DNA of 64,000 nt from Lachnospiraceae bacterium. Lineage in GTDB: Bacteria; Bacillota; Clostridia; Lachnospirales; Lachnospiraceae. Location: contig CAJTBF010000014.1 of the NCBI GenBank assembly GCA_910574195.1, forward strand, positions 1-64,000, written 5' to 3'. Each line of letters starts with the position of its first letter. The first letter of the stretch is position 1. The notes under the pieces were generated by a model. The model did no database searches, was not told where the DNA came from, and saw only the letters and a list, made by a program, of their open reading frames with translations. Below, in pieces: positions 1 through 64,000 of the stretch. The translations under genes and the position numbers were made by a program.

Positions 1-26
1 CGATTGAAATAAAATATAATCAATCG
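1..26. repeat. Short perfect inverted repeat
   Basis: Seven-base arms (CGATTGA and TCAATCG) enclose a 12-base AT-rich loop at the window edge. No T-run follows, so it is not a clear terminator. The rest of positions 27-119 shows no gene. Confidence 0.35.
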
Positions 27-119
27 GCTTCGTCGCAAATTTAGAGCGGTTTGTCAAGCGTTTTTTTGAAAAAAGTGGGTGATTTTTTGAAACAAGGGTC
101 TGAAAGCCTTATAAAATAA

Positions 120-500
120 AGGCTGAAGATTCCGAGAAGTTATAATTTTATATCGGAGGATTACTGGGTATCACAGTATCCTCTGGTGCAGGAGCAGCTT
201 TTGCAGGCGGAGGTTTACGTATATGAGCAGGATGGAAAAGTGCAGGGATTCGCAGGTATGACAGGTAATTATCTTGCGGGAATTTTTGTAGAGAAAAAAA
301 GCCGCTTTCTGGGAATTGGAAAACTCCTTCTGGCATATATTAAGAAAGTATATCCAGTGTTCTCACTGCATGTTTATCGGAAAAATCAGCCGGCGGTTCA
401 TTTTTACCGGCGGGAGGGACTATCCTTCGCGGGGGAAGGAATCGAGGAACATACAGGAGAAGCAGAATATACCATGGTCTGGAATAAAAATGGCTGTTAG
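120..500 (+). pseudogene. GNAT acetyltransferase, 5'-truncated
   Basis: This is the C-terminal two thirds of a GNAT-fold N-acetyltransferase. The frame is open from 120 to 500 but has no ATG or normal start until a GTG at 186. Recognisable family sequence already begins before that GTG, at NFISEDYW (144-167). The rest carries the expected YVYE strand, the acetyl-CoA loop region (FLGIGKLLL) and the late FYRREG motif. Complete relatives have roughly 30 more residues at the N-terminus, which here are replaced by unrelated AT-rich sequence. A product started at GTG 186 would lack the first helix and strand. I read it as a decayed gene; a functional short form is unlikely. Confidence 0.7.
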
Positions 501-564
501 GTAGGACTGGAAAAATCTTTTTTGTCGGACCAAAGAATGGAAAGAAACGTGGAACAGAAAAGAA

Positions 565-614
565 AACCTCTCTTAACAGATAAAATAAAAGTCTGTCAAA
601 AGAGGTTCTTTTTT
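565..614. terminator. Bidirectional intrinsic terminator
   Basis: Imperfect hairpin with AACCTCT and AGAGGTT arms plus an inner ACAGA/TCTGT pair, flanked by A-rich sequence on the left and a T-run on the right. It lies between the truncated acetyltransferase and the convergent hemerythrin gene and could serve both. Confidence 0.7.
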
Positions 615-1980
615 ATGATTCTGTATTTTTAGAAGATTTTCTTTCAAAGAATTTATCTATATTCATTTTGATCTCGGCAGGCTTTAAATACTTTGACAGG
701 TAGCCTTCCGGTTTTAAGGAAATTACTTTTTGTACACTTTCCTGATCGACTCTGCCGGTCAGGAAGAAGACGGGAATACTTGCGAATTCTTCTTCCGAAC
801 GAATCATCTCCAATACCTGACGGCCATCACAGACTGGCATCTCATAGTCTAAAAGGACAAGATCTGGTTTATTCAGGGCGATAGATCGGAAAGCAGAAGT
901 TCCGGATTTGGCCAGGGTAATTTCATAGTCGTTTTCCAGCAGTTCTCTCATTCCTTCCCGTATCGTTAGAGAATCATCTACCACGAGTATCTTTTGTTTT
1001 TCATTTATTTCGCTGCTTTTCTTTCTTTTTAAGTATTCTTCGATTTCGGTCATTGCATTTTCTGCCTTGATAGGAGTCCCCACCCCATTTTGGAGCAGAT
1101 GGGGTGCGATAACACAGAAGGAAAAATATCCGGCTCCGGTATCAAACAGAAGACTGAACTGTGGTTTTTCACTTTCAAATACTTTTCGGAATTGTTCATA
1201 AGTCAGCAGATTTTCTTCTTTCATCTCACACAGGTTTGCTATCGGCAAGTGTTCACGGATTCGTCCGACGAATTGCTGCGCGGTATATCTGGCGGCATTG
1301 ATCAGCATGGAATCCAGCTTGTTGGATTGGAGCCCCAGTACTTTTCCGACGGTATTGATTAATAACTTTTCCTCAAAGACTAAAAAAATCTCCCAGGTTT
1401 CCTCCTGTTCTGTTGCATATACCAGGCGGTAATACACACCTTTGCCGAATTTTTCTCCGCCATAGCTTTCGCTGACTACATGGGATTCCAACTGAAACAT
1501 ATCATAGATAAGCTGTATGATTGTCTTTTTCATGGTGTTATGTTCTTCATCTGGTAAGAGGTCCACCCATTTATTTGTGTTAGTTCCTGTAATTGCCCGG
1601 TCCTCTGTCAGTGTATGTCCAATCAGCCAGCCGGCACAGACACCCAGGAAATGTTCTACTGTATCTGAGGAATACTCCATCTGTTCCAGTTCCTGCTCCA
1701 ACGCCGGAAGTGTTTTTTCCCGAAAGCCTTTATGAAGATGCCGGTGTGTTTCGAGGTCTTTATATTCAATAGATGCCATGTAATTTTCTTCATCCGTAAA
1801 GTGTTTTATGGCATGTTCTTTAAAATATTTGATTCCTTCCTGGCATATCCATTGGCTTTTCTTTTCCTCCTTACCGAATGCGAAGAGTTTATTGATGATT
1901 TTGAAGAGGCGTTGATGCTCCTTATCAATCACGTCTACTCCGATATTATACTCTTCTTTCCATACCAATTGATTGTCCAT
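613..1980 (-). CDS. Bacteriohemerythrin / CheX-like / response-regulator fusion
   Basis: A 455-residue soluble protein in three parts. Residues 1-130 are a bacteriohemerythrin domain with a complete di-iron ligand set: H22, H60, E64, H79, H83, H122 and D127, including the HFTDEE motif. Residues about 145-310 resemble the CheX/CheC phosphatase-like fold (weak call, by pattern only). Residues about 330-450 are a CheY-type receiver with the DD acidic pair and the phospho-acceptor Asp in LLDYEMP. The start is the ATG at 1980 because AAGGAGGA lies just upstream; the longer frame to 2061 has no such site. The family binds O2 or NO. A receiver joined to an O2 binder suggests an oxygen- or NO-linked signalling role. 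No DNA-binding or enzymatic output domain is visible and no chemotaxis genes are nearby. Confidence 0.85.
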   Translation of the reverse strand: MDNQLVWKEEYNIGVDVIDKEHQRLFKIINKLFAFGKEEKKSQWICQEGIKYFKEHAIKHFTDEENYMASIEYKDLETHRHLHKGFREKTLPALEQELEQMEYSSDTVEHFLGVCAGWLIGHTLTEDRAITGTNTNKWVDLLPDEEHNTMKKTIIQLIYDMFQLESHVVSESYGGEKFGKGVYYRLVYATEQEETWEIFLVFEEKLLINTVGKVLGLQSNKLDSMLINAARYTAQQFVGRIREHLPIANLCEMKEENLLTYEQFRKVFESEKPQFSLLFDTGAGYFSFCVIAPHLLQNGVGTPIKAENAMTEIEEYLKRKKSSEINEKQKILVVDDSLTIREGMRELLENDYEITLAKSGTSAFRSIALNKPDLVLLDYEMPVCDGRQVLEMIRSEEEFASIPVFFLTGRVDQESVQKVISLKPEGYLSKYLKPAEIKMNIDKFFERKSSKNTES

Positions 1981-2201
1981 ATCAGATCCTCCTTTTCTAC
2001 ATTTTGTTCTGCTTTTTTGTGGATATTTTTTGATTCTCTTTAATATATGAGGAAAAAACAATATCTGTTCGGAATGGGAATCTATAAAAGAAAATAAATG
2101 AACCCCATTCTTCTTAGCAGACAGACAAATCTACCGATAAATACTATACCATAAAATGGAGAAAATGGATATATATTATTTTGATTGAAGATGGGAATCT
2201 G

Positions 2202-3056
2202 TTAAATTTGTTTTCTGTATGCAGAGGGTGAAAATCCTTTTTGTTTACGAAAAATACGGCTGAAATAGAGGGGGTTTTCATAACCTACAATATTCCCAAT
2301 TTCTGTGATGGAATAGGAAGTCGTTTCCAGCAGCATCTGGGCGTTTGTAATACGGATAGAAACAATATACTGCATGGGCGTGGTTCCGGTATATTCCTTG
2401 AAATTACGAATAAACCAACTGACGCTCATTCCGCGGGACGCGGCATAGTCTTCGATACAAAGGTTCAGATTATAATGGTCGTTGAAATATTGAGCTGCCA
2501 GATCCATTTCCCGTTCCAGGTATTCGTTTTTGCGTGTGTGCTGCCTGGAAAGCTGCCGGTGTATGAGGATCAGGAGATGCCGGAGCAGCATGGACAACAT
2601 TTCCTTGTAGTTGGCCTGACAGTGCTGCAGTTCGGAGATCATTCGTTTAAACAGCCTTTCGTACTCCAGGGAAGTGCCGGTGTAAAATACGCGCATATCA
2701 TCCCGGATCCCGTAACTTCGCAGGATGTTCGTCACATTGCCGCCGGTGAAATGTACCCAGTATACCTCTGTCTGATCTGCAGCATAGTATTCGTATTTCT
2801 GAAATTCTTTCGGACGGTAAAGAACCATATTGCCGGCCGGGACAATGGTGTCATTTTCTGCATGATCAAAGTGGAAATGTGCAATGCCGGAGGAAACATA
2901 CAGAATCTGAAAATCCAATCGTCCACGGGGACGGTAGGTGGGAAGCTTTGGGCGGTTATAAAGGCGATAAGTGCCGCAGCTTCCCACAACCAAAGGTTTT
3001 GTCTTATCTTTGAAGTCTACGAGAGAATTATTGAGATATCCTGCGTTCATGTACAT
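2202..3056 (-). CDS. AraC-family regulator, divergent from beta-galactosidase
   Basis: A 284-residue cytoplasmic transcription factor. The N-terminal half is a cupin-like sensor domain (GIAHFHFDHAEN, then a YRPKEFQKY strand). The C-terminal 100 residues hold two helix-turn-helix motifs of the AraC/XylS type, ending in the conserved YFSRIFRKQKGFSPSAYR. GGAGGG sits 7 bases before the ATG at 3056; an in-frame TTG at 3062 is too close to that site. It is transcribed away from the GH2 gene across a 214-bp region that holds back-to-back promoters, so it most likely activates the beta-galactosidase/GPH symporter pair in response to a galactoside. The ligand is not known. Confidence 0.88.
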   Translation of the reverse strand: MYMNAGYLNNSLVDFKDKTKPLVVGSCGTYRLYNRPKLPTYRPRGRLDFQILYVSSGIAHFHFDHAENDTIVPAGNMVLYRPKEFQKYEYYAADQTEVYWVHFTGGNVTNILRSYGIRDDMRVFYTGTSLEYERLFKRMISELQHCQANYKEMLSMLLRHLLILIHRQLSRQHTRKNEYLEREMDLAAQYFNDHYNLNLCIEDYAASRGMSVSWFIRNFKEYTGTTPMQYIVSIRITNAQMLLETTSYSITEIGNIVGYENPLYFSRIFRKQKGFSPSAYRKQI

Positions 3057-3081
3057 ATCCAATCCCTCCGTTTTTATTTAT

Positions 3082-3110
3082 ATCATATCATTTTGTGCAG
3101 GTTTTGTCTA
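3082..3110 (-). promoter_or_regulatory. Promoter of the AraC regulator
   Basis: On the minus strand, TAGACA (3110-3105) and TATGAT (3087-3082) are separated by exactly 17 bases, a good sigma-A match 26 bases before the regulator's start. Confidence 0.65.
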
Positions 3111-3120
3111 ATTGGGTTTA

Positions 3121-3149
3121 TAGACTTTGTGAAAAAAAATTTATATAAT
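3121..3149 (+). promoter_or_regulatory. Promoter of the GH2 beta-galactosidase
   Basis: TAGACT and a perfect TATAAT (3144-3149) are 17 bases apart. The weak -35 box fits a promoter needing an AraC-type activator. The regulator's promoter lies back to back with it. Confidence 0.55.
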
Positions 3150-3243
3150 AACATCAGAACAAGAAAAGAGAACGAGCGGCTGTTTGAATCGGAACAGAAA
3201 AGGAAATGAAATAAAAGAGAACCAGGGAAGAAAAAACCAGTAA

Positions 3244-6309
<3,066 letters not shown>

Positions 6310-6369
6310 AAGCAGAAACAGATTTTATAGGGAAATTTCTCTACATTTCCTATGAAATACACCCCTGGT

Positions 6370-6418
6370 CTTTCGGATGCTCAAGCATGCATAAATCCGG
6401 AAAAGGAGGATCCGAAAG
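6370..6418 (+). repeat. Inverted repeat between GH2 and symporter genes
   Basis: Nine-base perfect arms (CTTTCGGAT and ATCCGAAAG) enclose a 31-base loop. There is no T-run, so it is more likely an mRNA-stabilising or processing hairpin than a terminator. The rest of 6310-6522 shows only the symporter's ribosome site. Confidence 0.45.
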
Positions 6419-6522
6419 CGGGAGGAAGAAACTGTCAACAGATTAGAAAAGGCAGAAAGGAGAAGGTTTTGGAAAGCAGTTTCTAATCGCAGGAATTCAT
6501 AGAAAGAAGGAGCGTACTTCTT

Positions 6523-7893
6523 ATGAAAGAAAAGACATATTTGAAATGGTATAACAAGGTGGGATATGGTTCCGGAGATATCGCTGGTAATGTGGTGTAT
6601 GCATTCCTGTCCTCTTTTGTTATGATTTATCTGACCAATACGATTGGTCTTTCCGCAGGCATTGTAGGTACTTTGATTGCAGTTTCCAAATTGTTTGACG
6701 GCTTTACGGATATTTTTTTCGGCGCCATGATTGATAAGACGCACAGCAGGCTGGGAAAAGCCAGACCATGGATGTTGTATGGTTACATCGGCTGTGCGGT
6801 TACACTGGCGGCTATCTTTGCGGTTCCCACAAGCTGGGGAACGACGGCGCAGTATACATGGTTTTTCATCGCGTATACGTTGCTGAACGGGGTATTTTAT
6901 ACGGCCAATAATATCGCGTATTCCGCATTGACTTCGTTGGTGACGAAGAACAGTAAAGAGCGGGTACAGATGGGGTCCTATCGGTTTATCTTTGCTTTTG
7001 GCACCAGCTTGCTGATTCAGTCCGTTACTATCGGATTCGTCGGGGCATGTGGAGGCGGCGCAAAAGCCTGGCGAACCGTAGCTATTGTGTATGCGGTAAT
7101 TGGTCTGGCGGTAAACACAATTTCTGCACTTTCAGTCAAAGAGCTTCCGGAGGAAGAGTTGAATGAGGGTGAGGACAGGAAGGCAGAGGAAGAGAAGTAT
7201 GGACTGGCGGAGGCGTTTGGACTGCTGATATCCAATAAGTTTTATCTGATGATCTGCGGTGTGTATATTCTGCAGCAGTTGTACGGAGCTATGATCAATT
7301 CCGGGATTTATTACATGACCTATGTACTGAAAAACGAAAATCTTTACGGAGTATTTTCCTGGGCATTTAATATTCCCCTGATTGTGGCGCTGATTTTTAC
7401 CCCTGCGCTTGTGGGAAAATGGAAAGGGATGTATAAGCTGAACCTGCGGGGATACATCCTGGCGGTAATCGGAAGAGCCCTGGTTGTCTTTGCAGGTTAT
7501 ATCGGAAGCGTGCCGCTGATGCTGGCGTTCACTGCACTTGCAGCGCTGGGACAGGGACCGTGGCAGGGAGATATGAACGCGGTGATTGCTTCCTGTTCGG
7601 AGTATACGTTTCTGACAAAAGGGAAACGGGTGGACGGAACCATGTATTCCTGTACTTCCCTGGGTGTGAAGCTGGGCGGCGGACTTGGCACAGCGGTGGC
7701 GGGATGGCTGTTGGAATTCAGTAAGTTTGACGGAAAACTGGCCGTACAGCCGGAATCCTGTATCAATATGCTGCATGTGATGTACCTGTGGCTGCCATTG
7801 TTGATCAATGTGATTATCATGCTGGTACTTTCCAGAATGAATGTGGAAGATACCAATGCAAAGATCCGGGAAGAAAAGGGGATCATAGGGTAG
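6523..7893 (+). CDS. GPH-family sugar:cation symporter
   Basis: A 456-residue membrane protein of the glycoside-pentoside-hexuronide:cation symporter family (MFS superfamily, MelB/XynP-like). About twelve hydrophobic segments are visible. Early in the chain are the family signatures: the YGSGDIAGN opening, then GFTDIFFGAMIDKTHSRLGKARPW, which contains the loop 2-3 aspartate and the arginine/lysine pair. A charged stretch near residue 210 (EELNEGEDRKAEEEK) is the central cytoplasmic loop. AAGGAG precedes the ATG. It follows the GH2 beta-galactosidase and very probably imports that enzyme's substrate; a pentoside or hexuronide cannot be excluded. It converges with the AraC gene at 7908 with only 14 bases between them. 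Confidence 0.9.
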   Translation: MKEKTYLKWYNKVGYGSGDIAGNVVYAFLSSFVMIYLTNTIGLSAGIVGTLIAVSKLFDGFTDIFFGAMIDKTHSRLGKARPWMLYGYIGCAVTLAAIFAVPTSWGTTAQYTWFFIAYTLLNGVFYTANNIAYSALTSLVTKNSKERVQMGSYRFIFAFGTSLLIQSVTIGFVGACGGGAKAWRTVAIVYAVIGLAVNTISALSVKELPEEELNEGEDRKAEEEKYGLAEAFGLLISNKFYLMICGVYILQQLYGAMINSGIYYMTYVLKNENLYGVFSWAFNIPLIVALIFTPALVGKWKGMYKLNLRGYILAVIGRALVVFAGYIGSVPLMLAFTALAALGQGPWQGDMNAVIASCSEYTFLTKGKRVDGTMYSCTSLGVKLGGGLGTAVAGWLLEFSKFDGKLAVQPESCINMLHVMYLWLPLLINVIIMLVLSRMNVEDTNAKIREEKGIIG

Positions 7894-7907
7894 AGTTCAA
7901 ACATGTT

Positions 7908-8780
7908 CTAAGTTTTTTGACTGCTGCCCTTCGGGGAAGAGTATGCGCGGGGAGTTTTTCCGAATTCTCGTTTAAATACCTTTAGATAATTGGAATAGTC
8001 GCGAAAGCCGCATTGCAGGCAGGCGTCCGTTACAGGACAGCCGCTGCGCAGCAGATTGCGGGACAGGATCAATCTTTTTTTCAAAATATACTGATAGAGT
8101 GATAAGCCGGTAAATTGTTTAAATTGCCGGCTTAAATAATATTTACTGAGATAAAACTGACCGGCCAGATGGTCCAGAGACAATGATTCGGTCAGATTTT
8201 CGTTAATATATTGTAAAACCTGGTTTATTTTTTCGTTTTCTGTGACATCATATTGGATAGAGTCCGGTGCATCGTAATAGGCGCGGCTGACATGTACCAG
8301 AAATTCCGTCAGATAAGCGGAAGCCAGCGCGGTGCTTCCGATTTCGCGGCTGTGTTTTGCTTCGGAGATCTGGGTACAGAGATGTTTGAGCCGTAAAATA
8401 TTCTGCCCGTCCGGACGAATCAGACGATAGTCGTTTAATGCTGCGTCTGTAAAACAGGCAGTCAGGTCTTCCCCATAAAGGTCCTTTAAATGTCCAAAGA
8501 AATCGTCCGCAAGCCATATAACGATTCTCTCATAAGGTTTGCCGGGATGAATGTCCGGACGGTGCATGTCGGAACTTCCGGTCAGAAGAATGTCTCCGGG
8601 ACGCAGCGTATAATTTTTTCCTTCGATGATATAATTTACATTCCCGGACAGAAAGAAAAAAATTTCATAAAAGGGATGTTGGTGAAACTCTACCGTAGGA
8701 GGAAATTCATTGTAAGTATGATGAAATTCAAAGTATCGTTCAGTCATTACCTGACTCGGATTAAATTCTTCTTTGTACAT
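7908..8780 (-). CDS. AraC-family regulator with cupin sensor
   Basis: A 290-residue transcription factor. Residues about 30-90 form a cupin (FHQHPFYEIFFFLSGN, then GDILLTGSSDMH) with histidines that could hold a metal or sugar. The last 100 residues form the double helix-turn-helix of AraC/XylS proteins (YLSRQFKQFTGLSLYQYI, then CGFRDYSNYLKVFKREFG). The ATG at 8780 is chosen; an in-frame GTG at 8789 is possible, and neither has a strong ribosome site. It is divergent from uxuA across a 400-bp region full of hairpins, so control of hexuronate genes is the simplest guess. Confidence 0.83.
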   Translation of the reverse strand: MYKEEFNPSQVMTERYFEFHHTYNEFPPTVEFHQHPFYEIFFFLSGNVNYIIEGKNYTLRPGDILLTGSSDMHRPDIHPGKPYERIVIWLADDFFGHLKDLYGEDLTACFTDAALNDYRLIRPDGQNILRLKHLCTQISEAKHSREIGSTALASAYLTEFLVHVSRAYYDAPDSIQYDVTENEKINQVLQYINENLTESLSLDHLAGQFYLSKYYLSRQFKQFTGLSLYQYILKKRLILSRNLLRSGCPVTDACLQCGFRDYSNYLKVFKREFGKTPRAYSSPKGSSQKT

Positions 8781-8807
8781 GAGGAGCACCGTTTTTTTTC
8801 GTCATAT

Positions 8808-8952
8808 TGTAACAGTTCAGCCCAGGACTTTGCACTTGCTGCAAAGTCCGTAAGAACGCATAACAGTTGGAATAGAATCCGGCCTCTTTGCCGTAAGGCA
8901 AACTTCAATAGGCCGGATGACGTAACTATTCAGCCATAGGCTGAGTAGTTAT
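8808..8952. repeat. Dispersed structured intergenic repeat, copy A
   Basis: Three consecutive hairpins fill the AraC/uxuA gap. The first has perfect 10-base arms (8825-8834 and 8840-8849). The second is nested: outer CCGGCCT/AGGCCGG (8879 and 8910) around inner TTTGCC-GTAA-GGCAAA, followed by CTTCAA. The third is a 14-base imperfect palindrome from GTAACTATTCAGCC (8922). The nested module reappears near 41.6 and 58.7 kb with different but still paired outer stems. The remainder of 8781-9183 holds the leader hairpins listed next. Confidence 0.7.
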
Positions 8953-9059
8953 GTTATATTTTATATTATAGGGCAAGATTTACCATATTTCAAGCCGGAA
9001 CTGCCATGTAAAAAAAGAAGAATTTTGTTATACTGTTTTTGAAAAAAGTTGTACGGATA

Positions 9060-9133
9060 GCCGCCAGTTCCCTGCGGAAAGCAATTATAACCAGGATGGC
9101 GGCCGTTACCGGGCGCGTCCGCAGGGTGCGGAC
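9060..9133 (+). promoter_or_regulatory. Hairpins in the uxuA leader
   Basis: Two hairpins precede the uxuA ribosome site: GCCGCCA/TGGCGGC (9060 and 9097) and GTCCGCA-GGG-TGCGGAC (9117-9133). No riboswitch class is recognised. They may only stabilise the leader, but the GC-rich stems stand out in an AT-rich gap. Confidence 0.4.
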
Positions 9134-9183
9134 AGTAGCGCATCATCCGGGTGATGGAAAGAAAAAGTAAGGAGGAAGAATTT

Positions 9184-10266
9184 ATGCAGATGACGTTCCG
9201 TTGGTACGGAGAAGGCAACGACAGTATTACGCCGGAAATGATCCGGCAGATTCCGGGGGTGACCGGACTTGTGTGGGCGCTGCACGACAAGCAGGCCGGG
9301 GAAGTGTGGGAAGTAGAGGAGATTGAGGAAGCCAGACGTCAGATTGAAGGCGCCGGATTTCATATGGAAGTCGTGGAAAGTGTGAATGTGCACGATGACA
9401 TTAAGATCGGTCTTCCTACCCGTGACCAGTATATTGAAAATTATAAAACGACGCTTCGCAATCTGGCCCAATTTGGGGTGAAAGTAGTAACCTACAATTT
9501 TATGCCGATTTTTGACTGGACAAGGACGGATCTGTTTCATCCTCTGGAAGACGGATCTACGGCACTGTTCTATGAAAAGGACCGGATTCAGGATGATTAC
9601 AAAGAGATGGCCGATTATATCCTGAATAATCTGCACGGGATGACATTTCCGGGGTGGGAGCCGGAGAGAATGGCGAAATTGGATGAACTTTTTGAGGCGT
9701 ACCGTCCGGTGACGAAAGAGAAACTGTGGGAGAATCTGCAGTATTTCCTGGAAGCGCTGATGCCCACCTGTCATGAGACAGGGATTAAGATGGCCATTCA
9801 TCAGGATGATCCGCCGTGGGATATTTTTGGAATTCCACGTTTGTTGTGTGATAAGGAGTCCATCGGACGTTTCCTGAAGATGGTGGACGATCCGTATAAT
9901 TGTCTCTGCCTGTGTTCCGGTTCTCTGGGTGCAAATCCGAAGAATAATGTGGCAGATATTGTCCGCACGTACTGTGACCGGATTGCATTTACACATATCC
10001 GTAACGTCCGGCATTATCCAAACGGAGATTTTACGGAAGCGTCCCACCGCGACTGTGACGGAGATACCGGGATTCTGGACATTATGAAGGCTTACCACGA
10101 CTGTGGTTATACCGGTTACGCCCGTCCGGATCATGGCCGTCATATTTGGGGCGAGCAGTGCAGACCGGGATACGGCCTGTATGACCGGGCGCTTGGAATC
10201 ATGTATCTGTGGGGATGCTGGGACATGTTGGAGAAGACCGAGGGGAAAGTGGACGTGAATGTCTGA
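9184..10266 (+). CDS. uxuA: Mannonate dehydratase
   Basis: A 360-residue cytoplasmic enzyme that converts D-mannonate to 2-keto-3-deoxy-D-gluconate in the glucuronate branch of hexuronate breakdown. The whole length matches UxuA: the N-terminal FRWYGEGNDSIT, then TYNFMPIFDWTRTDL, the metal-site HQDDPPWDIFG, and the late TGYARPDHGRHIWGE. The start at 9184 follows AAGGAGGAAGAA; the frame extends 33 bases further upstream without a ribosome site. It ends 14 bases before the SDR gene, which carries out the preceding step, so the two are one operon. The divergent AraC gene is the likely regulator. Confidence 0.95.
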   Translation: MQMTFRWYGEGNDSITPEMIRQIPGVTGLVWALHDKQAGEVWEVEEIEEARRQIEGAGFHMEVVESVNVHDDIKIGLPTRDQYIENYKTTLRNLAQFGVKVVTYNFMPIFDWTRTDLFHPLEDGSTALFYEKDRIQDDYKEMADYILNNLHGMTFPGWEPERMAKLDELFEAYRPVTKEKLWENLQYFLEALMPTCHETGIKMAIHQDDPPWDIFGIPRLLCDKESIGRFLKMVDDPYNCLCLCSGSLGANPKNNVADIVRTYCDRIAFTHIRNVRHYPNGDFTEASHRDCDGDTGILDIMKAYHDCGYTGYARPDHGRHIWGEQCRPGYGLYDRALGIMYLWGCWDMLEKTEGKVDVNV

Positions 10267-10280
10267 AAGGAGAGATTGTG

Positions 10281-11123
10281 ATGAATTTACCTTTGAATAT
10301 TGATTTTTCGGGAAAAGTAGTGGTAGTGACCGGAGCCGGCGGCGTGCTGTGCGGGACGATGGCGCGGGCGTTTGCCCAGGCCGGGGCAAAAGTGGCCGCA
10401 TTGGATTTGAATGAGGATGCGGTGAAGAAGCTGGCGGATGAATGTAAGGCGGAAGGATGGATTTGTGAAGGATATGGCGCCAACGTGCTGGATCAGGCTG
10501 CATTGAAGGAAGTCCACGCACAGGTGCGAAAGGATCTGGGACCGTGTGATATCCTGATTAACGGCGCCGGCGGGAATAATCCCAGAGCTACGACGGATAA
10601 TGAGTATCAGCATGAGGCGGCAGAGGGACAGAAAACATTTTTTGATCTGGATGCCAACGGAGTGGATTTTGTGTTTAAACTGAATTTCCAGGGAACCTTG
10701 CTTCCGACACAGGCATTTGCACAGGATATGGTGGAGAGAAAGCAGGGATGTATCCTGAACATTTCCTCCATGAACGCATATATTCCGCTGACAAAGATTC
10801 CGGCTTATTCCGGAGCGAAGGCGGCCGTTTCCAATTTTACGCAATGGCTGGCCACGCACTTTGCGGGAACCGGGATCCGCTGCAACGCGATCGCACCGGG
10901 ATTTCTGGTTTCCAACCAGAACCGGGCGCTTCTGTTCCATGAGGACGGAACCCCGACGGAACGTTCCAAAAAGATTTTAAATGGGACGCCGACGGGACGG
11001 TTTGTGGAAAGTGAAGAGCTCTTAGGCGGGGTGTTCTTCCTCTGCGACGAAAAAGCGGCCAGTGCGATTACAGGCGTTGTCCTGCCGATTGATGCCGGAT
11101 TTGCGGCATATTCCGGAGTGTAA
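10281..11123 (+). CDS. uxuB: SDR D-mannonate oxidoreductase (fructuronate reductase)
   Basis: A 280-residue short-chain dehydrogenase/reductase. The NAD(P)-binding motif is TGAGGVLCG near the N-terminus, NGAGGNNP is the middle motif, and the catalytic Ser with YSGAKAA gives the S-Y-K triad. It is longer than a minimal SDR and matches the YjmF-type protein that replaces the classical UxuB in Firmicutes, reducing D-fructuronate to D-mannonate. AAGGAGAG precedes the ATG at 10281. Immediate linkage to uxuA is the main support for the substrate. A strong terminator closes the operon 40 bases after the stop. Confidence 0.85.
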   Translation: MNLPLNIDFSGKVVVVTGAGGVLCGTMARAFAQAGAKVAALDLNEDAVKKLADECKAEGWICEGYGANVLDQAALKEVHAQVRKDLGPCDILINGAGGNNPRATTDNEYQHEAAEGQKTFFDLDANGVDFVFKLNFQGTLLPTQAFAQDMVERKQGCILNISSMNAYIPLTKIPAYSGAKAAVSNFTQWLATHFAGTGIRCNAIAPGFLVSNQNRALLFHEDGTPTERSKKILNGTPTGRFVESEELLGGVFFLCDEKAASAITGVVLPIDAGFAAYSGV

Positions 11124-11161
11124 ATAAGAAAAAAGAAAGAAAAAGTTTGTGTGGGTGAAAG

Positions 11162-11210
11162 AAACGAATCTCAGAAGTGTGCTGCAGTACACTCCTGAGA
11201 TTCGTTTTTT
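11162..11210 (+). terminator. Strong intrinsic terminator after uxuA-uxuB
   Basis: Long hairpin with AAACGAATCTCAG and CTGAGATTCGTTT arms, an inner AGTGT/ACACT extension, and a run of six Ts at the 3' end. A-rich on the other side, so it may work both ways. Confidence 0.88.
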
Positions 11211-11219
11211 ATGTGCCAT

Positions 11220-11258
11220 AGTATGCGGAAAAGCTGCCAGTGGCAGGTTTTCTGTATA
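11220..11258. repeat. Isolated unit of the 29.4-kb repeat family
   Basis: Contains GTATGCGGAAAAGCTGCC and GGCAGGTTTTCTGTAT around AGT, a terminator-like palindrome. The same unit occurs in diverged form several times at 29.4-29.7 kb. The rest of 11259-11442 carries a TATAAT at 11385 and the ribosome site of the next gene. Confidence 0.5.
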
Positions 11259-11442
11259 GTAACGGCAAAGTGGAAACGATGAGAGTTGTTACCGGGCCTT
11301 TTCACGGGAGTTGCATAATAATTGATGGTCGCCTGTCCGCACAAACAGAATGAAAATGCAGTGGATTTTTTTCTGTGATTTCGATATAATGAGAAAAGCA
11401 GGAATCAGAAAGAATGGTTTAGGAAAGAGAGGAAGAAAAGAG

Positions 11443-12099
11443 ATGTACAATATTCTTTGTTTTGGCGATTCGAATACATTTGGCTACGATGCCATAGAGG
11501 ACGGACGTTTCCCGTGGGGGGTACGCTGGACCAGTCTGGTGCAGGAGATGCTGGGGGAATCTTATCGGGTGATTGAGGAAGGAATGGGCGGAAGGACGAC
11601 CGTGTGGGATGATCCTGTGGAAAATTTTCTCAGTGGAAAATCTTACCTGAATGCCTGTCTGGAATCCCACTGGCCGCTGGATCTGGTGTTGATTATGCTG
11701 GGAACCAACGATCTGAAGGTGTGGTTTGGACAGGGGGCGTATGGGATCGCCTGTGGTGTGGAGAGACTGGTGTGTATGACACGGGATTATCTGGCAAAAC
11801 TGCAGACACAAGCGCCGGAGATTCTCATTGTCTCTCCCATTGAAGTAGGCGAGGGGATTGTAGGACACCCTTATGAGCATGCGATGGGAGGAAAAACAGC
11901 GGTGGAACGTTCCAAAGAATTTCCGCGTTATTACCGGTTGATTGCAGAGCGGCAGGGATGCCATTATATGGCGGCATCGGAAGCGGCCGCGCCCTGTAAA
12001 GAGGACAGCATCCACCTGGATGCGGATGGACACCGGAAGCTGGCGGAGGCCGTGGTGAAAAAGATCCGGGAGATTGCGCAGGAATGCGGATGGGAGTAA
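11443..12099 (+). CDS. SGNH/GDSL hydrolase (esterase)
   Basis: A 218-residue SGNH-fold hydrolase without a signal peptide. Block I is FGDSNTFGYD (nucleophile Ser), block II holds GMGGRTT, block III is MLGTNDLK, and block V is DSIHLDADGHRKLA with the Asp-His pair. The start at 11443 follows GAGAGGAAGAAAAGAG; the upstream extension is not supported. Relatives act on acyl or acetyl esters, some on acetylated plant glycans, which would suit the neighbourhood. The substrate is not evident, and it has its own TATAAT box at 11385 rather than being in the uxu operon. Confidence 0.87.
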   Translation: MYNILCFGDSNTFGYDAIEDGRFPWGVRWTSLVQEMLGESYRVIEEGMGGRTTVWDDPVENFLSGKSYLNACLESHWPLDLVLIMLGTNDLKVWFGQGAYGIACGVERLVCMTRDYLAKLQTQAPEILIVSPIEVGEGIVGHPYEHAMGGKTAVERSKEFPRYYRLIAERQGCHYMAASEAAAPCKEDSIHLDADGHRKLAEAVVKKIREIAQECGWE

Positions 12100-12271
12100 T
12101 TTCCATTTTTCATTTTGAGGATCAGGAAGAATTTTTGGAGAAATTCGAGCATGCGTAAAGTGATTGTAACAGATGTATTATATAGTGCATCAGATATTGA
12201 AAACCGATTAAAAGGTTGAATGATAAAATTAAAAAAATATGAAATATGGGGCAGGAGAATAGGAAGCAGAC

Positions 12272-12946
12272 ATGGCACATATTTTGATTTTGGAAGACGA
12301 CGCGAGTTTGAACCGGGGGATTTCCCTGACACTTTCCAGAGAAGGCTATACGGTGGATGCCGCCGGCAATATTGCGGAGGCGGAAGCTTTTCTGAAGCAG
12401 GGAAGTTATGAACTGGTTTTGTGCGACATTACCCTGCCGGATGGCAGCGGACTGGAGTTTGGACAAAAAGTAAGGCAGACGACCGGAAGTTATCTGATCT
12501 ATCTAACGGCTCTGGATGCGGAAACAGACATTGTAACCGGTTACGAGTCCGGAGCGGACGATTACATTACGAAACCTTTTTCCTTGATGGTGCTGGTATC
12601 AAAAGTGGCGGCACTTCTGCGGAGAATGGAGGAGACCGGCGGGGATCGTCTGTGCTGCGGTGAGATTGAATTTTTCAGAAAAGAAATGAACGTAAAAAAA
12701 GCGGGACAACCGGTGGCATTGAGTAAACGGGAGCTGCAGCTCCTTCTTTATCTGATGGAGCATGCGGGGAGAGTTGTGACAAAAGAAAATATCATGGAGC
12801 ATATATGGGAACAGGACGGGCAGTTTTTGGATGAGAATACCGTTCCGGTGAATATCAGCCGTCTGAAAAATAAACTGGGAACAGAGGCTATTGTGAATGT
12901 AAGAGGGTTGGGATATTTATGGACAGGAAACGTAGAGCGGAGATAA
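12272..12946 (+). CDS. OmpR-family response regulator
   Basis: A 224-residue response regulator. The receiver (1-115) has the acidic pair after HILILEDDA, the phospho-acceptor Asp in LCDITLPDGSG and the lysine in DYITKPF. The C-terminal winged helix (130-220) is OmpR/PhoB type (SKRELQLLLYLMEHAG, then the VNVRGLGYLW wing). Its gene overlaps the kinase gene by 28 bases, indicating co-translation. It belongs to a kinase/regulator/ABC exporter module, so it most likely activates the ABC genes at 14496 through the dyad at 14267. Confidence 0.92.
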   Translation: MAHILILEDDASLNRGISLTLSREGYTVDAAGNIAEAEAFLKQGSYELVLCDITLPDGSGLEFGQKVRQTTGSYLIYLTALDAETDIVTGYESGADDYITKPFSLMVLVSKVAALLRRMEETGGDRLCCGEIEFFRKEMNVKKAGQPVALSKRELQLLLYLMEHAGRVVTKENIMEHIWEQDGQFLDENTVPVNISRLKNKLGTEAIVNVRGLGYLWTGNVERR

Positions 12947-14208
12947 TCCGGTTCGTCACGCTCTTTCTCCTGACGGTTTTCTGCATTGCGGCAGGAGGCT
13001 GGATCTATGTGCGGCAGGAGGAGAATCTCCGTTGGGAACAGATTGCCGAACTGAGCGGACTACATCCCGAATTGGAGGCGGATCTGGTTCGGATTCTGGA
13101 AAAGGGCGGCGGGGAAGACAGAGCAAAGGCAGATACGACGGATCAGAAAGACGAAGAAAAAATACAGATTCGAAAACGGCTGGAAGAAACATATGGGTAT
13201 GGGATTGCCGGCGAAGTGTTCCGTCGTCAGATTGGGGGACTGTACGGGTACAGCCTTTTTGTGGCGGCGGTTCTCTTTTTCCTTTTTTACGGGATTTCTG
13301 CCGGGAAGAAAAAAAGAGCCGAACGGTATGTCTGGGATTTGCGAAAGAGCGGGGAGATTCTGCGGGAGTTTAGCCAGGGGAATTATCAGGTGCCGGAAGC
13401 CGTATTTGAGAAGCGGCGGGAAGAGGAGGAAAAAGAAGGAATCAAAAAGACCGGTGGTCAAATCGAGATGGAACTGGAAGAGCTTTTCCGGGAGCATGGC
13501 AATTATCTGACGATGCTGAAAGAAAGATACGAAAAAGAGGAGATCAGGACGAAGGCGTTGATTACCGATATTTCCCATCAGTTGAAAACGCCGTTGTCTT
13601 CCTTGCGCATGAGCCATGAACTGGTGGAGAGCGCCTATCTGACAGAAGAAGAGCGCAGAGAATTTCTGCGGCAGGAGCGGGTGGAAATCGAGAAGCTGCA
13701 GAAGCTGCTGGATGAGATGATGAAGCTGTCCCGTCTGGAAAAGAATATGATTCATCTGAAACCGGAACCGGCCGGTCTGCAGGATACCATTTCCGAGGCG
13801 GTGTCTGTGGTATATCCGAAAGCAGCAGGGAAATCTATGGAGATCCAGGTGGAAATAAAGGAGGATATTGTACTGGAACATGATCCCCACTGGACGGCAG
13901 AGGCGTTCGTCAATATTTTGGATAATGCGGTAAAATATGCGCCGGAACATACCCGGATTTTGATTCGTGCGGAAAAGCTGATTCGTTATGCAATGGTGGC
14001 ATTTCAGGATGAAGGGCCGGGAATCCCGGAGGAAGAGCGGCACAGGATTTATCAGCGTTTCTACCGGGGAACACAAAGTGAAGGCGTGGAAGGTGTAGGC
14101 ATCGGGCTGTATCTGGCACGAAAGATTCTGGAGGAAGAACACGGCAGTATCCGGGTAAAAAGCGGCTATCCGGTCGGGAGTGTTTTTTATGTAATGCTTC
14201 CGCTGTGA
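12919..14208 (+). CDS. Sensor histidine kinase of an ABC-exporter module
   Basis: A 429-residue membrane kinase. Transmembrane segments lie at about 10-29 and 110-127, with an extracytoplasmic stretch of about 80 mostly charged residues between them, so it is not the short-loop intramembrane type. A cytoplasmic linker leads to the H-box (DISHQLKTPLSSLR) and an ATPase domain with N-box (NILDNAVKYAPE), G1 (DEGPGIP) and G2 (GVGIGLYLARKI). It overlaps the response regulator gene and precedes an FtsX-type ABC exporter, an arrangement typical of antimicrobial-peptide sensing and resistance. The signal is unknown. Confidence 0.9.
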   Translation: MDRKRRAEIIRFVTLFLLTVFCIAAGGWIYVRQEENLRWEQIAELSGLHPELEADLVRILEKGGGEDRAKADTTDQKDEEKIQIRKRLEETYGYGIAGEVFRRQIGGLYGYSLFVAAVLFFLFYGISAGKKKRAERYVWDLRKSGEILREFSQGNYQVPEAVFEKRREEEEKEGIKKTGGQIEMELEELFREHGNYLTMLKERYEKEEIRTKALITDISHQLKTPLSSLRMSHELVESAYLTEEERREFLRQERVEIEKLQKLLDEMMKLSRLEKNMIHLKPEPAGLQDTISEAVSVVYPKAAGKSMEIQVEIKEDIVLEHDPHWTAEAFVNILDNAVKYAPEHTRILIRAEKLIRYAMVAFQDEGPGIPEEERHRIYQRFYRGTQSEGVEGVGIGLYLARKILEEEHGSIRVKSGYPVGSVFYVMLPL

Positions 14209-14223
14209 AGAGAAGTCAGAAAA

Positions 14224-14256
14224 GGTAACAGTTCAGATTTCGACCTCGCTGTTGCC
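14224..14256. repeat. Dispersed GTAAC hairpin repeat, copy D
   Basis: GGTAACAGTTCAG, a TTCG-containing loop and CTGTTGCC form an imperfect hairpin. An almost identical layout is found at 38028-38059. Confidence 0.6.
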
Positions 14257-14266
14257 AGAAAAGAGA

Positions 14267-14298
14267 CCCTTACAAAACTGTTATGGTTTTTGTAAGGG
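14267..14298 (+). promoter_or_regulatory. Dyad upstream of the ABC genes: BceR-like operator or terminator
   Basis: CCCTTACAAAAC and GTTTTTGTAAGGG form a long dyad. Inside it, TTACA-AAAC-TGTTA (14270-14283) matches the published BceR-type consensus TNACA-N4-TGTAA with one mismatch. Because it is followed by TTTTGTAA it could also terminate the kinase transcript. Both roles are compatible with its place between the regulator pair and the ABC operon. Confidence 0.55.
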
Positions 14299-14495
14299 TT
14301 TTGTAATGTGGAAATGCTATGATACAGACAGAATATGGTACTGACGAAATCTTGTATCGGATTGGAAACTTTAGCGGGCAGCAAGAGCGGTTCACCGCCA
14401 TGTCAGAGACTTGAGTTTTGGGAGCCCCATAAAGGGAAGAGGATGCAAAAGGGAGGGTTTTAAGAGTACCGGATAAAAGCAGGAGGTAGCGCAGC

Positions 14496-15170
14496 ATGAG
14501 TAAAATTGTAGAGGTACAGGATCTGGTAAAATATTACGGATCCGGTGAAAATCTGGTAAAAGCAGTGGATCATACCAGTCTGTGTATAGAAAGTGGGAAG
14601 TTTACCGCTATTGTCGGACGTTCCGGTTCCGGAAAATCCACGCTTCTCCATATGATCGGCGGTCTGGACCGGCCGGATTCCGGGAGAGTATTGATTGACG
14701 GAAAAGATATCTTTGGTCTGAAAAGCGACCGGCTGGCACAGTTTCGAAGGAAGAAAATCGGGTTTGTGTTTCAGGATTTTAATCTGATTCCGTCTTTGAA
14801 TGTGTGGGAGAATATTATTCTGCCTATGGGGCTGGACGGAAGGAAGGTACCGGTGGAAGAGGTGGAGGAAAAAATGGAATATCTGGGCCTCCTGGGAAAA
14901 AGGAAAGCCATGCCGGCCATGCTTTCCGGCGGACAAAAGCAGCGGGTAGCGATTGCAAGAGCGCTGGTGATGAACCCGGCTATCATCTGTGCGGACGAAC
15001 CGACCGGAAACCTGGATTCGCAGTCCGAACTGGAAGTAGTTGATCTGATGAAAAAATGTGTGCGCGACTACGGACAGACGCTGGTGATGATTACTCATGA
15101 CGAGGGGATTGCACAGATGGCGGACTGTGTGATTCTGATTGAGGACGGTAAGGTGGTGAGTCAATCATGA
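14496..15170 (+). CDS. ABC transporter ATP-binding protein (MacB/BceA type)
   Basis: A 224-residue ABC ATPase. Walker A is GRSGSGKST, the Q-loop is VFQDFNLIP, the signature is LSGGQKQRVAIARAL, Walker B leads into CADEPTGNLD, and the switch His is in MITHDEG. Length and motifs place it in the MacB/LolD/BceA group that drives type VII (mechanotransmission) permeases. Its stop overlaps the start of the permease gene (ATGA), so the two form a complex. With the upstream two-component system it probably protects against an envelope-active peptide. Confidence 0.93.
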   Translation: MSKIVEVQDLVKYYGSGENLVKAVDHTSLCIESGKFTAIVGRSGSGKSTLLHMIGGLDRPDSGRVLIDGKDIFGLKSDRLAQFRRKKIGFVFQDFNLIPSLNVWENIILPMGLDGRKVPVEEVEEKMEYLGLLGKRKAMPAMLSGGQKQRVAIARALVMNPAIICADEPTGNLDSQSELEVVDLMKKCVRDYGQTLVMITHDEGIAQMADCVILIEDGKVVSQS

Positions 15171-17626
15171 AAATGGTGACAAAAGTAGCATATGCCAATA
15201 TGAAATATCATAAAAGTAAGAATATTCTGACAGGGATTGCCATTTTTCTAACCACGTTGCTTTTGTTTCTCGTTCCGGCGGTGGGATTTGATTCTGTGGA
15301 ACTTCAGTTTGCAGTGACAAATAAATTGTATCCGACCTGGCAGGCGCTGTATCGGAATGTGGATACGGATACGGTAAACAGACTGCGCGCCCATCATGAT
15401 ATGGAAACGTATGGACTGCGCAGCGACGTGGGAAAAATTGCCAATGAGGAAGCGGAGATTTCCATGTATTATATGGATGAGACGGGGATGGAGCTGTACC
15501 GGATCGAGTTGACAGAAGGACACGTTCCGAAAGAGAAATCGGAGATTATGGTATCAAAAGGCATGCTGGACAGTCTGGGAATCCATGCCGGACTGGGAGA
15601 TACGGTTCGTTTTCCGGTGCAGAAGTATGTAGGGAATCAACTGGATTATATACAGGAGACAGAGTTTCAGATCTGTGGTTTTCTGCCGGACAGTGAGGCC
15701 GCGTTGGAGAATCAGACCTATATGGCATTGATTTCCAGGGAGTATATGGAAGAGATTATTCCCGGAGAGGAGATTCGTTATCGTTTCTTATTCCGGGTAA
15801 GTGCGGATGAACGGACAGAGATTGACAAACTGAAGGATCAGATCAAAGGGATTGCCGGGAAATTTGGAATTTCGGAAGCAGAAATCGGATTCAATGACGA
15901 TTATCTGTATGCCAATTATACGGATCCTGCCCAATTGCCGATCATCTGTTTGATCATGCTGGTGATCATTGTGGCGGGCGTGATTACCATTTACAGTATC
16001 TATTACATTTCCATGACGCAGAGGATTCAGGAATTTGGAAGAATCAAGGCCATGGGGGCGACCAGGAAGCAGGTCCGGCAGATTGTGCTGCGGGAAGGAT
16101 TCTGTGTGGCGCTCATTGCCCTGCCGTTGGGGCTGGCAGTGTCCACTGTTTTACTAAAACCACTTCTGTTGTATTTTGTCAATATGGCAGGGAAGTCTGC
16201 ATTCCGGCAGGGGTATGAGGAAATCCTCCGAAATGGGGAATGTAATTTGTATCCCTGGTGGCTTTATCTGCTGACTTGTGTAGTAGCGCTGGTAACCGTG
16301 TATCTGTCCCTTCTGCATCCCATGCAGAAAGCGGCGGGAATTTCGGAAGTGGAAGCCATGCGCTATCAGGAAAAGCAGAGCGGAAGCAGGGAAAGAAAGG
16401 GATACCAGGATCTTACCGTGGGCCGGCTGGCAAAAACGAACCTGTATGGGGATCGGAAGAAAAGCGTTCTCACTATTCTGACTATGAGCATCACGGGGAT
16501 GTTTGTGATGGTGGTCGCTACGGCCCTGTCCTGTGCCAGTCCTTCGGAAAGCGCGGACAGTGATCTGTATGGACAGTATGAATTATCGCTGGATACGGAA
16601 AGCGGCAATCAGGAGCACCCGGAAAAGGAATGGGATCGTGTCATTGCGAATAATCCGCTGACCGCGGAACTAAAAGCGCAGATCGAGCGTCTGGACGGTG
16701 TGGAAAGGGTAGAAACCTTTACGAATGTTATGGTGGAGTCAGATCTGCAATACCAGGGGGAAATCGCGGCGAATCAGGTGCTGGGTTTACCGGAAAGTTG
16801 TTTTGAGGAACTCAAAAAAGGAATTGTGGAAGGAAAGGCGTCCTGGAGTGATCTTCTGGAAGGGGATAAGGTCATTGTAAATAAGGCTCTGCTGTACTGG
16901 TGTCCGGAAGTGAAGGTGGGTGATCAGATTCAGATTCGCATAGAAGAGGAGGGGCAGATGGTATCCCGGGATCTGGAAGTGATTGCTATTGGGGATTACC
17001 GGTTCGGACTGACAGGATTCTGTGATCTTATTTTTTCCAAAGAAGCGGCGGACAGCCTGCTTAGGCAGGACTGTACCGGAAGTTTTCAGGTGCTGGCAGA
17101 GAAGAAGTATGACGCAAAACTGGAGAAGGAGCTGCAGGAGCTGGCCGCGTCATCCGGGTTGGTGGCAATGCAGACCTGGAAAGAAAAATACGATTTCTGG
17201 AAGAATTCCATGAACATTACACAGATTGTCTGCATCGCGTTCCTGTGCATTCTCAGTATGATCTGTATTATGAATCTGATCAACACCATGATTCACAGCG
17301 TTCACATCCGGAAGAAAGAACTGGGTATGATGCAGGCCATAGGGATGACGGACGCACAGATGGCAAAGATGCTGCGGATGGAAGGACTGTTCTATACAAG
17401 CGGGACGCTGCTGTTGACTATCGGAGCCGGAAGTATCCTGGGATATCCGGTGTTCCTGTGGATGAAAGCGCAGCATCTGTACAGTGTGACCCATTATCAT
17501 TATCCGACGGAAGCCGCGGTGATTGTGGTAGTAGTGATGGTGGCGGTACAGTTGCTTCTGACCACCGCGCTGGCCAGGTCGGTGAAAAAAGAATCGCTGA
17601 TTGACCGGATCCGGTTCAGTGAGTGA
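15167..17626 (+). CDS. FtsX-domain ABC transporter permease
   Basis: An 819-residue integral membrane protein. An N-terminal transmembrane segment (about 20-40) is followed by a large extracytoplasmic domain. Three segments near 270-390 make the first FtsX domain. A further helix near 435-455 precedes a second extracytoplasmic domain, and the last three helices (about 690-805) form a second FtsX domain. This double-FtsX layout is longer than MacB and differs from the ten-helix BceB protein encoded at 23500. It pairs with the overlapping ATPase gene. The likely role is peptide sensing or removal at the membrane; lipoprotein or lipid handling is an alternative. Confidence 0.87.
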   Translation: MKMVTKVAYANMKYHKSKNILTGIAIFLTTLLLFLVPAVGFDSVELQFAVTNKLYPTWQALYRNVDTDTVNRLRAHHDMETYGLRSDVGKIANEEAEISMYYMDETGMELYRIELTEGHVPKEKSEIMVSKGMLDSLGIHAGLGDTVRFPVQKYVGNQLDYIQETEFQICGFLPDSEAALENQTYMALISREYMEEIIPGEEIRYRFLFRVSADERTEIDKLKDQIKGIAGKFGISEAEIGFNDDYLYANYTDPAQLPIICLIMLVIIVAGVITIYSIYYISMTQRIQEFGRIKAMGATRKQVRQIVLREGFCVALIALPLGLAVSTVLLKPLLLYFVNMAGKSAFRQGYEEILRNGECNLYPWWLYLLTCVVALVTVYLSLLHPMQKAAGISEVEAMRYQEKQSGSRERKGYQDLTVGRLAKTNLYGDRKKSVLTILTMSITGMFVMVVATALSCASPSESADSDLYGQYELSLDTESGNQEHPEKEWDRVIANNPLTAELKAQIERLDGVERVETFTNVMVESDLQYQGEIAANQVLGLPESCFEELKKGIVEGKASWSDLLEGDKVIVNKALLYWCPEVKVGDQIQIRIEEEGQMVSRDLEVIAIGDYRFGLTGFCDLIFSKEAADSLLRQDCTGSFQVLAEKKYDAKLEKELQELAASSGLVAMQTWKEKYDFWKNSMNITQIVCIAFLCILSMICIMNLINTMIHSVHIRKKELGMMQAIGMTDAQMAKMLRMEGLFYTSGTLLLTIGAGSILGYPVFLWMKAQHLYSVTHYHYPTEAAVIVVVVMVAVQLLLTTALARSVKKESLIDRIRFSE

Positions 17627-17746
17627 AGCTTCCTCCTTGTGTCGTTTCGGAACAGATGGCTGGCGCTCCGGGATTACCGGGGCGGTCTGGCTGGAATGCA
17701 GCGAATGATTAAAACGAAATGATATCGAACATTTTTTCAGTGAACA

Positions 17747-17763
17747 AACATAAAGTTTATGTT
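17747..17763. promoter_or_regulatory. Perfect palindrome, operator-like
   Basis: AACATAAA-G-TTTATGTT, 17 bases with perfect 8-base arms, in the 285-bp gap before the broken lipoprotein gene. It has the size of a dimeric repressor site. No cognate regulator is adjacent. Confidence 0.4.
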
Positions 17764-17911
17764 GTGAAATAATAAGATTATGAGGGAAGAATTGTCCTGT
17801 TCCTTTGTTTTTGATAATAATGAAATGATTACGCAAAAAAGGCGCGGCGGGATCTTTTCAGGCATGTGGAAGCGCGTTTGACCGCCTGTAAAACAGAAGG
17901 GAGAGGACGAA

Positions 17912-18719
17912 ATGAACAGAAAGAAATTTTTATGTATGTTTGCTTTGATAATGGCGGTATGTTTCACAGGAATTGCAGGATGCGGGGGCTCCGGGGATGA
18001 TGCGGGAGAAAATGCGGCGCCGGCACAGGAAGAAACAGACGCAGCGAACAATAAGACGGATGCGGCAAAAGAGGATCCATCGGAAAAGGAAAAGCAAAAG
18101 AATTGGAAGAATCCATGGTAAACGATGGGGAGACGGACGAGGCGGCGACAGAGGAAGGTTAAAATGCCTCGGCGACGGGGAACAGACGGACTATTCTGTG
18201 ATCACGGAGACAGAGGATTTGAAAGCCGTTATGGATTTTGTGAAAGCGCAGCCCTGTGTAGATGCGTCCCGGATTACAATGATGGGACAGAGCATGGGAG
18301 GGCTGGTAACTTCTCTGGTAGCGGCGGAACGGGCAGATGAAATCGCGGATGTGGTGTTATTTTATCCGGGACTGATGGCGCCGGAAAATCTCAGGGAAGA
18401 ATATCCGACGGCGGCGGACCTGCCGACGGAACCCGCGAAGTTTCTCGGTGCGGAAGTAGGCCCCGTCTTCTTTTGGGATTCCTATGATCTGGATGTATAC
18501 GGCACCATCGGAAATTATACAGGGCTTGTATTATTGCTGCATGGTACGGCGGACAAGCTGGTTCCGGTCAGTGTTTCGGAGAAAGCGCTGGAAGTATATG
18601 AAAATGCCGAACTGAAAGTGATTGAAGGCGGCAATCACGGATTTCCGCCGCTGGAAGACGGGACGAATGTCAGAGAGATTGCGTATAATTATATTATGGA
18701 ATTTCTGGAGAACAGGTAG
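17912..18719 (+). pseudogene. Alpha/beta-hydrolase lipoprotein, deleted and frameshifted
   Basis: Two parts of one former gene in different frames. Frame 2 (17912-18121) encodes a lipoprotein signal peptide with lipobox TGIAGC and an acidic spacer, after a GGGAGAGGA ribosome site. Frame 3 (about 18170-18719) encodes the end of a serine alpha/beta-hydrolase: nucleophile elbow GQSMGG, Asp in LHGTADKLVP, His in GGNHGF. Between them the spacer moves into a third frame (ESMVNDGETDEAATEEG) and stops at a TAA. The first 70-80 residues of the catalytic domain, including the oxyanion HG motif, are absent. At least two frame changes and a deletion make a functional product very unlikely. Confidence 0.8.
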
Positions 18720-18812
18720 ATTATTTTATTACTATGAAACAAAACCTTCAGGGTAGCTTCAAAAGCGCAAATTACCCTTATTAAACTTAAAAAGTTGATT
18801 TTGAATTTAAGG

Positions 18813-18851
18813 AAAGAGTGGCCGGGAAATGTTATTTTTCGGTCACTCTTT
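18813..18851. terminator. Hairpin downstream of the hydrolase pseudogene
   Basis: AAAGAGTG-G-CCG pairs with CGG-T-CACTCTTT around a T-rich loop. The 3' arm ends in TTT followed by GTCTG, so it is a weak intrinsic terminator at best. The rest of 18720-19028 holds the GH43 promoter region listed next. Confidence 0.5.
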
Positions 18852-18916
18852 GTCTGTCGGGGCTAGACGCTGTTTTCCTGCGAGGAGTTTTATCAGCACA
18901 TTCCACGTTAAAAAAG

Positions 18917-18964
18917 TGACGTTTCACGTCAGAAGAAAACAGGAAAGGGAAAATATGTTATAAT
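18917..18964 (+). promoter_or_regulatory. Palindrome plus -10 box upstream of GH43
   Basis: TGACGT-TTC-ACGTCA (18917-18931) is a perfect palindrome lying about 28 bases before a consensus TATAAT (18959-18964). No -35 box is apparent at the right spacing, as expected of an activator-dependent promoter. Confidence 0.4.
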
Positions 18965-19028
18965 TGCTTACTAACAGAAGCGTGAATGAAACACAAAAGA
19001 ATAAGGGAAAAGGAGTGGAGATTTTGAT

Positions 19029-20486
19029 ATGAAGACAAAACAGGCATTGAACCCGTATCTGCCAAGTTACGAATATGTGCCGGACGGAGAACCACATATT
19101 GTGGACGGCCGAGTGTATGTGTATGGTTCTCATGACCTTTTTAACGCATTGAACTTCTGCCTTGGAGATTATGTGTGCTGGTCTGCACCGGTGGATGATC
19201 TGGGGAACTGGAGGTATGAAGGCTGTATTTTTAAACGGGAGCAGGATCCGGCGGCACCGAAGATCCGGCTGACCAATGGGCTGGCGGCGCCGGATATGGT
19301 ACAGGGACCGGACGGAAGATATTATCTGTATTACTTTATGGGTGGCACCAAGATGATTTCTGTGGCAGTCTGTGACGAGCCGGCCGGGAAATATGAATTT
19401 TACGGCTATGTACAGTATCCGGATCAGGTGCCTATCGGAAAGAAGAACGAACCGCTTCAGTTTGATCCGGGGATCTTTATGGATGATGATGGAAGGTTGT
19501 ATTTATATACCGGTTTTGCATTGCAGGGGAATCCCATTCTTCTGGACGGCTCTAAACCGACGGAACACGGCGCCATGTGTTTTGAACTGGATCCCAAAGA
19601 TATGCTGACCGTGTTGAGCGGGCCAGAGTACATTGGTATTGCCGGTGAAAAGGAATCCATTGGCACTCCCTATGAAGGGCATGCGTTTCTGGAAGCCAGT
19701 TCCATGCGGAAATTCGGGAATACTTATTACTTCATTTACAGTTCCCTGAACAGTCACGAACTGTGCTATGCCACCAGTGACAACCCGACGCATGGCTTCC
19801 AGTATGGCGGTATTCTGGTAAGCAACGGGGATATCGGTCTTTCGGGCGTTACGGATGTAAAGCATGCGAAGAATTATACCGGAAATACCCATGGCAGTCT
19901 GATCGAGATCAACGGAAACTATTATATTTTCTATCACCGGCACACCAACAGAAAACAATCCTCAAGACAGGCCTGCGCGGAACGGATTCGTTTTGAGGAC
20001 GGGAAGTTTTATCAGGCGGAGAATACGTCCTGCGGACTGAACAACGGTCCTCTGGAAGGAAGAGGGAAATATCCGGCTTATATTGCATGCAATCTGTATG
20101 GAAAAGACGGGACCATGTTTTACAGCATGATCAAGCACCGCAAAGGTTCCTATCCGTTTTTTACGCAGGAAGGGAAGGACCGGGAGGAAGGACCGGATCA
20201 GTATGTGGCCAATGTCTGCGACGGATCCGTTGTCGGCTTCAAGTATTTTGATCTGGCAAAGACAAAAGAAATCCGGATCAATCTCAAAGGAAACGCCCGC
20301 GGGACGGTACTGGTAAAGGACGGAGATACAGCGCAGGCCAATGTACTTGTAGAGATTCCGGTGACTCCGGCAAAAAACGGGCACGGTTTCGTGGGAAAAC
20401 TGGAAAATGTGAAAAATAATCAGGCGCTGTTTTTTACGTTCCAGGGAAAAGGATCATTTGATTTTATTTCCTTCGATTTACATTGA
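19029..20486 (+). CDS. Glycoside hydrolase family 43
   Basis: A 485-residue cytoplasmic enzyme (no signal peptide). Residues about 10-330 form the five-bladed GH43 propeller. The usual landmarks are the early acidic NPYLPSYEYVPDGEP with YVYGSHD, the middle aspartate in QFDPGIFMDDDGRLYLY and the general-acid glutamate in EGHAFLEASS. The last 120 residues resemble a CBM6-like beta-sandwich (weak). GH43 enzymes release arabinose or xylose from arabinoxylan, arabinan or arabinogalactan; which one applies here cannot be read off. GGAGTGGAG precedes the ATG at 19029. It stands alone between a pseudogene and the foreign-looking Bce block. Confidence 0.88.
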   Translation: MKTKQALNPYLPSYEYVPDGEPHIVDGRVYVYGSHDLFNALNFCLGDYVCWSAPVDDLGNWRYEGCIFKREQDPAAPKIRLTNGLAAPDMVQGPDGRYYLYYFMGGTKMISVAVCDEPAGKYEFYGYVQYPDQVPIGKKNEPLQFDPGIFMDDDGRLYLYTGFALQGNPILLDGSKPTEHGAMCFELDPKDMLTVLSGPEYIGIAGEKESIGTPYEGHAFLEASSMRKFGNTYYFIYSSLNSHELCYATSDNPTHGFQYGGILVSNGDIGLSGVTDVKHAKNYTGNTHGSLIEINGNYYIFYHRHTNRKQSSRQACAERIRFEDGKFYQAENTSCGLNNGPLEGRGKYPAYIACNLYGKDGTMFYSMIKHRKGSYPFFTQEGKDREEGPDQYVANVCDGSVVGFKYFDLAKTKEIRINLKGNARGTVLVKDGDTAQANVLVEIPVTPAKNGHGFVGKLENVKNNQALFFTFQGKGSFDFISFDLH

Positions 20487-20580
20487 AAAGATGAGTGAAT
20501 GCTCATGTGGCATAAAGTAACACACAAGAATTTGATAGATAGCAGCCCACTATTCCATTGCTATTCTACAATAATATGGA

Positions 20581-20609
20581 TTGAGAAAACCTCTCTGATA
20601 CAGTATAAT
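20581..20609 (+). promoter_or_regulatory. Promoter of bceR-bceS with overlapping dyad
   Basis: TTGAGA and TATAAT are 17 bases apart, a near-consensus promoter 22 bases before the start codon. An inverted repeat (ACCTCTCTGATAC at 20589 and GTGTCAGGGAGGT at 20613, 11 of 13 paired) spans the -10 box and includes the ribosome site in its right arm. Confidence 0.75.
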
Positions 20610-20631
20610 AAAGTGTCAGGGAGGTATCTTT

Positions 20632-21297
20632 ATGAAGAAAATACTTATCGTTGAAGATGATTTTACCATACAGGTACAGCTAAAGACCCTTTTATCTGGA
20701 AATGGATATGAGGTTTTTGCTGTTACAGATTTTTCCCAGACAATCCAGCAGATAAAGGCGTTTGTTCCACATTTGGTTATTTTGGATATAAAGTTGCCGG
20801 GAAATAACGGCTTTGAAATATGTTCAGAGATTCGCGCTTTTTCAGATATTCCTATTGTGTTTGTGACAAGCAGTAACACGGATATGGACGAACTGAACAG
20901 CATTATGCTGGGAGGCGACGCTTTTATTACAAAGCCCTACAACACTGCAATCCTGCTTGCCAAAATTGCTGCACTGTTAAAACGGGCATACCCTTCCCCG
21001 CAAACAGAATTTTTCACATGGAATGGGGTAACTCTGCATTTGGAAAGCAGTGTAATAGAATACAAAGAGCAAAAGGCAGAATTGACAAAAAATGAATTGA
21101 AAATCCTATACTATCTTTTTAAGAACGCTGGGAAAATTTGCTCCCGAAATGACATTATAGACTTCCTTTGGGATAATCAGCTATATGTTGATGATAATGC
21201 GCTAAGTGTCAATGTCACCCGTATTCGTGATAAGCTTAATAAAATCGGGTTTACCGATTTTATTAAGACAAAACACAGACAAGGATATACATTATGA
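20632..21297 (+). CDS. bceR: BceR-like response regulator
   Basis: A 221-residue OmpR-family regulator. The receiver has EDD after ILIVE, the phospho-acceptor Asp in VILDIKLPGNNG and the lysine in FITKPY. The winged-helix domain ends in TKHRQGYTL. The start codon of the kinase gene overlaps its stop (ATGA). Family knowledge: BceR-type regulators activate the adjacent BceAB transporter through TNACA-N4-TGTAA sites, and an exact match lies at 22323, after the kinase gene. Codon use and base composition are visibly AT-richer than the genes before 20.5 kb, supporting horizontal origin. Confidence 0.9.
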   Translation: MKKILIVEDDFTIQVQLKTLLSGNGYEVFAVTDFSQTIQQIKAFVPHLVILDIKLPGNNGFEICSEIRAFSDIPIVFVTSSNTDMDELNSIMLGGDAFITKPYNTAILLAKIAALLKRAYPSPQTEFFTWNGVTLHLESSVIEYKEQKAELTKNELKILYYLFKNAGKICSRNDIIDFLWDNQLYVDDNALSVNVTRIRDKLNKIGFTDFIKTKHRQGYTL

Positions 21298-22307
21298 GCG
21301 GAAAACTATATCTAAAAAATCAAATACCAGCCATTCTTGTAAACCTTATGGGTATGCTGGCACTTGCCTTGTTTTTACTTGCAAGTGGAAACCAGTTTCA
21401 AACTGTTATGTTTATCTTTATGGTCTGGTTCATTATCTTAACCACATATCTATCGGTTGTCTACTATGCGCGAAAGAGGTATTTGAATCAATTACTGGAT
21501 ATGACAGAACAGTTAGAAGAAAGGTATCTAATGCCGGAAATTATGACAATACCAGAGAAAGCGGACGAGCAGGTTTTTTATCAGATTATGAAGATGGCAG
21601 AAAAATCCATGCTTGAAAAAATAGGCGCAATACAGAATGAGCAAAAAGAATATAAAGAATACATTGAGCAGTGGATACATGAAGTAAAAACACCGATTAC
21701 AGCAATGAAGCTGCTTTGTGAGAATAACTGTTCCCCCTTCGCCAGAGAAATACTGGCAGAGTTGGAAAACATCAATCAATATACGGAGCAGGCACTTTAT
21801 TATGCCAGAAGTAAACATACAGAGAAAGACTATTCTGTTCGTGAGATAGACTTATGTGATGTTGTACATAGTGCAATCGCAGACAATAAATATCTTCTGC
21901 GCCAAAGTAACATGACAATTACGATAGATGATATAAAAAACAGGGTTTATACTGATGATAAGTGGGTGCGGTTCATCTTAAATCAGATTATCGGCAATGC
22001 GATAAAATATCGCACCGAACAGCCTGTTTTGCATTTTTCTACAATAAAGACAAATGATAGGATTGTTTTGTTTATCAGCGATAATGGGATAGGGATTCCC
22101 CAAAGTGATTTACCCCGCATTTTTGAAAAAGGATTTACTGGCAGGAACGGGCGAATTAAAAAAGATTCTACTGGAATTGGTTTGTATCTTTGCAAGCGTC
22201 TTTGTGATAAGTTGGGAATAGGGCTTACTGCTCATTCAGAAAACAAAGGGACAACGGTTGCGCTTTCTTTTCAGTTGAACGATTTTGTTACCGGAGTGCA
22301 GGGCTGA
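21294..22307 (+). CDS. bceS: BceS-like intramembrane-sensing histidine kinase
   Basis: A 337-residue kinase with two closely spaced transmembrane helices (about 13-32 and 37-58) and only a few residues outside the membrane, the hallmark of intramembrane-sensing kinases. The H-box is WIHEVKTPITAMKL, the N-box is NQIIGNAIKY, and the ATP site has SDNGIGIP and GIGLYLCKRL. Such kinases do not sense the peptide alone but read the activity of the BceAB transporter. Gene order regulator, kinase, small protein, ATPase, permease supports that. Confidence 0.92.
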   Translation: MSGKLYLKNQIPAILVNLMGMLALALFLLASGNQFQTVMFIFMVWFIILTTYLSVVYYARKRYLNQLLDMTEQLEERYLMPEIMTIPEKADEQVFYQIMKMAEKSMLEKIGAIQNEQKEYKEYIEQWIHEVKTPITAMKLLCENNCSPFAREILAELENINQYTEQALYYARSKHTEKDYSVREIDLCDVVHSAIADNKYLLRQSNMTITIDDIKNRVYTDDKWVRFILNQIIGNAIKYRTEQPVLHFSTIKTNDRIVLFISDNGIGIPQSDLPRIFEKGFTGRNGRIKKDSTGIGLYLCKRLCDKLGIGLTAHSENKGTTVALSFQLNDFVTGVQG

Positions 22308-22322
22308 TATGTCCTGCACTTC

Positions 22323-22336
22323 TTACATTTTTGTAA
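22323..22336 (+). promoter_or_regulatory. BceR-type operator, exact consensus
   Basis: TTACA-TTTT-TGTAA matches the known BceR-family site TNACA-N4-TGTAA without mismatch and is part of a longer palindrome (CTTACATTTTTGTAAG). A TATAAT lies about 45 bases downstream (22381) with no good -35 box, as expected of a promoter needing the phosphorylated regulator. It controls 22443-25707. Confidence 0.75.
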
Positions 22337-22442
22337 GAACTTCGTAAGAAAACTTGATACAAAAAAGGTACTGCACCCTTTATAATAATCCCAATTCGGC
22401 TTTGTGTTCCCGACAAATCATAATGAATAGGAGCGTATAATT

Positions 22443-22634
22443 ATGTCATTTAAGAAAAAGTCCAGAATCATCGCATTGATCATGCTTATTTCTGCAATCG
22501 TGTTCTTTGTGTTTGCTATCACTCATCCAACAGCCAGTTTCCCTTGGAGTAATACTATAACATATTTCATTTATGCTGTTTACATTTTAATCATGGTGGT
22601 ACTGTTTGTTGCTCCGTACAGAAAGGGAAAATAA
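22443..22634 (+). CDS. 63-residue two-helix membrane protein in the bce operon
   Basis: A small hydrophobic protein with a basic N-terminus (SFKKKSR), two transmembrane helices (about 8-27 and 36-56) joined by a short loop with a TASFPW turn, and a basic tail (YRKGK). AGGAG lies 8 bases before the ATG, so it is probably translated. It is the first gene after the BceR-type operator and precedes the transporter genes by 108 bases. I do not recognise a family. By position it may be an accessory subunit or modulator of the transporter or kinase. Confidence 0.7.
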   Translation: MSFKKKSRIIALIMLISAIVFFVFAITHPTASFPWSNTITYFIYAVYILIMVVLFVAPYRKGK

Positions 22635-22742
22635 ATGCTGCTACGAATAAATATACAAAGTGGAATAAATGTTAGTCTTAGGGAACACAAAAGCGAATTG
22701 GGAGTTACAATAAAGGTATGAAACAGTAAGGAGGCTTATCAA

Positions 22743-23510
22743 ATGAACACAATTTTGGAACTGGAGCATATCCAGAAATACTATGGCAATGGCGGGAATA
22801 TTACTAAAGCCATTCAAGATATTAGCTTTTCCGTTGAAGTCGGGGAATTTCTCGGCATTATGGGGGCGTCCGGCTCTGGAAAAACAACGCTGCTTAATTG
22901 TATTTCCACCATTGATACAGTAAGCGCGGGACATATTTTTTTAGAGGGAACAGATGTGACAGAAATCAACCCAAAATCCCTTGCCCGTTTTCGCAGGGAA
23001 AATTTAGGGTTTGTGTTTCAAGATTTCAATTTATTAGATACATTAACAATTTCAGAAAACATTGCTCTGGCATTGGCAATCAATCACACACCTGCCGGGA
23101 GTGTAGAACCCCGTATTTTGGAGATAGCCGAGAAGTTAAAGATCAGTGATATTCTAAACAAATATCCCTATCAGGTATCAGGGGGACAAAAGCAGCGTTG
23201 CGCTTGTGCAAGAGCGATTATCAACAATCCTAAACTCTTATTAGCAGATGAACCCACAGGGGCATTAGACAGCCATTCTTCACAAATGCTGTTGTCTACA
23301 ATCCAAAGTATCAATGCGCAGCTACGGGCAACCATTCTTATGGTAACCCATGACGCTTTTACCGCCAGCTATGCAAGCCGTATCCTCTTTTTGAAAGATG
23401 GGGAAATCTTTATGGAACTGCGTAAGGGTAGTGACAGCAGAAGCGCCTTTTTTGATAAAATTCTGAATGTCCTTACTATCATTGGAGGAGGACAGAGCCA
23501 TGTATGCTAA
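22743..23510 (+). CDS. bceA: BceA-like ABC transporter ATPase
   Basis: A 255-residue ABC ATPase. Walker A is GASGSGKTT, the Q-loop VFQDFNLLD, the signature VSGGQKQRCACARAI, Walker B followed by DEPTGALD, and the switch region VTHDAFTASYASRI. GGAGG stands before the ATG at 22743. Its last 11 bases overlap the permease gene. With BceB it forms the detoxification and sensing complex that frees lipid II-cycle intermediates from bacitracin-like peptides, lantibiotics or related compounds. Which peptide applies here is unknown. Confidence 0.94.
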   Translation: MNTILELEHIQKYYGNGGNITKAIQDISFSVEVGEFLGIMGASGSGKTTLLNCISTIDTVSAGHIFLEGTDVTEINPKSLARFRRENLGFVFQDFNLLDTLTISENIALALAINHTPAGSVEPRILEIAEKLKISDILNKYPYQVSGGQKQRCACARAIINNPKLLLADEPTGALDSHSSQMLLSTIQSINAQLRATILMVTHDAFTASYASRILFLKDGEIFMELRKGSDSRSAFFDKILNVLTIIGGGQSHVC

Positions 23511-25707
23511 ACTTGTTTTCAGAAACGCAAAGCGGTCTGTAAAAGATTATTTGGTTTACATTGTCACAATGACAATCTGCGTTACCTTGTTTTATGCGTT
23601 TCTCTCCATTTCCAGTAGCTATTATAACCCGGATATAGGCAGTGAGTATGATTTTACTCTGTTAAGCGATGGAATGAAAGCGGCAATCTGCATGATAACA
23701 TTGCTGCTGTTATTCTTGATACGGTTTGTCAACCATTATATGCTCCGGCAGAAGCAAAAAGAGTTTGCCATTCAATCTATTATGGGAATGGAACAAAAGA
23801 CCATTGGACGAATTTTCTTCGCAGAAACACTGATTATGGGAATGATTTCAATTCTGATTGGTATTTTTTTCGGCGTATTCTGTTCCCAGTTTATAACGGC
23901 AATGCTCCTTACTGCTTATGGTAAACCCTATGAAATATCATGGAATTTATTTCCGGATACAGTTTTATGGACGGTGGCATTTTTTGCTTTTAGTTTTTTA
24001 GTAGTAGGAATTTTCAATACCCATATCATTCAGAAAACGAAAATTATTACTATGCTTTCCGCAGAGAAAGAGAACGAGCCAGAACTCAAAAAGAGCCGTT
24101 GGATTTCTGTTGCGGTAATACTCTTTGAACTGATTACAGTATGGGCATTTATTACAGGAATACAAAAGGTCTGGTTTTATTATGACTCCCGCTTTGTGCT
24201 TCCGGTACAACTCATGTATTGGGGAAACATTCTTTTTCCGTTGCTCACTCTGCTTTGGTCTGCATTTTGCCTAATCAAAAAAGGGAAAAAGAATATGCTT
24301 ATTACCGGATTGCTGATATGCTCTGTACTAAATGCTTTTACAGCAGCCAGCGTTGCAGCATTAACAAATAAATATTATCTGCCTTTAGGTGCCGGTATGC
24401 TCAATCAATATCTGCTGTTTCTCTTGATTGATTTGCTTTTCTTCATTGGTGCATTGATTTATCTTGCCAGCAGCTTTATTGTCGCGTGGAAAGAAAAATC
24501 GCCGGAACACCGATACCATGAGGAAGCACTGTTCTTTTTCGGGCAGATTACTTCAAAGTTAAATACAACCAGTAAAACAATGACACTGATTTGCATAACC
24601 CTTGTGCTTGCTATTTTCCTGTTCATTGCTGCCCCCATTTTGGTAGGTTGGGCTTCCGGTTATCTGGATATACGCTCTATGTATGATGTGCAGGTATTTT
24701 CAAGGTACAATGATGTGTATGAAGAAAAAAATCTTCCGCAGGACAATTATGAAATCATCACTGATTTTTTTGCAGCACACGAAATAGAGACTGTGTATGA
24801 TTGTACTTTTAATTTATATCTTCCGAAAAAGACCGATTTTCATAACCGGATAAAGTATGACTTTCCTGTCGTGGCGATTTCTTTAAGTGATTATAATGCC
24901 ATACGGAAAATGTTGGGATATGAGCAGATTTCTTTAGGAGAGAATGAATTTGTAACACAGTGGAAAACAATAGCAACGGGAGAAGAAAGAAATAGTTTTA
25001 TTGCAGAGCATACCAGTGTTGTAACAGATGGAGGAACGTTGAATATTTCCGAGCAGTCTTATTCCGAGGAAGCAATGGGAGAATCACTTTATAATTCCTA
25101 TACAGATGTCCTTTATGTATTCCCGGACAAAATATGTGAGGAATTACTGCCAGTTATGAGAAACCGTTATATTACAACAACAAAAAATATCACTTATGAA
25201 AACGCAAGGGAACTGGGAAGACTTTTTACAGCGAAATATCCAGAGCAGGCAGAAAGCGGTGTTGCGTATGGTGTGCGTTTCAGCACGCTTCAAACAAATA
25301 GTGCAATCGCAAATAACTTTATCCTACAAACAGGAATGATTTATGGTGCGGTTGTACTGATGGTAATTTGCCTTACAGTGCTTTCTTTACAGCAGCTTTT
25401 AGACGCAGGGCAATATAAATACCGCTTCTCCGTACTCCGAAAATTAGGTGTAGAGGAGCATCATATCAATAAACTTATCTTGAAGCAGTTGAGTGTCTGG
25501 TTTGGACTTCCAATTATCGTAGCAATTATTGTAGCTGCTGTTGTGATTGGTTATTTTATTCAGACTATATCAGCCGAAATCTCTGCGTATATAGGGCTTA
25601 CCGCATTAATGTTACAGATTGGGGCAACAGTGGGAATTTTGGTAATCTTGTTGCTTTGCTATTTTATCAGCACATGGGTTATCTTTAAACGTTCTGTTAA
25701 TTCATAG
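23500..25707 (+). CDS. bceB: BceB-like permease with large extracytoplasmic domain
   Basis: A 735-residue permease, close to the family's usual 650-670 plus a longer external domain. The N-terminal FtsX part contains helices near 20-40, 55-75, 105-135 and 150-175. Four more helices fall near 200-330. The extracytoplasmic domain that gives BceB proteins their peptide specificity spans about 405-605. The last helices (about 610-730) end the second FtsX part. The ATG at 23500 follows GGAGGAGGACAG; the frame runs 33 bases further upstream into bceA without support. It is the last gene of the module before the element-derived hairpins. Confidence 0.92.
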   Translation: MYAKLVFRNAKRSVKDYLVYIVTMTICVTLFYAFLSISSSYYNPDIGSEYDFTLLSDGMKAAICMITLLLLFLIRFVNHYMLRQKQKEFAIQSIMGMEQKTIGRIFFAETLIMGMISILIGIFFGVFCSQFITAMLLTAYGKPYEISWNLFPDTVLWTVAFFAFSFLVVGIFNTHIIQKTKIITMLSAEKENEPELKKSRWISVAVILFELITVWAFITGIQKVWFYYDSRFVLPVQLMYWGNILFPLLTLLWSAFCLIKKGKKNMLITGLLICSVLNAFTAASVAALTNKYYLPLGAGMLNQYLLFLLIDLLFFIGALIYLASSFIVAWKEKSPEHRYHEEALFFFGQITSKLNTTSKTMTLICITLVLAIFLFIAAPILVGWASGYLDIRSMYDVQVFSRYNDVYEEKNLPQDNYEIITDFFAAHEIETVYDCTFNLYLPKKTDFHNRIKYDFPVVAISLSDYNAIRKMLGYEQISLGENEFVTQWKTIATGEERNSFIAEHTSVVTDGGTLNISEQSYSEEAMGESLYNSYTDVLYVFPDKICEELLPVMRNRYITTTKNITYENARELGRLFTAKYPEQAESGVAYGVRFSTLQTNSAIANNFILQTGMIYGAVVLMVICLTVLSLQQLLDAGQYKYRFSVLRKLGVEEHHINKLILKQLSVWFGLPIIVAIIVAAVVIGYFIQTISAEISAYIGLTALMLQIGATVGILVILLLCYFISTWVIFKRSVNS

Positions 25708-25718
25708 TGCAGCTTGTA

Positions 25719-25838
25719 GCAAAGACAAACGAGCCAGTCAACGGTCAAGATGAACGGGCTACGCCCGCCGTTGACAGCCCCGCCTGTCTTTGCTTCCCGG
25801 TAATCAAGAGGGCGACAGCAAGGAGTGCTGCCGCCCTC
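25719..25838. repeat. Two stacked hairpins of a conjugative-element leader
   Basis: A nested structure, GCAAAGACA/TGTCTTTGC (25719 and 25785) around GTCAACGG/CCGTTGAC (25737 and 25768), is followed by GAGGGCG-ACAGCA/TGCTGC-CGCCCTC (25808-25838). Such hairpins are typical in the regulatory ends of Tn916-like and related elements. The second could end the bce transcript but lacks a T-run. Confidence 0.55.
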
Positions 25839-25865
25839 TCACATTATCCAGAAAGGGGAAATTTT

Positions 25866-26126
25866 ATGGATTGCACAGAAGCATATAAAGAACATATCGA
25901 ATACACATTTAACGCTTTTTGCAGAGTTGTCATTCGCTATGCGGCTATCAACGCATGGCGTAACAGGGATAAACGGCGGCAAAGGGAAATATCTTTTGAA
26001 TACCTCACAGAAGAAAAGTTTTATCCGTTTAGTACGACCGGGTATCAAATCCGCAGGGCTTTACAGCTTCTGCACAAAGAAATGGAGGTGCTTTTACATG
26101 GGGAATCCGAACCTTTTACCCTATGA
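25866..26126 (+). pseudogene. Conjugative-element sigma factor with in-frame internal deletion
   Basis: An 86-codon frame that joins both ends of the short sigma-70-like protein found near the integrase end of Tn916-like and clostridial conjugative elements. The start (HIEYTFNAFCRVVIR, then RREISFEYLTEEKFYPFSTT as seen in relatives) runs directly into the end (GYQIRRALQLLHKEMEVL). The roughly 70-80 residues between, which carry the region-4 DNA-binding part, are gone without a frameshift. The product, if made, would lack the helix-turn-helix. The helix-turn-helix gene at 26098 overlaps its end, as in intact elements. Confidence 0.72.
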
Positions 26127-26322
26127 AACGATTGTCCGGGCGACCAGCGGAGAGCCGGAAGCCGTGGACGAGGTTTTACGACATTACAGCAAGCGAATCC
26201 GAATCGCTGCCATTGAAAACGGGCATATCGACAGGGATACGGAGGACAGCATAAAATCACGGCTTGTTGCCGCATTGTTCAAGTTCCGTTTTGATGAACA
26301 GCCATACCCCAAAACTGAATAA
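26098..26322 (+). CDS. Conjugative transposon helix-turn-helix protein (HTH_16 type)
   Basis: A 74-residue protein matching the small helix-turn-helix regulators of conjugative transposons. Family hallmarks are YETIVRATSGEPEAVDEVLRHY near the start and a basic region before LVAALFKFRF at the end. It begins inside the sigma-factor remnant, the normal arrangement in these elements. In complete elements an excisionase and integrase follow; here unrelated broken genes follow, so the mobile element has lost its recombination end. It may still be expressed, but its partner is damaged. Confidence 0.7.
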   Translation: MGNPNLLPYETIVRATSGEPEAVDEVLRHYSKRIRIAAIENGHIDRDTEDSIKSRLVAALFKFRFDEQPYPKTE

Positions 26323-26368
26323 TCGCCGCTACATAGAACGGCACACCAAGACAGGAAATCAAGAAAAC

Positions 26369-26685
26369 GGATCCTATGCCAGGGGGATTTCAGGGAGGAT
26401 TCGGATATAGATATTATGATATTGCTTGCTATGTCAGATTTAGATTTAAAGGCATATAGTCAGCCGCTTTCTTATATGACCTATGATTTTAACCTGGATA
26501 ATGATCTTGCTATAAAGCCGATTGTCAAGAGTGAGATTCACTTTAAGAAATGGATTACAAATTATCCGCTTTATGCAAATATCCATAAAGAAGGAGTGAT
26601 CTTATATGGAGCCGCTAAAAGAAGATACAGGGACACGAAAAGACTTGTGTTTATATTGAATCCAGACAGCCAGTATAGAGTCTAG
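26369..26685 (+). pseudogene. MNT-type nucleotidyltransferase, frameshifted and 5'-truncated
   Basis: The minimal nucleotidyltransferase signature is split. GSYARG (26369-26386) is in one frame, and the expected continuation with the D-x-D metal site (EDSDIDIMIL) is in the next. Between them is a run of five Gs (26382-26386); six would give GSYARGDFREDSDIDI, the standard motif. The remainder (QPLSYMTYDFNL, then IKPIVKS and YPLYANIHKEGVILYGAA) is a clear MNT body. The sequence before GSYARG is not the expected ILF strand, so the 5' end is also lost. These proteins pair with HEPN partners as toxin-antitoxin or defence modules. Confidence 0.75.
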
Positions 26686-27078
26686 TTAATTTGGAGACGT
26701 TATACTAGGGATAATTTGAGATCGGCACGAATATTATTGGCGGCAGAGGAGTATAAGAGCGCGAACAACCGAGCATATTATGCTATTTTTTATGCTGTAA
26801 ATGCGGTCCATGTCTTGCATGGAAGTGCTTTTAAACGTCACAAAGATGTAATCGGAAATTTCAATAAAAATTATGTGAAAACAGAAATTTTTCCAAGGGA
26901 AATTGGAAGAAAAATTGGAGAGGCAGAAGAAATACGTCATGCAAGTGATTATGATGATTTCTACATTGCCAGCAGAAAGGAATCCGAACGTCAGGTTGCA
27001 GTAGCCGATGAATTTATACAGTTGATTGAAAAATATTGTAAAGAACAGATGGATTTAACAAATAAAACACGTTTGTGA
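26606..27078 (+). pseudogene. HEPN-domain partner of the MNT gene, broken
   Basis: The HEPN gene appears to start at ATG 26606, overlapping the MNT end, and reads MEPLKEDTGTRKDLCLY before an in-frame TGA at 26657 where relatives have Arg. After a short disrupted stretch, a different frame continues from about 26690 with the HEPN core (SARILLAAEEYKSANNRAYY, then AIFYAVNAVHVLHG) and an intact C-terminus (SDYDDFYIASRKE). A TTG at 26716 could start a 120-residue product, but it would lack the first helix. The stop plus a frame change indicate decay alongside the MNT partner. Confidence 0.72.
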
Positions 27079-27154
27079 AATATCCGGATTCTAAACTTTT
27101 CGATCGTGTTTCCTGTGTATTGGAATATGAAAAAGAACGTGAGTATAGAGGATC

Positions 27155-27194
27155 TGCAGAGGCGGTTCAATTGGAATTGTCTCTGCTTTTTCTT
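27155..27194 (+). terminator. Intrinsic terminator after the HEPN remnant
   Basis: GCAGAG and CTCTGC arms with an inner CAATTGGAATTG pairing, followed by TTTTTCTT. It isolates the decayed pair from the two-component operon downstream. Confidence 0.72.
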
Positions 27195-27257
27195 ATAGAT
27201 AAAAACAAAACTTGCAGAAGCGCATGCGAATGAGCTATAATTAAAAAAATTTATTAT

Positions 27258-27332
27258 ATGGAATTAGTCAGTCAGAAAAATACAATCGGATATCTGCCAA
27301 AAGCAACAAAAGAAGAACGGGATATTAAATAA
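27258..27332 (+). other. 24-codon reading frame before the LytTR operon
   Basis: ATG to TAA, encoding MELVSQKNTIGY then LPKATKEERDIK. There is no convincing ribosome site (AAAAAAATTTATTAT precedes it). It ends 21 bases before the LytTR regulator. It could be a leader peptide, a peptide signal or the tail of a lost gene; nothing in it identifies which. Confidence 0.25.
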
Positions 27333-27353
27333 GAACAACAGGAGAGAAGAATC

Positions 27354-28067
27354 ATGATTCATATCGCGATCGTAGAAGATGATGATATGTACGCCAGAAA
27401 GTTAAAGGCCAATCTGGAGCGTTATGGTGAAGAACGCGGAGAGAAAATGAAAATTTCCGGCTTTCAGGATGGAGAGGATATTGTAACCAATTACAAAGGA
27501 GATTATGATATCATTCTGATGGATGTAAAGATGACCTTCATGGACGGGATGAAAGCGGCGGAGCGGATTCGGGAACGGGACAATATGGTGGTAATCATTT
27601 TTATTACCAATATGCCGCAGTATGCCATGCAGGGGTATGCGGTAGATGCGCTGGACTACGTGCTGAAACCGGTATCCTATTTTGCGTTGAGCCAGAGACT
27701 GGACCGCGCGATTGAGCGGATGCGGCAGAGGGAACATAAGCGATATATGACGGTGCCGGCGAAAGGCGGAGTGCGGAAACTGGATCTGAGTAAGGTACGC
27801 TATCTGGAAGTCTGGGATCATCGGCTGTTTATTCACATGGTGGACGAAGATATTGAGACAAAGGGAACGATTCGGGATATGGAGGAAAGTATTTCCAGCT
27901 CCCAGTTTTTCCGTTGTAATAAATGCTATCTGGTGAATCTGGAATATGTAGAAGGGGTACAGAATAATGATATCTTTGTGGGAAAAGATACGGTGAGAGT
28001 CAGCAGGGCGAAGAAAAAAGAATTTATGGATGCACTGAACAACTATATCAATGAGGTGAGCAAATGA
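27354..28067 (+). CDS. LytTR-family response regulator (AgrA-like)
   Basis: A 237-residue regulator. The receiver (1-120) has EDDD after IAIV, the phospho-acceptor Asp in IILMDVKMTFMDG and lysine in YVLKPV. Residues about 135-235 are a LytTR DNA-binding domain (VRYLEVWDHRLFIHM, then FFRCNKCYLVNLEYV). AGGAGAGAAGAATC precedes the ATG. It overlaps the kinase gene by ATGA. LytTR regulators control virulence, bacteriocin or cell-wall functions and often answer to peptide signals. No obvious target operon or peptide gene lies beside it here. Confidence 0.92.
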   Translation: MIHIAIVEDDDMYARKLKANLERYGEERGEKMKISGFQDGEDIVTNYKGDYDIILMDVKMTFMDGMKAAERIRERDNMVVIIFITNMPQYAMQGYAVDALDYVLKPVSYFALSQRLDRAIERMRQREHKRYMTVPAKGGVRKLDLSKVRYLEVWDHRLFIHMVDEDIETKGTIRDMEESISSSQFFRCNKCYLVNLEYVEGVQNNDIFVGKDTVRVSRAKKKEFMDALNNYINEVSK

Positions 28068-29410
28068 GCGGCGCGAATCTGGTAAATACGCCCGGATACT
28101 ACTATGCGGCGGCTTATTGGCTGGCGGCGCTTTTATATAGTTTCTATTTGAAAAAGAAAGGGACTCTGCGGAAACGCTGGTGTATCCGGGTGCTGATTTT
28201 TGTCCCGCTGCTTGGTTTTATGATTGCAACAAATGGCGTGCCCAAGATTTTATTCCTTCCCTGTATGGTGGTCAGTCTCCTGCTTGTGTTTGTGATGATG
28301 TACAATACATGTGACGCAGGGCTGGCGGAGACTTCGTATTACTGTGCGCGGGCATTTGTGCTGGGAGAGTTTACAGCTTCATTTGGGTGGCAGATTTTTT
28401 ACTATGCATCCGGAATCTGGGGCGGTTTTTTACACCCTGCGTGCAATCTGCTTCTGGAAGTTCTGATTTACGGGAGCGTGCTGTGGATTGCCGGACGGCT
28501 GGAAAAACGATTTGAAAGAGAGAATGAAGTCATTGAGATCGGAAAAAAGGAACTGCTTCCGTTGATGGTCATTGTGGTCATTGTATATGCTGTCAGCAAT
28601 CTAAGCTATCTGTACAGCAATACCCCGTTTTCCAGTGCGTTTTCTTTTGAGGTTTTTATTATCCGGACGATGGCGGATTTGGGAGGGGTAGCAATTCTTT
28701 ACGCCTACCATACGCTTCTGGTGGAGCAGCAGTATCGTTTTGAGACGATGAATCTGCAGAATATGCTGGATATTCAGTATACCAATTATCAAATGTCGGA
28801 ACAAAGCGTGAATCTGGTGAATCAGAAATACCATGATCTGAAGCATCAGATTGCGATTTTGCGCGCGGGCGCAATCTCCAATCAGGATATGACGGCGTAT
28901 CTGGATGTGATGGAGGAAGAGATCAAAAGTTACGAGGCGCAGAATAAGACGGGAAACCGGGTACTGGATACGATTCTGACAGGGAAAAGTCTGTATTGTC
29001 AGAAGCGGGAGATTCAGTTGGCCTGCGTGGCGGACGGCGCAGCGCTGAATTTTATGGATACCATGGATTTAAGCGCCCTGTTCGGCAATATTCTGGATAA
29101 TGCTATTGAAAATACAGAAAAAGTAAAGGATCCGCAAAAGCGTTTGATTCATCTGACGATTACCACACAGAAAGAATTTCTGCGGATCCGTATGGAAAAT
29201 TATTTTGACGGGGAATTGAAGCTGAAAAACGGAGTACCGGTTACGACGAAGAAAGAAAAAGGGTATCACGGGTATGGAATCAAAAGTGTGAAAAGTATCG
29301 TAGGGAAATATGGCGGTTCCGTTACGATTGAAGTGCGGGAACACTGGTTTGAGCTGCGGATTTTAATTCCGCTGGCACAGAGCAGAGGAAAAACCGGAAA
29401 CAGCAAATGA
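28064..29410 (+). CDS. GHKL-type histidine kinase (AgrC-like)
   Basis: A 448-residue kinase. The first 225 residues hold about six or seven transmembrane helices. A coiled segment (FETMNLQNMLDIQYTNYQ) leads to the H-box KYHDLKHQIAIL, and the GHKL ATPase part has NILDNAIENTEK and GYGIKSV. This is the AgrC/ComD/VirS-type architecture used to detect peptides at the membrane. It is paired with the overlapping LytTR regulator. A terminator lies at 29558 after two repeat units. The ligand is unknown. Confidence 0.9.
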   Translation: MSGANLVNTPGYYYAAAYWLAALLYSFYLKKKGTLRKRWCIRVLIFVPLLGFMIATNGVPKILFLPCMVVSLLLVFVMMYNTCDAGLAETSYYCARAFVLGEFTASFGWQIFYYASGIWGGFLHPACNLLLEVLIYGSVLWIAGRLEKRFERENEVIEIGKKELLPLMVIVVIVYAVSNLSYLYSNTPFSSAFSFEVFIIRTMADLGGVAILYAYHTLLVEQQYRFETMNLQNMLDIQYTNYQMSEQSVNLVNQKYHDLKHQIAILRAGAISNQDMTAYLDVMEEEIKSYEAQNKTGNRVLDTILTGKSLYCQKREIQLACVADGAALNFMDTMDLSALFGNILDNAIENTEKVKDPQKRLIHLTITTQKEFLRIRMENYFDGELKLKNGVPVTTKKEKGYHGYGIKSVKSIVGKYGGSVTIEVREHWFELRILIPLAQSRGKTGNSK

Positions 29411-29412
29411 CG

Positions 29413-29730
29413 ATATGCCAAAAAACCACCGGCGGCGGGTTCTGTATGCCGTATTTTAGGCAATATTCGCAGTGTACTATGCGTATATGCATGGTATGCC
29501 AAAAAACCGCCGATGGCAGGTTTTCTGTATTTTATAAAACAAGATAGGGAAAGAAGGTGCTGTACATGCGGTCGGAAGAACTGCCTGTACAGCATTTTTT
29601 GTGTCCCTGGGTGCGGAAAAGATGTTCGTACAGTATTTTTTTTGTCCTGGTATACGGAAAGCTGCCGGTTACGGACTTTTTGTGTGTATGTATATACGGA
29701 AAAACTGTCGGTTACAGATTCTTTGTATCC
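29413..29730. repeat. Degenerate tandem array of a palindromic unit, six copies
   Basis: Six diverged units of about 40 bases start near 29413, 29494, 29561, 29610, 29649 and 29690. An approximate consensus begins GGTATGCGGAAAAGCTGCC and ends in a T-rich TTTTTTGTGT; several units form A-rich stem T-rich terminator-like hairpins. A seventh unit stands alone at 11220. No conserved reading frame runs through the array. It fills most of the 562-bp gap 29411-29972; the rest (29731-29972) holds only the GH2 ribosome site. Confidence 0.65.
29558..29600 (+). terminator. Intrinsic terminator within the repeat array
   Basis: Perfect TGCTGTAC/GTACAGCA arms followed by six Ts, formed by the third repeat unit. 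It would end the LytTR/GHKL transcript. Confidence 0.75.
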
Positions 29731-29972
29731 TCTGAAGAGTGGTTTCGTATAATTTGCCGAAACAGAAAAGGCAGGATTAAAAATATTTGTGCTTTTTATC
29801 TTGCTGTGCGCAGGAAAAACCAGGGATATCAGTCTTTCTGAATAAAGAAAGAATGCAATTAGCGTTAAAAAATGAACCATTTGCGATAAAAACAATCCGG
29901 ATAAAGGAAAATCAGATAAACTGGATGCAAAACTTCCGAACACAAAAATACAATAACGGAGGAATCAGGTTT

Positions 29973-32399
29973 ATGGAAAAACGGGATTTGAATCAGGGAT
30001 GGTTTTGCAGATGTCTGACCAGAGAGGAAGCGGCGTATCCGGTTACGCTGCCCCACGACGCGATGATTCGGGAGCCAAGAACGGAACAAAGTGAAGGAGA
30101 AGGAAATATCGGCTGGTTTCTGGGGGGAGATTATGAATATACAAAAAAATTTGTACTTCCTGCCGAAGACCGGGGAAAGAAAATCCTTCTGGAATTTGAG
30201 AGTGTCTATCACAACGCGGAAGTATATCTGAACGGAAAACAGGCAGCTTACCGTCCTTATGGATATATAAACTTTTATGTGGAGGCGGAAGAGTATGTAA
30301 GGCCGGGGGAAGAGAATGAGATTCGGGTAATCGCCCGGAATTCTGATCAGCCCAACAGCCGGTGGTATCCGGGAACCGGAATCTACCGTCCGGTCTGGCT
30401 GTATGTGGGAGAGGAAAAGCACATTCCGGTGAACGGCGTGAAGATTCGCACGATCAGTTATGCACCGGCGGTAATTGAGGTGGAAGTCCGGACGTCCACA
30501 GCGGGAGAAGTACAGGTGGAGATTCTGGATGAAGGGAAGACTGTGTGTTCTTCCCGGACAGAGGCAGCGGAGAGAAAGGCATGTTTCCGACTGGAGATTC
30601 CGGATGCAAAGCTCTGGAGCTGTGAGACGCCAAAGTTGTATGTCTGCCGGGCCACATTTGGGGAGGATGTGGTGGAAGAAACATTTGGGATACGTCTGCT
30701 GGAGTGGAATCCGGAAGTGGGAATGGCCATCAACGGAAAGCGTGTCATTCTGCGGGGCGCCTGTATCCATCATGATAATGGTCTTCTGGGGGCCTGTGCA
30801 TATCCGGAAGCAGAGGAACGAAAGGTACGCATTTTAAAAGAGAACGGTTACAATGCGCTGCGTTCCGCCCATTATCCCTGTTCGAAGGCCATGCTGGAAG
30901 CCTGCGATCGTCTGGGAATGCTGATGATGGATGAATATGTGGACGTATGGTATATCCATAAGACTGAATATGACTACGCGGGCGTTCTGCTGGACTGGTG
31001 GAAGGAAGATCTGCGGGACATGGTAGAAAAGGATTATAATCATCCCTGTGTAATCATGTATTCCACCGGAAATGAAGTGGCGGAGACGGCACAAAAGAAG
31101 GGAATTAAACTGACCGGGCAGATGACGGAATATTTACATAAGCTGGATAAAACCCGCCCGGTGACCTGCGGGATCAACATTTTCTTTAACTTTTTGAGCT
31201 CTGTCGGCCTGGGCGTTTACAGTGATGAGAAAGCAAAGAAAAATGCGGAGGCGGCGTCCACTTCCACAAAGGAACATACCAAAGAGAACGGAAAGAAAAA
31301 GAAAAAACCGGTGGGAAGCGAATTTTATAATACGCTGGCCTGCCTGGTGGGCGACTATTTTATGAAGATTGGCGCCACATTGCCGCCCTGTGACTGGAAG
31401 ACGAAAGACGCCTATGCCAACATGGATATCGCCGGATACAATTATGGGCTGTTCCGTTATAAACATGATCTGAAAAAATATCCCGGACGATTGATTCTGG
31501 GAAGCGAGACATTCTGTAAAGACGCTTATGCGTTCTGGGAAATTGCAAAACGAAATCCGCGGATTATCGGAGACTTTGTGTGGGCCGGAATGGATTACAT
31601 CGGCGAAGTCGGTGAAGGAGCAGCGGAGTATGCGGATTACAAAGGGGAAAACCCGGCGACGCAGATGACCGGAGGGAACGGACGGGTGGACCTTCTGGGA
31701 AAACCAAGAGCGGAGGCGGCCTATACCCGCGTGGCGTTTGAACAGGAAACAGGACCTTTGATTGCGGTGACTCCGGTGTATCAGACAGAGAAACTGCAGT
31801 TGACCGGCTGGCAGTTGACGAAGGCGCTGGAGAGCTGGTCCTGGCGCGGCAGCGAAGGCCGTCCGGCAATCGTGGAAGTCTATGCGAGAGCGGCGGAAGT
31901 GGAATTGCTGATCAATGGAACGAGTGTGGGAAGACGGAGGTTGAAAAAGAACTGTCGTGCCGTATTTAAAACAACGTATGCAGACGGGGCGATTACAGCG
32001 TTTTCCTATGATGAGAGAGGGAGGAAAATCGGAGAGCAGACACTGCAGACTGCCGGGGAGGATACGCAGCTTTCCCTCAAGCCGGAAAAGGCATGCCTGC
32101 GTCCGGGCGAGCTGGGATTTGTTCCGCTTCAGTATACCGATGGGCAGGGAATCTGGAAACCGACGGAGAAACATTTACTGAAAGTAAACGTGGAGAATGG
32201 GACACTGGAAGGATTGGGAAGCGCCAATGCCTATGTGGAAGGCGGTTATACACAGGATACAGTAAAAACCTATTATGGAGAGGCTATGGCTGTGATCCGG
32301 GCAGGACAGGAAGGCCCGGTGAGGCTGACCGTGACAGATGAAACGCATACGTATACGACAGACATCCCTGTAAATGAGATCGGACAGCAGGGAACGTGA
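29973..32399 (+). CDS. GH2 glycoside hydrolase (beta-galactosidase-like)
   Basis: An 808-residue family 2 hydrolase, cytoplasmic. Domains in order: sugar-binding jelly roll (about 40-170), immunoglobulin-like (180-275), TIM barrel (275-600), then C-terminal sandwich domains. The acid/base is E368 in YSTGNEVAE and the nucleophile E512 in LILGSETF. A lysine-rich low-complexity insert (KEHTKENGKKKKKPVGSEF) interrupts the barrel near residues 430-450. The ATG at 29973 follows ACGGAGGAATC; a longer upstream frame is unsupported. Beta-galactosidase, beta-glucuronidase and other GH2 activities share this fold; the neighbouring GH78 genes suggest pectin or arabinogalactan side chains. Confidence 0.87.
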   Translation: MEKRDLNQGWFCRCLTREEAAYPVTLPHDAMIREPRTEQSEGEGNIGWFLGGDYEYTKKFVLPAEDRGKKILLEFESVYHNAEVYLNGKQAAYRPYGYINFYVEAEEYVRPGEENEIRVIARNSDQPNSRWYPGTGIYRPVWLYVGEEKHIPVNGVKIRTISYAPAVIEVEVRTSTAGEVQVEILDEGKTVCSSRTEAAERKACFRLEIPDAKLWSCETPKLYVCRATFGEDVVEETFGIRLLEWNPEVGMAINGKRVILRGACIHHDNGLLGACAYPEAEERKVRILKENGYNALRSAHYPCSKAMLEACDRLGMLMMDEYVDVWYIHKTEYDYAGVLLDWWKEDLRDMVEKDYNHPCVIMYSTGNEVAETAQKKGIKLTGQMTEYLHKLDKTRPVTCGINIFFNFLSSVGLGVYSDEKAKKNAEAASTSTKEHTKENGKKKKKPVGSEFYNTLACLVGDYFMKIGATLPPCDWKTKDAYANMDIAGYNYGLFRYKHDLKKYPGRLILGSETFCKDAYAFWEIAKRNPRIIGDFVWAGMDYIGEVGEGAAEYADYKGENPATQMTGGNGRVDLLGKPRAEAAYTRVAFEQETGPLIAVTPVYQTEKLQLTGWQLTKALESWSWRGSEGRPAIVEVYARAAEVELLINGTSVGRRRLKKNCRAVFKTTYADGAITAFSYDERGRKIGEQTLQTAGEDTQLSLKPEKACLRPGELGFVPLQYTDGQGIWKPTEKHLLKVNVENGTLEGLGSANAYVEGGYTQDTVKTYYGEAMAVIRAGQEGPVRLTVTDETHTYTTDIPVNEIGQQGT

Positions 32400-32488
32400 A
32401 CTGAAAAAGATAGAGGTACGAACAGGAAAGACGGAAACAGAGGAACGGAGGAAAAACGGAACGAGCAGAGGAACGGAGGGAAAAGAAG

Positions 32489-32827
32489 ATGAGAAATGGA
32501 AGAAGGTGGATGGCGGCCGCGCTTTCTGCCGGCATGGTATTTTCACTGACAGCCTGCGGCGGCACGGCCAATACAGGGAAAACGTCCGGAAGTGCATCCG
32601 GCGGCGGGGTGCCGGTGCTCACGGGACCGACGGTTGCGTTTTTGAATGTGGACGCAAAGGCACAGATTGCGAATCTGAAAACACAGGGAATGACGGATCC
32701 GCTGGGAATGGATGTGGAGACTCCGGCATTTTCCTGGCAAATGCTCTCTGATGTGGTGGGAGCGGCGCAAAAGGCTTATCAGATTGTAGTGAAGAATCCG
32801 AAAGGGGAGGTAATGTGGAATGGATAA
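32489..32827 (+). pseudogene. Alpha-L-rhamnosidase lipoprotein, N-terminal fragment
   Basis: A lipoprotein signal peptide (lipobox SLTAC) precedes an Ala/Gly/Ser-rich spacer and the opening of the GH78 N-terminal domain (MTDPLGMDVETPAFSWQM, then GAAQKAYQIVV). A TAA follows the expected VMW strand. The next frame (DKVKSG, 32823-32840) still looks like the continuation of the same domain. The catalytic part, normally several hundred residues more, is missing and replaced by the binding-protein fragment below. GGAGGGAAAAGAAG precedes the ATG. A secreted 112-residue stub could be made but would have no catalytic domain. Confidence 0.72.
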
Positions 32828-33464
32828 AGTGAAAAGCGGACGTTTGTTTGCATATACCACCAAATATAAGCCGGGAATTCAAAGACAGGAAGAGCAGTTG
32901 ATGGGGACGGAACTGGCGGTGGTTCAACTGGGAGAAACGACGATCTCTACCAGAAGTATTACTACCGTACAATGGACTGTTCCAAAGAATACGATATCCC
33001 CGGAGTTGTCTATGCAGTTGCTGAATCTGTTATATACAGATCCGGAGCTGATGAATCTACTCTCTTATGGGGTGGAGGGAGTACACTATGTCCGGAAGGA
33101 GGATGGATTTTTGACGAACGTGGAGGGAAAAGAAAATCCGTTTGTTTCCAATGCGTGGCAGGTTCCCAATCAGTTCCTTACGGATGTGTGGGAAGAGAAT
33201 ATACCGGACATTTGGGAGGAAATGCGTTCTTTTAATGAAGCAGCGGAAAAAACAACAGATTACATGTTCCGTTTTGATCCGTCCGGGTGTTATAGTACCT
33301 ATCTGGCGGTGGAGGAAGTATACCGTCGGTACGCCGCGGTTCTGGAAAACGGGATGGTTCCCTGTGAGGAAGGAATCGCGCGGATGCAAAAGGAACTGGA
33401 AACGGCAGGAATTGATCTTCTGATTGAACAGGTAAAGCTTCAGTGGGAGGAGAGCGGACTGTAA
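32820..33464 (+). pseudogene. ABC sugar-binding protein, C-terminal fragment
   Basis: From about residue 8 this frame matches the last 200 residues of a large extracellular solute-binding protein of the LplA type: AYTTKYKPGI, then ITTVQWTVPKNTISPELSMQ and LLNLLYTDPELMNLLSYG, with a normal end. The signal peptide and the first 300 or so residues are absent. The junction with the rhamnosidase fragment falls near 32836-32845, so a deletion fused two neighbouring genes. No ABC permease genes remain nearby. The ATG at 32820 overlaps the stop of the first fragment and probably only by chance. Confidence 0.75.
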
Positions 33465-33640
33465 GGGGGGGTACAGAGAACAACAATCCACGTGTGAAAA
33501 GCGACGGTTTACGTATAAAAAACGCAGTGATTGAAAAAGATTGGTACAGTAAAAAATACTGGACAGAACAGTAAAAAACCTTTAATATAACAAAAAAGTA
33601 AGAAGCAGACTGACAAAAAACAGGCTGACAGGAGAGAAAG

Positions 33641-35652
33641 ATGGAAAAGAGGAATTGGATCTGGTATCCCGGGGATTTTGAGTTATATCATGCAATGAAG
33701 CAGAATTTCAGCCGGGTAGAACGAGGGTATGGCTGGCCGGCTTTCTGGAAGAGTGAAGGATTTCGAAACCGGGTGGCGTTCCGGCGGACCTATGAGTTGG
33801 AGGAAGAAACCACTTTCTGCGTATGGTCGGATGCCATCGGTTATGTAATGGCCGGGGAGCAGAAGAAAGCATTTGGACATCCGGTGGTATGTGGTCCCGG
33901 AAAGGTTTCCGTTTCGGTTCATGCAGGCTGTATTGAGAAGTTCCCAAGTATTTATATTGAAGGAGCCGTTATCTATTCCGATGCGGGATGGATGGTGGAA
34001 GATTATGAGAAACCGCCGGTTCCGGTGGGGTACAGCCGTTATTTCACAGAAAAAAGACAGGATCCTTCCATATGGGAATATAGTGAGACGCTTTGTTATC
34101 CGGTGAAGACTGAGGAAGTAGAAGGCGGAGTACTGTTTGAATTTGAGACGGAGATGACAGCGATTCTGAAGGCAGAACCCGGTCCGAAAACAGACGGTGC
34201 GTATGACAGTGTGAGTACAGAAGACAGTGTATTCGGAGATAAAAAAGATGCAGGGGAGACGGTTCGCTGTTTTGAAAATCGGAAATTGGAGATTCGCTGC
34301 GGAGAGTCCCGGGAGGAGGCATTGAGTCCACAGTGCTATTATAGCTGGCAGCCAGATGCCGGGAGTGGGGAATGCCCCTGCTGTGCGCTGCGTTATGCCT
34401 ATATTCCGCACTGCAAAGAGGGGGAGTGTCATTGACGGCCCGGTATCAATATGTGGAGATCCCGGCGGTGGCTTCCTTTCATTGTGACGACGGACTGCTG
34501 AACCGGATCTGGGAAGTTGCCGCACATACCTTTTCACTTTGCAGTGGTATTTTTTTCCTGGATGGAATCAAACGGGACAAATGGATCTGGTGTGGGGACG
34601 CCTATCAGAGCCTGTTTGTCAATCAGTATCTGATGGCAGATCCGGATATCAACCGCAGAACCTTACTGGCGCTGCGTGGGAATGAGCGGATGACGACACA
34701 TATTAATACCATACTGGATTATACGATGTACTGGGTATTATGCGTGAAGGAACACTATGAGGCATATGCGGATCATCCGTTTTTGATACAGGTTTTTCCC
34801 AAGATGTGCGCGCTGATGGAATTTCTGGAAGAACAGTTGGATGAGCATGGATTTGTGGTGGGAAGAAAAGGAGACTGGATTTATATTGACTGGGCGGAAT
34901 TTGATAAAACCGGCCCGTTCTGTCCCGAACAGATGCTGCTGGCCGCCTGCTATCAGGTGATGGGGCGGATGGCGGAGATGCCGGAGGCGGGACGGATACA
35001 GGCAGGAAATCCGCAATATCTGAATCCTGTTTACTGGAAGGAACGTTATGAAACGTTGGTGTCTTCCATCCGGCAGTATTTCTGGGATGAGGAAAAACAG
35101 GCATATGTGGATTCCTTCACATCCGGAAAGCGAAACGTTACCCGGCATGCCAATATTTTTGCGATTTTGTTTGAGATTGCGGACGAGAAGCAAAGGAAGC
35201 AGATTGTACGACATGTGCTGCATAATGAGGCCGTGCCGAAGATTACAACCCCCTATTTCAAATTTTTCGAATTGGACGCATTGTGTCGGATGGGATGTCT
35301 GGATGAGGTGCTGGAAACAATACGGTCCTACTGGGGAGGTATGCTGAAACAGGGGGCGGTGACTTTCTGGGAGGAATATGACCCGGAGGCGCCAAAAGAA
35401 GAGCAGTATGGGATGTACGGAGATCCTTTTGGGAAAAGTCTCTGTCATGCATGGGCGGCCAGCCCGATTTATCTTCTGGGGAAATATTTTCTGGGAGTAC
35501 GTCCTCTTTCCGCCGGATATCAGACTTATGAGGTACAGCCGAAGGTGCAATATTTCCGGGAGCTGGATTGCGTAGTTCCGGTGTATGACCGGACGGTACA
35601 CATTACATACCGGGATTCCAGTTTGCAGATCAAGGAGGAAAAGAACGTATGA
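33641..35652 (+). pseudogene. GH78-like alpha-L-rhamnosidase with one-base frameshift
   Basis: The N-terminal half (33641-34435) and the catalytic half (about 34425-35652) are in adjacent frames. Adding one G to the G5 run at 34420-34424 would join them without loss (KEGGVSLTARYQ) into about 670 residues, a normal size. The catalytic half shows the (alpha/alpha)6-barrel markers DGIKRDKWIWCGDAY, KGDWIYIDWAEF and EEYDPEAPKEEQ, plus SLCHAWAASP. GGAGAGAAAG precedes the ATG at 33641. It is either a recent null mutation, a switchable tract or a sequencing error. The intact paralogue starts within its stop codon region (ATGA). Confidence 0.8.
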
Positions 35653-37253
35653 CGGCATTCAGTAAAATAGAAAACTTTCAGGTACGGACCAATCAGGCTT
35701 TTTTAGATAAGGCCGCCGCTTTGGAACCGGTTCTGAACAAACGGGTGATCCGGCCCGGGCGGATGGTGAGGGTGGAAGAGAATTTTTATCACGAGGCGGT
35801 GGTAGAGGAAGATGCCCCTATGTCGGAACTTCCCGGAATGCGTCTGGGAAAGGGAGATAAGGTAATCTTTGATTTTGGAGATCACCAGGTAGGCTATGTA
35901 TCTTTTGTGGCGGTACCTATGGGGAGCCACTACGATGCGCCGGCTTATCTGCGGCTGAAGTTTGCGGAAGTGCCTTCGGAACTTCTGGAGGATGCGAAGG
36001 ATTATGACGGGTGGCTCAGTAAATCCTGGATTCAGGAGGAGACGCTGCATTTGGATATTCTTCCGGCGTCGGTGAATATGCCGAGAAGATATGCGTTCCG
36101 CTATATGCAGGTGGAAGTACTGGATACGTCGCCCAAATATACGCTGCAGTTTCGGAATATCTGCTGCGATTATGTATCGGCTGTGGAGATGAATACGGTG
36201 GAACCATTGCACTCCCGGGATGATCTGCTGAACCGGATGGATCGTGTCAGTCTGAAGACACTGATGGATTGTATGCAAAGCGTATTTGAGGACGGTGTGA
36301 AGCGGGATCGGAGATTATGGCTGGGAGATCTGCGGCTGCAGGCAAGAGCTAATTATGAGACATTCCGTGATTTCAATATGGTGAAGCGCTGTCTGTATCT
36401 GTTTGCGGGGATGACGTTTGCAGACGGAAGAATCGGCGCCTGCTTTTTTCATGAGCCGGATTTTCGGGTGGATGATACGTATTTGATGGACTATGCGCTG
36501 TTTTTCGCCCCGGCTCTGTGCGATTATTATGAGCAGTCGAAGGACCGGGAGACATTGGAAGAATTGTATCCCCAGGCAATGGAGCAGATTGATATCTGCT
36601 GGGACACCATGTTGGACGAGCGTCATGTGGTGGTGGATAAAGGAGAGGAGTTCTGGTGTTTTCTGGACTGGGGGGAAGGATTGAATAAACAGGCCGGCGC
36701 CCAGGCAGTTCTAATCTATACCATGCGTTATGCCATCCGGATGGCCCAATCTCTCTGTGACCAGAAACGGGTCCGGCAGATGGAAGAGCGGATGCAGATT
36801 CTCAAAGCGGCAGCCATCGAACAGTTCTGGGATGAAAAGCAGAAGATGTTTGTCAGCGGAGAGATGCGGCAGATATCCTGGGCTACCCAGGTCTGGATGA
36901 TTCTTGCACGGGTATTTGATAAAGAAAAGAGCCGGGAACTGATTTTGCATACCATGCAGGTGAATCCCCGGATTCGTATGGTTACGCCGTATATGTATCA
37001 CCATTATATGGACGCGCTGATTCGCTGCGGGGAGGAAGAACTGGCTCTGGAGGAAATGAAACGATACTGGGGGGAGATGATCCTGGACGGGGCCGATACA
37101 TTCTGGGAACTTTACAATCCCTATAACAAACATGAGTCGCCTTATGGTTCCAGCATGGTAAACAGTTATTGCCATGCATGGAGCTGTACGCCGACGTATC
37201 TGCTGCGGAAATTTTACAAGAAAAATGAAAAGTTCAGGGAACTGTTTGAATAA
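35649..37253 (+). CDS. GH78-like alpha-L-rhamnosidase family protein
   Basis: A 534-residue protein without a signal peptide, related to the preceding gene. It has a beta-sandwich N-terminal part (to about 170), then an (alpha/alpha)6 barrel with DGVKRDRRLWLGDLR, FWCFLDWGEGLNKQ, and ADTFWELYNPYNKHESP plus SYCHAWSCTPTYLL. These are the positions of the catalytic acids in GH78, although the exact acid/base was not assigned. It overlaps the upstream gene by four bases, so both were one operon acting on rhamnose-containing oligosaccharides such as rhamnogalacturonan fragments. Confidence 0.82.
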   Translation: MTAFSKIENFQVRTNQAFLDKAAALEPVLNKRVIRPGRMVRVEENFYHEAVVEEDAPMSELPGMRLGKGDKVIFDFGDHQVGYVSFVAVPMGSHYDAPAYLRLKFAEVPSELLEDAKDYDGWLSKSWIQEETLHLDILPASVNMPRRYAFRYMQVEVLDTSPKYTLQFRNICCDYVSAVEMNTVEPLHSRDDLLNRMDRVSLKTLMDCMQSVFEDGVKRDRRLWLGDLRLQARANYETFRDFNMVKRCLYLFAGMTFADGRIGACFFHEPDFRVDDTYLMDYALFFAPALCDYYEQSKDRETLEELYPQAMEQIDICWDTMLDERHVVVDKGEEFWCFLDWGEGLNKQAGAQAVLIYTMRYAIRMAQSLCDQKRVRQMEERMQILKAAAIEQFWDEKQKMFVSGEMRQISWATQVWMILARVFDKEKSRELILHTMQVNPRIRMVTPYMYHHYMDALIRCGEEELALEEMKRYWGEMILDGADTFWELYNPYNKHESPYGSSMVNSYCHAWSCTPTYLLRKFYKKNEKFRELFE

Positions 37254-37320
37254 GAATGGCGTAACGAGATTGCAGGGCGACTTTATAAGCAGGAAAGTTC
37301 AGGAGAGAAATGGAAGAAGC

Positions 37321-38028
37321 ATGGAAGAAAAACTGATTTGTACACCGATTGCACATATTCGAAGCGCTTTTCCGGAAAAATTCGGAATTCCCAGGCAGAG
37401 CGGCCTGGCGGATGTTCCGGCGGAAATTGTATTTGAACCGGATTACCGGACGGCGCAGGCGTTTGAAGGACTGGACGAATATTCCCATATCTGGCTTTTG
37501 TGGGAATTCTCGGAAGTCTCCAAAAGACAGGAGGAGTGGCGGCCGATGGTCCGCCCACCCCGGCTGGGAGGGAATACCCGGGTTGGGGTGTTTGCAACCC
37601 GTTCCCCCTTTCGTCCCAATCCCATCGGCCTTTCCTGCGTCCGGCTGGATGGGATCCAGTGGGGAGAGGAAGGTCCCGTACTGCAGGTGGTGGGGGCGGA
37701 TTTGCTGGACGGTACGCCGATTTTGGATATCAAACCCTATCTGCCGTATGTGGACAGCCATCCGGAGGCGGAGGGCAGTTTTGCGGAACGCAGGAAGGAA
37801 GAACGGCTGACGGTAGAATTTCCACAGAAATGGAGGGAAAAAGTTTCAGAGGAGCAGTATCGGATCCTGTGCCAGCTTTTGGAACAGAATCCACGCCCGT
37901 CTTATCAGAAAGATCCCGATCGGATTTACGGAATGCGTTACGCGGATTTGGAGGTGAAATTCACCGTAGACGATGATGGAGTTCATGTATGCGGCGTCTG
38001 TTCAGGTGTGGGGTTATGTGAAAAGTAG
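37321..38028 (+). CDS. trmO: tRNA m6t6A37 methyltransferase TrmO
   Basis: A 235-residue protein. Residues 1-140 are the TrmO/TsaA beta-barrel: CTPIAHIRS, the FEGLDEYSHIWLLWEF helix, RVGVFATRSPFRPNPIG and the PILDIKPYLPYVD end. A C-terminal extension of about 90 residues contains the usual VCSGVGL-type terminus. The enzyme uses S-adenosylmethionine to methylate t6A at position 37 of threonine tRNA. The ATG at 37321 is chosen because conserved sequence starts there; AGGAGAG lies 14 bases upstream, a little far. It is unrelated in function to the GH78 genes before it. Confidence 0.92.
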   Translation: MEEKLICTPIAHIRSAFPEKFGIPRQSGLADVPAEIVFEPDYRTAQAFEGLDEYSHIWLLWEFSEVSKRQEEWRPMVRPPRLGGNTRVGVFATRSPFRPNPIGLSCVRLDGIQWGEEGPVLQVVGADLLDGTPILDIKPYLPYVDSHPEAEGSFAERRKEERLTVEFPQKWREKVSEEQYRILCQLLEQNPRPSYQKDPDRIYGMRYADLEVKFTVDDDGVHVCGVCSGVGLCEK

Positions 38029-38059
38029 GTAATAGTTCAGCCTTCGGTCTCACTGTTAC
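38028..38059. repeat. Dispersed GTAAC hairpin repeat, copy E
   Basis: GGTAATAGTTCAGCC, TTCGG and CTCACTGTTAC form an imperfect hairpin starting at the trmO stop codon. It closely matches the copy at 14224-14256. Confidence 0.6.
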
Positions 38060-38165
38060 AAAAGTAGCTGCTGATTATGAAAAAAGAATTTCTCTTTTGC
38101 GGAGAATCCGTTATAATAGAAAGAAAGAACGGTATCGTGTTTTCCAAAGGAGAGGAGTGGAACAG

Positions 38166-38795
38166 ATGACAGATCATATTATCATTACCATTGGCAGGCA
38201 GTTTGGAAGCGGAGGGCATGAGATTGGCAATCGTCTGGCTCAGAGGCTGGACATTCCTTTGTACGATTATAATCTGATTCGTATGGCGGCGGAAGAGTTG
38301 AAGATCACACCGGAAGAGGCGGCCCGGGTAGACGAGACAATTCTTGGAAGATATATGTCCAATGTGATTATAGGTTCCGGGGATTATATGTTGTTTATGG
38401 GCGGGGACGAGTATGAAAAGCCTTTGAGTGATAAAGTATACCAGATGCAGACAAAGATCATTGAGAAGCTGGCAGGCCGCAGTTCCTGCATATTTGTAGG
38501 AAGGTGCGCCGATTATGTGCTGGGAGATTATTCCAATTGTATGAATGTTTTTATTTACGCATACAAGGAAGACCGGATCCGCAGAATCCGGAAGGTATAT
38601 GAGTTAAATGAAAAAGAGGCGTGGGATAAAATCAAAAAAGTAGACCGGACAAGAAAGATTTATTACGAAGAGCATACGGGACGGGAATGGGGAAAGATTG
38701 AGGCGCATCAGATGATGTTTAACGCAAGCCTTCTGGGTCTGGATGGCGTGGTAGACGCCTTGGAAGGAATCTACCGGAAGTGGGAGGCGCGCTGA
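38166..38795 (+). CDS. Cytidylate kinase-like protein
   Basis: A 209-residue P-loop kinase of the cytidylate-kinase-like family common in Clostridia. The P-loop is GRQFGSGGHEIG, IFVGRCADYVL is the middle strand and the lid carries basic residues (YKEDRIRRIRKVYELNEKEA). It differs from housekeeping Cmk in lacking the canonical CMP-binding insert, so the phosphate acceptor is uncertain. GGAGAGGAG precedes the ATG at 38166; the frame upstream has no support. It stands as a single gene between trmO and a convergent AEC transporter. Confidence 0.85.
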   Translation: MTDHIIITIGRQFGSGGHEIGNRLAQRLDIPLYDYNLIRMAAEELKITPEEAARVDETILGRYMSNVIIGSGDYMLFMGGDEYEKPLSDKVYQMQTKIIEKLAGRSSCIFVGRCADYVLGDYSNCMNVFIYAYKEDRIRRIRKVYELNEKEAWDKIKKVDRTRKIYYEEHTGREWGKIEAHQMMFNASLLGLDGVVDALEGIYRKWEAR

Positions 38796-38877
38796 CGGCA
38801 GTTTTGCCTGATTGGTGCCTCTGTGTATGTTCGTTTTCACCGTACCTGCCTTTGCAGGAAGATCGCCCTGCCTGCTT

Positions 38878-39795
38878 TTATAGGAAGAATTCCGCCACGT
38901 AGGCGACAGCGGGGATGGTCAGAATGGAAAGCGCCGTGGAAAAAGAGAATACCTCGGAGGCATAGGTATAGTTCAGGTCAAACCGGATGGCCATCATGGT
39001 CAATGTGGTTGCAGTGGGACAGGAGACGGCAATCAGCATTGTATATGCAATATCCGGGTCCACCGGGATCCAGGCCAGAAATACGAGAACCGCCAGGGGA
39101 ACCAGGAGCAGTTTCAGGAAACTCACCCAGTAAATGCGGAGGTGGGTAAAGATGTGTTTCAAATCCGCCTGGGCAATGGAGAAACCGGCGATCATCATGG
39201 CAAGGGGCGTGTTCATAGACGCAATGTATTCCATGGAATCAAGCAGCGGCGTGGGGATTCGTATCTGCAAAAAGAAAAGGATTGCGCCGACGATCGTTCC
39301 AAGGACAATGGGGGAAAGGAGTCCTTCCTTCAGACGCTTTGCGGAAAAGGAGCCGTTTAACAGCACCAGTCCGTGTGTCCAGGTCAGAATATTGAATATG
39401 GTGATATAAGCGGTCAGGAAAAAGACACCTTTGGAACCAAGGACGTTACTGACCAGCGGGATTCCGATAAAGCCGCAGTTGGAGTACACAGCGGAGAAAC
39501 GATCCAGTGCGTAATCCGGATTGTTTTTTGCGGGGACCAGAAAATGTGCAAGAATGATGCCGATCACATGAGCCATCAGGGCAATCACGAAGGAAACAAG
39601 CAGTCCCTTTACCAGTGCGGCGTCGTATTCCGTCTGAAATACAGTGAGGATGAGACAGGGATTGACGACGATCAGTAAGAGGCTGGAAAAATTCCGATTC
39701 CCTTCCTGATTGATGATTTTCAGGCGATAACAGAGAAACGCAAGAAACATGATGAGAAGCATTTTCACCAACTGATTAAAAATAAGAATAAACAT
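38878..39795 (-). CDS. AEC-family transporter (auxin efflux carrier type)
   Basis: A 305-residue membrane protein with about ten hydrophobic segments in two five-helix halves. Family landmarks are VNPCLILTVFQ in the second helix, YSNCGFIGIPLV in the fourth and a repeat of that crossover late in the chain (SCPTATTLTMMAIRF). GGAGGAAA lies just before the ATG at 39795. Bacterial relatives move malate, malonate and other small carboxylates, but the substrate here is unknown. It is the first gene after a 438-bp stretch of inverted repeats. Confidence 0.88.
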   Translation of the reverse strand: MFILIFNQLVKMLLIMFLAFLCYRLKIINQEGNRNFSSLLLIVVNPCLILTVFQTEYDAALVKGLLVSFVIALMAHVIGIILAHFLVPAKNNPDYALDRFSAVYSNCGFIGIPLVSNVLGSKGVFFLTAYITIFNILTWTHGLVLLNGSFSAKRLKEGLLSPIVLGTIVGAILFFLQIRIPTPLLDSMEYIASMNTPLAMMIAGFSIAQADLKHIFTHLRIYWVSFLKLLLVPLAVLVFLAWIPVDPDIAYTMLIAVSCPTATTLTMMAIRFDLNYTYASEVFSFSTALSILTIPAVAYVAEFFL

Positions 39796-39871
39796 AACAG
39801 TATTTCCTCCTGGAGTGCGTCTGAAAATCGATTCTGACAATGTATCGTTTGTTGGACAAAAACAGTCGTCC

Positions 39872-40007
39872 GTCAGGACAGAAATACTTGTCCACATCAC
39901 CCCGCTTTCGCTTCGCAAAAAACGTAACAGGCGCTAAACTCGAAAAAACCTCATTAAGCGCTGACGTTTTTTGAGAGGTTCTGATACACAAGTATTTCTG
40001 CCCTGAC
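39872..40007. repeat. Long nested inverted repeat 1 (AEC/yqeY gap)
   Basis: Outer 20-base arms, 39872-39891 and 39988-40007, differ at one position (core CAGAAATACTTGT). Inside them are perfect 10-base arms CAAAAAACGT/ACGTTTTTTG (39916 and 39964) and a GCGCT/AGCGC pair. No reading frame is apparent. Confidence 0.75.
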
Positions 40008-40038
40008 TATTTTTCTGCAAAAATGTAAGGTGTGTTCT

Positions 40039-40108
40039 GATGGGCATACTCATCCGGGCATCCCGTAATGCATGCCCATCCGGGGTAGGCGGACAGCTTA
40101 CACTGTCC
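40039..40108. repeat. Inverted repeat 2, shared with 48.3 kb
   Basis: GATGGGCAT/ATGCCCATC (40039 and 40072) is followed by GGACAG/CTGTCC (40091-40108). Read on the minus strand it contains TACGGGATGCCCGGATGAG, nearly the same as the direct repeat at 48236 and 48303. Confidence 0.65.
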
Positions 40109-40120
40109 AATAAACCATAT

Positions 40121-40215
40121 TCCGTCAGATTTTATGCCGGATTTCACAGGTGTGTTTTACCATACCTTCCGGGCGAAACCAGCCACGTGAAATCCGGCAT
40201 AAAAAATCCGACGGA
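40121..40215. repeat. Long hairpin 3 with 27-29-base arms
   Basis: Left arm 40121-40147 and right arm 40187-40215 pair throughout except for one G-T type mismatch and a two-base bulge (core ATGCCGGATTTCAC on the left). The loop is 39 bases. It lies 19 bases before the end of yqeY and would form a very stable RNA stem. Confidence 0.75.
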
Positions 40216-40233
40216 AAACATCACAGTTTCAAC

Positions 40234-40683
40234 TTAGCGGGAAAACAGGGAACCAACCAGTTCGCTGACCAGCTTTCCATCGGCTTTTCCCTTGACTTTG
40301 GGCATCAGTTCTTTCATAATCCGGCCCTTGTCTTTTGCGGTCGGCGCCTCAATTCCCAGGTCGGACAGAACCGTCTGAATGACGGATTGAATCTCTTCGG
40401 CGTCCATCATCTTCGGAGCATATTCTTCCAGAACTGACAGGCGCTGCCTGCATTCATCAAAGATATCCGTGCGGTCCGCGGGGGTGGTATCGATGGTTTC
40501 TTTGAGCTGCTTGATCTCTTTTAAGATGACCTGAATCTCTTCTTCCGCGCTCAGATCGGCGCGCTTGTCAATTGCTTTATTCTTTAGAGCGGATAAAAGT
40601 GCGGATAACGTTGCTTTTCGTTCTTTATCGCCTGCTTTCATGGCGGCGACCATATCTTTTCTTACTTCTTCGATTTTACTCAT
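40234..40683 (-). CDS. yqeY: GatB/YqeY domain protein
   Basis: A 149-residue helical protein of the YqeY family, identical in length to typical members. It has the opening DMVAAMKAGDKERKATL, the central EEEIQVILKEIKQLKE helices and the C-terminal tail domain shared with GatB (DLGIEAPTAKDKGRIMKELM, then VKGKADGKLV). The family is thought to bind tRNA or RNA, but its exact role is unsettled. GGAGG precedes the ATG. It is encoded after pduL on the same strand with 94 bases between them. Confidence 0.93.
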   Translation of the reverse strand: MSKIEEVRKDMVAAMKAGDKERKATLSALLSALKNKAIDKRADLSAEEEIQVILKEIKQLKETIDTTPADRTDIFDECRQRLSVLEEYAPKMMDAEEIQSVIQTVLSDLGIEAPTAKDKGRIMKELMPKVKGKADGKLVSELVGSLFSR

Positions 40684-40777
40684 TCTTTTTTCCTCCTGTT
40701 AGCATATTTTGGAATTTTTATAGTAGAGACTGAAAATGCAGTCTGCACAATTGTAGGGATGTCAGATAGTCAAAGCG

Positions 40778-41419
40778 CTATCGATTGATGCCCAACTGTA
40801 GTTCCTCTGCCCAGGACTGCAGATTGTATGTGTGCCCGTCGAATAGTTTCAGAATGACGCCGGTCGGGTTATCCTCATTGGCAAATGCATTTGCTTCATC
40901 GGTATCTACATGCATCGCCAGAGAGAAAGAAGGACTGACACGAACAACGACGTCTGAAAAAATCAGGGAACGTTCATAACTGGTGGTGATGACAAAAACA
41001 ATATCATTATCTTTTACGTGGGCACGGATTGCGTCAATGGGGGTCATATGGATATGCCGCTTGGCCACGATGACTCCCTCGGAAAGTTCCAACTGCCCGC
41101 AGGGGCCGGTGAGAATACAACCGGGTGTTCCGCTGATGTCGCCGGACTGCCGGATGACGCTTTGGATTCCAAGCTTTCGGGCATCCGTTACGGAAATTTC
41201 CACCTGCGTTTTGGAACGGCAGGGCCCAAGGATAATGACATTCTCAAAAGATCCCCTGGGGCCGGTCAAAGTTACCCGTTCCTGGCAGGCATATTGTCCG
41301 GGCTGGCTGAGTTCCTTTATATAAGTCAGCTTCGCACCGGGGCCGAATAAAGTTTCAAAATCCTCCTGGGACAGGTGTATATGCCGGGCGGAGGTTTCGA
41401 TCGGTATTGTCAGACTCAT
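40778..41419 (-). CDS. pduL: PduL-type phosphate acyltransferase
   Basis: A 213-residue enzyme of the PduL/PTAC family, which exchanges CoA for phosphate on acetyl- or propionyl-CoA. Two zinc-binding HxH motifs are present: ARHIHLS near the start and KRHIHMTP in the middle. GGAGAG precedes the ATG at 41419. No microcompartment shell genes or encapsulation peptide extension are visible, so it is probably a free housekeeping phosphotransacetylase of acetate formation, a known alternative to Pta in Clostridia. Confidence 0.9.
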   Translation of the reverse strand: MSLTIPIETSARHIHLSQEDFETLFGPGAKLTYIKELSQPGQYACQERVTLTGPRGSFENVIILGPCRSKTQVEISVTDARKLGIQSVIRQSGDISGTPGCILTGPCGQLELSEGVIVAKRHIHMTPIDAIRAHVKDNDIVFVITTSYERSLIFSDVVVRVSPSFSLAMHVDTDEANAFANEDNPTGVILKLFDGHTYNLQSWAEELQLGINR

Positions 41420-41535
41420 AAAAATCTCTCCATCCTGTGTGATTCTGCGGCTGTTCACCGGCAGAACGGAAAACAGCGGTATTAGTTTTGCAAAACAGAA
41501 AAGCCGTTTCGCACTTTTTTGATTTTAGCAGAATG

Positions 41536-41569
41536 AAGTGAGATTTTCAAGGCATAAAATTCCTTTTTT
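41536..41569. repeat. Direct repeat, left border of the 15.7-kb cluster
   Basis: A 34-base sequence with core GATTTTCAAGG and ATAAAATTCC. It matches 57254-57287 in 30 of 34 positions, all differences being transitions, and in the same orientation. The two copies bracket the AAA/GntR/TRAP/sugar-acid cluster. Confidence 0.6.
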
Positions 41570-41579
41570 GAAATGCAAC

Positions 41580-41737
41580 GAATCCGGCTCATCTAAAGTT
41601 GCCTTATGGCAAGGAGCCGGATTCTCCCTGGCGGAACGTGCATCCTCCGCCGCCGTGCAGCAGAGTGCACGGCGCGGGTGTGAAAAGTAACATCCGAGTT
41701 GCTACTATTCACGGCCTGGAAGGACACTCATAGTAAC
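41580..41737. repeat. Dispersed structured intergenic repeat, copy B
   Basis: Nested hairpin GAATCCGGCTC/GAGCCGGATTC (41580 and 41614) around TTGCC-TTAT-GGCAA. It is followed by a perfect CGCCGTGCA/TGCACGGCG hairpin and then GTTGCTA...AGTAAC with the ACGGCCTG core. The nested module is the reverse complement of those near 8.9 and 58.7 kb. It fills most of the 41420-41868 gap. Confidence 0.68.
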
Positions 41738-41776
41738 AGACTTTGCGAAACAACATCAGGAACTGGAAGATTCCTA

Positions 41777-41805
41777 TGGAAATGCTGCCGCTTAGTTGTT
41801 ATAAT
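41777..41805 (+). promoter_or_regulatory. Promoter of the AAA-ATPase/nuclease gene
   Basis: TGGAAA and a perfect TATAAT (41800-41805) are 17 bases apart. Confidence 0.6.
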
Positions 41806-41868
41806 GTATCTGGATAGAATTTGAGAGAAAGAAACAATTTAAAGATGACGGAAGGAGCATGGAAAGAG

Positions 41869-43278
41869 ATGGAGATGCGAAAGAAGAAACTTCCGATAGG
41901 AATTGAAAATTTTGAAAAACTTCGTTCTGAGGATTTTTACTATATTGATAAAACAGGGCTAATCAGGGAACTTCTTAACAACTGGGGAGAAGTGAATCTG
42001 TTTACCCGTCCCAGAAGATTTGGAAAAACGCTGAATATGAGTACGCTGGAACACTTTTTTTCACTGAATGGGGATAAACGTATTTTTGAGGGGCTGGATA
42101 TTTCAAAGGAAACTGCACTTTGTGAGGAATATATGGGGAAATATCCGGTTATTTCTGTTTCCCTGAAAGGGATTGACGCAAGATCCTATGAGACGGCTTA
42201 TCAAATGGCAGTCCAGGTTATCATGGAAGCGGCAGCAAAGTTCTACTTTCTTTTGGACAGTGAAAAGCTGAATGAACATGATAAAGCAGTGTATCAAAAA
42301 CTTTTAGATGATAATATGAATGAAGGTACGCTTGGCAGCAGTTTAAGACGGTTATCAGGAATGCTGGAAAAGCATTATGGTACAAAAGTGATCGTGCTGA
42401 TAGATGAATATGATGTCCCATTGGCAAAGGCCCATGCAAACGGATATTACGACCAGATGATCTCTCTGATCAGAAGTCTGCTTGGTGAAGTATTGAAAAC
42501 GAACAACAGTCTGAAATTAGCGGTGCTGACCGGGTGCCTTCGGATTTCAAAGGAGAGTATCTTTACCGGGCTTAATAATCTGAAGGTGCTGACGATTGCA
42601 GATGAGCGCTTTGATGAATACTTCGGTTTTACAGACAAGGAAGTGAAAGACCTTCTGGAGTATTATGGGGCAATGGATCACTACGAGGAAGTAAAGAGAT
42701 GGTATGACGGTTACCAATTTGGAAATGCAGAAGTGTATTGCCCGTGGGATGTGCTGAACCATTGCGACAGGATCAGAAGCGAGCCGCATGCACAGCCGGA
42801 AAACTACTGGATCAATACCAGCAGCAATGACGCGGTGAAGCGGTTTATAGAAGAATCGGCAAATGCTGTGACCAGACGGGAGATTGAAAATGTAGAAAAG
42901 ATTTTCACAGAATATTTAAGGAAGACTATCAGTATTCGTGATACAGCGGTAAAAACAGATATGAAGGAGAACTTTTATCATGGGATTCTCTTGGGAATTC
43001 TGGGAGTGAAGACACGATGGGGACTTTTTTTCAACCGGGAAATGGGAGAGGGATATGCGGATATCCTTGCAGAGCCAGACACAGGGAATATGGGGATTAT
43101 TATAGAAGTAAAATATGCCCATGACGGGAATCTGGACGGGGCATGTAAAGAAGCGTTAAAGCAGATCGAATATACAAAGTATGAAGATGACCTTGAAGAC
43201 GATGGGGTAGAGAATATCCTGAAATATGGGATTGCCTGCTGTAAAAAACGCTGCAAGGTTATGTTGGCAAAAAAATAG
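41869..43278 (+). CDS. AAA-ATPase-like / PD-(D/E)XK nuclease protein
   Basis: A 469-residue protein of the widespread AAA-ATPase-like family with a C-terminal nuclease-fold domain. It opens with the family signature LPIGIENFEKLRSEDFYYID. A P-loop-like RPRRFGKTLNMS and Walker B (VIVLIDEYDVPL) follow. The last 100 residues carry the PD-(D/E)XK core (GYADILAEP, then IIIEVKYA). These genes are abundant in gut anaerobes and are suspected to belong to mobile or defence functions, without a proven role. The ATG at 41869 is preferred; ATGs at 41845 and 41875 are also in frame. It stands just inside the left direct repeat. Confidence 0.83.
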   Translation: MEMRKKKLPIGIENFEKLRSEDFYYIDKTGLIRELLNNWGEVNLFTRPRRFGKTLNMSTLEHFFSLNGDKRIFEGLDISKETALCEEYMGKYPVISVSLKGIDARSYETAYQMAVQVIMEAAAKFYFLLDSEKLNEHDKAVYQKLLDDNMNEGTLGSSLRRLSGMLEKHYGTKVIVLIDEYDVPLAKAHANGYYDQMISLIRSLLGEVLKTNNSLKLAVLTGCLRISKESIFTGLNNLKVLTIADERFDEYFGFTDKEVKDLLEYYGAMDHYEEVKRWYDGYQFGNAEVYCPWDVLNHCDRIRSEPHAQPENYWINTSSNDAVKRFIEESANAVTRREIENVEKIFTEYLRKTISIRDTAVKTDMKENFYHGILLGILGVKTRWGLFFNREMGEGYADILAEPDTGNMGIIIEVKYAHDGNLDGACKEALKQIEYTKYEDDLEDDGVENILKYGIACCKKRCKVMLAKK

Positions 43279-43337
43279 ACAAAAAGAAATAAAGCTCTGT
43301 TTAATCAGCAGACATGAATTATAGGAGAAGAGGTAGT

Positions 43338-43988
43338 ATGACGAACAAAAGCACACAGGCAGAAAAAGTTTATGATTATATGCTGAAAAAAATTGTCAAC
43401 TGTGAATATTTCCCTGCGCAGGAGATGACTGCAAAAGAAATTGTAGATGAAACCGGATTCGGGCTTACTCCGGTGAGAGAGGCATTGCTCTTATTACAGC
43501 AGAATGGAGTTGTTGAGATCTTGCCCAGAAAGGGAGTTCGGATCGCTCCCCTTACGGAAGCAGATATAAAGGAAATATATAAAATGAGAGCGTTGATTGA
43601 GCCGCAGATTTGTATGGAGTACGCGCAATTTTATTCTCGCTCAAAGCTCTTTGACTATATTGATAAATTCGATGCGGATTATGACAGGAGTGACTATGAG
43701 AGATTTCAGCTTGATGTTGAGTTCCATAGATTTCTGATAGATATTGTAGACAACAAATATCTTAATTCGCTTTACAACACTTTGATGCCGGCACATGTAA
43801 GGATCGGAGTTTATGAGGCCGTGCACTCAAGCACGAAACACATCGACGATAATATCAAACAGCACAAAGACATCATAGATGCGATCCTGAAAGATGACAA
43901 AGCGCAGATACGTGTATCGCTGATGTACCATTTGAATTATGCTCTGGCTTACAGTATAAATGCGTTAGGCAATAAAAAAAGCGAATAA
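43338..43988 (+). CDS. GntR-family regulator with FCD domain
   Basis: A 216-residue FadR-type transcription factor. The winged helix (1-70) contains EIVDETGFGLTPVREALLLL and VVEILPRKGVRIAPL. The FCD ligand domain (80-215) has the metal-binding pattern: LIEPQI, VEFHRFLIDIVDN and a late His in LMYHLNYAL. FCD regulators usually respond to sugar acids or other carboxylates. It precedes the sugar-acid operon in the same direction, separated by a terminator, and is the obvious candidate regulator for both operons of the cluster, including the palindrome at 57072. Confidence 0.9.
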   Translation: MTNKSTQAEKVYDYMLKKIVNCEYFPAQEMTAKEIVDETGFGLTPVREALLLLQQNGVVEILPRKGVRIAPLTEADIKEIYKMRALIEPQICMEYAQFYSRSKLFDYIDKFDADYDRSDYERFQLDVEFHRFLIDIVDNKYLNSLYNTLMPAHVRIGVYEAVHSSTKHIDDNIKQHKDIIDAILKDDKAQIRVSLMYHLNYALAYSINALGNKKSE

Positions 43989-44007
43989 GTCCATACGGAC
44001 AGGAATC

Positions 44008-44056
44008 GAATCCCCAAACCGTGTTGCAGCACAGTTTGGGGATTCTTCTTTTCTTT
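44008..44056 (+). terminator. Intrinsic terminator after the GntR gene
   Basis: Perfect 12-base arms GAATCCCCAAAC/GTTTGGGGATTC followed by a T-rich tail (TTCTTTTCTTTT). Confidence 0.88.
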
Positions 44057-44106
44057 TATAATGGAAAATCCCCCAATGATGGATATTAATAGAATATAAA
44101 CGTGAG

Positions 44107-44151
44107 AAGTAATATATTTTACTTGCAATTTTTTGTTATATAATATATAAT
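44107..44151 (+). promoter_or_regulatory. Promoter of the sugar-acid operon with adjacent dyad
   Basis: TTGCAA (44123) and TATAAT (44146) are 17 bases apart. AAGTAA-TATATT-TTACTT (44107-44124) is a dyad touching the -35 box. It does not resemble the palindrome at 57072. Confidence 0.65.
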
Positions 44152-44195
44152 AAAAGCACAATAAACGAATAAAAATATATTTTGGAGATAAAACC

Positions 44196-45212
44196 ATGAA
44201 AACGATCATAATATCAGGTGAAAAAAGGGTAGAAATCATAGAACAGGAGATGCCGGTCCGCAAGAAGGGCGAGGCACTTCTGAAAATGGTAGTCGGCGGA
44301 ATATGTGGAAGCGATTTGAGCACTTACAGAGGCAAGCAGGCATACGCCACATTTCCTGTAATACCGGGGCATGAGATCGCGGCGGAGATCGTGGATATAG
44401 ACGAGAATGCCCGGGGCCTCAAGCCGGGTATGCTCGTTACCGTAAATCCATATTTCAACTGCGGCAAGTGTTATTCATGCAGACACGGCAAAGTGAACTG
44501 CTGCGAAAACAACCAGACCATGGGCGTCCAGAGAGACGGCGCATTCTCAGAATATTTTGTTGTGCCGGCAGAGCGGGTGATCGATGGGAAAGGCCTTACT
44601 GCAGAGAGATTGGCATTGGTGGAGCCTTTCTGCATCGGATACCATGGTGTAAAGAGAGCGGATATTCAGAAGGATGAAAAAGTGTTGATCATTGGCGCCG
44701 GGACCATCGGGCTCTGCGCTGCTGTTTCTGCAAACATCAGAGGTGCAGAAGTGTATATGGCCGATGTATCTGAAGAAAAGCTAAAATATGCTTCGGACCA
44801 TTTTCAGATAAATGGAACGATTTTGAACGACCACAAAGGTGCGATCGTGGAAGCGGTAGAGACCTGTACCGGCGGCGATGGATTTGATGTAACGGTAGAA
44901 GCTGTAGGCTTGAACAGTACATTTATGGACTGCATCGACGGACTTGCTTTTGGCGGCAAAATAATACAGGTGGGTGTTGGAAAGAATAATGTAGATTTTC
45001 CATTCCTGATGATACAAAAAAAGGAGATGAATATTTACGGTTCCCGGAACGCTTTAACAGAAGATTTTGACGAAGCGATACAAATGATTTCTGACGGGAC
45101 GATAGATATGGATGCTCTTATTACGAATGAATATTCCTATGAAGAGGCTGCCGAGGCCTTTGCACATTTTGATAAAAACCCGAATGCCATAAAGACACTG
45201 CTGAAATGGTGA
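44196..45212 (+). CDS. Zinc-dependent sugar-acid/polyol dehydrogenase
   Basis: A 338-residue medium-chain dehydrogenase. The catalytic zinc site is GGICGSD plus GHEIAAE; the structural zinc is held by four cysteines in NCGKCYSCRHGKVNCC. The NAD-binding GAGTIGL lies at about 170. The family includes L-threonine, sorbitol, galactitol-phosphate and L-galactonate/L-gulonate dehydrogenases. As the first gene of an operon with a UxaA-type dehydratase and an SDR, it most likely oxidises a hexonate to a ketohexonate. A close paralogue is encoded at 54846-55871. GGAG lies 10 bases before the ATG. Confidence 0.88.
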   Translation: MKTIIISGEKRVEIIEQEMPVRKKGEALLKMVVGGICGSDLSTYRGKQAYATFPVIPGHEIAAEIVDIDENARGLKPGMLVTVNPYFNCGKCYSCRHGKVNCCENNQTMGVQRDGAFSEYFVVPAERVIDGKGLTAERLALVEPFCIGYHGVKRADIQKDEKVLIIGAGTIGLCAAVSANIRGAEVYMADVSEEKLKYASDHFQINGTILNDHKGAIVEAVETCTGGDGFDVTVEAVGLNSTFMDCIDGLAFGGKIIQVGVGKNNVDFPFLMIQKKEMNIYGSRNALTEDFDEAIQMISDGTIDMDALITNEYSYEEAAEAFAHFDKNPNAIKTLLKW

Positions 45213-45544
45213 AAAAAATGAATACAGCATTTCAAATCAATAAAAAGGATAATGTCGCAGTGGCAGTCCATGGAATACAGGAAGGCGAAGTAAAAGTAGT
45301 CTGCGAGTCGAGTCATTATAACATCACTGCAATCGGAAATATTCCAAAGGGGCACAAGATTGCGGTACAAGATATATGTGCCGGAGAGCATATCGTAAAG
45401 TACGGAGTCGATATCGGCGTTGCAACAAAAGATATTTCAGCGGGGCAATGGGTACATCTTCACTGTATGAAAAGCTTTTGCGATGAAAGATCCTCTCATT
45501 TGGATGTGATGACCGGAGCACCATCAGATATTGCATATCTATAG
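45206..45544 (+). CDS. UxaA-type dehydratase, small subunit (SAF domain)
   Basis: A 112-residue protein corresponding to the N-terminal SAF-like domain of altronate/galactarate dehydratases (VAVAVHGIQEGE, then IPKGHKIAVQDICAGEHIVKYG). In classical UxaA and GarD this part is fused to the catalytic domain; here it is separate, as in the split SuyA/SuyB sulfolactate lyase and some altronate dehydratases. The ATG at 45206 overlaps the preceding stop; an ATG at 45218 is also possible. It should work with the large subunit encoded 17 bases downstream. Confidence 0.83.
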   Translation: MVKKMNTAFQINKKDNVAVAVHGIQEGEVKVVCESSHYNITAIGNIPKGHKIAVQDICAGEHIVKYGVDIGVATKDISAGQWVHLHCMKSFCDERSSHLDVMTGAPSDIAYL

Positions 45545-45561
45545 TTTAGGAAGGGAACAGA

Positions 45562-46779
45562 GTGAATAACCTTAATTATTCATATAATGATATATCGTGG
45601 GAAGGATATCTTAGAAAAGACGGCAGAAAAGGAATAAGGAACAAGGTGTTGATCATCTACACTGTGGAGTGTGCTTCCTTTGTGGCAGGCAGCATTGCGC
45701 GAAAGATGGATGACAATGATGTGGAAGTGATCGGTTTCACGGGCTGCACCGATAATGAATACGCGATTAAGATGCTCGTTTCTTTCTGCCGCCATCCAAA
45801 TGTGGGGGCTGTTCTTGTAATCGGACTGGGATGCGAATATGTGCAGGCAGAAAGGTTAGCTCATATTGCTGCAAAGTCCGGAAGACTTGCGGACTGGTTC
45901 CTTATTCAGGATACAGAAGGCACGAAGGCCTCCATAGCAAAAGGTCTTTCCATCGCCAGAGAAATGTATAGGAAGCTGAAACAGCAGAAGACAGTGCCGA
46001 TGCATTTTTCGGACCTTATGATCGGCGCGGAATGCGGGGGCAGCGACTATACAAGCGGAGTCGCGGGAAATATGGTTGTCGGCGGATTGTTTGACGCATT
46101 GGTTGAAGCAGGTGGAACCGCTATTTTTGAGGAGATACTTGAAACCATTGGGCTTAAACAGGTTCTGGTGGATCGTGCCGCCAGTGAGGATGTTGCAAAG
46201 CAGATTGCGTGGACATACGATAAAGCAGTGGATTATTGCAAAGAGGTGCATCAGTATTCCATCAGTCCGGGGAACTTTGCGGGAGGACTTTCCACAATAG
46301 AGGAAAAGAGTATGGGGGCTGTTGTAAAAAGCGGGACCACGCGGATAGAAGGCGTGCTGAAAGTGAGTGAGACACCGGCTCACGGCGGATTGTGGCTTAT
46401 GGACTCCACGCCGGATCCGTACTGGATGCAGTTTGGAATTTCCAATCCAAGCGATAATGAAGGATTGACTGCCCTTGCTTCCAATGGCTGCCAGCTCCTT
46501 TTCTATATCACGGGCAGAGGAAATGTGATCGGAAACGCCGTCGCACCGCTCATAAAGATCACCGGAAACAGTGAAACGTTCAAAAAGCTTCATAAGGATA
46601 TTGATTTCAACGCCGGTAAAATACTTGATGAAAATTGCACCAGGAGCGAGGCGGTAGCAGAGTTGGCGGGGCTTGTGTGCCGGGTGGCGGGAGGCGAGCT
46701 GACAAGAGCGGAAGAAACGGGACATAAAGAATTTTATATACCATATAAACATCAAAATAAGCCGTTTTGCAGAAAGTGA
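45562..46779 (+). CDS. UxaA-type dehydratase, large subunit
   Basis: A 405-residue protein matching the C-terminal catalytic domain of the UxaA/GarD family: GYLRKDGRKGIRNKVLI at the start, conserved cysteines in GFTGCTDN, GLGCEYVQA, GAECGGSDYTSG, and a late NCTRSEAVAELA. The family eliminates water from sugar acids such as altronate or galactarate using iron; a sister group removes sulfite from sulfolactate. A GTG start at 45562 follows GGAAGGGAAC. Together with the small subunit it forms the operon's first dehydratase candidate. The substrate is not determined. Confidence 0.85.
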   Translation: MNNLNYSYNDISWEGYLRKDGRKGIRNKVLIIYTVECASFVAGSIARKMDDNDVEVIGFTGCTDNEYAIKMLVSFCRHPNVGAVLVIGLGCEYVQAERLAHIAAKSGRLADWFLIQDTEGTKASIAKGLSIAREMYRKLKQQKTVPMHFSDLMIGAECGGSDYTSGVAGNMVVGGLFDALVEAGGTAIFEEILETIGLKQVLVDRAASEDVAKQIAWTYDKAVDYCKEVHQYSISPGNFAGGLSTIEEKSMGAVVKSGTTRIEGVLKVSETPAHGGLWLMDSTPDPYWMQFGISNPSDNEGLTALASNGCQLLFYITGRGNVIGNAVAPLIKITGNSETFKKLHKDIDFNAGKILDENCTRSEAVAELAGLVCRVAGGELTRAEETGHKEFYIPYKHQNKPFCRK

Positions 46780-46788
46780 GGAAAGAAA

Positions 46789-47550
46789 ATGGGAGACAAA
46801 TTTTTGTTGAAAGGGAAAACAGCAATCGTTACCGGCGGCGCGTCCGGCTTAGGACTTGCAATGGTAGAAAATATGGTGGAGGCGGGCGCAGAAGTAATTG
46901 TGATCGGTTCGCGCAACAAGGAAGAAGCAGACAGGTCCCTTTCGAAATTTGGAAATCAAGTATCTTTTATACAATTCAACATACAGGACACCGATAAGAC
47001 ACCGGAAATCATTGCGGATATTCTTTCCAGACATGGCAAGATTGATATTCTCGTAAACAACGCCGGGAATCATTGCAAAAAATTCATCGAAGATATGAGC
47101 ATCGAAGATTATGAGGATGTTTTAAAAACACATCTGGTTGCTTCCTTTGCGTTGTCGAAGGCAGTTGTGCCTCATATGAAAGAAAGAAGATACGGTAAGA
47201 TTATTTTCACGGCAAGTATGACGAGCTATTTTGGACAGCCGATGGTGTCCGGTTACGCCACAGCGAAATCAGGGATACTCGGACTCGTTCATGTTCTTAC
47301 TAATGAGCTGGGTTCCTATGGAATCAATGTAAATGCGATTGCACCGGGATGGATCGACACACCGATGTTTCAAAAGGTAACGAAACAGGATCCTCCCCGC
47401 TATAACAAAATAATAGGAAGGATTCCCATGGGACGTGTGGGCGAGCCGGACGATGTGGGGGCGGCGGCGGTATTTCTTGCAAGCGACGCTGCAAATTATA
47501 TCAACGGAGTATGCATTCCCGTAGATGGCGGTGCGTTGATCGGATTTTAA
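46789..47550 (+). CDS. Short-chain dehydrogenase/reductase
   Basis: A 253-residue classical SDR. TGGASGLG binds the cofactor, NNAG is the structural motif, and Ser in TASMTSYFG with YATAK gives the catalytic triad. The chain ends PVDGGALIGF, typical of gluconate 5-dehydrogenase and KduD-like enzymes. GAGGAAAG precedes the ATG. In this operon it would reduce a keto-sugar acid or oxidise an aldonate. A second, less similar SDR is encoded at 54093-54833. Confidence 0.88.
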   Translation: MGDKFLLKGKTAIVTGGASGLGLAMVENMVEAGAEVIVIGSRNKEEADRSLSKFGNQVSFIQFNIQDTDKTPEIIADILSRHGKIDILVNNAGNHCKKFIEDMSIEDYEDVLKTHLVASFALSKAVVPHMKERRYGKIIFTASMTSYFGQPMVSGYATAKSGILGLVHVLTNELGSYGINVNAIAPGWIDTPMFQKVTKQDPPRYNKIIGRIPMGRVGEPDDVGAAAVFLASDAANYINGVCIPVDGGALIGF

Positions 47551-47568
47551 GTAGGAGGAAAACGTGCG

Positions 47569-48228
47569 ATGAAATTTGAAAACGATAAAGAAAGATTCCG
47601 GTTAATGAAGGAGTTCTTGTACACACCTGTCGTTGGTGACATATTGGATGCGATCGGGTATGCGCACCAGTTTCTTCCTCCTGAGATCATGCCGCTTAAG
47701 GACGATATGAAAATCGCAGGAAGAGCCTGTACCGTCCTCGAAAATGATGTTTACGGCGCGCAGGAAAAGCCGTTCGGCCTTTTAACAGAAGCGCTTGATC
47801 AGCTGAAAGAAGATGAAGTATACGTAGCCACCGGAGCGCATCATAGTGCGTTATGGGGCGAGCTTCTTACAGCGGCGGCAAGGACGAGAGGCGCGGAAGG
47901 AGCTGTTTTGGATGGTTATACAAGGGACACGCCGCAGGTGCTGGCGCAAAACTTCCCTGTATTTGCAAGGGGAAGATGGGCGCAGGATTCTTCCATACGT
48001 ACTTACGTTTTCGATTTCAGATGCCCGATAGAAATCGGACAGGTTGTCATACATGACCAGGATATTGTTTTCGGAGACATGGACGGCGTTCTGATTATAC
48101 CGCAGGAAGTCGCAGATGAAGTGATCAATCAGGCGCTGGAAAAAGCAAAGGGTGAGAAGCTGGTGAGAAAGGCAATAGAGGGCGGAATGAGCGCTACCAA
48201 AGCCTTTGAAAAATTTGGAATTCTTTAG
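47569..48228 (+). CDS. RraA-family aldolase-like protein
   Basis: A 219-residue RraA/HMG-aldolase-fold protein. The family glycine- and aspartate-rich signature is GAVLDGYTRDT, with an Arg in the active-site loop (FARGRWAQDSS), and VVGDILDAIGY near the start. Members with this signature cleave 4-hydroxy-2-oxo acids or decarboxylate oxaloacetate with a divalent metal. In a catabolic operon it is more likely an aldolase for the pathway's final keto acid than a ribonuclease regulator. AGGAGGAAAAC precedes the ATG. Confidence 0.83.
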   Translation: MKFENDKERFRLMKEFLYTPVVGDILDAIGYAHQFLPPEIMPLKDDMKIAGRACTVLENDVYGAQEKPFGLLTEALDQLKEDEVYVATGAHHSALWGELLTAAARTRGAEGAVLDGYTRDTPQVLAQNFPVFARGRWAQDSSIRTYVFDFRCPIEIGQVVIHDQDIVFGDMDGVLIIPQEVADEVINQALEKAKGEKLVRKAIEGGMSATKAFEKFGIL

Positions 48229-48235
48229 ACATGCG

Positions 48236-48322
48236 GGGATGCCCGAATGGGTATACCTTATCGGACACAAAGTGTCCGCTCGTGCGTAGCACAATTCAAT
48301 ACGGGATGCCCGAATGGGTATA
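48236..48322. repeat. Paired 20-base direct repeats flanking a palindrome
   Basis: Two identical 20-base copies (48236-48255 and 48303-48322; core GATGCCCGAATGGGTAT, itself a weak dyad) flank CGGACAC-AAA-GTGTCCG (48262-48278). The same pair of modules appears inverted at 40039-40108. The second copy ends just before the next gene's ribosome site. Confidence 0.65.
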
Positions 48323-48339
48323 TTCAGGAGGACGAAAGA

Positions 48340-49455
48340 GTGATCATTAGCAAGTTTGAAACATGGTGGGTAAAAAGAGAAAAGAATTTCTTTGACGAGA
48401 AGCACAGAGGCAAGAGCAAGATGGACTGGGATGTGGTCGTTTTGAGGTTGACCACAGACACCGGCATACAAGGTATCTCTACCGCGCTGGCAGCAAGATC
48501 GGGACAGGTGACAGAAGGATATCTTCTGGACAATATCGCTCCGGCAGTTCTGGGACGCGACCCATTTGACAGGGAGGCGATCTGGCAGGATCTATGGAAC
48601 ATTGACAGAAACCTTACGTTTTTCCCGAACTATCTGCCGGGACCTGTGGATGTGGCTCTTTGGGATATATGCGCAAAGGCTGCGGGCCTGCCGCTGTACA
48701 AGTATTTGGGCGCTTACAGGACACAGCTTCCCGTATACGCAAGCGGTCTTTTCCATGACACGGCGGAAGAGTATGCTGACGAAGCACTCTTTTATAAAAA
48801 GAAAGGAATAGGAGCCTATAAAGCCCATCCGTCCGGATATTGGAAAGGCGACATCGAAGTGCACGAAGCAATCAGAGAGGCTGTAGGAAAAGACATGACT
48901 CTTATGACCGACCCTGTAGGCGAGTATACGCTGGGACAGGCGATACAGGTAGGCCGCAGCCTTGAAAAGCTTGACTATTATTGGTTTGAAGAGCCTTTCC
49001 GTGATTTTGAAGTAAATAAATACACGGAGTTGTGCGCGGCTCTTGACATTCCGATTCTTGGAACTGAAACCACAAGGGGGGCGCACTGGGGAGTAGCGCA
49101 ATCCATCATAAACAGGGCGACGGATATAGCAAGAGCGGATGTTTCCTGGAAATGGGGGATAACGGGTACGCTCAAAATCGCTCATTTAGCGGAAAGTTTT
49201 GGAATGAACTGTGAACTGCACACCACGACGATGAATTATATGGACATCGCTAACTTGCATGTGGCGTGTGCGATACGGAACACAGAATATTTCGAGTATT
49301 TTGTTCCGGAAGACAACTTCCGTCTTCCTATGAAGGGAGATATGCCCATCGAAAACGGCGTGATCACCGTTCCGAATAAACCGGGCGTCGGCGTGGAACT
49401 GGATTGGGATCTGATCGATCATTCGACGGCCTCATACAAAAAACTCGTTTACTGA
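48340..49455 (+). CDS. Enolase-superfamily dehydratase (first copy)
   Basis: A 371-residue mandelate racemase/muconate-lactonising-type protein. The N-terminal capping domain (1-125) is followed by the barrel. The usual K-x-K region reads YKAHPSG, so the second position is His. Metal-ligand acids follow in TDPVGEY, WFEEPFRD and LGTETTRG, and a late His appears in ELHTTTMN. The family dehydrates or epimerises sugar acids. The GTG at 48340 is chosen because AGGAGGACG lies just before it; earlier in-frame codons run through the repeat. It is only distantly related to the second enolase-superfamily gene at 55923. Confidence 0.85.
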   Translation: MIISKFETWWVKREKNFFDEKHRGKSKMDWDVVVLRLTTDTGIQGISTALAARSGQVTEGYLLDNIAPAVLGRDPFDREAIWQDLWNIDRNLTFFPNYLPGPVDVALWDICAKAAGLPLYKYLGAYRTQLPVYASGLFHDTAEEYADEALFYKKKGIGAYKAHPSGYWKGDIEVHEAIREAVGKDMTLMTDPVGEYTLGQAIQVGRSLEKLDYYWFEEPFRDFEVNKYTELCAALDIPILGTETTRGAHWGVAQSIINRATDIARADVSWKWGITGTLKIAHLAESFGMNCELHTTTMNYMDIANLHVACAIRNTEYFEYFVPEDNFRLPMKGDMPIENGVITVPNKPGVGVELDWDLIDHSTASYKKLVY

Positions 49456-49532
49456 TGCGGGAAACCGCATTTGTATATATGCACATATTTCAATGTGGGA
49501 AGGCTAATACAATGAAAAAGGAGGAGAAAGAA

Positions 49533-50597
49533 ATGAAAATGAAAAAAGTATTGGCAATGATACTGATGGTTGCAATGGTATTCACTTTAGCAGCATGCAG
49601 CGGAAGCACGGAGAGTGAAAACACAGACAGTGGAAGTGCAGACAGCGGCAGCACGGACAAAGAAAATGCAGCAGAAGTGAGCTTTGCATACGAAATGGCA
49701 GTAGGGGAACCTGGAGATACCGGAGTAAACGCAGCCAAGGAAGCATTAGAAGAATCCGGTTTTACCGTAAATGCGTATCCAAACGGGCAGCTTGGTTCCA
49801 AGGACGATGTGATCGACCAGATCCTTGCAGGTGAAAATCTCATCACAGTTGCGGATCCTCTGTATCTCGGAGAATATGTAGGCGACTTATCTATTCTTTA
49901 TGGACCTATGCTTTTTGACGATATGGATCAGGCTCTGAATTTTATGGAAAACAGCACGTGGCTCAGAGAAAAGAATGAAGAACTTGCTGAAAAAGGTCTG
50001 AGAATCATCGGATTCAACTGGATCTATGGCGACAGGGTTATCACGACAAAGACGGAGGTTACGGATCCTTCTCAGCTTAAGGGTATGAAGATCAGAGTAA
50101 ACTCCAACGATATCCAGATTGAGACTTTCAAGGCTCTCGAAACTGCTCCTACCGCTATGGCGCTGACAGAAGTATATTCCGCGTTACAGTCCGGAGCGGT
50201 TGACGGCTTTGAAAACACGTATTCTACAATGTACAATCAGGGATTCTATGAAGTATGTCCCTATATCTATGATGCTCCGATCGTGTGCGCAGTATCGCTG
50301 TGGATCTGCGGCGAAGAGTTCTATCAGTCCCTGACAGAGGAGCAGCAGGAGGCACTCTTAGACGCTATGGTAAAGGGTGCTGACGCGAACAACACGCAAA
50401 TGAATGAAGAAGCGGCAGGTTATCTTCAGAGTATGATCGATGCAGGCACAAAGGTATATGAACCGTCTGACGAAGAATTTGAAGCGCTGAAGGAACAGCT
50501 TTCAGGTGTCTACACCAATGAAGCGGTAACTTCCCACTGGGATGACAAAGATCTTTACAACACCATTCAGGAAGAAATCGAAAACTTAAACAAATAA
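49533..50597 (+). CDS. dctP: TRAP transporter substrate-binding lipoprotein (DctP type)
   Basis: A 354-residue lipoprotein with signal peptide and lipobox TLAAC, a Ser/Gly/Asp-rich spacer and a DctP domain. The family arginine lies in KGMKIRVNSN, and PTAMALTEVYSALQSGAVDG is the diagnostic segment. GGAGGAGAAAG precedes the ATG at 49533, itself inside an upstream in-frame ATG. TRAP proteins of this type bind carboxylates such as sugar acids; the arginine contacts the carboxylate. It delivers the substrate to the Q and M subunits encoded next, after a hairpin that may set their ratio. Confidence 0.92.
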   Translation: MKMKKVLAMILMVAMVFTLAACSGSTESENTDSGSADSGSTDKENAAEVSFAYEMAVGEPGDTGVNAAKEALEESGFTVNAYPNGQLGSKDDVIDQILAGENLITVADPLYLGEYVGDLSILYGPMLFDDMDQALNFMENSTWLREKNEELAEKGLRIIGFNWIYGDRVITTKTEVTDPSQLKGMKIRVNSNDIQIETFKALETAPTAMALTEVYSALQSGAVDGFENTYSTMYNQGFYEVCPYIYDAPIVCAVSLWICGEEFYQSLTEEQQEALLDAMVKGADANNTQMNEEAAGYLQSMIDAGTKVYEPSDEEFEALKEQLSGVYTNEAVTSHWDDKDLYNTIQEEIENLNK

Positions 50598-50641
50598 CCA
50601 AAACGAATCAGCACATCATTTATTTGTATTCGTTCACTCGT

Positions 50642-50690
50642 GGGAACTGCCGCCTGGCTGGCTGAAAAGCCTGTCGAAGCGGTAGTTCCC
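50642..50690 (+). promoter_or_regulatory. Stable hairpin between dctP and dctQ
   Basis: GGGAACTGCCGC and GCGGTAGTTCCC pair over 12 bases with one G-T, and an inner GGCT/AGCC pair. There is no T-run, so it more likely stabilises the dctP message or reduces read-through than ends transcription. Confidence 0.6.
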
Positions 50691-50719
50691 ATATTCACAA
50701 AATATTGGGAGACTTGATC

Positions 50720-51217
50720 ATGAAAAAGAAGAACATTTTAAATAATCTTGATTCGATCGTCGCCGGTTCTGTATTTATTTTTATGCTGCTTTTTACGGTA
50801 GCTTCTGTTTTTATGAGATATATTGTAGGTCAGCCGTTTATCGTTACGGAAGAAATACAGCTGTGGTGCATGGTATGGCTGGTGTTCTTTGGAATTGTAG
50901 TTGTCAGCAGACAAGGATCTCATATCGCGATTGATATCATCGTGGACAGTTTGCCTGAAAAAATCAGAAGAATCGTTGAAACGCTCATATATTTAATGAC
51001 GTTGGCAATTATGGGATATGTGTTATATCAAGGTATCATGTACGTACAGCATATGATTGTACATGACAGAAAGACGATCATGCTTGGAGTCTCTTATGGA
51101 ATTATATACGGAGCTGTTCCCGTCAGCTTCACATTTTCATTTATCTATACTGTAAGAGATCTTATAAAACTTTGGAAAAAACCAGATGTTGAAGAGGAGG
51201 TAGAGAAGAATGAGTAA
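50720..51217 (+). CDS. dctQ: TRAP transporter small permease (DctQ type)
   Basis: A 165-residue membrane protein with four predicted helices (about 12-32, 48-66, 88-108, 125-147) and the DctQ motif ITEEIQLWCMVWLVFFG-like segment (TEEIQLWCMVWLVFFG). It bridges the binding protein and the large subunit. GGGAGAC precedes the ATG at 50720. It overlaps the start of the M-subunit gene by eight bases. Confidence 0.9.
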   Translation: MKKKNILNNLDSIVAGSVFIFMLLFTVASVFMRYIVGQPFIVTEEIQLWCMVWLVFFGIVVVSRQGSHIAIDIIVDSLPEKIRRIVETLIYLMTLAIMGYVLYQGIMYVQHMIVHDRKTIMLGVSYGIIYGAVPVSFTFSFIYTVRDLIKLWKKPDVEEEVEKNE

Positions 51218-52493
51218 GGTTATAATTCTTTCCTTCATAGTTTTACTTGTATGTCTGTTTCTGAAAATGTCTGTGTTTGCAGCCATGTTGACAGCATCTG
51301 CGGTATATTTTTTTGTAGGCGGACAAGTCACACCTTATATACTCGACCAGAGAATGATATCCGGTGTGGAATCCATACCGCTTATGGCCGTGCCGTTTTT
51401 TATAGGCGCCGGCGTTTTTATGAACTATTCGGGTATAACCAGAAGAATCATGGATTTCTGTGAAGTGCTGACAGGAAAGCTTCCGGGCGGCCTTGCGCAG
51501 GTGAACATTTTACTTTCTACTATCATGGGGGGCCTTTCCGGTTCCAGCCTTGCAGACGCTGCGATGGAAGCAAAGATGCTGGTTCCCGAGATGGAAAAAA
51601 GAGGTCTGCCCAAAGATTTTTCTTCCGTAATCACAGCCTTTTCAGCAGTGATAACACCGCTGATCCCACCGGGAATCGCAATGATCCTTTATGGTTCTAT
51701 CGCACAGATCTCCATAGGGAAACTGTTTATTGCCGGAATCGGTCCCGGGTTGCTGACCTGTATCGCGATGATGGTGCTTACGGGCGTCATTTCCAAGAAG
51801 AGAAAATACAGAACCCTTGATGAAAAATTCACAGTCTCACGGCTTGGAAAGGCATTTAAACCGGCCGCTGCCTCTCTGTGCCTTCCGATCATCATTATCG
51901 GCGGAATAAGAATCGGTGTGTTCACTGCGACAGAAGCCGGAGCGATTGCGTGTTTATACGCACTTATACTCGGCTTAAGCTATAAAGAACTCAACATAAA
52001 AACTTTTCTTAGCGGCGTCAGAGAAACTGTAGAGACAACGGCGGCGGTACTGATTATCGTAGGCGCGGCATCCACGTTCGCATGGATCCTTACACGCGAA
52101 CAGATACCGCAGTATCTTGCAAACCTCATGGTAACGTCCATAGGAAGCAAGTATCTGTATCTGTTGATCGTGAATCTGTTCCTCCTGGTTGTAGGAATGT
52201 TTATCGAAGGAAACGCAGCATTGATCGTACTGGTTCCGCTGCTTCACCCCATCGCGCTTGAGTTCAATATCGATCCGATCCAGTTCGCGACGATTTTCAA
52301 TTTTAACATGGCGATCGGTTCTATTACTCCGCCGCTTGGAACTCTGATGTTTACGACGATTGGTGTAACCGGTTGTTCTATGAAACAATTCCTGAAGGAG
52401 AGTATCCCTTACTTCATACTGTTCTTCGCGATTCTGTTGGCAATAAGCTATGTGCCTTTCTTCACGTTAGGGCTTGTAAATCTGATTTATTAG
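51210..52493 (+). CDS. dctM: TRAP transporter large permease (DctM type)
   Basis: A 427-residue membrane protein with about twelve helices and re-entrant loops. Family landmarks are AVPFFIGAGVFMN, GGLSGSSLADAAMEAKMLVPEM and ITPLIPPGIAMILYG, with a late NMAIGSITPPLGTLMF. It is the sodium-coupled translocator of the TRAP system. AGGAGGTAGAGAA overlaps the end of dctQ. Together with P and Q it imports the organic acid used by the cluster. Confidence 0.93.
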   Translation: MSKVIILSFIVLLVCLFLKMSVFAAMLTASAVYFFVGGQVTPYILDQRMISGVESIPLMAVPFFIGAGVFMNYSGITRRIMDFCEVLTGKLPGGLAQVNILLSTIMGGLSGSSLADAAMEAKMLVPEMEKRGLPKDFSSVITAFSAVITPLIPPGIAMILYGSIAQISIGKLFIAGIGPGLLTCIAMMVLTGVISKKRKYRTLDEKFTVSRLGKAFKPAAASLCLPIIIIGGIRIGVFTATEAGAIACLYALILGLSYKELNIKTFLSGVRETVETTAAVLIIVGAASTFAWILTREQIPQYLANLMVTSIGSKYLYLLIVNLFLLVVGMFIEGNAALIVLVPLLHPIALEFNIDPIQFATIFNFNMAIGSITPPLGTLMFTTIGVTGCSMKQFLKESIPYFILFFAILLAISYVPFFTLGLVNLIY

Positions 52494-52550
52494 AGCGCGT
52501 TTGAAAATTGTTTTCTGGCAGATGACGGGAATGAATTTTCAAACATGCTC
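52493..52550. repeat. Inverted repeat after dctM
   Basis: Arms of 17 bases (GAGCGCGTTTGAAAATT and AATTTTCAAACATGCTC) match at 15 positions. It begins at the dctM stop codon. No T-run follows. It sits between the transporter and the LarA-like gene. Confidence 0.65.
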
Positions 52551-52573
52551 CAGGAAAAAAGGAGAAATAATCC

Positions 52574-53872
52574 ATGTATATAGAATTTCCGAAAGTGGAG
52601 GGTATCATTGTTCAGGAAAATCAAAACAATTCCGGGCTTCCTAAAATGCTGACGATAAGGCAGAGCTTTGATGATGAAAAAATAATCGACATTCCGGGGC
52701 ATATAAAAAAGGAGATGGAGAAGCTTTCCCACAAGGCTGATTGGTTTTCAGGCAAACGGATCGCCATCACATCAGGAAGCCGTGGGATTCCCAACATCCA
52801 TATCGCGCTGAAGGCTGTATGCGATCAGCTGAAAGAATGGGGAGCTCTTCCGTTTATCGTTCCTGCAATGGGAAGCCATGGAGGCGCAACGGCCGATGGG
52901 CAGAAAGAAGTCCTGGAATCCTTTGGAATCACAGAGGAATTCGTAGGCGTTCCAATCTGTTCCTCCATGGATGTGGTGCACTATGGAGACCTGCCGGACG
53001 GTACACCGTTGTATTGTGATAAACTGGCTTTTGAATCAGACGGTATCGTAGTCCTGCATAAGGTGAAGCCTCATACGGATTTTCGTGGAGAGCATGAAAG
53101 CGGACTGCTTAAGATGATTGCCATAGGTCTGGGCAAGCACAAAGGAGCCGCCGCAATACATTCCCATGGCTTCTATGGATTTGAGGGAAAGATCGTGGGT
53201 GCCGCAAAGCAGTTTCTTGAAAAAGCGCCGGTTGCTTTCGCAGTGGGAATCGTGCAGAACGCTTATGACGAACTGTGTACCATTGAAGTGGCAGAGAAAG
53301 AGGACATCTTTGAAGCAGATGCGAGACTGCTGAAAGAAGCAAGGACAAAGATGGCAGGATTCAAATTTGACGATATCGATGTCCTGATCATCGATGAAAT
53401 AGGAAAAAATATCAGTGGATTTGGATTCGACCCGAATATCGTAGGAAGATCAAACAACAAGAACTATGGTGTAAACGATCCGATCCAGATAAAGCGTTTG
53501 TTTATCCGGGGGCTCACACCTGAATCCCACCATAACGGCTGCGGTCTGGTTGCAGCAGATATTACAACGAGACGGTGCCTTAACGATGTGGATTGGGCGC
53601 CCACATGGACAAACTTTGTTGCCTGTACGGAGATCCAGGGCGGAAAGATCCCGATGTATTTAAACAACGACAGGGACGCTTTGCTCATGGCGATAAGAAG
53701 TTGCGGAGGAGAGTCGCGTCCATTGCGAATGGCAAGAATAAAAAACACGCTTTGCATGTTTGAAATGGAAGTTTCCGAAGCGCTTTATGATCTGATCAAA
53801 GACAGGGAGGACGTGGAGCTTGTAAGAGAAGCACATGAGATCGAATTTGACAGAGAAGGTTTTATGGTATAG
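52574..53872 (+). CDS. LarA-like (DUF2088) racemase/epimerase family protein
   Basis: A 432-residue protein of the lactate-racemase-domain family. The first-domain motif resembling LarA's His loop is AMGSHGGATADGQ, and the second is VKPHTDFRGEHESGLLKM, where LarA has its nickel-pincer lysine and histidine. LarA homologues racemise lactate, and others epimerise malate or sugar acids at C2, so a C2 epimerisation step in this pathway is plausible. The genes that make the nickel-pincer cofactor (larB, larC, larE) are not in the window, so the cofactor and function are open. It is the last gene of the plus-strand operon, ended by the terminator at 53898. Confidence 0.75.
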   Translation: MYIEFPKVEGIIVQENQNNSGLPKMLTIRQSFDDEKIIDIPGHIKKEMEKLSHKADWFSGKRIAITSGSRGIPNIHIALKAVCDQLKEWGALPFIVPAMGSHGGATADGQKEVLESFGITEEFVGVPICSSMDVVHYGDLPDGTPLYCDKLAFESDGIVVLHKVKPHTDFRGEHESGLLKMIAIGLGKHKGAAAIHSHGFYGFEGKIVGAAKQFLEKAPVAFAVGIVQNAYDELCTIEVAEKEDIFEADARLLKEARTKMAGFKFDDIDVLIIDEIGKNISGFGFDPNIVGRSNNKNYGVNDPIQIKRLFIRGLTPESHHNGCGLVAADITTRRCLNDVDWAPTWTNFVACTEIQGGKIPMYLNNDRDALLMAIRSCGGESRPLRMARIKNTLCMFEMEVSEALYDLIKDREDVELVREAHEIEFDREGFMV

Positions 53873-53897
53873 AAACTTCCTATATCTTATTTATAGG

Positions 53898-53953
53898 GCT
53901 GTCGCTTTTACGGTAAAAAAATCGTGAAGCGGCAGCTACTTTTGCCTTTTTTA
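53898..53953 (+). terminator. Terminator of the plus-strand sugar-acid operon
   Basis: GCTGTCGCTT and AAGCGGCAGC arms (one G-T type pair) with a T-rich tail TTTTGCCTTTTTT. Confidence 0.82.
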
Positions 53954-54019
53954 TGTTTATATTTACGCGATTCTAATTAGAAAAGTTGTCTTGAAATAAA
54001 AAAGGATGTAATTTTTTAC

Positions 54020-54062
54020 ACAGAAAAGGAGCTGCGCATCAATTACCTGATACGACAGCTCC
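54020..54062 (-). terminator. Terminator of the minus-strand sugar-acid operon
   Basis: On the minus strand, GGAGCTG...CAGCTCC is followed by TTTTCTGTGT. It lies 30 bases after the SDR stop, so the two operons converge on separate terminators. Confidence 0.75.
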
Positions 54063-54092
54063 TGGAGTACAAATAAATGCTTTAACTAAATG

Positions 54093-54833
54093 CTAAAAAC
54101 CGAGGGCGAGAGCGCCTCCGTCAAGGGCGTAATCCTGTCCTGTGATATATTTTGCGTTATCGCTCAAAAGGAATCTTGCAAGAGCGCCCAGATCTTCGGT
54201 ATTGCCGTATTCATGTAAGGGGATTCTTGCCAGGGTTTTCGCCTGCCTTTCCGGGTCGTATACCTGTTTGCTCATTTCGCTGGGGAACCATCCCGGGGCG
54301 ATACTGTTTACACAGATGTTGTCGTTTGCCCATTCGATGGCAAGACCGCGTGTGATCCCTAAAACTGCGGATTTACTGATGCAGTAAGGAACGACCTCGA
54401 CGAAGCCGAGATGTGCCGCCATGCTGCTTATGGTTATGATTCTGCCCTTATGAGGACTTTTCCTGAGGTAAGGATAGCAAAGCTGGCATAGATGGAAAAT
54501 ACTGTCAACGTTGACAGACATGATCCCCCGATAATCCTCCATGGGAAAAACCTCAGCGCGGCACTTTTTGTTTATTCCGGCATTGTTGAAAAGAAAATCG
54601 AGTCCCTCCTCCGCCACCTCCGTTACGATCCTTTTCATCTCATCGTAGCAGGTTACATCGCCTTTGATATGAATCACGCCCTCGTGGCTTTCTTCCCAAC
54701 CTTCTTTTACCCTGCCGGTCCTGCTTATTGCATACACGGTGGCGCCTGCATCGGCGAGCGTGTTGGCGATTTGATAGCCGATGCCGCTGCTTCCTCCTGT
54801 GAGCAGTCCAATGCGTCCTTCTAATTCTTTCAT
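54093..54833 (-). CDS. Short-chain dehydrogenase/reductase (second copy)
   Basis: A 246-residue classical SDR. TGGSSGIG is the cofactor loop, NNAG follows, and Ser in ISSMAAHLG with YCISK completes the triad. It ends DGGALALGF, much like the SDR encoded at 46789. AGGAGGTCTAT precedes the ATG. Third gene of the minus-strand operon, 12 bases after the dehydrogenase gene. It probably interconverts a keto acid and a hydroxy acid of the same or a related pathway. Confidence 0.87.
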   Translation of the reverse strand: MKELEGRIGLLTGGSSGIGYQIANTLADAGATVYAISRTGRVKEGWEESHEGVIHIKGDVTCYDEMKRIVTEVAEEGLDFLFNNAGINKKCRAEVFPMEDYRGIMSVNVDSIFHLCQLCYPYLRKSPHKGRIITISSMAAHLGFVEVVPYCISKSAVLGITRGLAIEWANDNICVNSIAPGWFPSEMSKQVYDPERQAKTLARIPLHEYGNTEDLGALARFLLSDNAKYITGQDYALDGGALALGF

Positions 54834-54845
54834 ATAGACCTCCTG

Positions 54846-55871
54846 CTATTTTCTAAAATCAAAGATCGCTTTCACGATATAGTCGGATTCTTTATCCATT
54901 TCAGCAAAAGCTTCCTCCGTCTGCTCCGGCGTGTAGGTCCTGGAAATGAGTTTTTTCAAATCGACCACGCCGTCACGAACCAATTGTATGACTTCTTTGA
55001 AGTCGTCATTGGTTGCAGCTTTGCTCCCTCGTATTGTCATTTCTTTTGTCTGTATATCGAGAAAATTATAATCTGCGTTGTGTTTTGCTACCCCGATCTG
55101 AATAAACTGTCCGCGGCAGGCTACCGCCTTTGAACAGCCGACAAAAGTTGAGGGGGCGCCGACAGCTTCGACGGTGATATCAAATCCGTCGCCGCCGGTT
55201 ATATCGCGTATGTATTTGTCCAAAGCCTCTTCTCTGTTGTTTACGAAACTGCCGTCAAAGCCAAAGTTTTCCACGGCAAAGGAAACTTTATCAGAGGCAA
55301 TATCACAGATATATACCTTTGCGTTCGAGTGCTTTGCGGCTACGCCTGCGAGGATACCTATGGCGCCTGCCCCAAAGATCAGTACTTTATCGCCCGGACG
55401 GATGGTTGCTCTTTTCATCGCATGATAGCTGATACAGAACGGTTCAATAAGAGCCACTACTTCCGGGTCGAGACCGGATGCGTCAAAGAGTCTTTTGACG
55501 GGCATCACAAAGTATTCGCTGAAAGCGCCTTCCCGTTTTACTCCCATAGTCTGGTTATTGATACATGCAGTGAAAAAACCTCTTCTGCAGGCATAACAGG
55601 TGCCGCAGTTGAAATAGGGGTTGCCGGTCACCAGCATCCCTTTTTTAATTCCGTACTGGTTTTCAGGGGCTTCCATGACCTCCGCCGCGAACTCGTGACC
55701 TACGACGCGGGGAAATGTGGTATAAGCGGAAACGCCTCTGTACGAAGAAAGATCGCTTCCGCATACGCCGCCGACTACCATTTTGAGTAATGCTTCGCCG
55801 GGCCCCGGAACGGGGATATCCTGCTCATAAACGTAAGCCGTACCCGGTTTTTCGATTCGTATAGATTTCAT
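54846..55871 (-). CDS. Zinc-dependent sugar-acid/polyol dehydrogenase (second copy)
   Basis: A 341-residue medium-chain dehydrogenase very similar to the one at 44196: GGVCGSD, GHEFAAE, the four-cysteine NCGTCYACRRGFFTAC cluster, NNQTMGVKREGAFSEYF and the NAD site GAGAIGI. AAAGGAGGAATAC precedes the ATG at 55871. The two copies share long identical stretches, so they are recent paralogues or were acquired together. It is second in the minus-strand operon, between the enolase-superfamily gene and the SDR. Confidence 0.88.
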   Translation of the reverse strand: MKSIRIEKPGTAYVYEQDIPVPGPGEALLKMVVGGVCGSDLSSYRGVSAYTTFPRVVGHEFAAEVMEAPENQYGIKKGMLVTGNPYFNCGTCYACRRGFFTACINNQTMGVKREGAFSEYFVMPVKRLFDASGLDPEVVALIEPFCISYHAMKRATIRPGDKVLIFGAGAIGILAGVAAKHSNAKVYICDIASDKVSFAVENFGFDGSFVNNREEALDKYIRDITGGDGFDITVEAVGAPSTFVGCSKAVACRGQFIQIGVAKHNADYNFLDIQTKEMTIRGSKAATNDDFKEVIQLVRDGVVDLKKLISRTYTPEQTEEAFAEMDKESDYIVKAIFDFRK

Positions 55872-55922
55872 ATGTATTCCTCCTTTATTTCCGCGAAGCA
55901 ACGAGCCAGGTGGGCATGTTTG

Positions 55923-57029
55923 CTACGGGGTATTTGACTTGATCTCCGTCATATACTTATGAAGGAAACGAAAGCCCCAGCCGTCCCCTTCTCTTGGAGT
56001 TGCAAATCCGTTTTCGACAGGCAATGTGTTATCTATGATCGCGTCGATCCAGTCGAAGCTTTCGGCTCCGTAATAGTTCGGGATCGTAGTAAGAAGCGGA
56101 ACATCGTAATCCTTATAGTAATGCGGAAGCATGGGGATTCCGTATGCACCGGCAAGACTTGCCGCGTCCCTCCAGGCATCCACACCGCCTATGCGGATAA
56201 TGTCAGGCTGCCAAAGGTCTATGGCATCACGTTTGATCAGTTCACGAAGCGGGATTGTGTTGTATTCGCGTTCGCCCATAGCAAGACTGATCCTGGTGGA
56301 GGAGTGTATTGTCTTATATCCATCATAATTGGTATTTTTTATAGGCTCCTCGAACCAAAAGATTCCCAGATCCTCAACGGAAGATATGAGCTTGATGGCG
56401 GAAGCGACATCCATGCCCTGATTTGCGTCGATCATGATGTTTATGCCGCTTCCGACGGCTTCTTTTACCAGATGGAGACGTCTTATATCACGTTCCATGT
56501 CAGGACTTCCCACCTTTATCTTTACTGCAGTAAAACCTCTCTTTTTGTAGTCGACTACCTCATCAATCAATTCCTGATCCGTGTAATTAAGCCATCCGCC
56601 GCTTCCATAGACAGGTATCTTGTGGTTATGGCAGCCAAGCAGCTTGTATACAGGCAGTTTATTGCACTTCGCCCATGCGTCCCACATAGCAACATTGACT
56701 GCGGCAAGAGGCCATTGGTTTAGCCCCACATTGCCGAAATATTCTGTCTCTTTGGAATAATCCTGCATGAGCTGTCTTGTTTCGTAAGCGTGGTATTTGC
56801 GATCCTTAACGAATCTCCTGATATCTTTCAGTGCGCCTTCGATGGCATTTGGGCTGTATTCAAAAGCGAGCAGATAACCTTGCCCGATCATGCCGTTGCT
56901 GCATTCCACTTCTACGATATAGAACGCGATGGCATCGATATCGTGCGTGGCGTCTGCGATGGGTCTTGAAAGCTGGCTGACTGCATGATAAATTCTTAAA
57001 TCTTTGATGACAGTATCTTTGTTGTTCAT
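55923..57029 (-). CDS. Enolase-superfamily dehydratase/epimerase (second copy)
   Basis: A 368-residue mandelate racemase-type protein. The K-x-K motif is intact (AVKIKVGSPD), and metal ligands follow in MIDANQG, WFEEPI and MGERE, with a His late in LPHYYKDYD. This is the mandelate-racemase layout with Lys and His acid/base partners. AAAGGAGGTAAA precedes the ATG at 57029. It is the first gene of the minus-strand operon and lies directly behind a consensus promoter overlaid by a perfect palindrome. The substrate is probably an acid sugar. Confidence 0.88.
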   Translation of the reverse strand: MNNKDTVIKDLRIYHAVSQLSRPIADATHDIDAIAFYIVEVECSNGMIGQGYLLAFEYSPNAIEGALKDIRRFVKDRKYHAYETRQLMQDYSKETEYFGNVGLNQWPLAAVNVAMWDAWAKCNKLPVYKLLGCHNHKIPVYGSGGWLNYTDQELIDEVVDYKKRGFTAVKIKVGSPDMERDIRRLHLVKEAVGSGINIMIDANQGMDVASAIKLISSVEDLGIFWFEEPIKNTNYDGYKTIHSSTRISLAMGEREYNTIPLRELIKRDAIDLWQPDIIRIGGVDAWRDAASLAGAYGIPMLPHYYKDYDVPLLTTIPNYYGAESFDWIDAIIDNTLPVENGFATPREGDGWGFRFLHKYMTEIKSNTP

Positions 57030-57071
57030 TTTACCTCCTTTTATATTACACATCCGATATTGTTTATAATA

Positions 57072-57116
57072 AATATATTATACAGTGAGTATATCACTGT
57101 ATAATATATTAGTCAA
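57072..57116 (-). promoter_or_regulatory. Promoter with perfect 39-nt palindromic operator
   Basis: On the minus strand TTGACT (57116-57111) and TATACT (57093-57088) are 17 bases apart. A palindrome with perfect 17-base arms (57072-57088 and 57094-57110, core TACAGTGA/TCACTGTA) covers the spacer, the -10 box and the start-site region. A dimeric repressor bound here would block RNA polymerase; the GntR/FCD protein encoded at 43338 is the best candidate. Confidence 0.8.
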
Positions 57117-57253
57117 TGAAAAGATAGAGTATCGGAGAAGCTATGTAAGGAATGGAGGAAAGTAGAAGGAAAAAGTATCAAGGATACGAATAAGCATAAA
57201 TTATATTTTGCCGATTATCAGGTTCTGCCCCCTGAAAAATTTTTTACAAAGCG

Positions 57254-57287
57254 AAGCGGGATTTTCAAGGTATAAAATTCCTTTCTT
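57254..57287. repeat. Direct repeat, right border of the 15.7-kb cluster
   Basis: Second copy of the 34-base sequence at 41536-41569 (30 of 34 identical, same orientation), lying 99 bases before spoVT. The rest of the 57117-57385 gap shows only the spoVT ribosome site. Confidence 0.6.
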
Positions 57288-57385
57288 TACAGATAATAGA
57301 ACTAAAATGGATTATAGAAACAACAAAAAAAGTAAATCTCCTTTGATGTAGAAAGAAAAGGAAAAAGGACGGAGGTATTTTTTAT

Positions 57386-57931
57386 ATGAAAGCAACAGGA
57401 ATTGTAAGAAGAATTGATGATTTGGGGAGAGTAGTAATCCCGAAAGAGATTCGCAGAACGCTTCGGATTCGGGAGGGCGACCCCCTGGAGATTTTTACAG
57501 ACAGAGAAGGAGAGGTCATCCTGAAGAAGTATTCCCCGATCGGAGAATTGAGCACACTGGCAAAGCAGTATTCGGAAAGTCTGGCACAGACAATGAACTG
57601 TACGGTATGTATTACAGACACAGATCAGATTGTGGCGGCGGCAGGAAATGGAAAAAAGGAACTGCAGGATAAGTATATCAGCAAAGAACTGGAAAATGTG
57701 ATTCAACAGAGAGAGCAGATTCTGGCAAAAGCGGACAGCAAAAAGTTCGTCCGGATTGCGGAAGGAGATGTGGACTATCAGGAAGAAGCCGTATGTCCGA
57801 TTTTATGCGAAGGGGATGTGATCGGTTCCGTTGTATTTTTAAGCCGGGACGATAAGAAAAAGATGGGGGAGACGGAGCAGAAAGTAGCTATGAGCGCCGC
57901 CGGATTTCTGGGCAGACAGATGGAACAATGA
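57386..57931 (+). CDS. spoVT: Stage V sporulation protein T
   Basis: A 181-residue transcription factor. Residues 1-50 are the AbrB-type swapped-hairpin DNA-binding domain (KATGIVRRIDDLGRVVIPKE), and 56-180 form the GAF domain of SpoVT. In endospore formers it is made in the forespore late in sporulation and adjusts sigma-G-dependent genes. GGACGGAGG precedes the ATG. Its presence supports an endospore-forming host. The gene begins the conserved housekeeping run that extends to recJ. Confidence 0.95.
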   Translation: MKATGIVRRIDDLGRVVIPKEIRRTLRIREGDPLEIFTDREGEVILKKYSPIGELSTLAKQYSESLAQTMNCTVCITDTDQIVAAAGNGKKELQDKYISKELENVIQQREQILAKADSKKFVRIAEGDVDYQEEAVCPILCEGDVIGSVVFLSRDDKKKMGETEQKVAMSAAGFLGRQMEQ

Positions 57932-58124
57932 CAGTAGACATGGACAGAAGAAACAGCGAAAAAATCGTAGGTAAAAAAGAATGAGAAAATTCTGCCGGGA
58001 ATGTGAACTGCCGCAGGCAAAAGACATATTTTCCACCGGACAATCATAGAGTGTATTAGAGCATGTTTGCATAGGAGAGAATATTCGTGCAGACAGAGTC
58101 AAAAGGATGGGACGGGAGGAGAAT

Positions 58125-58511
58125 ATGGAAAAAAAGACGGGAAACGGACAATATGTAGAGCAGGCGGTGATTGGATTACTGAAATCGCTGCTTTGTGCTT
58201 TTGTCATTAGCGGAATTCTGTTGGTACTGCTGACATTCTTACTGTACAAATGGAATTTGGACGAGGGGAAAGTGACGGTTGGAATTATACTGATCTACGT
58301 GTTATCTACCTTTGTTGGAGGATTCGTGGCGGGGAAACTGATCAGAGTACGAAAGTTTCTTTGGGGACTGGCCTGCGGACTTTTGTATTTTGCATTATTG
58401 TTACTGGTATCCTTTGGGGTGTATCGCTCCCTGCAGGGAAGTGGAGCCAATATCATCACAACATTTCTTCTATGTGCCGGCGGTGGGATGCTGGGCGGGA
58501 TGGTGTCTTAA
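58125..58511 (+). CDS. TIGR04086-type four-helix membrane protein
   Basis: A 128-residue membrane protein with four predicted helices (about 14-37, 50-68, 78-98, 106-125) of the TIGR04086 family, which is limited mainly to Clostridia and often lies near the SCIFF gene. GGGAGGAGAAT precedes the ATG at 58125. Its function is not known. A strong terminator follows. Confidence 0.85.
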   Translation: MEKKTGNGQYVEQAVIGLLKSLLCAFVISGILLVLLTFLLYKWNLDEGKVTVGIILIYVLSTFVGGFVAGKLIRVRKFLWGLACGLLYFALLLLVSFGVYRSLQGSGANIITTFLLCAGGGMLGGMVS

Positions 58512-58590
58512 AACAGGTAGAATTTCGGAAGGGTATAAGAGAGCAGAATTAGCGGGCGCATACCGCCCGGAATGCTTCAAAACCAGAAGG

Positions 58591-58629
58591 GCGCAATTCC
58601 ATGATTTTACTGGAATTGCGCTGTTTTAA
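58591..58629 (+). terminator. Terminator after the TIGR04086 gene
   Basis: Perfect 11-base arms GCGCAATTCCA/TGGAATTGCGC followed by TGTTTTA. Confidence 0.85.
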
Positions 58630-58669
58630 GGTGTAAGATACATAGAATGATATTACTTTTTACGGCTCA

Positions 58670-58806
58670 GGAATGCGTAATTTGGCGCATTCCGTGAAAA
58701 CAGACTTATGCAGCAACAATAGTTCGGGGTGATTTTTGCGCGGCAAAACTTCAAATATCGCCCCGATCCGTTACTGTGAGCGGTTTCTCAGGCCGTGAAT
58801 AGCAAC
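58670..58806. repeat. Dispersed structured intergenic repeat, copy C
   Basis: A GGAATGCG/CGCATTCC hairpin is followed by a nested one: outer CGGGGTGAT/ATCGCCCCG (58725 and 58757) around TTTTGC-GCG-GCAAAA, with CTTCAAAT after it as in copy A. Then GTTACTGTGAGCGG pairs imperfectly with CCGTGAATAGCAAC. It lies between the terminator and the SCIFF promoter and fills most of the 58512-58997 gap. Confidence 0.68.
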
Positions 58807-58844
58807 GAATGACTGTGAAAGCCGGGAAGGGAATAAAAAAATGC

Positions 58845-58873
58845 TTTCAAAATGAAAGGCAGTGTGCTATAAT
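58845..58873 (+). promoter_or_regulatory. Promoter of the SCIFF gene
   Basis: TTTCAA and a perfect TATAAT (58868-58873) are 17 bases apart, leaving a leader of about 118 bases before the start codon. Confidence 0.6.
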
Positions 58874-58997
58874 ATTTCGAGGTAAATATAGAAACGGTGA
58901 TTTTGGAAAAGTTGCCCTATATGTTTCGATATGCCCTGTGGGACAGACAGAATGCCGCTGTGGTCCGACAGAGTTCAATCAAGTAGGAGGAGAAGAG

Positions 58998-59141
58998 ATG
59001 AAACACATTAAGACGTTGAATACACAGACCTTGAATCATACGGTGAAGAAGGGTGGATGCGGTGAATGTCAGACCTCTTGCCAGTCTGCATGCAAGACTT
59101 CCTGTACCGTAGGAAATCAGACCTGCGAGCAGAAAAAATAG
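58998..59141 (+). CDS. scfA: SCIFF ranthipeptide precursor
   Basis: A 47-residue precursor with the near-invariant leader MKHIKTLNTQ and a C-terminal core holding six cysteines in GGCGECQTSCQSACKTSCTV plus QTC, the six-cysteines-in-forty-five-residues pattern. The cysteines receive thioether crosslinks to neighbouring residues from the radical SAM enzyme encoded 244 bases downstream. The peptide is almost universal in Clostridia; published work on related clostridial ranthipeptides points to quorum-sensing-like signalling, but the role is not settled. AGGAGGAGAAGAG precedes the ATG. Confidence 0.96.
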   Translation: MKHIKTLNTQTLNHTVKKGGCGECQTSCQSACKTSCTVGNQTCEQKK

Positions 59142-59210
59142 TCGAAGGACAGGAAAAGCAGGATTGGGAGAACTGCTTACCGGGAGTTCGGTGAACAAGA
59201 ATGGATCACT

Positions 59211-59236
59211 AAGGCAGCGGCCTGCGTCGCTGCCTT
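59211..59236 (+). promoter_or_regulatory. Hairpin between SCIFF and maturase genes
   Basis: AAGGCAGCG and CGCTGCCTT pair perfectly over nine bases around an eight-base loop, without a T-run. It could stabilise the precursor message and lower expression of the maturase. Confidence 0.55.
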
Positions 59237-59384
59237 ATCCTTGTATCACGGGGAAGTTGGGATGTCCTTGTTCCGGTCTGCGGGGAAAGGGAAAGATCCG
59301 TATTTCGGGAAAAAGTTCCTTATCAGGAGCAGGCGGCTTTTATAGGAAGCAGGAGATGCAGAAGCAGAAAGTGAGGTATCGTCG

Positions 59385-60773
59385 GTGATACATCAGTACC
59401 AAAATAACGGATACAATATTGTTCTGGATGTAAACAGCGGTTCCGTACATGTGGTGGATCAGATCGCGTATGATGTGATTGCCTGTCTGGAAGAACAGAA
59501 TCCGCTGCATACGGTGGAGACGCTTGAGGCGGCAGAGACCAGGAATCTGCTGACTGCGCGGCTGCCGGAATATCCGGCAGAGGAACTCCTGGAAGTATTG
59601 GATACTATTCGGGAGTTGACGGATGCCGGGCAGTTGTTTACGCCGGACGTTTACGAAAATTATATAGAAGAAGTAAAGCAGCGCAAGACGGTGGTGAAAG
59701 CCCTGTGCCTGCATATTGCGCATGACTGTAATCTTGCCTGTAAATACTGTTTTGCAGAGGAAGGGGAATACCATGGAAGGCGCGCGCTGATGTCTTATGA
59801 AGTGGGAAAGAAAGCGTTGGATTTTCTGGTGGCGCAGTCCGGAAGCCGAAAGAATCTGGAAGTGGATTTTTTCGGGGGAGAACCTTTGATGAACTGGCAG
59901 GTAGTAAAGGATCTGGTTGCATATGGAAGAGAGCTGGAAAAGCAATATGAGAAGCATTTTCGTTTCACACTGACAACCAATGGTGTGCTGCTGAACGAGG
60001 AAGTGCAGGAGTTTGTCAACCGGGAGATGGATAATGTGGTGCTCAGTCTGGACGGACGTAAGGAAGTCAATGACCGGATGCGGCCGTTTCGAAACGGAAA
60101 AGGAAGTTATGACCTGATTGTACCGAAGTTTCAGAAACTGGCAGAGAGCCGGAATCAGCAGAAGTATTATATTCGGGGGACCTTTACAAAAGAAAATCTG
60201 GATTTTTCCAAAGACGTGCAGCATTTTGTGGATCTGGGATTCCGGCAGATTTCCATTGAGCCGGTTGTAGGGGAAGAGACCGATCCTTATGCCATTCAGA
60301 TGCAGGATCTGCCGCAGATCTTTCAGGAATATGACAAGCTGGCGAAGACGATGATCGCTTATGAAAAGGCAGGAAAGGGATTTCAGTTTTTTCATTTTAT
60401 GCTGGATTTGGAGGGAGGCCCCTGTGTGGCCAAGCGGCTGTCCGGCTGTGGTTCCGGCACGGAATATCTGGCGGTGACGCCCTGGGGAGATCTGTATCCC
60501 TGTCATCAGTTTGTGGGAGATGAGCATTTCCTGATGGGCAATGTGGAGACGGGCATTGTCCGGCCGGAGATTGCGGAAGAATTCCGTGGATGCAGTGTGT
60601 ATTCCAAGGAAAAATGCAGGAAGTGCTTTGCCAGATTTTACTGCAGCGGAGGGTGTATGGCGAATTCCTATAAGTTTCATCATACGATACAGGATACCTA
60701 TGAGGTAAGCTGTGAGATGGAGCGCAAACGGGTAGAATGCGCTATTATGATCAAAGCGGCATTGGCGGAGTGA
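59385..60773 (+). CDS. scfB: SCIFF radical SAM maturase (thioether-forming)
   Basis: A 462-residue radical SAM/SPASM protein. A leader-binding N-terminal domain (1-90) is followed by the SAM cluster motif CNLACKYC and the GGEP motif. The C-terminal SPASM region has cysteines in LSGCGSGTEYLAVTPWG, YPCHQF, and CRKCFARFYCSGGC for auxiliary iron-sulfur clusters. It installs thioether bonds in the SCIFF peptide. The start is a GTG at 59385 with a weak ribosome site (GTGAGG), in keeping with low expression relative to the precursor. Confidence 0.94.
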   Translation: MIHQYQNNGYNIVLDVNSGSVHVVDQIAYDVIACLEEQNPLHTVETLEAAETRNLLTARLPEYPAEELLEVLDTIRELTDAGQLFTPDVYENYIEEVKQRKTVVKALCLHIAHDCNLACKYCFAEEGEYHGRRALMSYEVGKKALDFLVAQSGSRKNLEVDFFGGEPLMNWQVVKDLVAYGRELEKQYEKHFRFTLTTNGVLLNEEVQEFVNREMDNVVLSLDGRKEVNDRMRPFRNGKGSYDLIVPKFQKLAESRNQQKYYIRGTFTKENLDFSKDVQHFVDLGFRQISIEPVVGEETDPYAIQMQDLPQIFQEYDKLAKTMIAYEKAGKGFQFFHFMLDLEGGPCVAKRLSGCGSGTEYLAVTPWGDLYPCHQFVGDEHFLMGNVETGIVRPEIAEEFRGCSVYSKEKCRKCFARFYCSGGCMANSYKFHHTIQDTYEVSCEMERKRVECAIMIKAALAE

Positions 60774-60848
60774 TTTTATTTATTGCTTTATTATAGAAAA
60801 ATCAAAAGAAATGCGGTCTGTTAAGACTGCATAGAAAGGGAGCAAGTC

Positions 60849-63125
60849 ATGAAAAAAAGCAAAGGTATCATCAGTTTGATTCTGATGGCGGCGCTGGTCG
60901 TTTTTTTGGGATTTACCACGGTCAGCGGATTTGGAAAGGGAGCGACCGGAGCCGCAAAGAATATCAAATTGGGATTGGATCTGGAGGGCGGCGTCAGCAT
61001 CACTTACCAGGTGAAGGGGGGGACCCCGTCTGCGGAGGATATGGCAGATACGATCTATAAGCTGCAGCGCCGTGTGGAGCAGTATAGTACAGAGGCGACG
61101 GTATATCAGGAGGGAGACGATCGGATCAGTATTGAGATTCCGGGGGTATCGGATGCCAATGAGATACTGGATGAACTGGGACAGCCGGGTTCTCTTTATT
61201 TTATCGCGCAAAAGGATGCGGACGGGAACGAGAATTATACCATGACCGGTTATACAGGAAATACCGCCGAAGATTATACCTTGAATAAGACTCTGGAAGA
61301 GCTGCAGGAGACGGATTCTATCGTACTGAGCGGTTCGGAGGTAAAAAGCGCCAGTGCCGGCAGCCGTACGGATGAACTGACCGGCGCCAATACGAATGTG
61401 GTTTCCCTGGAATTCAACGAAGAAGGAACCAAGAAGTTCGCAGAGGCGACCAAAACGGCGTTTGCAGAGAAGCAGAGTATCGGGATTTATTATGACGGTG
61501 CCTTTGTCAGTGTGCCCAACGTAAACGCGGAGATCAAAGATGGACGTGCCGAAATCTCCGGCAGTATGACTTTTGAAGAGGCGGACAGGCTGGCTTCCAC
61601 CATTCGAATCGGTGGTTTGAATCTGGAGCTGGAGGAATTGCGTTCCAATGTGGTGGGGGCACAGCTCGGGGAGGAGGCCATCAGTACCAGTTTAAAGGCC
61701 GGCGCCATCGGTCTGGCCATTGTGTTTGTATTTATGTGTGTGGTATATCTTCTTCCGGGATTTGCTTCCAGTGTGGCGCTTTTGATTTATACGGGATTAA
61801 TCCTGGTATTGTTAAACGCATTTGATATTACCCTGACATTGCCGGGAATTGCCGGTATTATCCTGGGAATCGGAATGGCGGTGGACGCCAACGTCATCAT
61901 CTTTGCCAGAGTACGGGAAGAACTGGCCCAGGGGAAAGCAGTCAAAAGTGCATTGAATGCCGGGTTCCAAAAGGCTATGTCTGCGATTCTGGATGGGAAT
62001 ATTACCACGTTGATTGCAGCCGGAGTTCTTGGAGGGCTGGGAAGCGGAACGGTCAAAGGATTTGCGCAGACGCTGGCATTGGGTATTGTAGTATCCATGT
62101 TCACGGCGCTGGTTATTACCAGAGTGATTATTTATGCGTTCTATGCGGTGGGCCTGCGGAATGAAACGCTGTACGGACGACCGAAGAAGGCGGAACGTGC
62201 GCCGGTGAATTTCCTTGGAAAGCGCAGAATCTTTTTCGGTGTGTCCGTGGCGATGGTTCTGGCAGGATTTGTCTTTATGGGAATTCACGCAGTCCGTGGA
62301 AACGATATTATGAATTACAGCCTGGAATTCAAGGGCGGTACTTCCACAAATATCACCTTCGATCAGGATTACTCCCTGGATGAGATTGATCAGAAGATTG
62401 TTCCGCTCATCGAGGATGCGACCGGCGATAAGAATGTGCAGGTGCAGAAAGTGGAGGGAACCAATCAGGTAATATTTAAGACACAGACATTGGATTTGGA
62501 AAAGCGGGAAGCGTTCCACAATGCCATGGTGGAAAATTTTGATGCGGACGAGAGTAAGATTACGATAGAGAATATCAGTTCTACGGTAAGTTCGGAGATG
62601 CGGCAGGACGCCATGGTTGCGGTCATCGTGGCAACGATCTGTATGCTGTTGTATATCTGGTTCCGGTTTAAGGATATCCGTTTTGCGACCAGTGCGGTAG
62701 CGGCGCTTTTACATGACGTGCTGGTGGTACTTGCATTCTATGTCATTGCACGGGTTTCAGTAGGAAATACATTTATTGCGTGTATGCTGACGATTGTCGG
62801 ATATTCGATCAATGCAACTATTGTGATCTTTGACAGAATCCGGGAAGAGCTGCGGACGAAGAAGAAAACAGAAGGGCTGGATGAACTTGTCAACCGGAGT
62901 ATTACCCGGACATTGACGAGAAGTATCTACACCTCTCTTACCACATTTGTGATGGTAGCGGTCCTCTTCATCCTGGGTGTCAGCTCCATTAAAGAGTTTG
63001 CACTGCCGTTGATGGTGGGAATCATATGCGGCGCATATTCGTCGGTATGTATCACAGGCGTGTTGTGGTATGTGATGAAGAACAGAGAAAGCAAAAAGGA
63101 AGCGGCGGCAGGAAAGAAAAAATAG
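60849..63125 (+). CDS. secDF: Fused protein translocase subunit SecDF
   Basis: A 758-residue membrane protein joining SecD (about 1-430) and SecF (about 450-745), each with six helices and one large external domain. Landmarks are LGLDLEGGVSITYQV, GMAVDANVIIFARVREEL in SecD, and LEFKGGTSTNI plus GYSINATIVIFDRIREEL in SecF, which carry the proton-path acids. It uses the proton gradient to help preproteins exit the Sec channel. GGGAGCAAG precedes the ATG. It ends in a lysine-rich tail just before a terminator. Confidence 0.96.
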   Translation: MKKSKGIISLILMAALVVFLGFTTVSGFGKGATGAAKNIKLGLDLEGGVSITYQVKGGTPSAEDMADTIYKLQRRVEQYSTEATVYQEGDDRISIEIPGVSDANEILDELGQPGSLYFIAQKDADGNENYTMTGYTGNTAEDYTLNKTLEELQETDSIVLSGSEVKSASAGSRTDELTGANTNVVSLEFNEEGTKKFAEATKTAFAEKQSIGIYYDGAFVSVPNVNAEIKDGRAEISGSMTFEEADRLASTIRIGGLNLELEELRSNVVGAQLGEEAISTSLKAGAIGLAIVFVFMCVVYLLPGFASSVALLIYTGLILVLLNAFDITLTLPGIAGIILGIGMAVDANVIIFARVREELAQGKAVKSALNAGFQKAMSAILDGNITTLIAAGVLGGLGSGTVKGFAQTLALGIVVSMFTALVITRVIIYAFYAVGLRNETLYGRPKKAERAPVNFLGKRRIFFGVSVAMVLAGFVFMGIHAVRGNDIMNYSLEFKGGTSTNITFDQDYSLDEIDQKIVPLIEDATGDKNVQVQKVEGTNQVIFKTQTLDLEKREAFHNAMVENFDADESKITIENISSTVSSEMRQDAMVAVIVATICMLLYIWFRFKDIRFATSAVAALLHDVLVVLAFYVIARVSVGNTFIACMLTIVGYSINATIVIFDRIREELRTKKKTEGLDELVNRSITRTLTRSIYTSLTTFVMVAVLFILGVSSIKEFALPLMVGIICGAYSSVCITGVLWYVMKNRESKKEAAAGKKK

Positions 63126-63126
63126 C

Positions 63127-63202
63127 AAAAAAGGCGGTCTGCCTCCGGGTACAGTGAACAGGAAGTTTACTGTGCAAGCGGAGTGCGGGGCCGTCTTTTT
63201 TT
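63127..63202 (+). terminator. Terminator after secDF
   Basis: AAAAAAGGCGG and CCGTCTTTTTTT pair at the base, with an inner ACAGTGAAC/GTTTACTGT stem. The A-rich and T-rich flanks suit bidirectional use. Positions 63203-63344 show only the recJ ribosome site. Confidence 0.8.
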
Positions 63203-63344
63203 CTGACTTTGTTAAGCCGGATATAAGGGTTTACATGACAGTAAAACCGGAAGGCCGAACGGTGATCGGTCTGTCTGTGTAAGGATACCGGCAGACGACA
63301 GAAGTTTGGTTTTTCTGTGCAGATTGGAAAAGAGGAAAGAACAG

Positions 63345-64000
63345 ATGAAAGAAAAATGGTTTGTGGCTATGAAAAAAGCCGATTTTGAGAGGATTGCAAA
63401 GAGACATCATATCTCGCCCATTCTGGCGCGGCTGCTCCGGAATCGGGATGTGATTGGTGCGGAAGCCATTGAGGAGTATTTGAACGGCAACATTACGGAT
63501 CTGTGGGATGGAATGTTGATGAAGGATATGGACCGTGCCGTGGAGATTCTTGCGGAAAAGATCCGCGCGGGGGCGGCAATCCGGGTGATTGGAGATTATG
63601 ATATTGACGGAGTCAATGCGACCTATATTTTGCAGGAAGGATTATCCAGACTGGGGGCGGAGGTGGATACGGATATTCCGGACCGTGTCCGGGAGGGATT
63701 TGGATTGAACCGGCTTTTGATTGACCGCGCCCTGAAGGATGGGATTGATACAATGATTACCTGTGACAATGGGATTGCCGCCTGTAAGGAGATTGCTTAC
63801 GGAAAGGAACGGGGAATGACGGTCATTGTGACAGATCATCATGCAGTGCAGTTTCTGGAGATGGACGGGGAGCGGGAATATCAGCTGCCGCCGGCAGACG
63901 CCGTGGTTGATCCGCATCAGCCGGATTGTCCCTATCCGTTCAAAGAATTGTGCGGTGCGGCGGTTGCCTATAAGTTGATTGAAGCGTTATACGAGGTGAT
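63345..64000 (+). CDS. recJ: Single-stranded-DNA exonuclease RecJ, cut by window end
   Basis: The first 218 residues of a DHH-family 5'-3' single-strand exonuclease. GDYDIDGVNATYIL is motif I, TCDNGI precedes VTDHHAV (the DHH motif), and the chain reaches the VDPHQPDCPYPFKELCGAA stretch before the window ends. The usual insertion and C-terminal DHHA1 domain lie beyond. It acts in recombination and base-excision repair. GAGGAAAGAAC precedes the ATG. Some clostridial RecJ proteins of this type are longer than E. coli RecJ; the end cannot be seen here. Confidence 0.93.
   Translation, partial: MKEKWFVAMKKADFERIAKRHHISPILARLLRNRDVIGAEAIEEYLNGNITDLWDGMLMKDMDRAVEILAEKIRAGAAIRVIGDYDIDGVNATYILQEGLSRLGAEVDTDIPDRVREGFGLNRLLIDRALKDGIDTMITCDNGIAACKEIAYGKERGMTVIVTDHHAVQFLEMDGEREYQLPPADAVVDPHQPDCPYPFKELCGAAVAYKLIEALYEV

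Follow-up and report, generated by a model that had tools for sequence, protein, structure and literature searches.

When plant and host glycans are broken down in the gut and rumen, much of what is released consists of hexuronates and hexonates. The Ashwell pathway of E. coli (uxaCAB, uxuAB, kdgKA) runs from an isomerase or dehydrogenase through a ketouronate reductase and a dehydratase to a 2-keto-3-deoxy acid and then pyruvate, and the locus described here would follow the same plan. The L-gulonate pathway of H. influenzae comprises GulPQM, GulD, UxuB, UxuA, KdgK and KdgA (PMC5788505), and L-galactonate pathways are represented by LgoD/UxaB/UxaA in E. coli and LguBCD in Luteolibacter. A literature search found no paper describing the gene set reported here, in agreement with the earlier note on this DNA, which recognized no described pathway in it.

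The locus lies at 43314-57053 of the window, a 64,000-nucleotide stretch from a Lachnospiraceae bacterium, and has a plus-strand operon (44196-53872) and a minus-strand operon (54093-57053). The gene order, strands and families first noted agree with Pfam/NCBIfam profile matches on the ORFs:

43314..43988, +, GntR/FCD-type transcriptional regulator (PF00392 and PF07729 above cut-off)
44196..45212, +, ZnDHA, candidate Zn-dependent hexonate 5-dehydrogenase, LgoD side of the family (PF08240/PF00107, tree)
45206..45544, +, SAF, small subunit of a split UxaA/GarD-type dehydratase (PF08666)
45562..46779, +, GD_AH, large subunit of the split UxaA-type dehydratase (PF04295, PF20629)
46789..47550, +, SDRA, candidate ketouronate reductase of the SDR family (clade, isomerase adjacency in relatives)
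47569..48228, +, RraA-family lyase, candidate 2-keto-3-deoxy-hexonate aldolase (PF03737)
48247..49455, +, MRA, mandelate-racemase-subgroup enzyme with K-x-H-P, candidate acid-sugar dehydratase (PF02746, PF13378, alignment)
49512..50597, +, DctP, TRAP solute-binding protein
50720..51217, +, DctQ, TRAP small permease (PF04290)
51210..52493, +, DctM, TRAP large permease (PF06808; TIGR00786 above cut-off)
52574..53872, +, LarA homologue, nickel-pincer isomerase group 22, candidate sugar-acid C2-epimerase (NF052515)
54093..54833, -, SDRB, SDR, partner of MRA in relatives (clade support 0.999)
54846..55871 (or 55901), -, ZnDHB, candidate Zn-dependent hexonate 5-dehydrogenase (PF08240/PF00107)
55923..57053, -, MRB, mandelate-racemase-subgroup enzyme with K-x-K (PF02746, PF13378)

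The enzyme assignments are based on family and genomic context, and among curated functional models no cluster enzyme exceeds a cut-off except LarA, whose group model names no substrate.

Conserved units and entry enzymes

A genome-neighbourhood search, as had been suggested, found the gene set to be widely conserved, with MRA marking a module present in several phyla. Among 80 MRA loci of relatives, RraA is present in 65, GD_AH in 59, any SDR in 72 and a divergent uronate isomerase in 31; the controls for this gene set gave 0 of 5. The 45 loci of at least 20 kb have RraA in 41, an SDR in all 45, GD_AH in 35 and the isomerase in 22. SDRA and GD_AH occur together in 35 of these 45, one alone in 4, the other alone in 0 and neither in 6 (Fisher p 2.6e-5, kinship ignored). 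MRA and SDRB are adjacent 20 times in relatives, and SDRB was not found in any of eight RraA loci without MRA, four of which hold close RraA orthologues. Since MRA and SDRB are paired as a unit in relatives, they belong together although they lie in different operons here. In one genome (G181), MRA-SDRB-MRB is on one contig and RraA-SAF-GD_AH-SDRA on a second.

The earlier note had described the two operons as near-duplicated, which is not right, and a reading as two parallel copies is not supported. Identity is 52% between the Zn-dehydrogenases, 34% between the SDRs and 30% (over 246 aa) between MRA and MRB, which had rightly been called distant, and the units in relatives are MRA with SDRB, SDRA with GD_AH, and MRB with SDRB or ZnDHB. 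The Zn-dehydrogenases had been taken for close paralogues; their identity fits this, but they fall in different tree branches, so no local duplication took place recently. ZnDHB forms a clade with its counterparts from other genomes, in type III loci (support 0.996), while ZnDHA, whose best match among the E. coli proteins compared is LgoD (34% identity), branches before both the ZnDHB group and a LarA-linked group (support 0.89). Support for the SDRA clade is modest (0.79).

The uronate isomerase adjoins SDRA 29 times, with 31 loci possessing an isomerase, and type III/IV loci have a ZnDH without an isomerase. MRA+SDRB and SDRA+GD_AH are the units of the module; transporters can be exchanged, and so can the entry enzyme, which is either an isomerase or a Zn 5-dehydrogenase. 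The window carries a merger of two hexonate-entry variants, with a group-22 nickel-pincer isomerase (LarA) added, and the context supports the original idea of two acid branches converging in a single cluster. The pairing of SDRs to branches is not clean, because the association of the isomerase with SDRB is no weaker than that with SDRA: in the 45 loci, isomerase and SDRB are both present in 20, SDRB only in 6, isomerase only in 2 and neither in 17, and the corresponding numbers for SDRA are 22, 17, 0 and 6.

The reading we prefer, with middling confidence, is that the locus encodes a counterpart to the hexuronate/hexonate pathway (Ashwell, L-galactonate, L-gulonate) that runs in parallel and is for the most part non-orthologous. 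In this scheme, whose reactions and step order we infer, the TRAP transporter would import a hexonate and LarA would invert C2 of one epimer. A Zn-dehydrogenase would oxidize C5 to give a ketouronate, for which relatives would use the divergent uronate isomerase instead, an SDR would reduce the ketouronate to the other C5 epimer, and a dehydratase would then form a 2-keto-3-deoxy-hexonate. The two branches would be ZnDHA-SDRA-SAF/GD_AH and ZnDHB-SDRB-MRA, and MRB would serve as an additional dehydratase or epimerase. The 2-keto-3-deoxy-hexonate may be split by RraA into pyruvate and a C3 aldehyde, or may pass to KDG kinase and KDPG aldolase encoded elsewhere.

Dehydratases, RraA and LarA

MRA and MRB have the N- and C-terminal domains and the K-x-K or K-x-H motif of the mandelate racemase subgroup. 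The motifs are K-A-H in MRA and K-I-K in MRB, as first noted, and in our reading of the sequences the metal ligands appear to match those of the subgroup. Of 67 MRA-type ORFs, 66 carry K-x-H-P (34 found by search, 32 read from sequence stretches); the remaining ORF, that of L147, was read at another position. The closest solved chains to MRA are 4hcd and 1rvk, which we take to be titled glucarate dehydratase, while the closest solved structure to MRB is 3ugv, with mandelate racemase next. Neither enzyme could be assigned a known acid-sugar specificity, with all NCBIfam models listed (11 for MRA, 16 for MRB) falling under their cut-offs, and MRA is not a GudD orthologue (TIGR03247, 48.3 vs a cut-off of 828.7 bits).

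SAF has 40% identity over 82 aa to the N-terminus of UxaA. GD_AH is about equally far from UxaA (31.7%) and GarD (30.9%), and in the tree it belongs to a third clade of 65 members apart from both (support 0.999). In BLAST, SAF+GD_AH lean slightly to UxaA (213 bits vs 176 for GarD). Galactarate dehydratase is the sole NCBIfam match of SAF and GD_AH, far under cut-off, and GD_AH is not a GarD orthologue (TIGR03248, 168.8 vs a cut-off of 730.85 bits), with which the tree agrees.

The sole match of SAF/GD_AH and the nearest chains to MRA are consistent with a hexarate pathway, in which GD_AH would be a dehydratase of the galactarate type and MRA one of the glucarate type, RraA would act on 2-keto-3-deoxy-glucarate, the SDR would reduce tartronate semialdehyde and LarA would epimerize hexarates. 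Group-22 LarA is also found near GarD or GudD in four loci (L062, L064, L165, L167), and the Prevotella set (two dehydratases, RraA, SDR, MFS) mirrors garD/gudD/garL/garR/garP. Prevotella-type loci have one SDR, and no isomerase or ZnDH inside the stretch examined, which counts against the preferred reading; the best NCBIfam match of their MFS protein (one representative) is a D-galactonate transporter, under cut-off. FlDet, an RraA-like enzyme that dehydrates and decarboxylates 2-keto-3-deoxy-glucarate and is inactive on KDG (PMC8563752), is a precedent. The SDRA-adjacent uronate isomerase, the Zn 5-dehydrogenases and the RraA partners UxuA and ILVD/SMP-30 lactonase do not fit a hexarate route, and Pfam detected no semialdehyde dehydrogenase or glycerate kinase among the 14 cluster genes; we regard this route as quite unlikely.

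The RraA-like domain scores well (PF03737, 112.2 bits vs a cut-off of 24.5), but the protein joins no named functional subfamily: all nine NCBIfam matches listed fall under their cut-offs. RraA is a candidate cleavage enzyme because its relatives (52-78% identity) adjoin four unrelated sugar-acid dehydratase families (MR, GD_AH, UxuA, ILVD/EDD); an SMP-30 lactonase is also found beside them. RraA is probably the cleavage enzyme of the 2-keto-3-deoxy acid. The earlier note had arrived at this role by default, as KDG kinase and KDPG aldolase are missing. They are indeed missing from the cluster, but kdgR/kdgA/kdgK-like genes lie on another contig, and the argument is weakened: since this genome encodes KDPG aldolase, as do those of 37 of 39 relatives, RraA need not cleave. 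FlDet, compared by description, is likewise an RraA-family enzyme with a 2-keto-3-deoxy sugar acid substrate (a candidate substrate for the window RraA), but acts on a hexarate derivative, whereas the context here is hexonate/hexuronate.

LarA resembles the LarA superfamily in passing the group-22 family model (NF052515, 490.6 bits vs a cut-off of 400), in its NPN and catalytic residues, and in the presence of LarB, LarC and LarE in the genome (all above cut-off, adjacent on contig C19). R70, H102, H167, K180 and H196 are invariant across 8 homologues; we read them as putative NPN-binding residues and two catalytic histidines, with a spacing near that of LarA in PMC11770544. The proposed LarA-type isomerase is thus upheld, with a predicted 2-hydroxy acid isomerase activity. 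Table 1 of PMC7583248 contains no LarAH22, and the nine LarA enzymes of PMC11770544 carry other numbers; two of them come from E. asparagiformis, to which L071 belongs, and are grouped in that paper with lactate racemases. LarA is optional, present in 1 of the 80 relatives' loci.

The window DctP is nearest to 4ovt (36% identity), whose ligand is presumably L-fuconate, and L-2-keto-3-deoxyfuconate dehydrogenase is an SDR. These points would suit a pathway for deoxy-sugar acids of the L-fuconate type, in which MRA would be the dehydratase, SDRB the 2-keto-3-deoxy-acid dehydrogenase and RraA the lyase; the L-2-keto-3-deoxyfuconate dehydrogenase is a known enzyme (PMC11199699). Such a pathway leaves the uronate isomerase, GD_AH and the hexonate 5-dehydrogenase without a role, and the ligand is not fixed by 36% identity of a solute-binding protein, so it seems very improbable. 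In favour of the preferred reading, among 50 fold matches listed for the binding protein of another locus (L109), the closest in identity are 4x8r (34%) and 4n8y (32%), with glucuronate and galacturonate as ligands (PMC11668362).

Relation to the canonical hexuronate genes

Canonical genes are present elsewhere in the genome. UxuA lies in the window at 9184-10236, 33 kb off, as the sole PF03786 copy of the genome; the sole PF02614 (uronate isomerase) copy is outside the cluster on contig C2, a canonical UxaA is on contig C5, and the sole PF01081 copy is on contig C13 with a KdgK-like kinase next to it. The genome's second LarA locus (L061) has LarA, a ZnDH (56% to ZnDHA), UxaB and UxaA (44% and 50% identity to E. 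coli). In the 39 relatives' genomes, two or more isomerases are found in 19 of 19 with an isomerase at the locus and 1 of 20 without, and the locus isomerases split from the canonical clade (support 1.0). With the GD_AH and isomerase clades apart, the module reads as a paralogous parallel of the canonical hexuronate pathway.

It is possible, if somewhat unlikely, that non-orthologous enzymes simply take L-galactonate (ZnDHA, SDRA, SAF/GD_AH) and L-gulonate (ZnDHB, SDRB, MRA) to KDG and on to KdgK/KdgA, with RraA peripheral. Arguments for this are that the tree places the ZnDHs towards LgoD, that the genome has kdgA/kdgK-like genes, and that TRAP, Zn-DH, reductase and dehydratase are also combined in H. 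influenzae for L-gulonate (PMC5788505). The presence of RraA in 41 of the 45 full loci argues against it. Also, since the genome already has the UxaA/UxaB/ZnDH/LarA set, UxaC and UxuA, the redundancy needs a reason.

A second conserved pathway beside canonical genes suggests sugar acids with an undescribed fate. We tentatively offer, at fairly low probability, a joint proposal: the locus may be a dedicated route for a non-canonical hexuronate/hexonate that the textbook pathway cannot use, such as 4-O-methyl-D-glucuronate from xylan, where the MR enzyme could eliminate methanol in place of water, or L-iduronate-type epimers; RraA may be a new aldolase for 2-keto-3-deoxy-hexonates, by which the route would avoid KDG kinase and KDPG aldolase; and group-22 LarA may be a hexonate C2-epimerase. 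If the dedicated route is real, the module would be common to gut Clostridia, rumen Prevotella, Paenibacillaceae and others. The second pathway also suggests testable roles for three under-annotated groups: this RraA subfamily (2-keto-3-deoxy acid lyase), the split dehydratases of the third GD_AH clade, and the group-22 LarA nickel enzymes (hexonate/hexarate C2-epimerases).

Compared with the Ashwell pathway, the cluster has SDRs rather than UxaB/UxuB, a third-clade split dehydratase and no orthologue of UxaA, the MR-family MRA in the place of UxuA, and RraA, with KdgK/KdgA outside it. It has no uronate isomerase, although those 31 of 80 relatives' loci have the divergent one, and the canonical genes sit elsewhere in the same genome. 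The H. influenzae L-gulonate pathway (PMC5788505) likewise has a TRAP importer, dehydrogenase, reductase and dehydratase, and the TRAP importer and Zn-dehydrogenase that it requires occur together in the cluster (GulD is likened by description); the genes here for reductase, dehydratase and cleavage enzyme come from other families or clades, with no UxuA-family mannonate dehydratase in the cluster. The L-galactonate pathway shares a Zn-DH on the LgoD side and the tagaturonate-altronate logic (PMC12632266), and differs from the present locus, which has an SDR reductase, the split GD_AH clade, LarA, MRA and RraA.

Layout of the two operons

The source genome has 3.96 Mb in 80 contigs, and the window is C14:1-64000. 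The cluster consists of two convergent operons:

43314 to 53872, plus strand: operon running from a GntR/FCD regulator (43314) to LarA, a nickel-pincer isomerase homologue (53872), in the order GntR/FCD, Zn-dependent dehydrogenase (ZnDHA), small and large subunits of a split UxaA-type dehydratase (SAF, GD_AH), short-chain dehydrogenase (SDRA), RraA, mandelate-racemase-subgroup enzyme (MRA), TRAP importer (DctP, DctQ, DctM), LarA
57053 to 54093, minus strand: convergent operon, in the order mandelate-racemase-subgroup enzyme (MRB), ZnDHB, SDRB

The families, strands and catalytic motifs reported in the earlier note (K-A-H against K-x-K) are borne out, with K-A-H in MRA and K-I-K in MRB. Its description of the operons as near-duplicated is not. 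The two Zn-dehydrogenases are 52% identical, the SDRs 34%, and MRA and MRB 30% over 246 aa. The Zn-dehydrogenase tree puts the copies in separate branches: ZnDHB clusters with its counterparts in L078, L121 (= L052), L130 and L139 (support 0.996), and ZnDHA splits off before the ZnDHB group and the LarA-linked dehydrogenases (support 0.89). These identities and the tree rule out a recent local duplication of one operon. Both enzymes fall on the LgoD side of the tree, apart from RspB and IdnD. Promoter and terminator scans were at about shuffle level (18 versus 23.8 and 14 versus 13.5, respectively).

Conservation and gene units of the MRA module

MRA has orthologues of about 69% identity in five other genomes among the 397 of the window's own family, probably Lachnospiraceae, that were searched (source genome included). 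In one of the five, G205, the gene is split over two reading frames (L055:9555-10651), through either gene decay or an assembly error. Scanning named genomes gave 109 relatives, of which 80, with 66-76% identity, were kept for the census. They occur in Lachnospiraceae, other Clostridia, Prevotella, other Bacteroidales, Paenibacillus, Cohnella, Halanaerobium, Megamonas, Fretibacterium, Sphaerochaetaceae, Planctomycetota and Microbacterium.

The genome-neighbourhood search proposed in the earlier note shows the gene set to be conserved. Among the 80 loci, tblastn finds RraA in 65, any SDR in 72, GD_AH in 59, SDRA in 60, SDRB in 40, SAF in 41, a uronate isomerase in 31, MRB in 14, ZnDHA in 5, ZnDHB in 4 and LarA in 1; a GD_AH piece at the edge of L100 was below threshold and is left out of the count. 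Among the 45 loci that reach 20 kb, RraA occurs in 41, an SDR in 45, GD_AH in 35, the isomerase in 22 and MRB in 10. RraA, GD_AH and SDR are all absent from five of five control loci (L056-L060, all from the window's own family), which surround MR-family homologues less closely related to MRA. Counts are taken from tblastn because overlapping frames in a first ORF census hid MRA itself in 13 of the 80 loci.

Variants of the MRA locus (from the tblastn census)
Type I, Clostridia and others: RraA, SAF/GD_AH, SDRA, uronate isomerase, MRA, SDRB, TRAP
Type II, Prevotella: RraA, SDRA, GD_AH, MRA and an MFS transporter
Type III, L078, L121, L130, L139: RraA, MRA, SDRB, MRB, ZnDHB, GntR and a TRAP importer like that in the window
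Type IV, L071 ([Clostridium] asparagiforme DSM 15981): SAF/GD_AH, SDRA, RraA, MRA, TRAP, LarA, ZnDHA

The window combines the gene sets of types III and IV, and L071 is the locus whose arrangement comes nearest to it. The one type II MFS representative tested has a D-galactonate transporter as its best NCBIfam match (271 of 395 bits). In the type III locus of Microbacterium murale (L139:11447-19373), the module adjoins, by eye, aldehyde dehydrogenase-like and KdgD-like genes and another MR enzyme.

SDRA goes with GD_AH: both are present in 35 of the 45 full loci, SDRA only in 4, GD_AH only in none and neither in 6 (55, 5, 4 and 16 in all 80), with co-occurrence p-values uncorrected for kinship. 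SDRB has no association with GD_AH across the MRA loci, and MRA and SDRB are neighbours 20 times. Genome G181 carries the units on separate contigs, MRA-SDRB with MRB (L054) on one and RraA-SAF-GD_AH-SDRA (L195) on the other. The units thus do not coincide with the window's two operons: MRA of the plus operon belongs with SDRB of the minus operon.

The uronate isomerase counts against a clean pairing of the SDRs. It neighbours SDRA 29 times (31 loci carry an isomerase), yet it is tied to SDRB at least as strongly (in the 45 full loci 20 have both, 6 SDRB only, 2 isomerase only and 17 neither; for SDRA 22, 17, 0 and 6). Type I loci hold both SDRs. In the SDR tree, SDRA (69 members including those of Prevotella and Paenibacillaceae, support 0.79) and SDRB (46 members, support 0.999) form separate clades; clade sizes here and in the Zn-dehydrogenase and GD_AH trees count some genes twice, since L051/L113, L052/L121 and L054/L123 are apparently the same stretches (contigs of equal length, same scores), a double counting from which the 80-locus census is free. 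A specific SDR identity from solved structures was dropped, as the best fold match of SDRB, 1vl8 (named gluconate 5-dehydrogenase), is one of 111 at E<=1e-25.

Canonical paralogues, RraA and LarA

The source genome also encodes canonical enzymes: a uronate isomerase on C2 (54% identical to that of E. coli), UxaA with UxaB on C5, and a UxuA mannonate dehydratase at window 9184-10236 (502 bits), 33 kb from the cluster. The 33 module isomerases form their own clade (support 1.0), outside which lie those of E. coli and the source genome, the second copy of L143 and that of L192; they are 39-44% identical to the canonical isomerase of the source genome. Similarly, GD_AH forms a 65-member clade, some genes counted twice (support 0.999), with four UxaA and three GarD falling outside it. 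At least two isomerases are found in 19 of 19 genomes with an isomerase at the MRA locus, versus 1 of 20 others (39 related genomes, not independent). This paralogy suggests that the module serves substrates other than those of the canonical pathway.

RraA had been proposed as the cleavage enzyme by default, no KDPG aldolase having been seen in the cluster. An obligatory RraA for want of that enzyme finds no support: the source genome encodes a KDPG aldolase, a KdgK-like kinase and a KdgR-like regulator on C13, and the aldolase (PF01081) is present in 37 of 39 relatives' genomes picked from the 80 loci, the other two being metagenome-derived records. RraA relatives (E<=1e-40) occur in 12 of 299 family genomes, source genome included. 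Eight RraA loci without MRA were examined (L192-L199). RraA lies with SAF/GD_AH and SDRA in L193 and L195, and with a UxuA-family dehydratase (PF03786) and an SDRA-clade SDR in L192 and L194, L192 having an additional uronate isomerase of the canonical clade. In L197, L198 and L199 it is 52-53% identical, and its neighbours are an SDR, an ILVD/EDD dehydratase (assigned by Pfam in L197 and L198 but by eye in L199) and a gluconolactonase-type gene (assigned by Pfam in L197 and L199 but by eye in L198). No such partner (SAF/GD_AH, SDRA, UxuA-family, ILVD/EDD or gluconolactonase-type) is present in L196. The placement of RraA relatives beside four unrelated dehydratase families (MR, GD_AH, UxuA, ILVD/EDD) points to RraA as a candidate enzyme for the product class that these dehydratases share, 2-keto-3-deoxy sugar acids. 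The widespread KDPG aldolase speaks against a firm assignment. The nearest RraA-like precedent found is FlDet, which dehydrates and decarboxylates 2-keto-3-deoxy-glucarate, not KDG (PMC8563752).

LarA passes the group-22 model (490.6 bits, cut-off 400), as do homologues in 19 of 299 family genomes. Its R70, H102, H167, K180 and H196 are invariant in eight homologues, at almost the same intervals as R75, H108, H174, K184 and H200 of L. plantarum LarA (PMC11770544). LarB, LarC and LarE are neighbouring on C19. The group-22 census covered 30 stretches, the window and 29 loci, several sharing a genome; the chosen ORFs of L069, L163 and L175 did not include LarA. GD_AH-type dehydratases (UxaA, GarD or GD_AH) are present in nine (the window, L061, L062, L064, L065, L066, L167, L169, L170) and GudD- or DgoD-type ones in two more (L165, L172); the remaining 19 have neither kind, L173 having a weak RspA-type match at its end. 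The second LarA locus of the source genome, L061 (C5:195000-214000), has LarA, a Zn-dehydrogenase, UxaB (44%) and UxaA (50%), and looks like a LarA-extended L-galactonate-type pathway. Table 1 of PMC7583248 contains no group-22 enzyme, and the term is absent from the available text of PMC11770544, the source of nine new LarA-type enzymes. A natural guess is that LarA is a hexonate/hexarate C2-epimerase.

Candidate substrates and known pathways

Several genes near the clusters may bear on possible substrates. GH78-type alpha-L-rhamnosidase genes lie at window 35649-37253 (6 kb from the cluster), L194:1-2712 (immediately before UxuA-SDR-RraA) and L115:17042-19222 (close to the MRA module); a link to rhamnose-capped uronates is possible, as is chance. 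Pfam on 3 of 23 large flanking ORFs gave GH78 (L115), alpha-amylase (L078) and MFS (L109), indicating no common polysaccharide among these three. By the isomerase-SDR-UxuA-RraA set of L192 are an apiosidase-like gene (8525-9847) and a GH3/HAD-hydrolase gene (10691-12967). An esterase (family F19) occurs in L109, L115, L122 and six more loci, between TRAP and RraA in L109 and L115; the L122 copy matches arylesterase and pectin acetylesterase models best, without reaching their cut-offs. The acid taken up may be an ester or a lactone.

Non-canonical uronates may also be substrates. For 4-O-methylglucuronate, co-occurrence is unsupportive, with the alpha-glucuronidase GH67 in only 6 of 29 MRA-bearing genomes examined (from 30 of the 80 loci), and the open-licence literature yielded no paper on its catabolism. 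The split dehydratase architecture is shared with SuyAB; gene context gives no pointer to sulfolactate, which was set aside. The nearest solved match of the window's DctP is 4ovt, an L-fuconate-binding protein.

In the proposed pathway, the TRAP importer would bring in a hexonate, LarA would invert C2, ZnDHA or ZnDHB would oxidise C5 and SDRA or SDRB would reduce the ketone to the other epimer. Dehydration by SAF/GD_AH or MRA would give a 2-keto-3-deoxy-hexonate, to be cleaved by RraA or passed to KdgK/KdgA.

Gene content, conservation, units, swaps and paralogy are established, whereas the reactions are inferred. The foremost candidate substrates of the two branches are L-galactonate-like and L-gulonate-like acids, since both Zn-dehydrogenases fall on the LgoD side and the gene plan fits both known routes. 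Consistent with the earlier note, which recognised no described pathway with this gene set, the open-licence literature search found no paper combining RraA, its partner families and sugar acids in one pathway. The plan of the window's set matches the H. influenzae L-gulonate pathway (PMC5788505) and the L-galactonate route (PMC12632266). The pathway logic is that of known hexuronate and hexonate pathways; the enzymes differ from those known.
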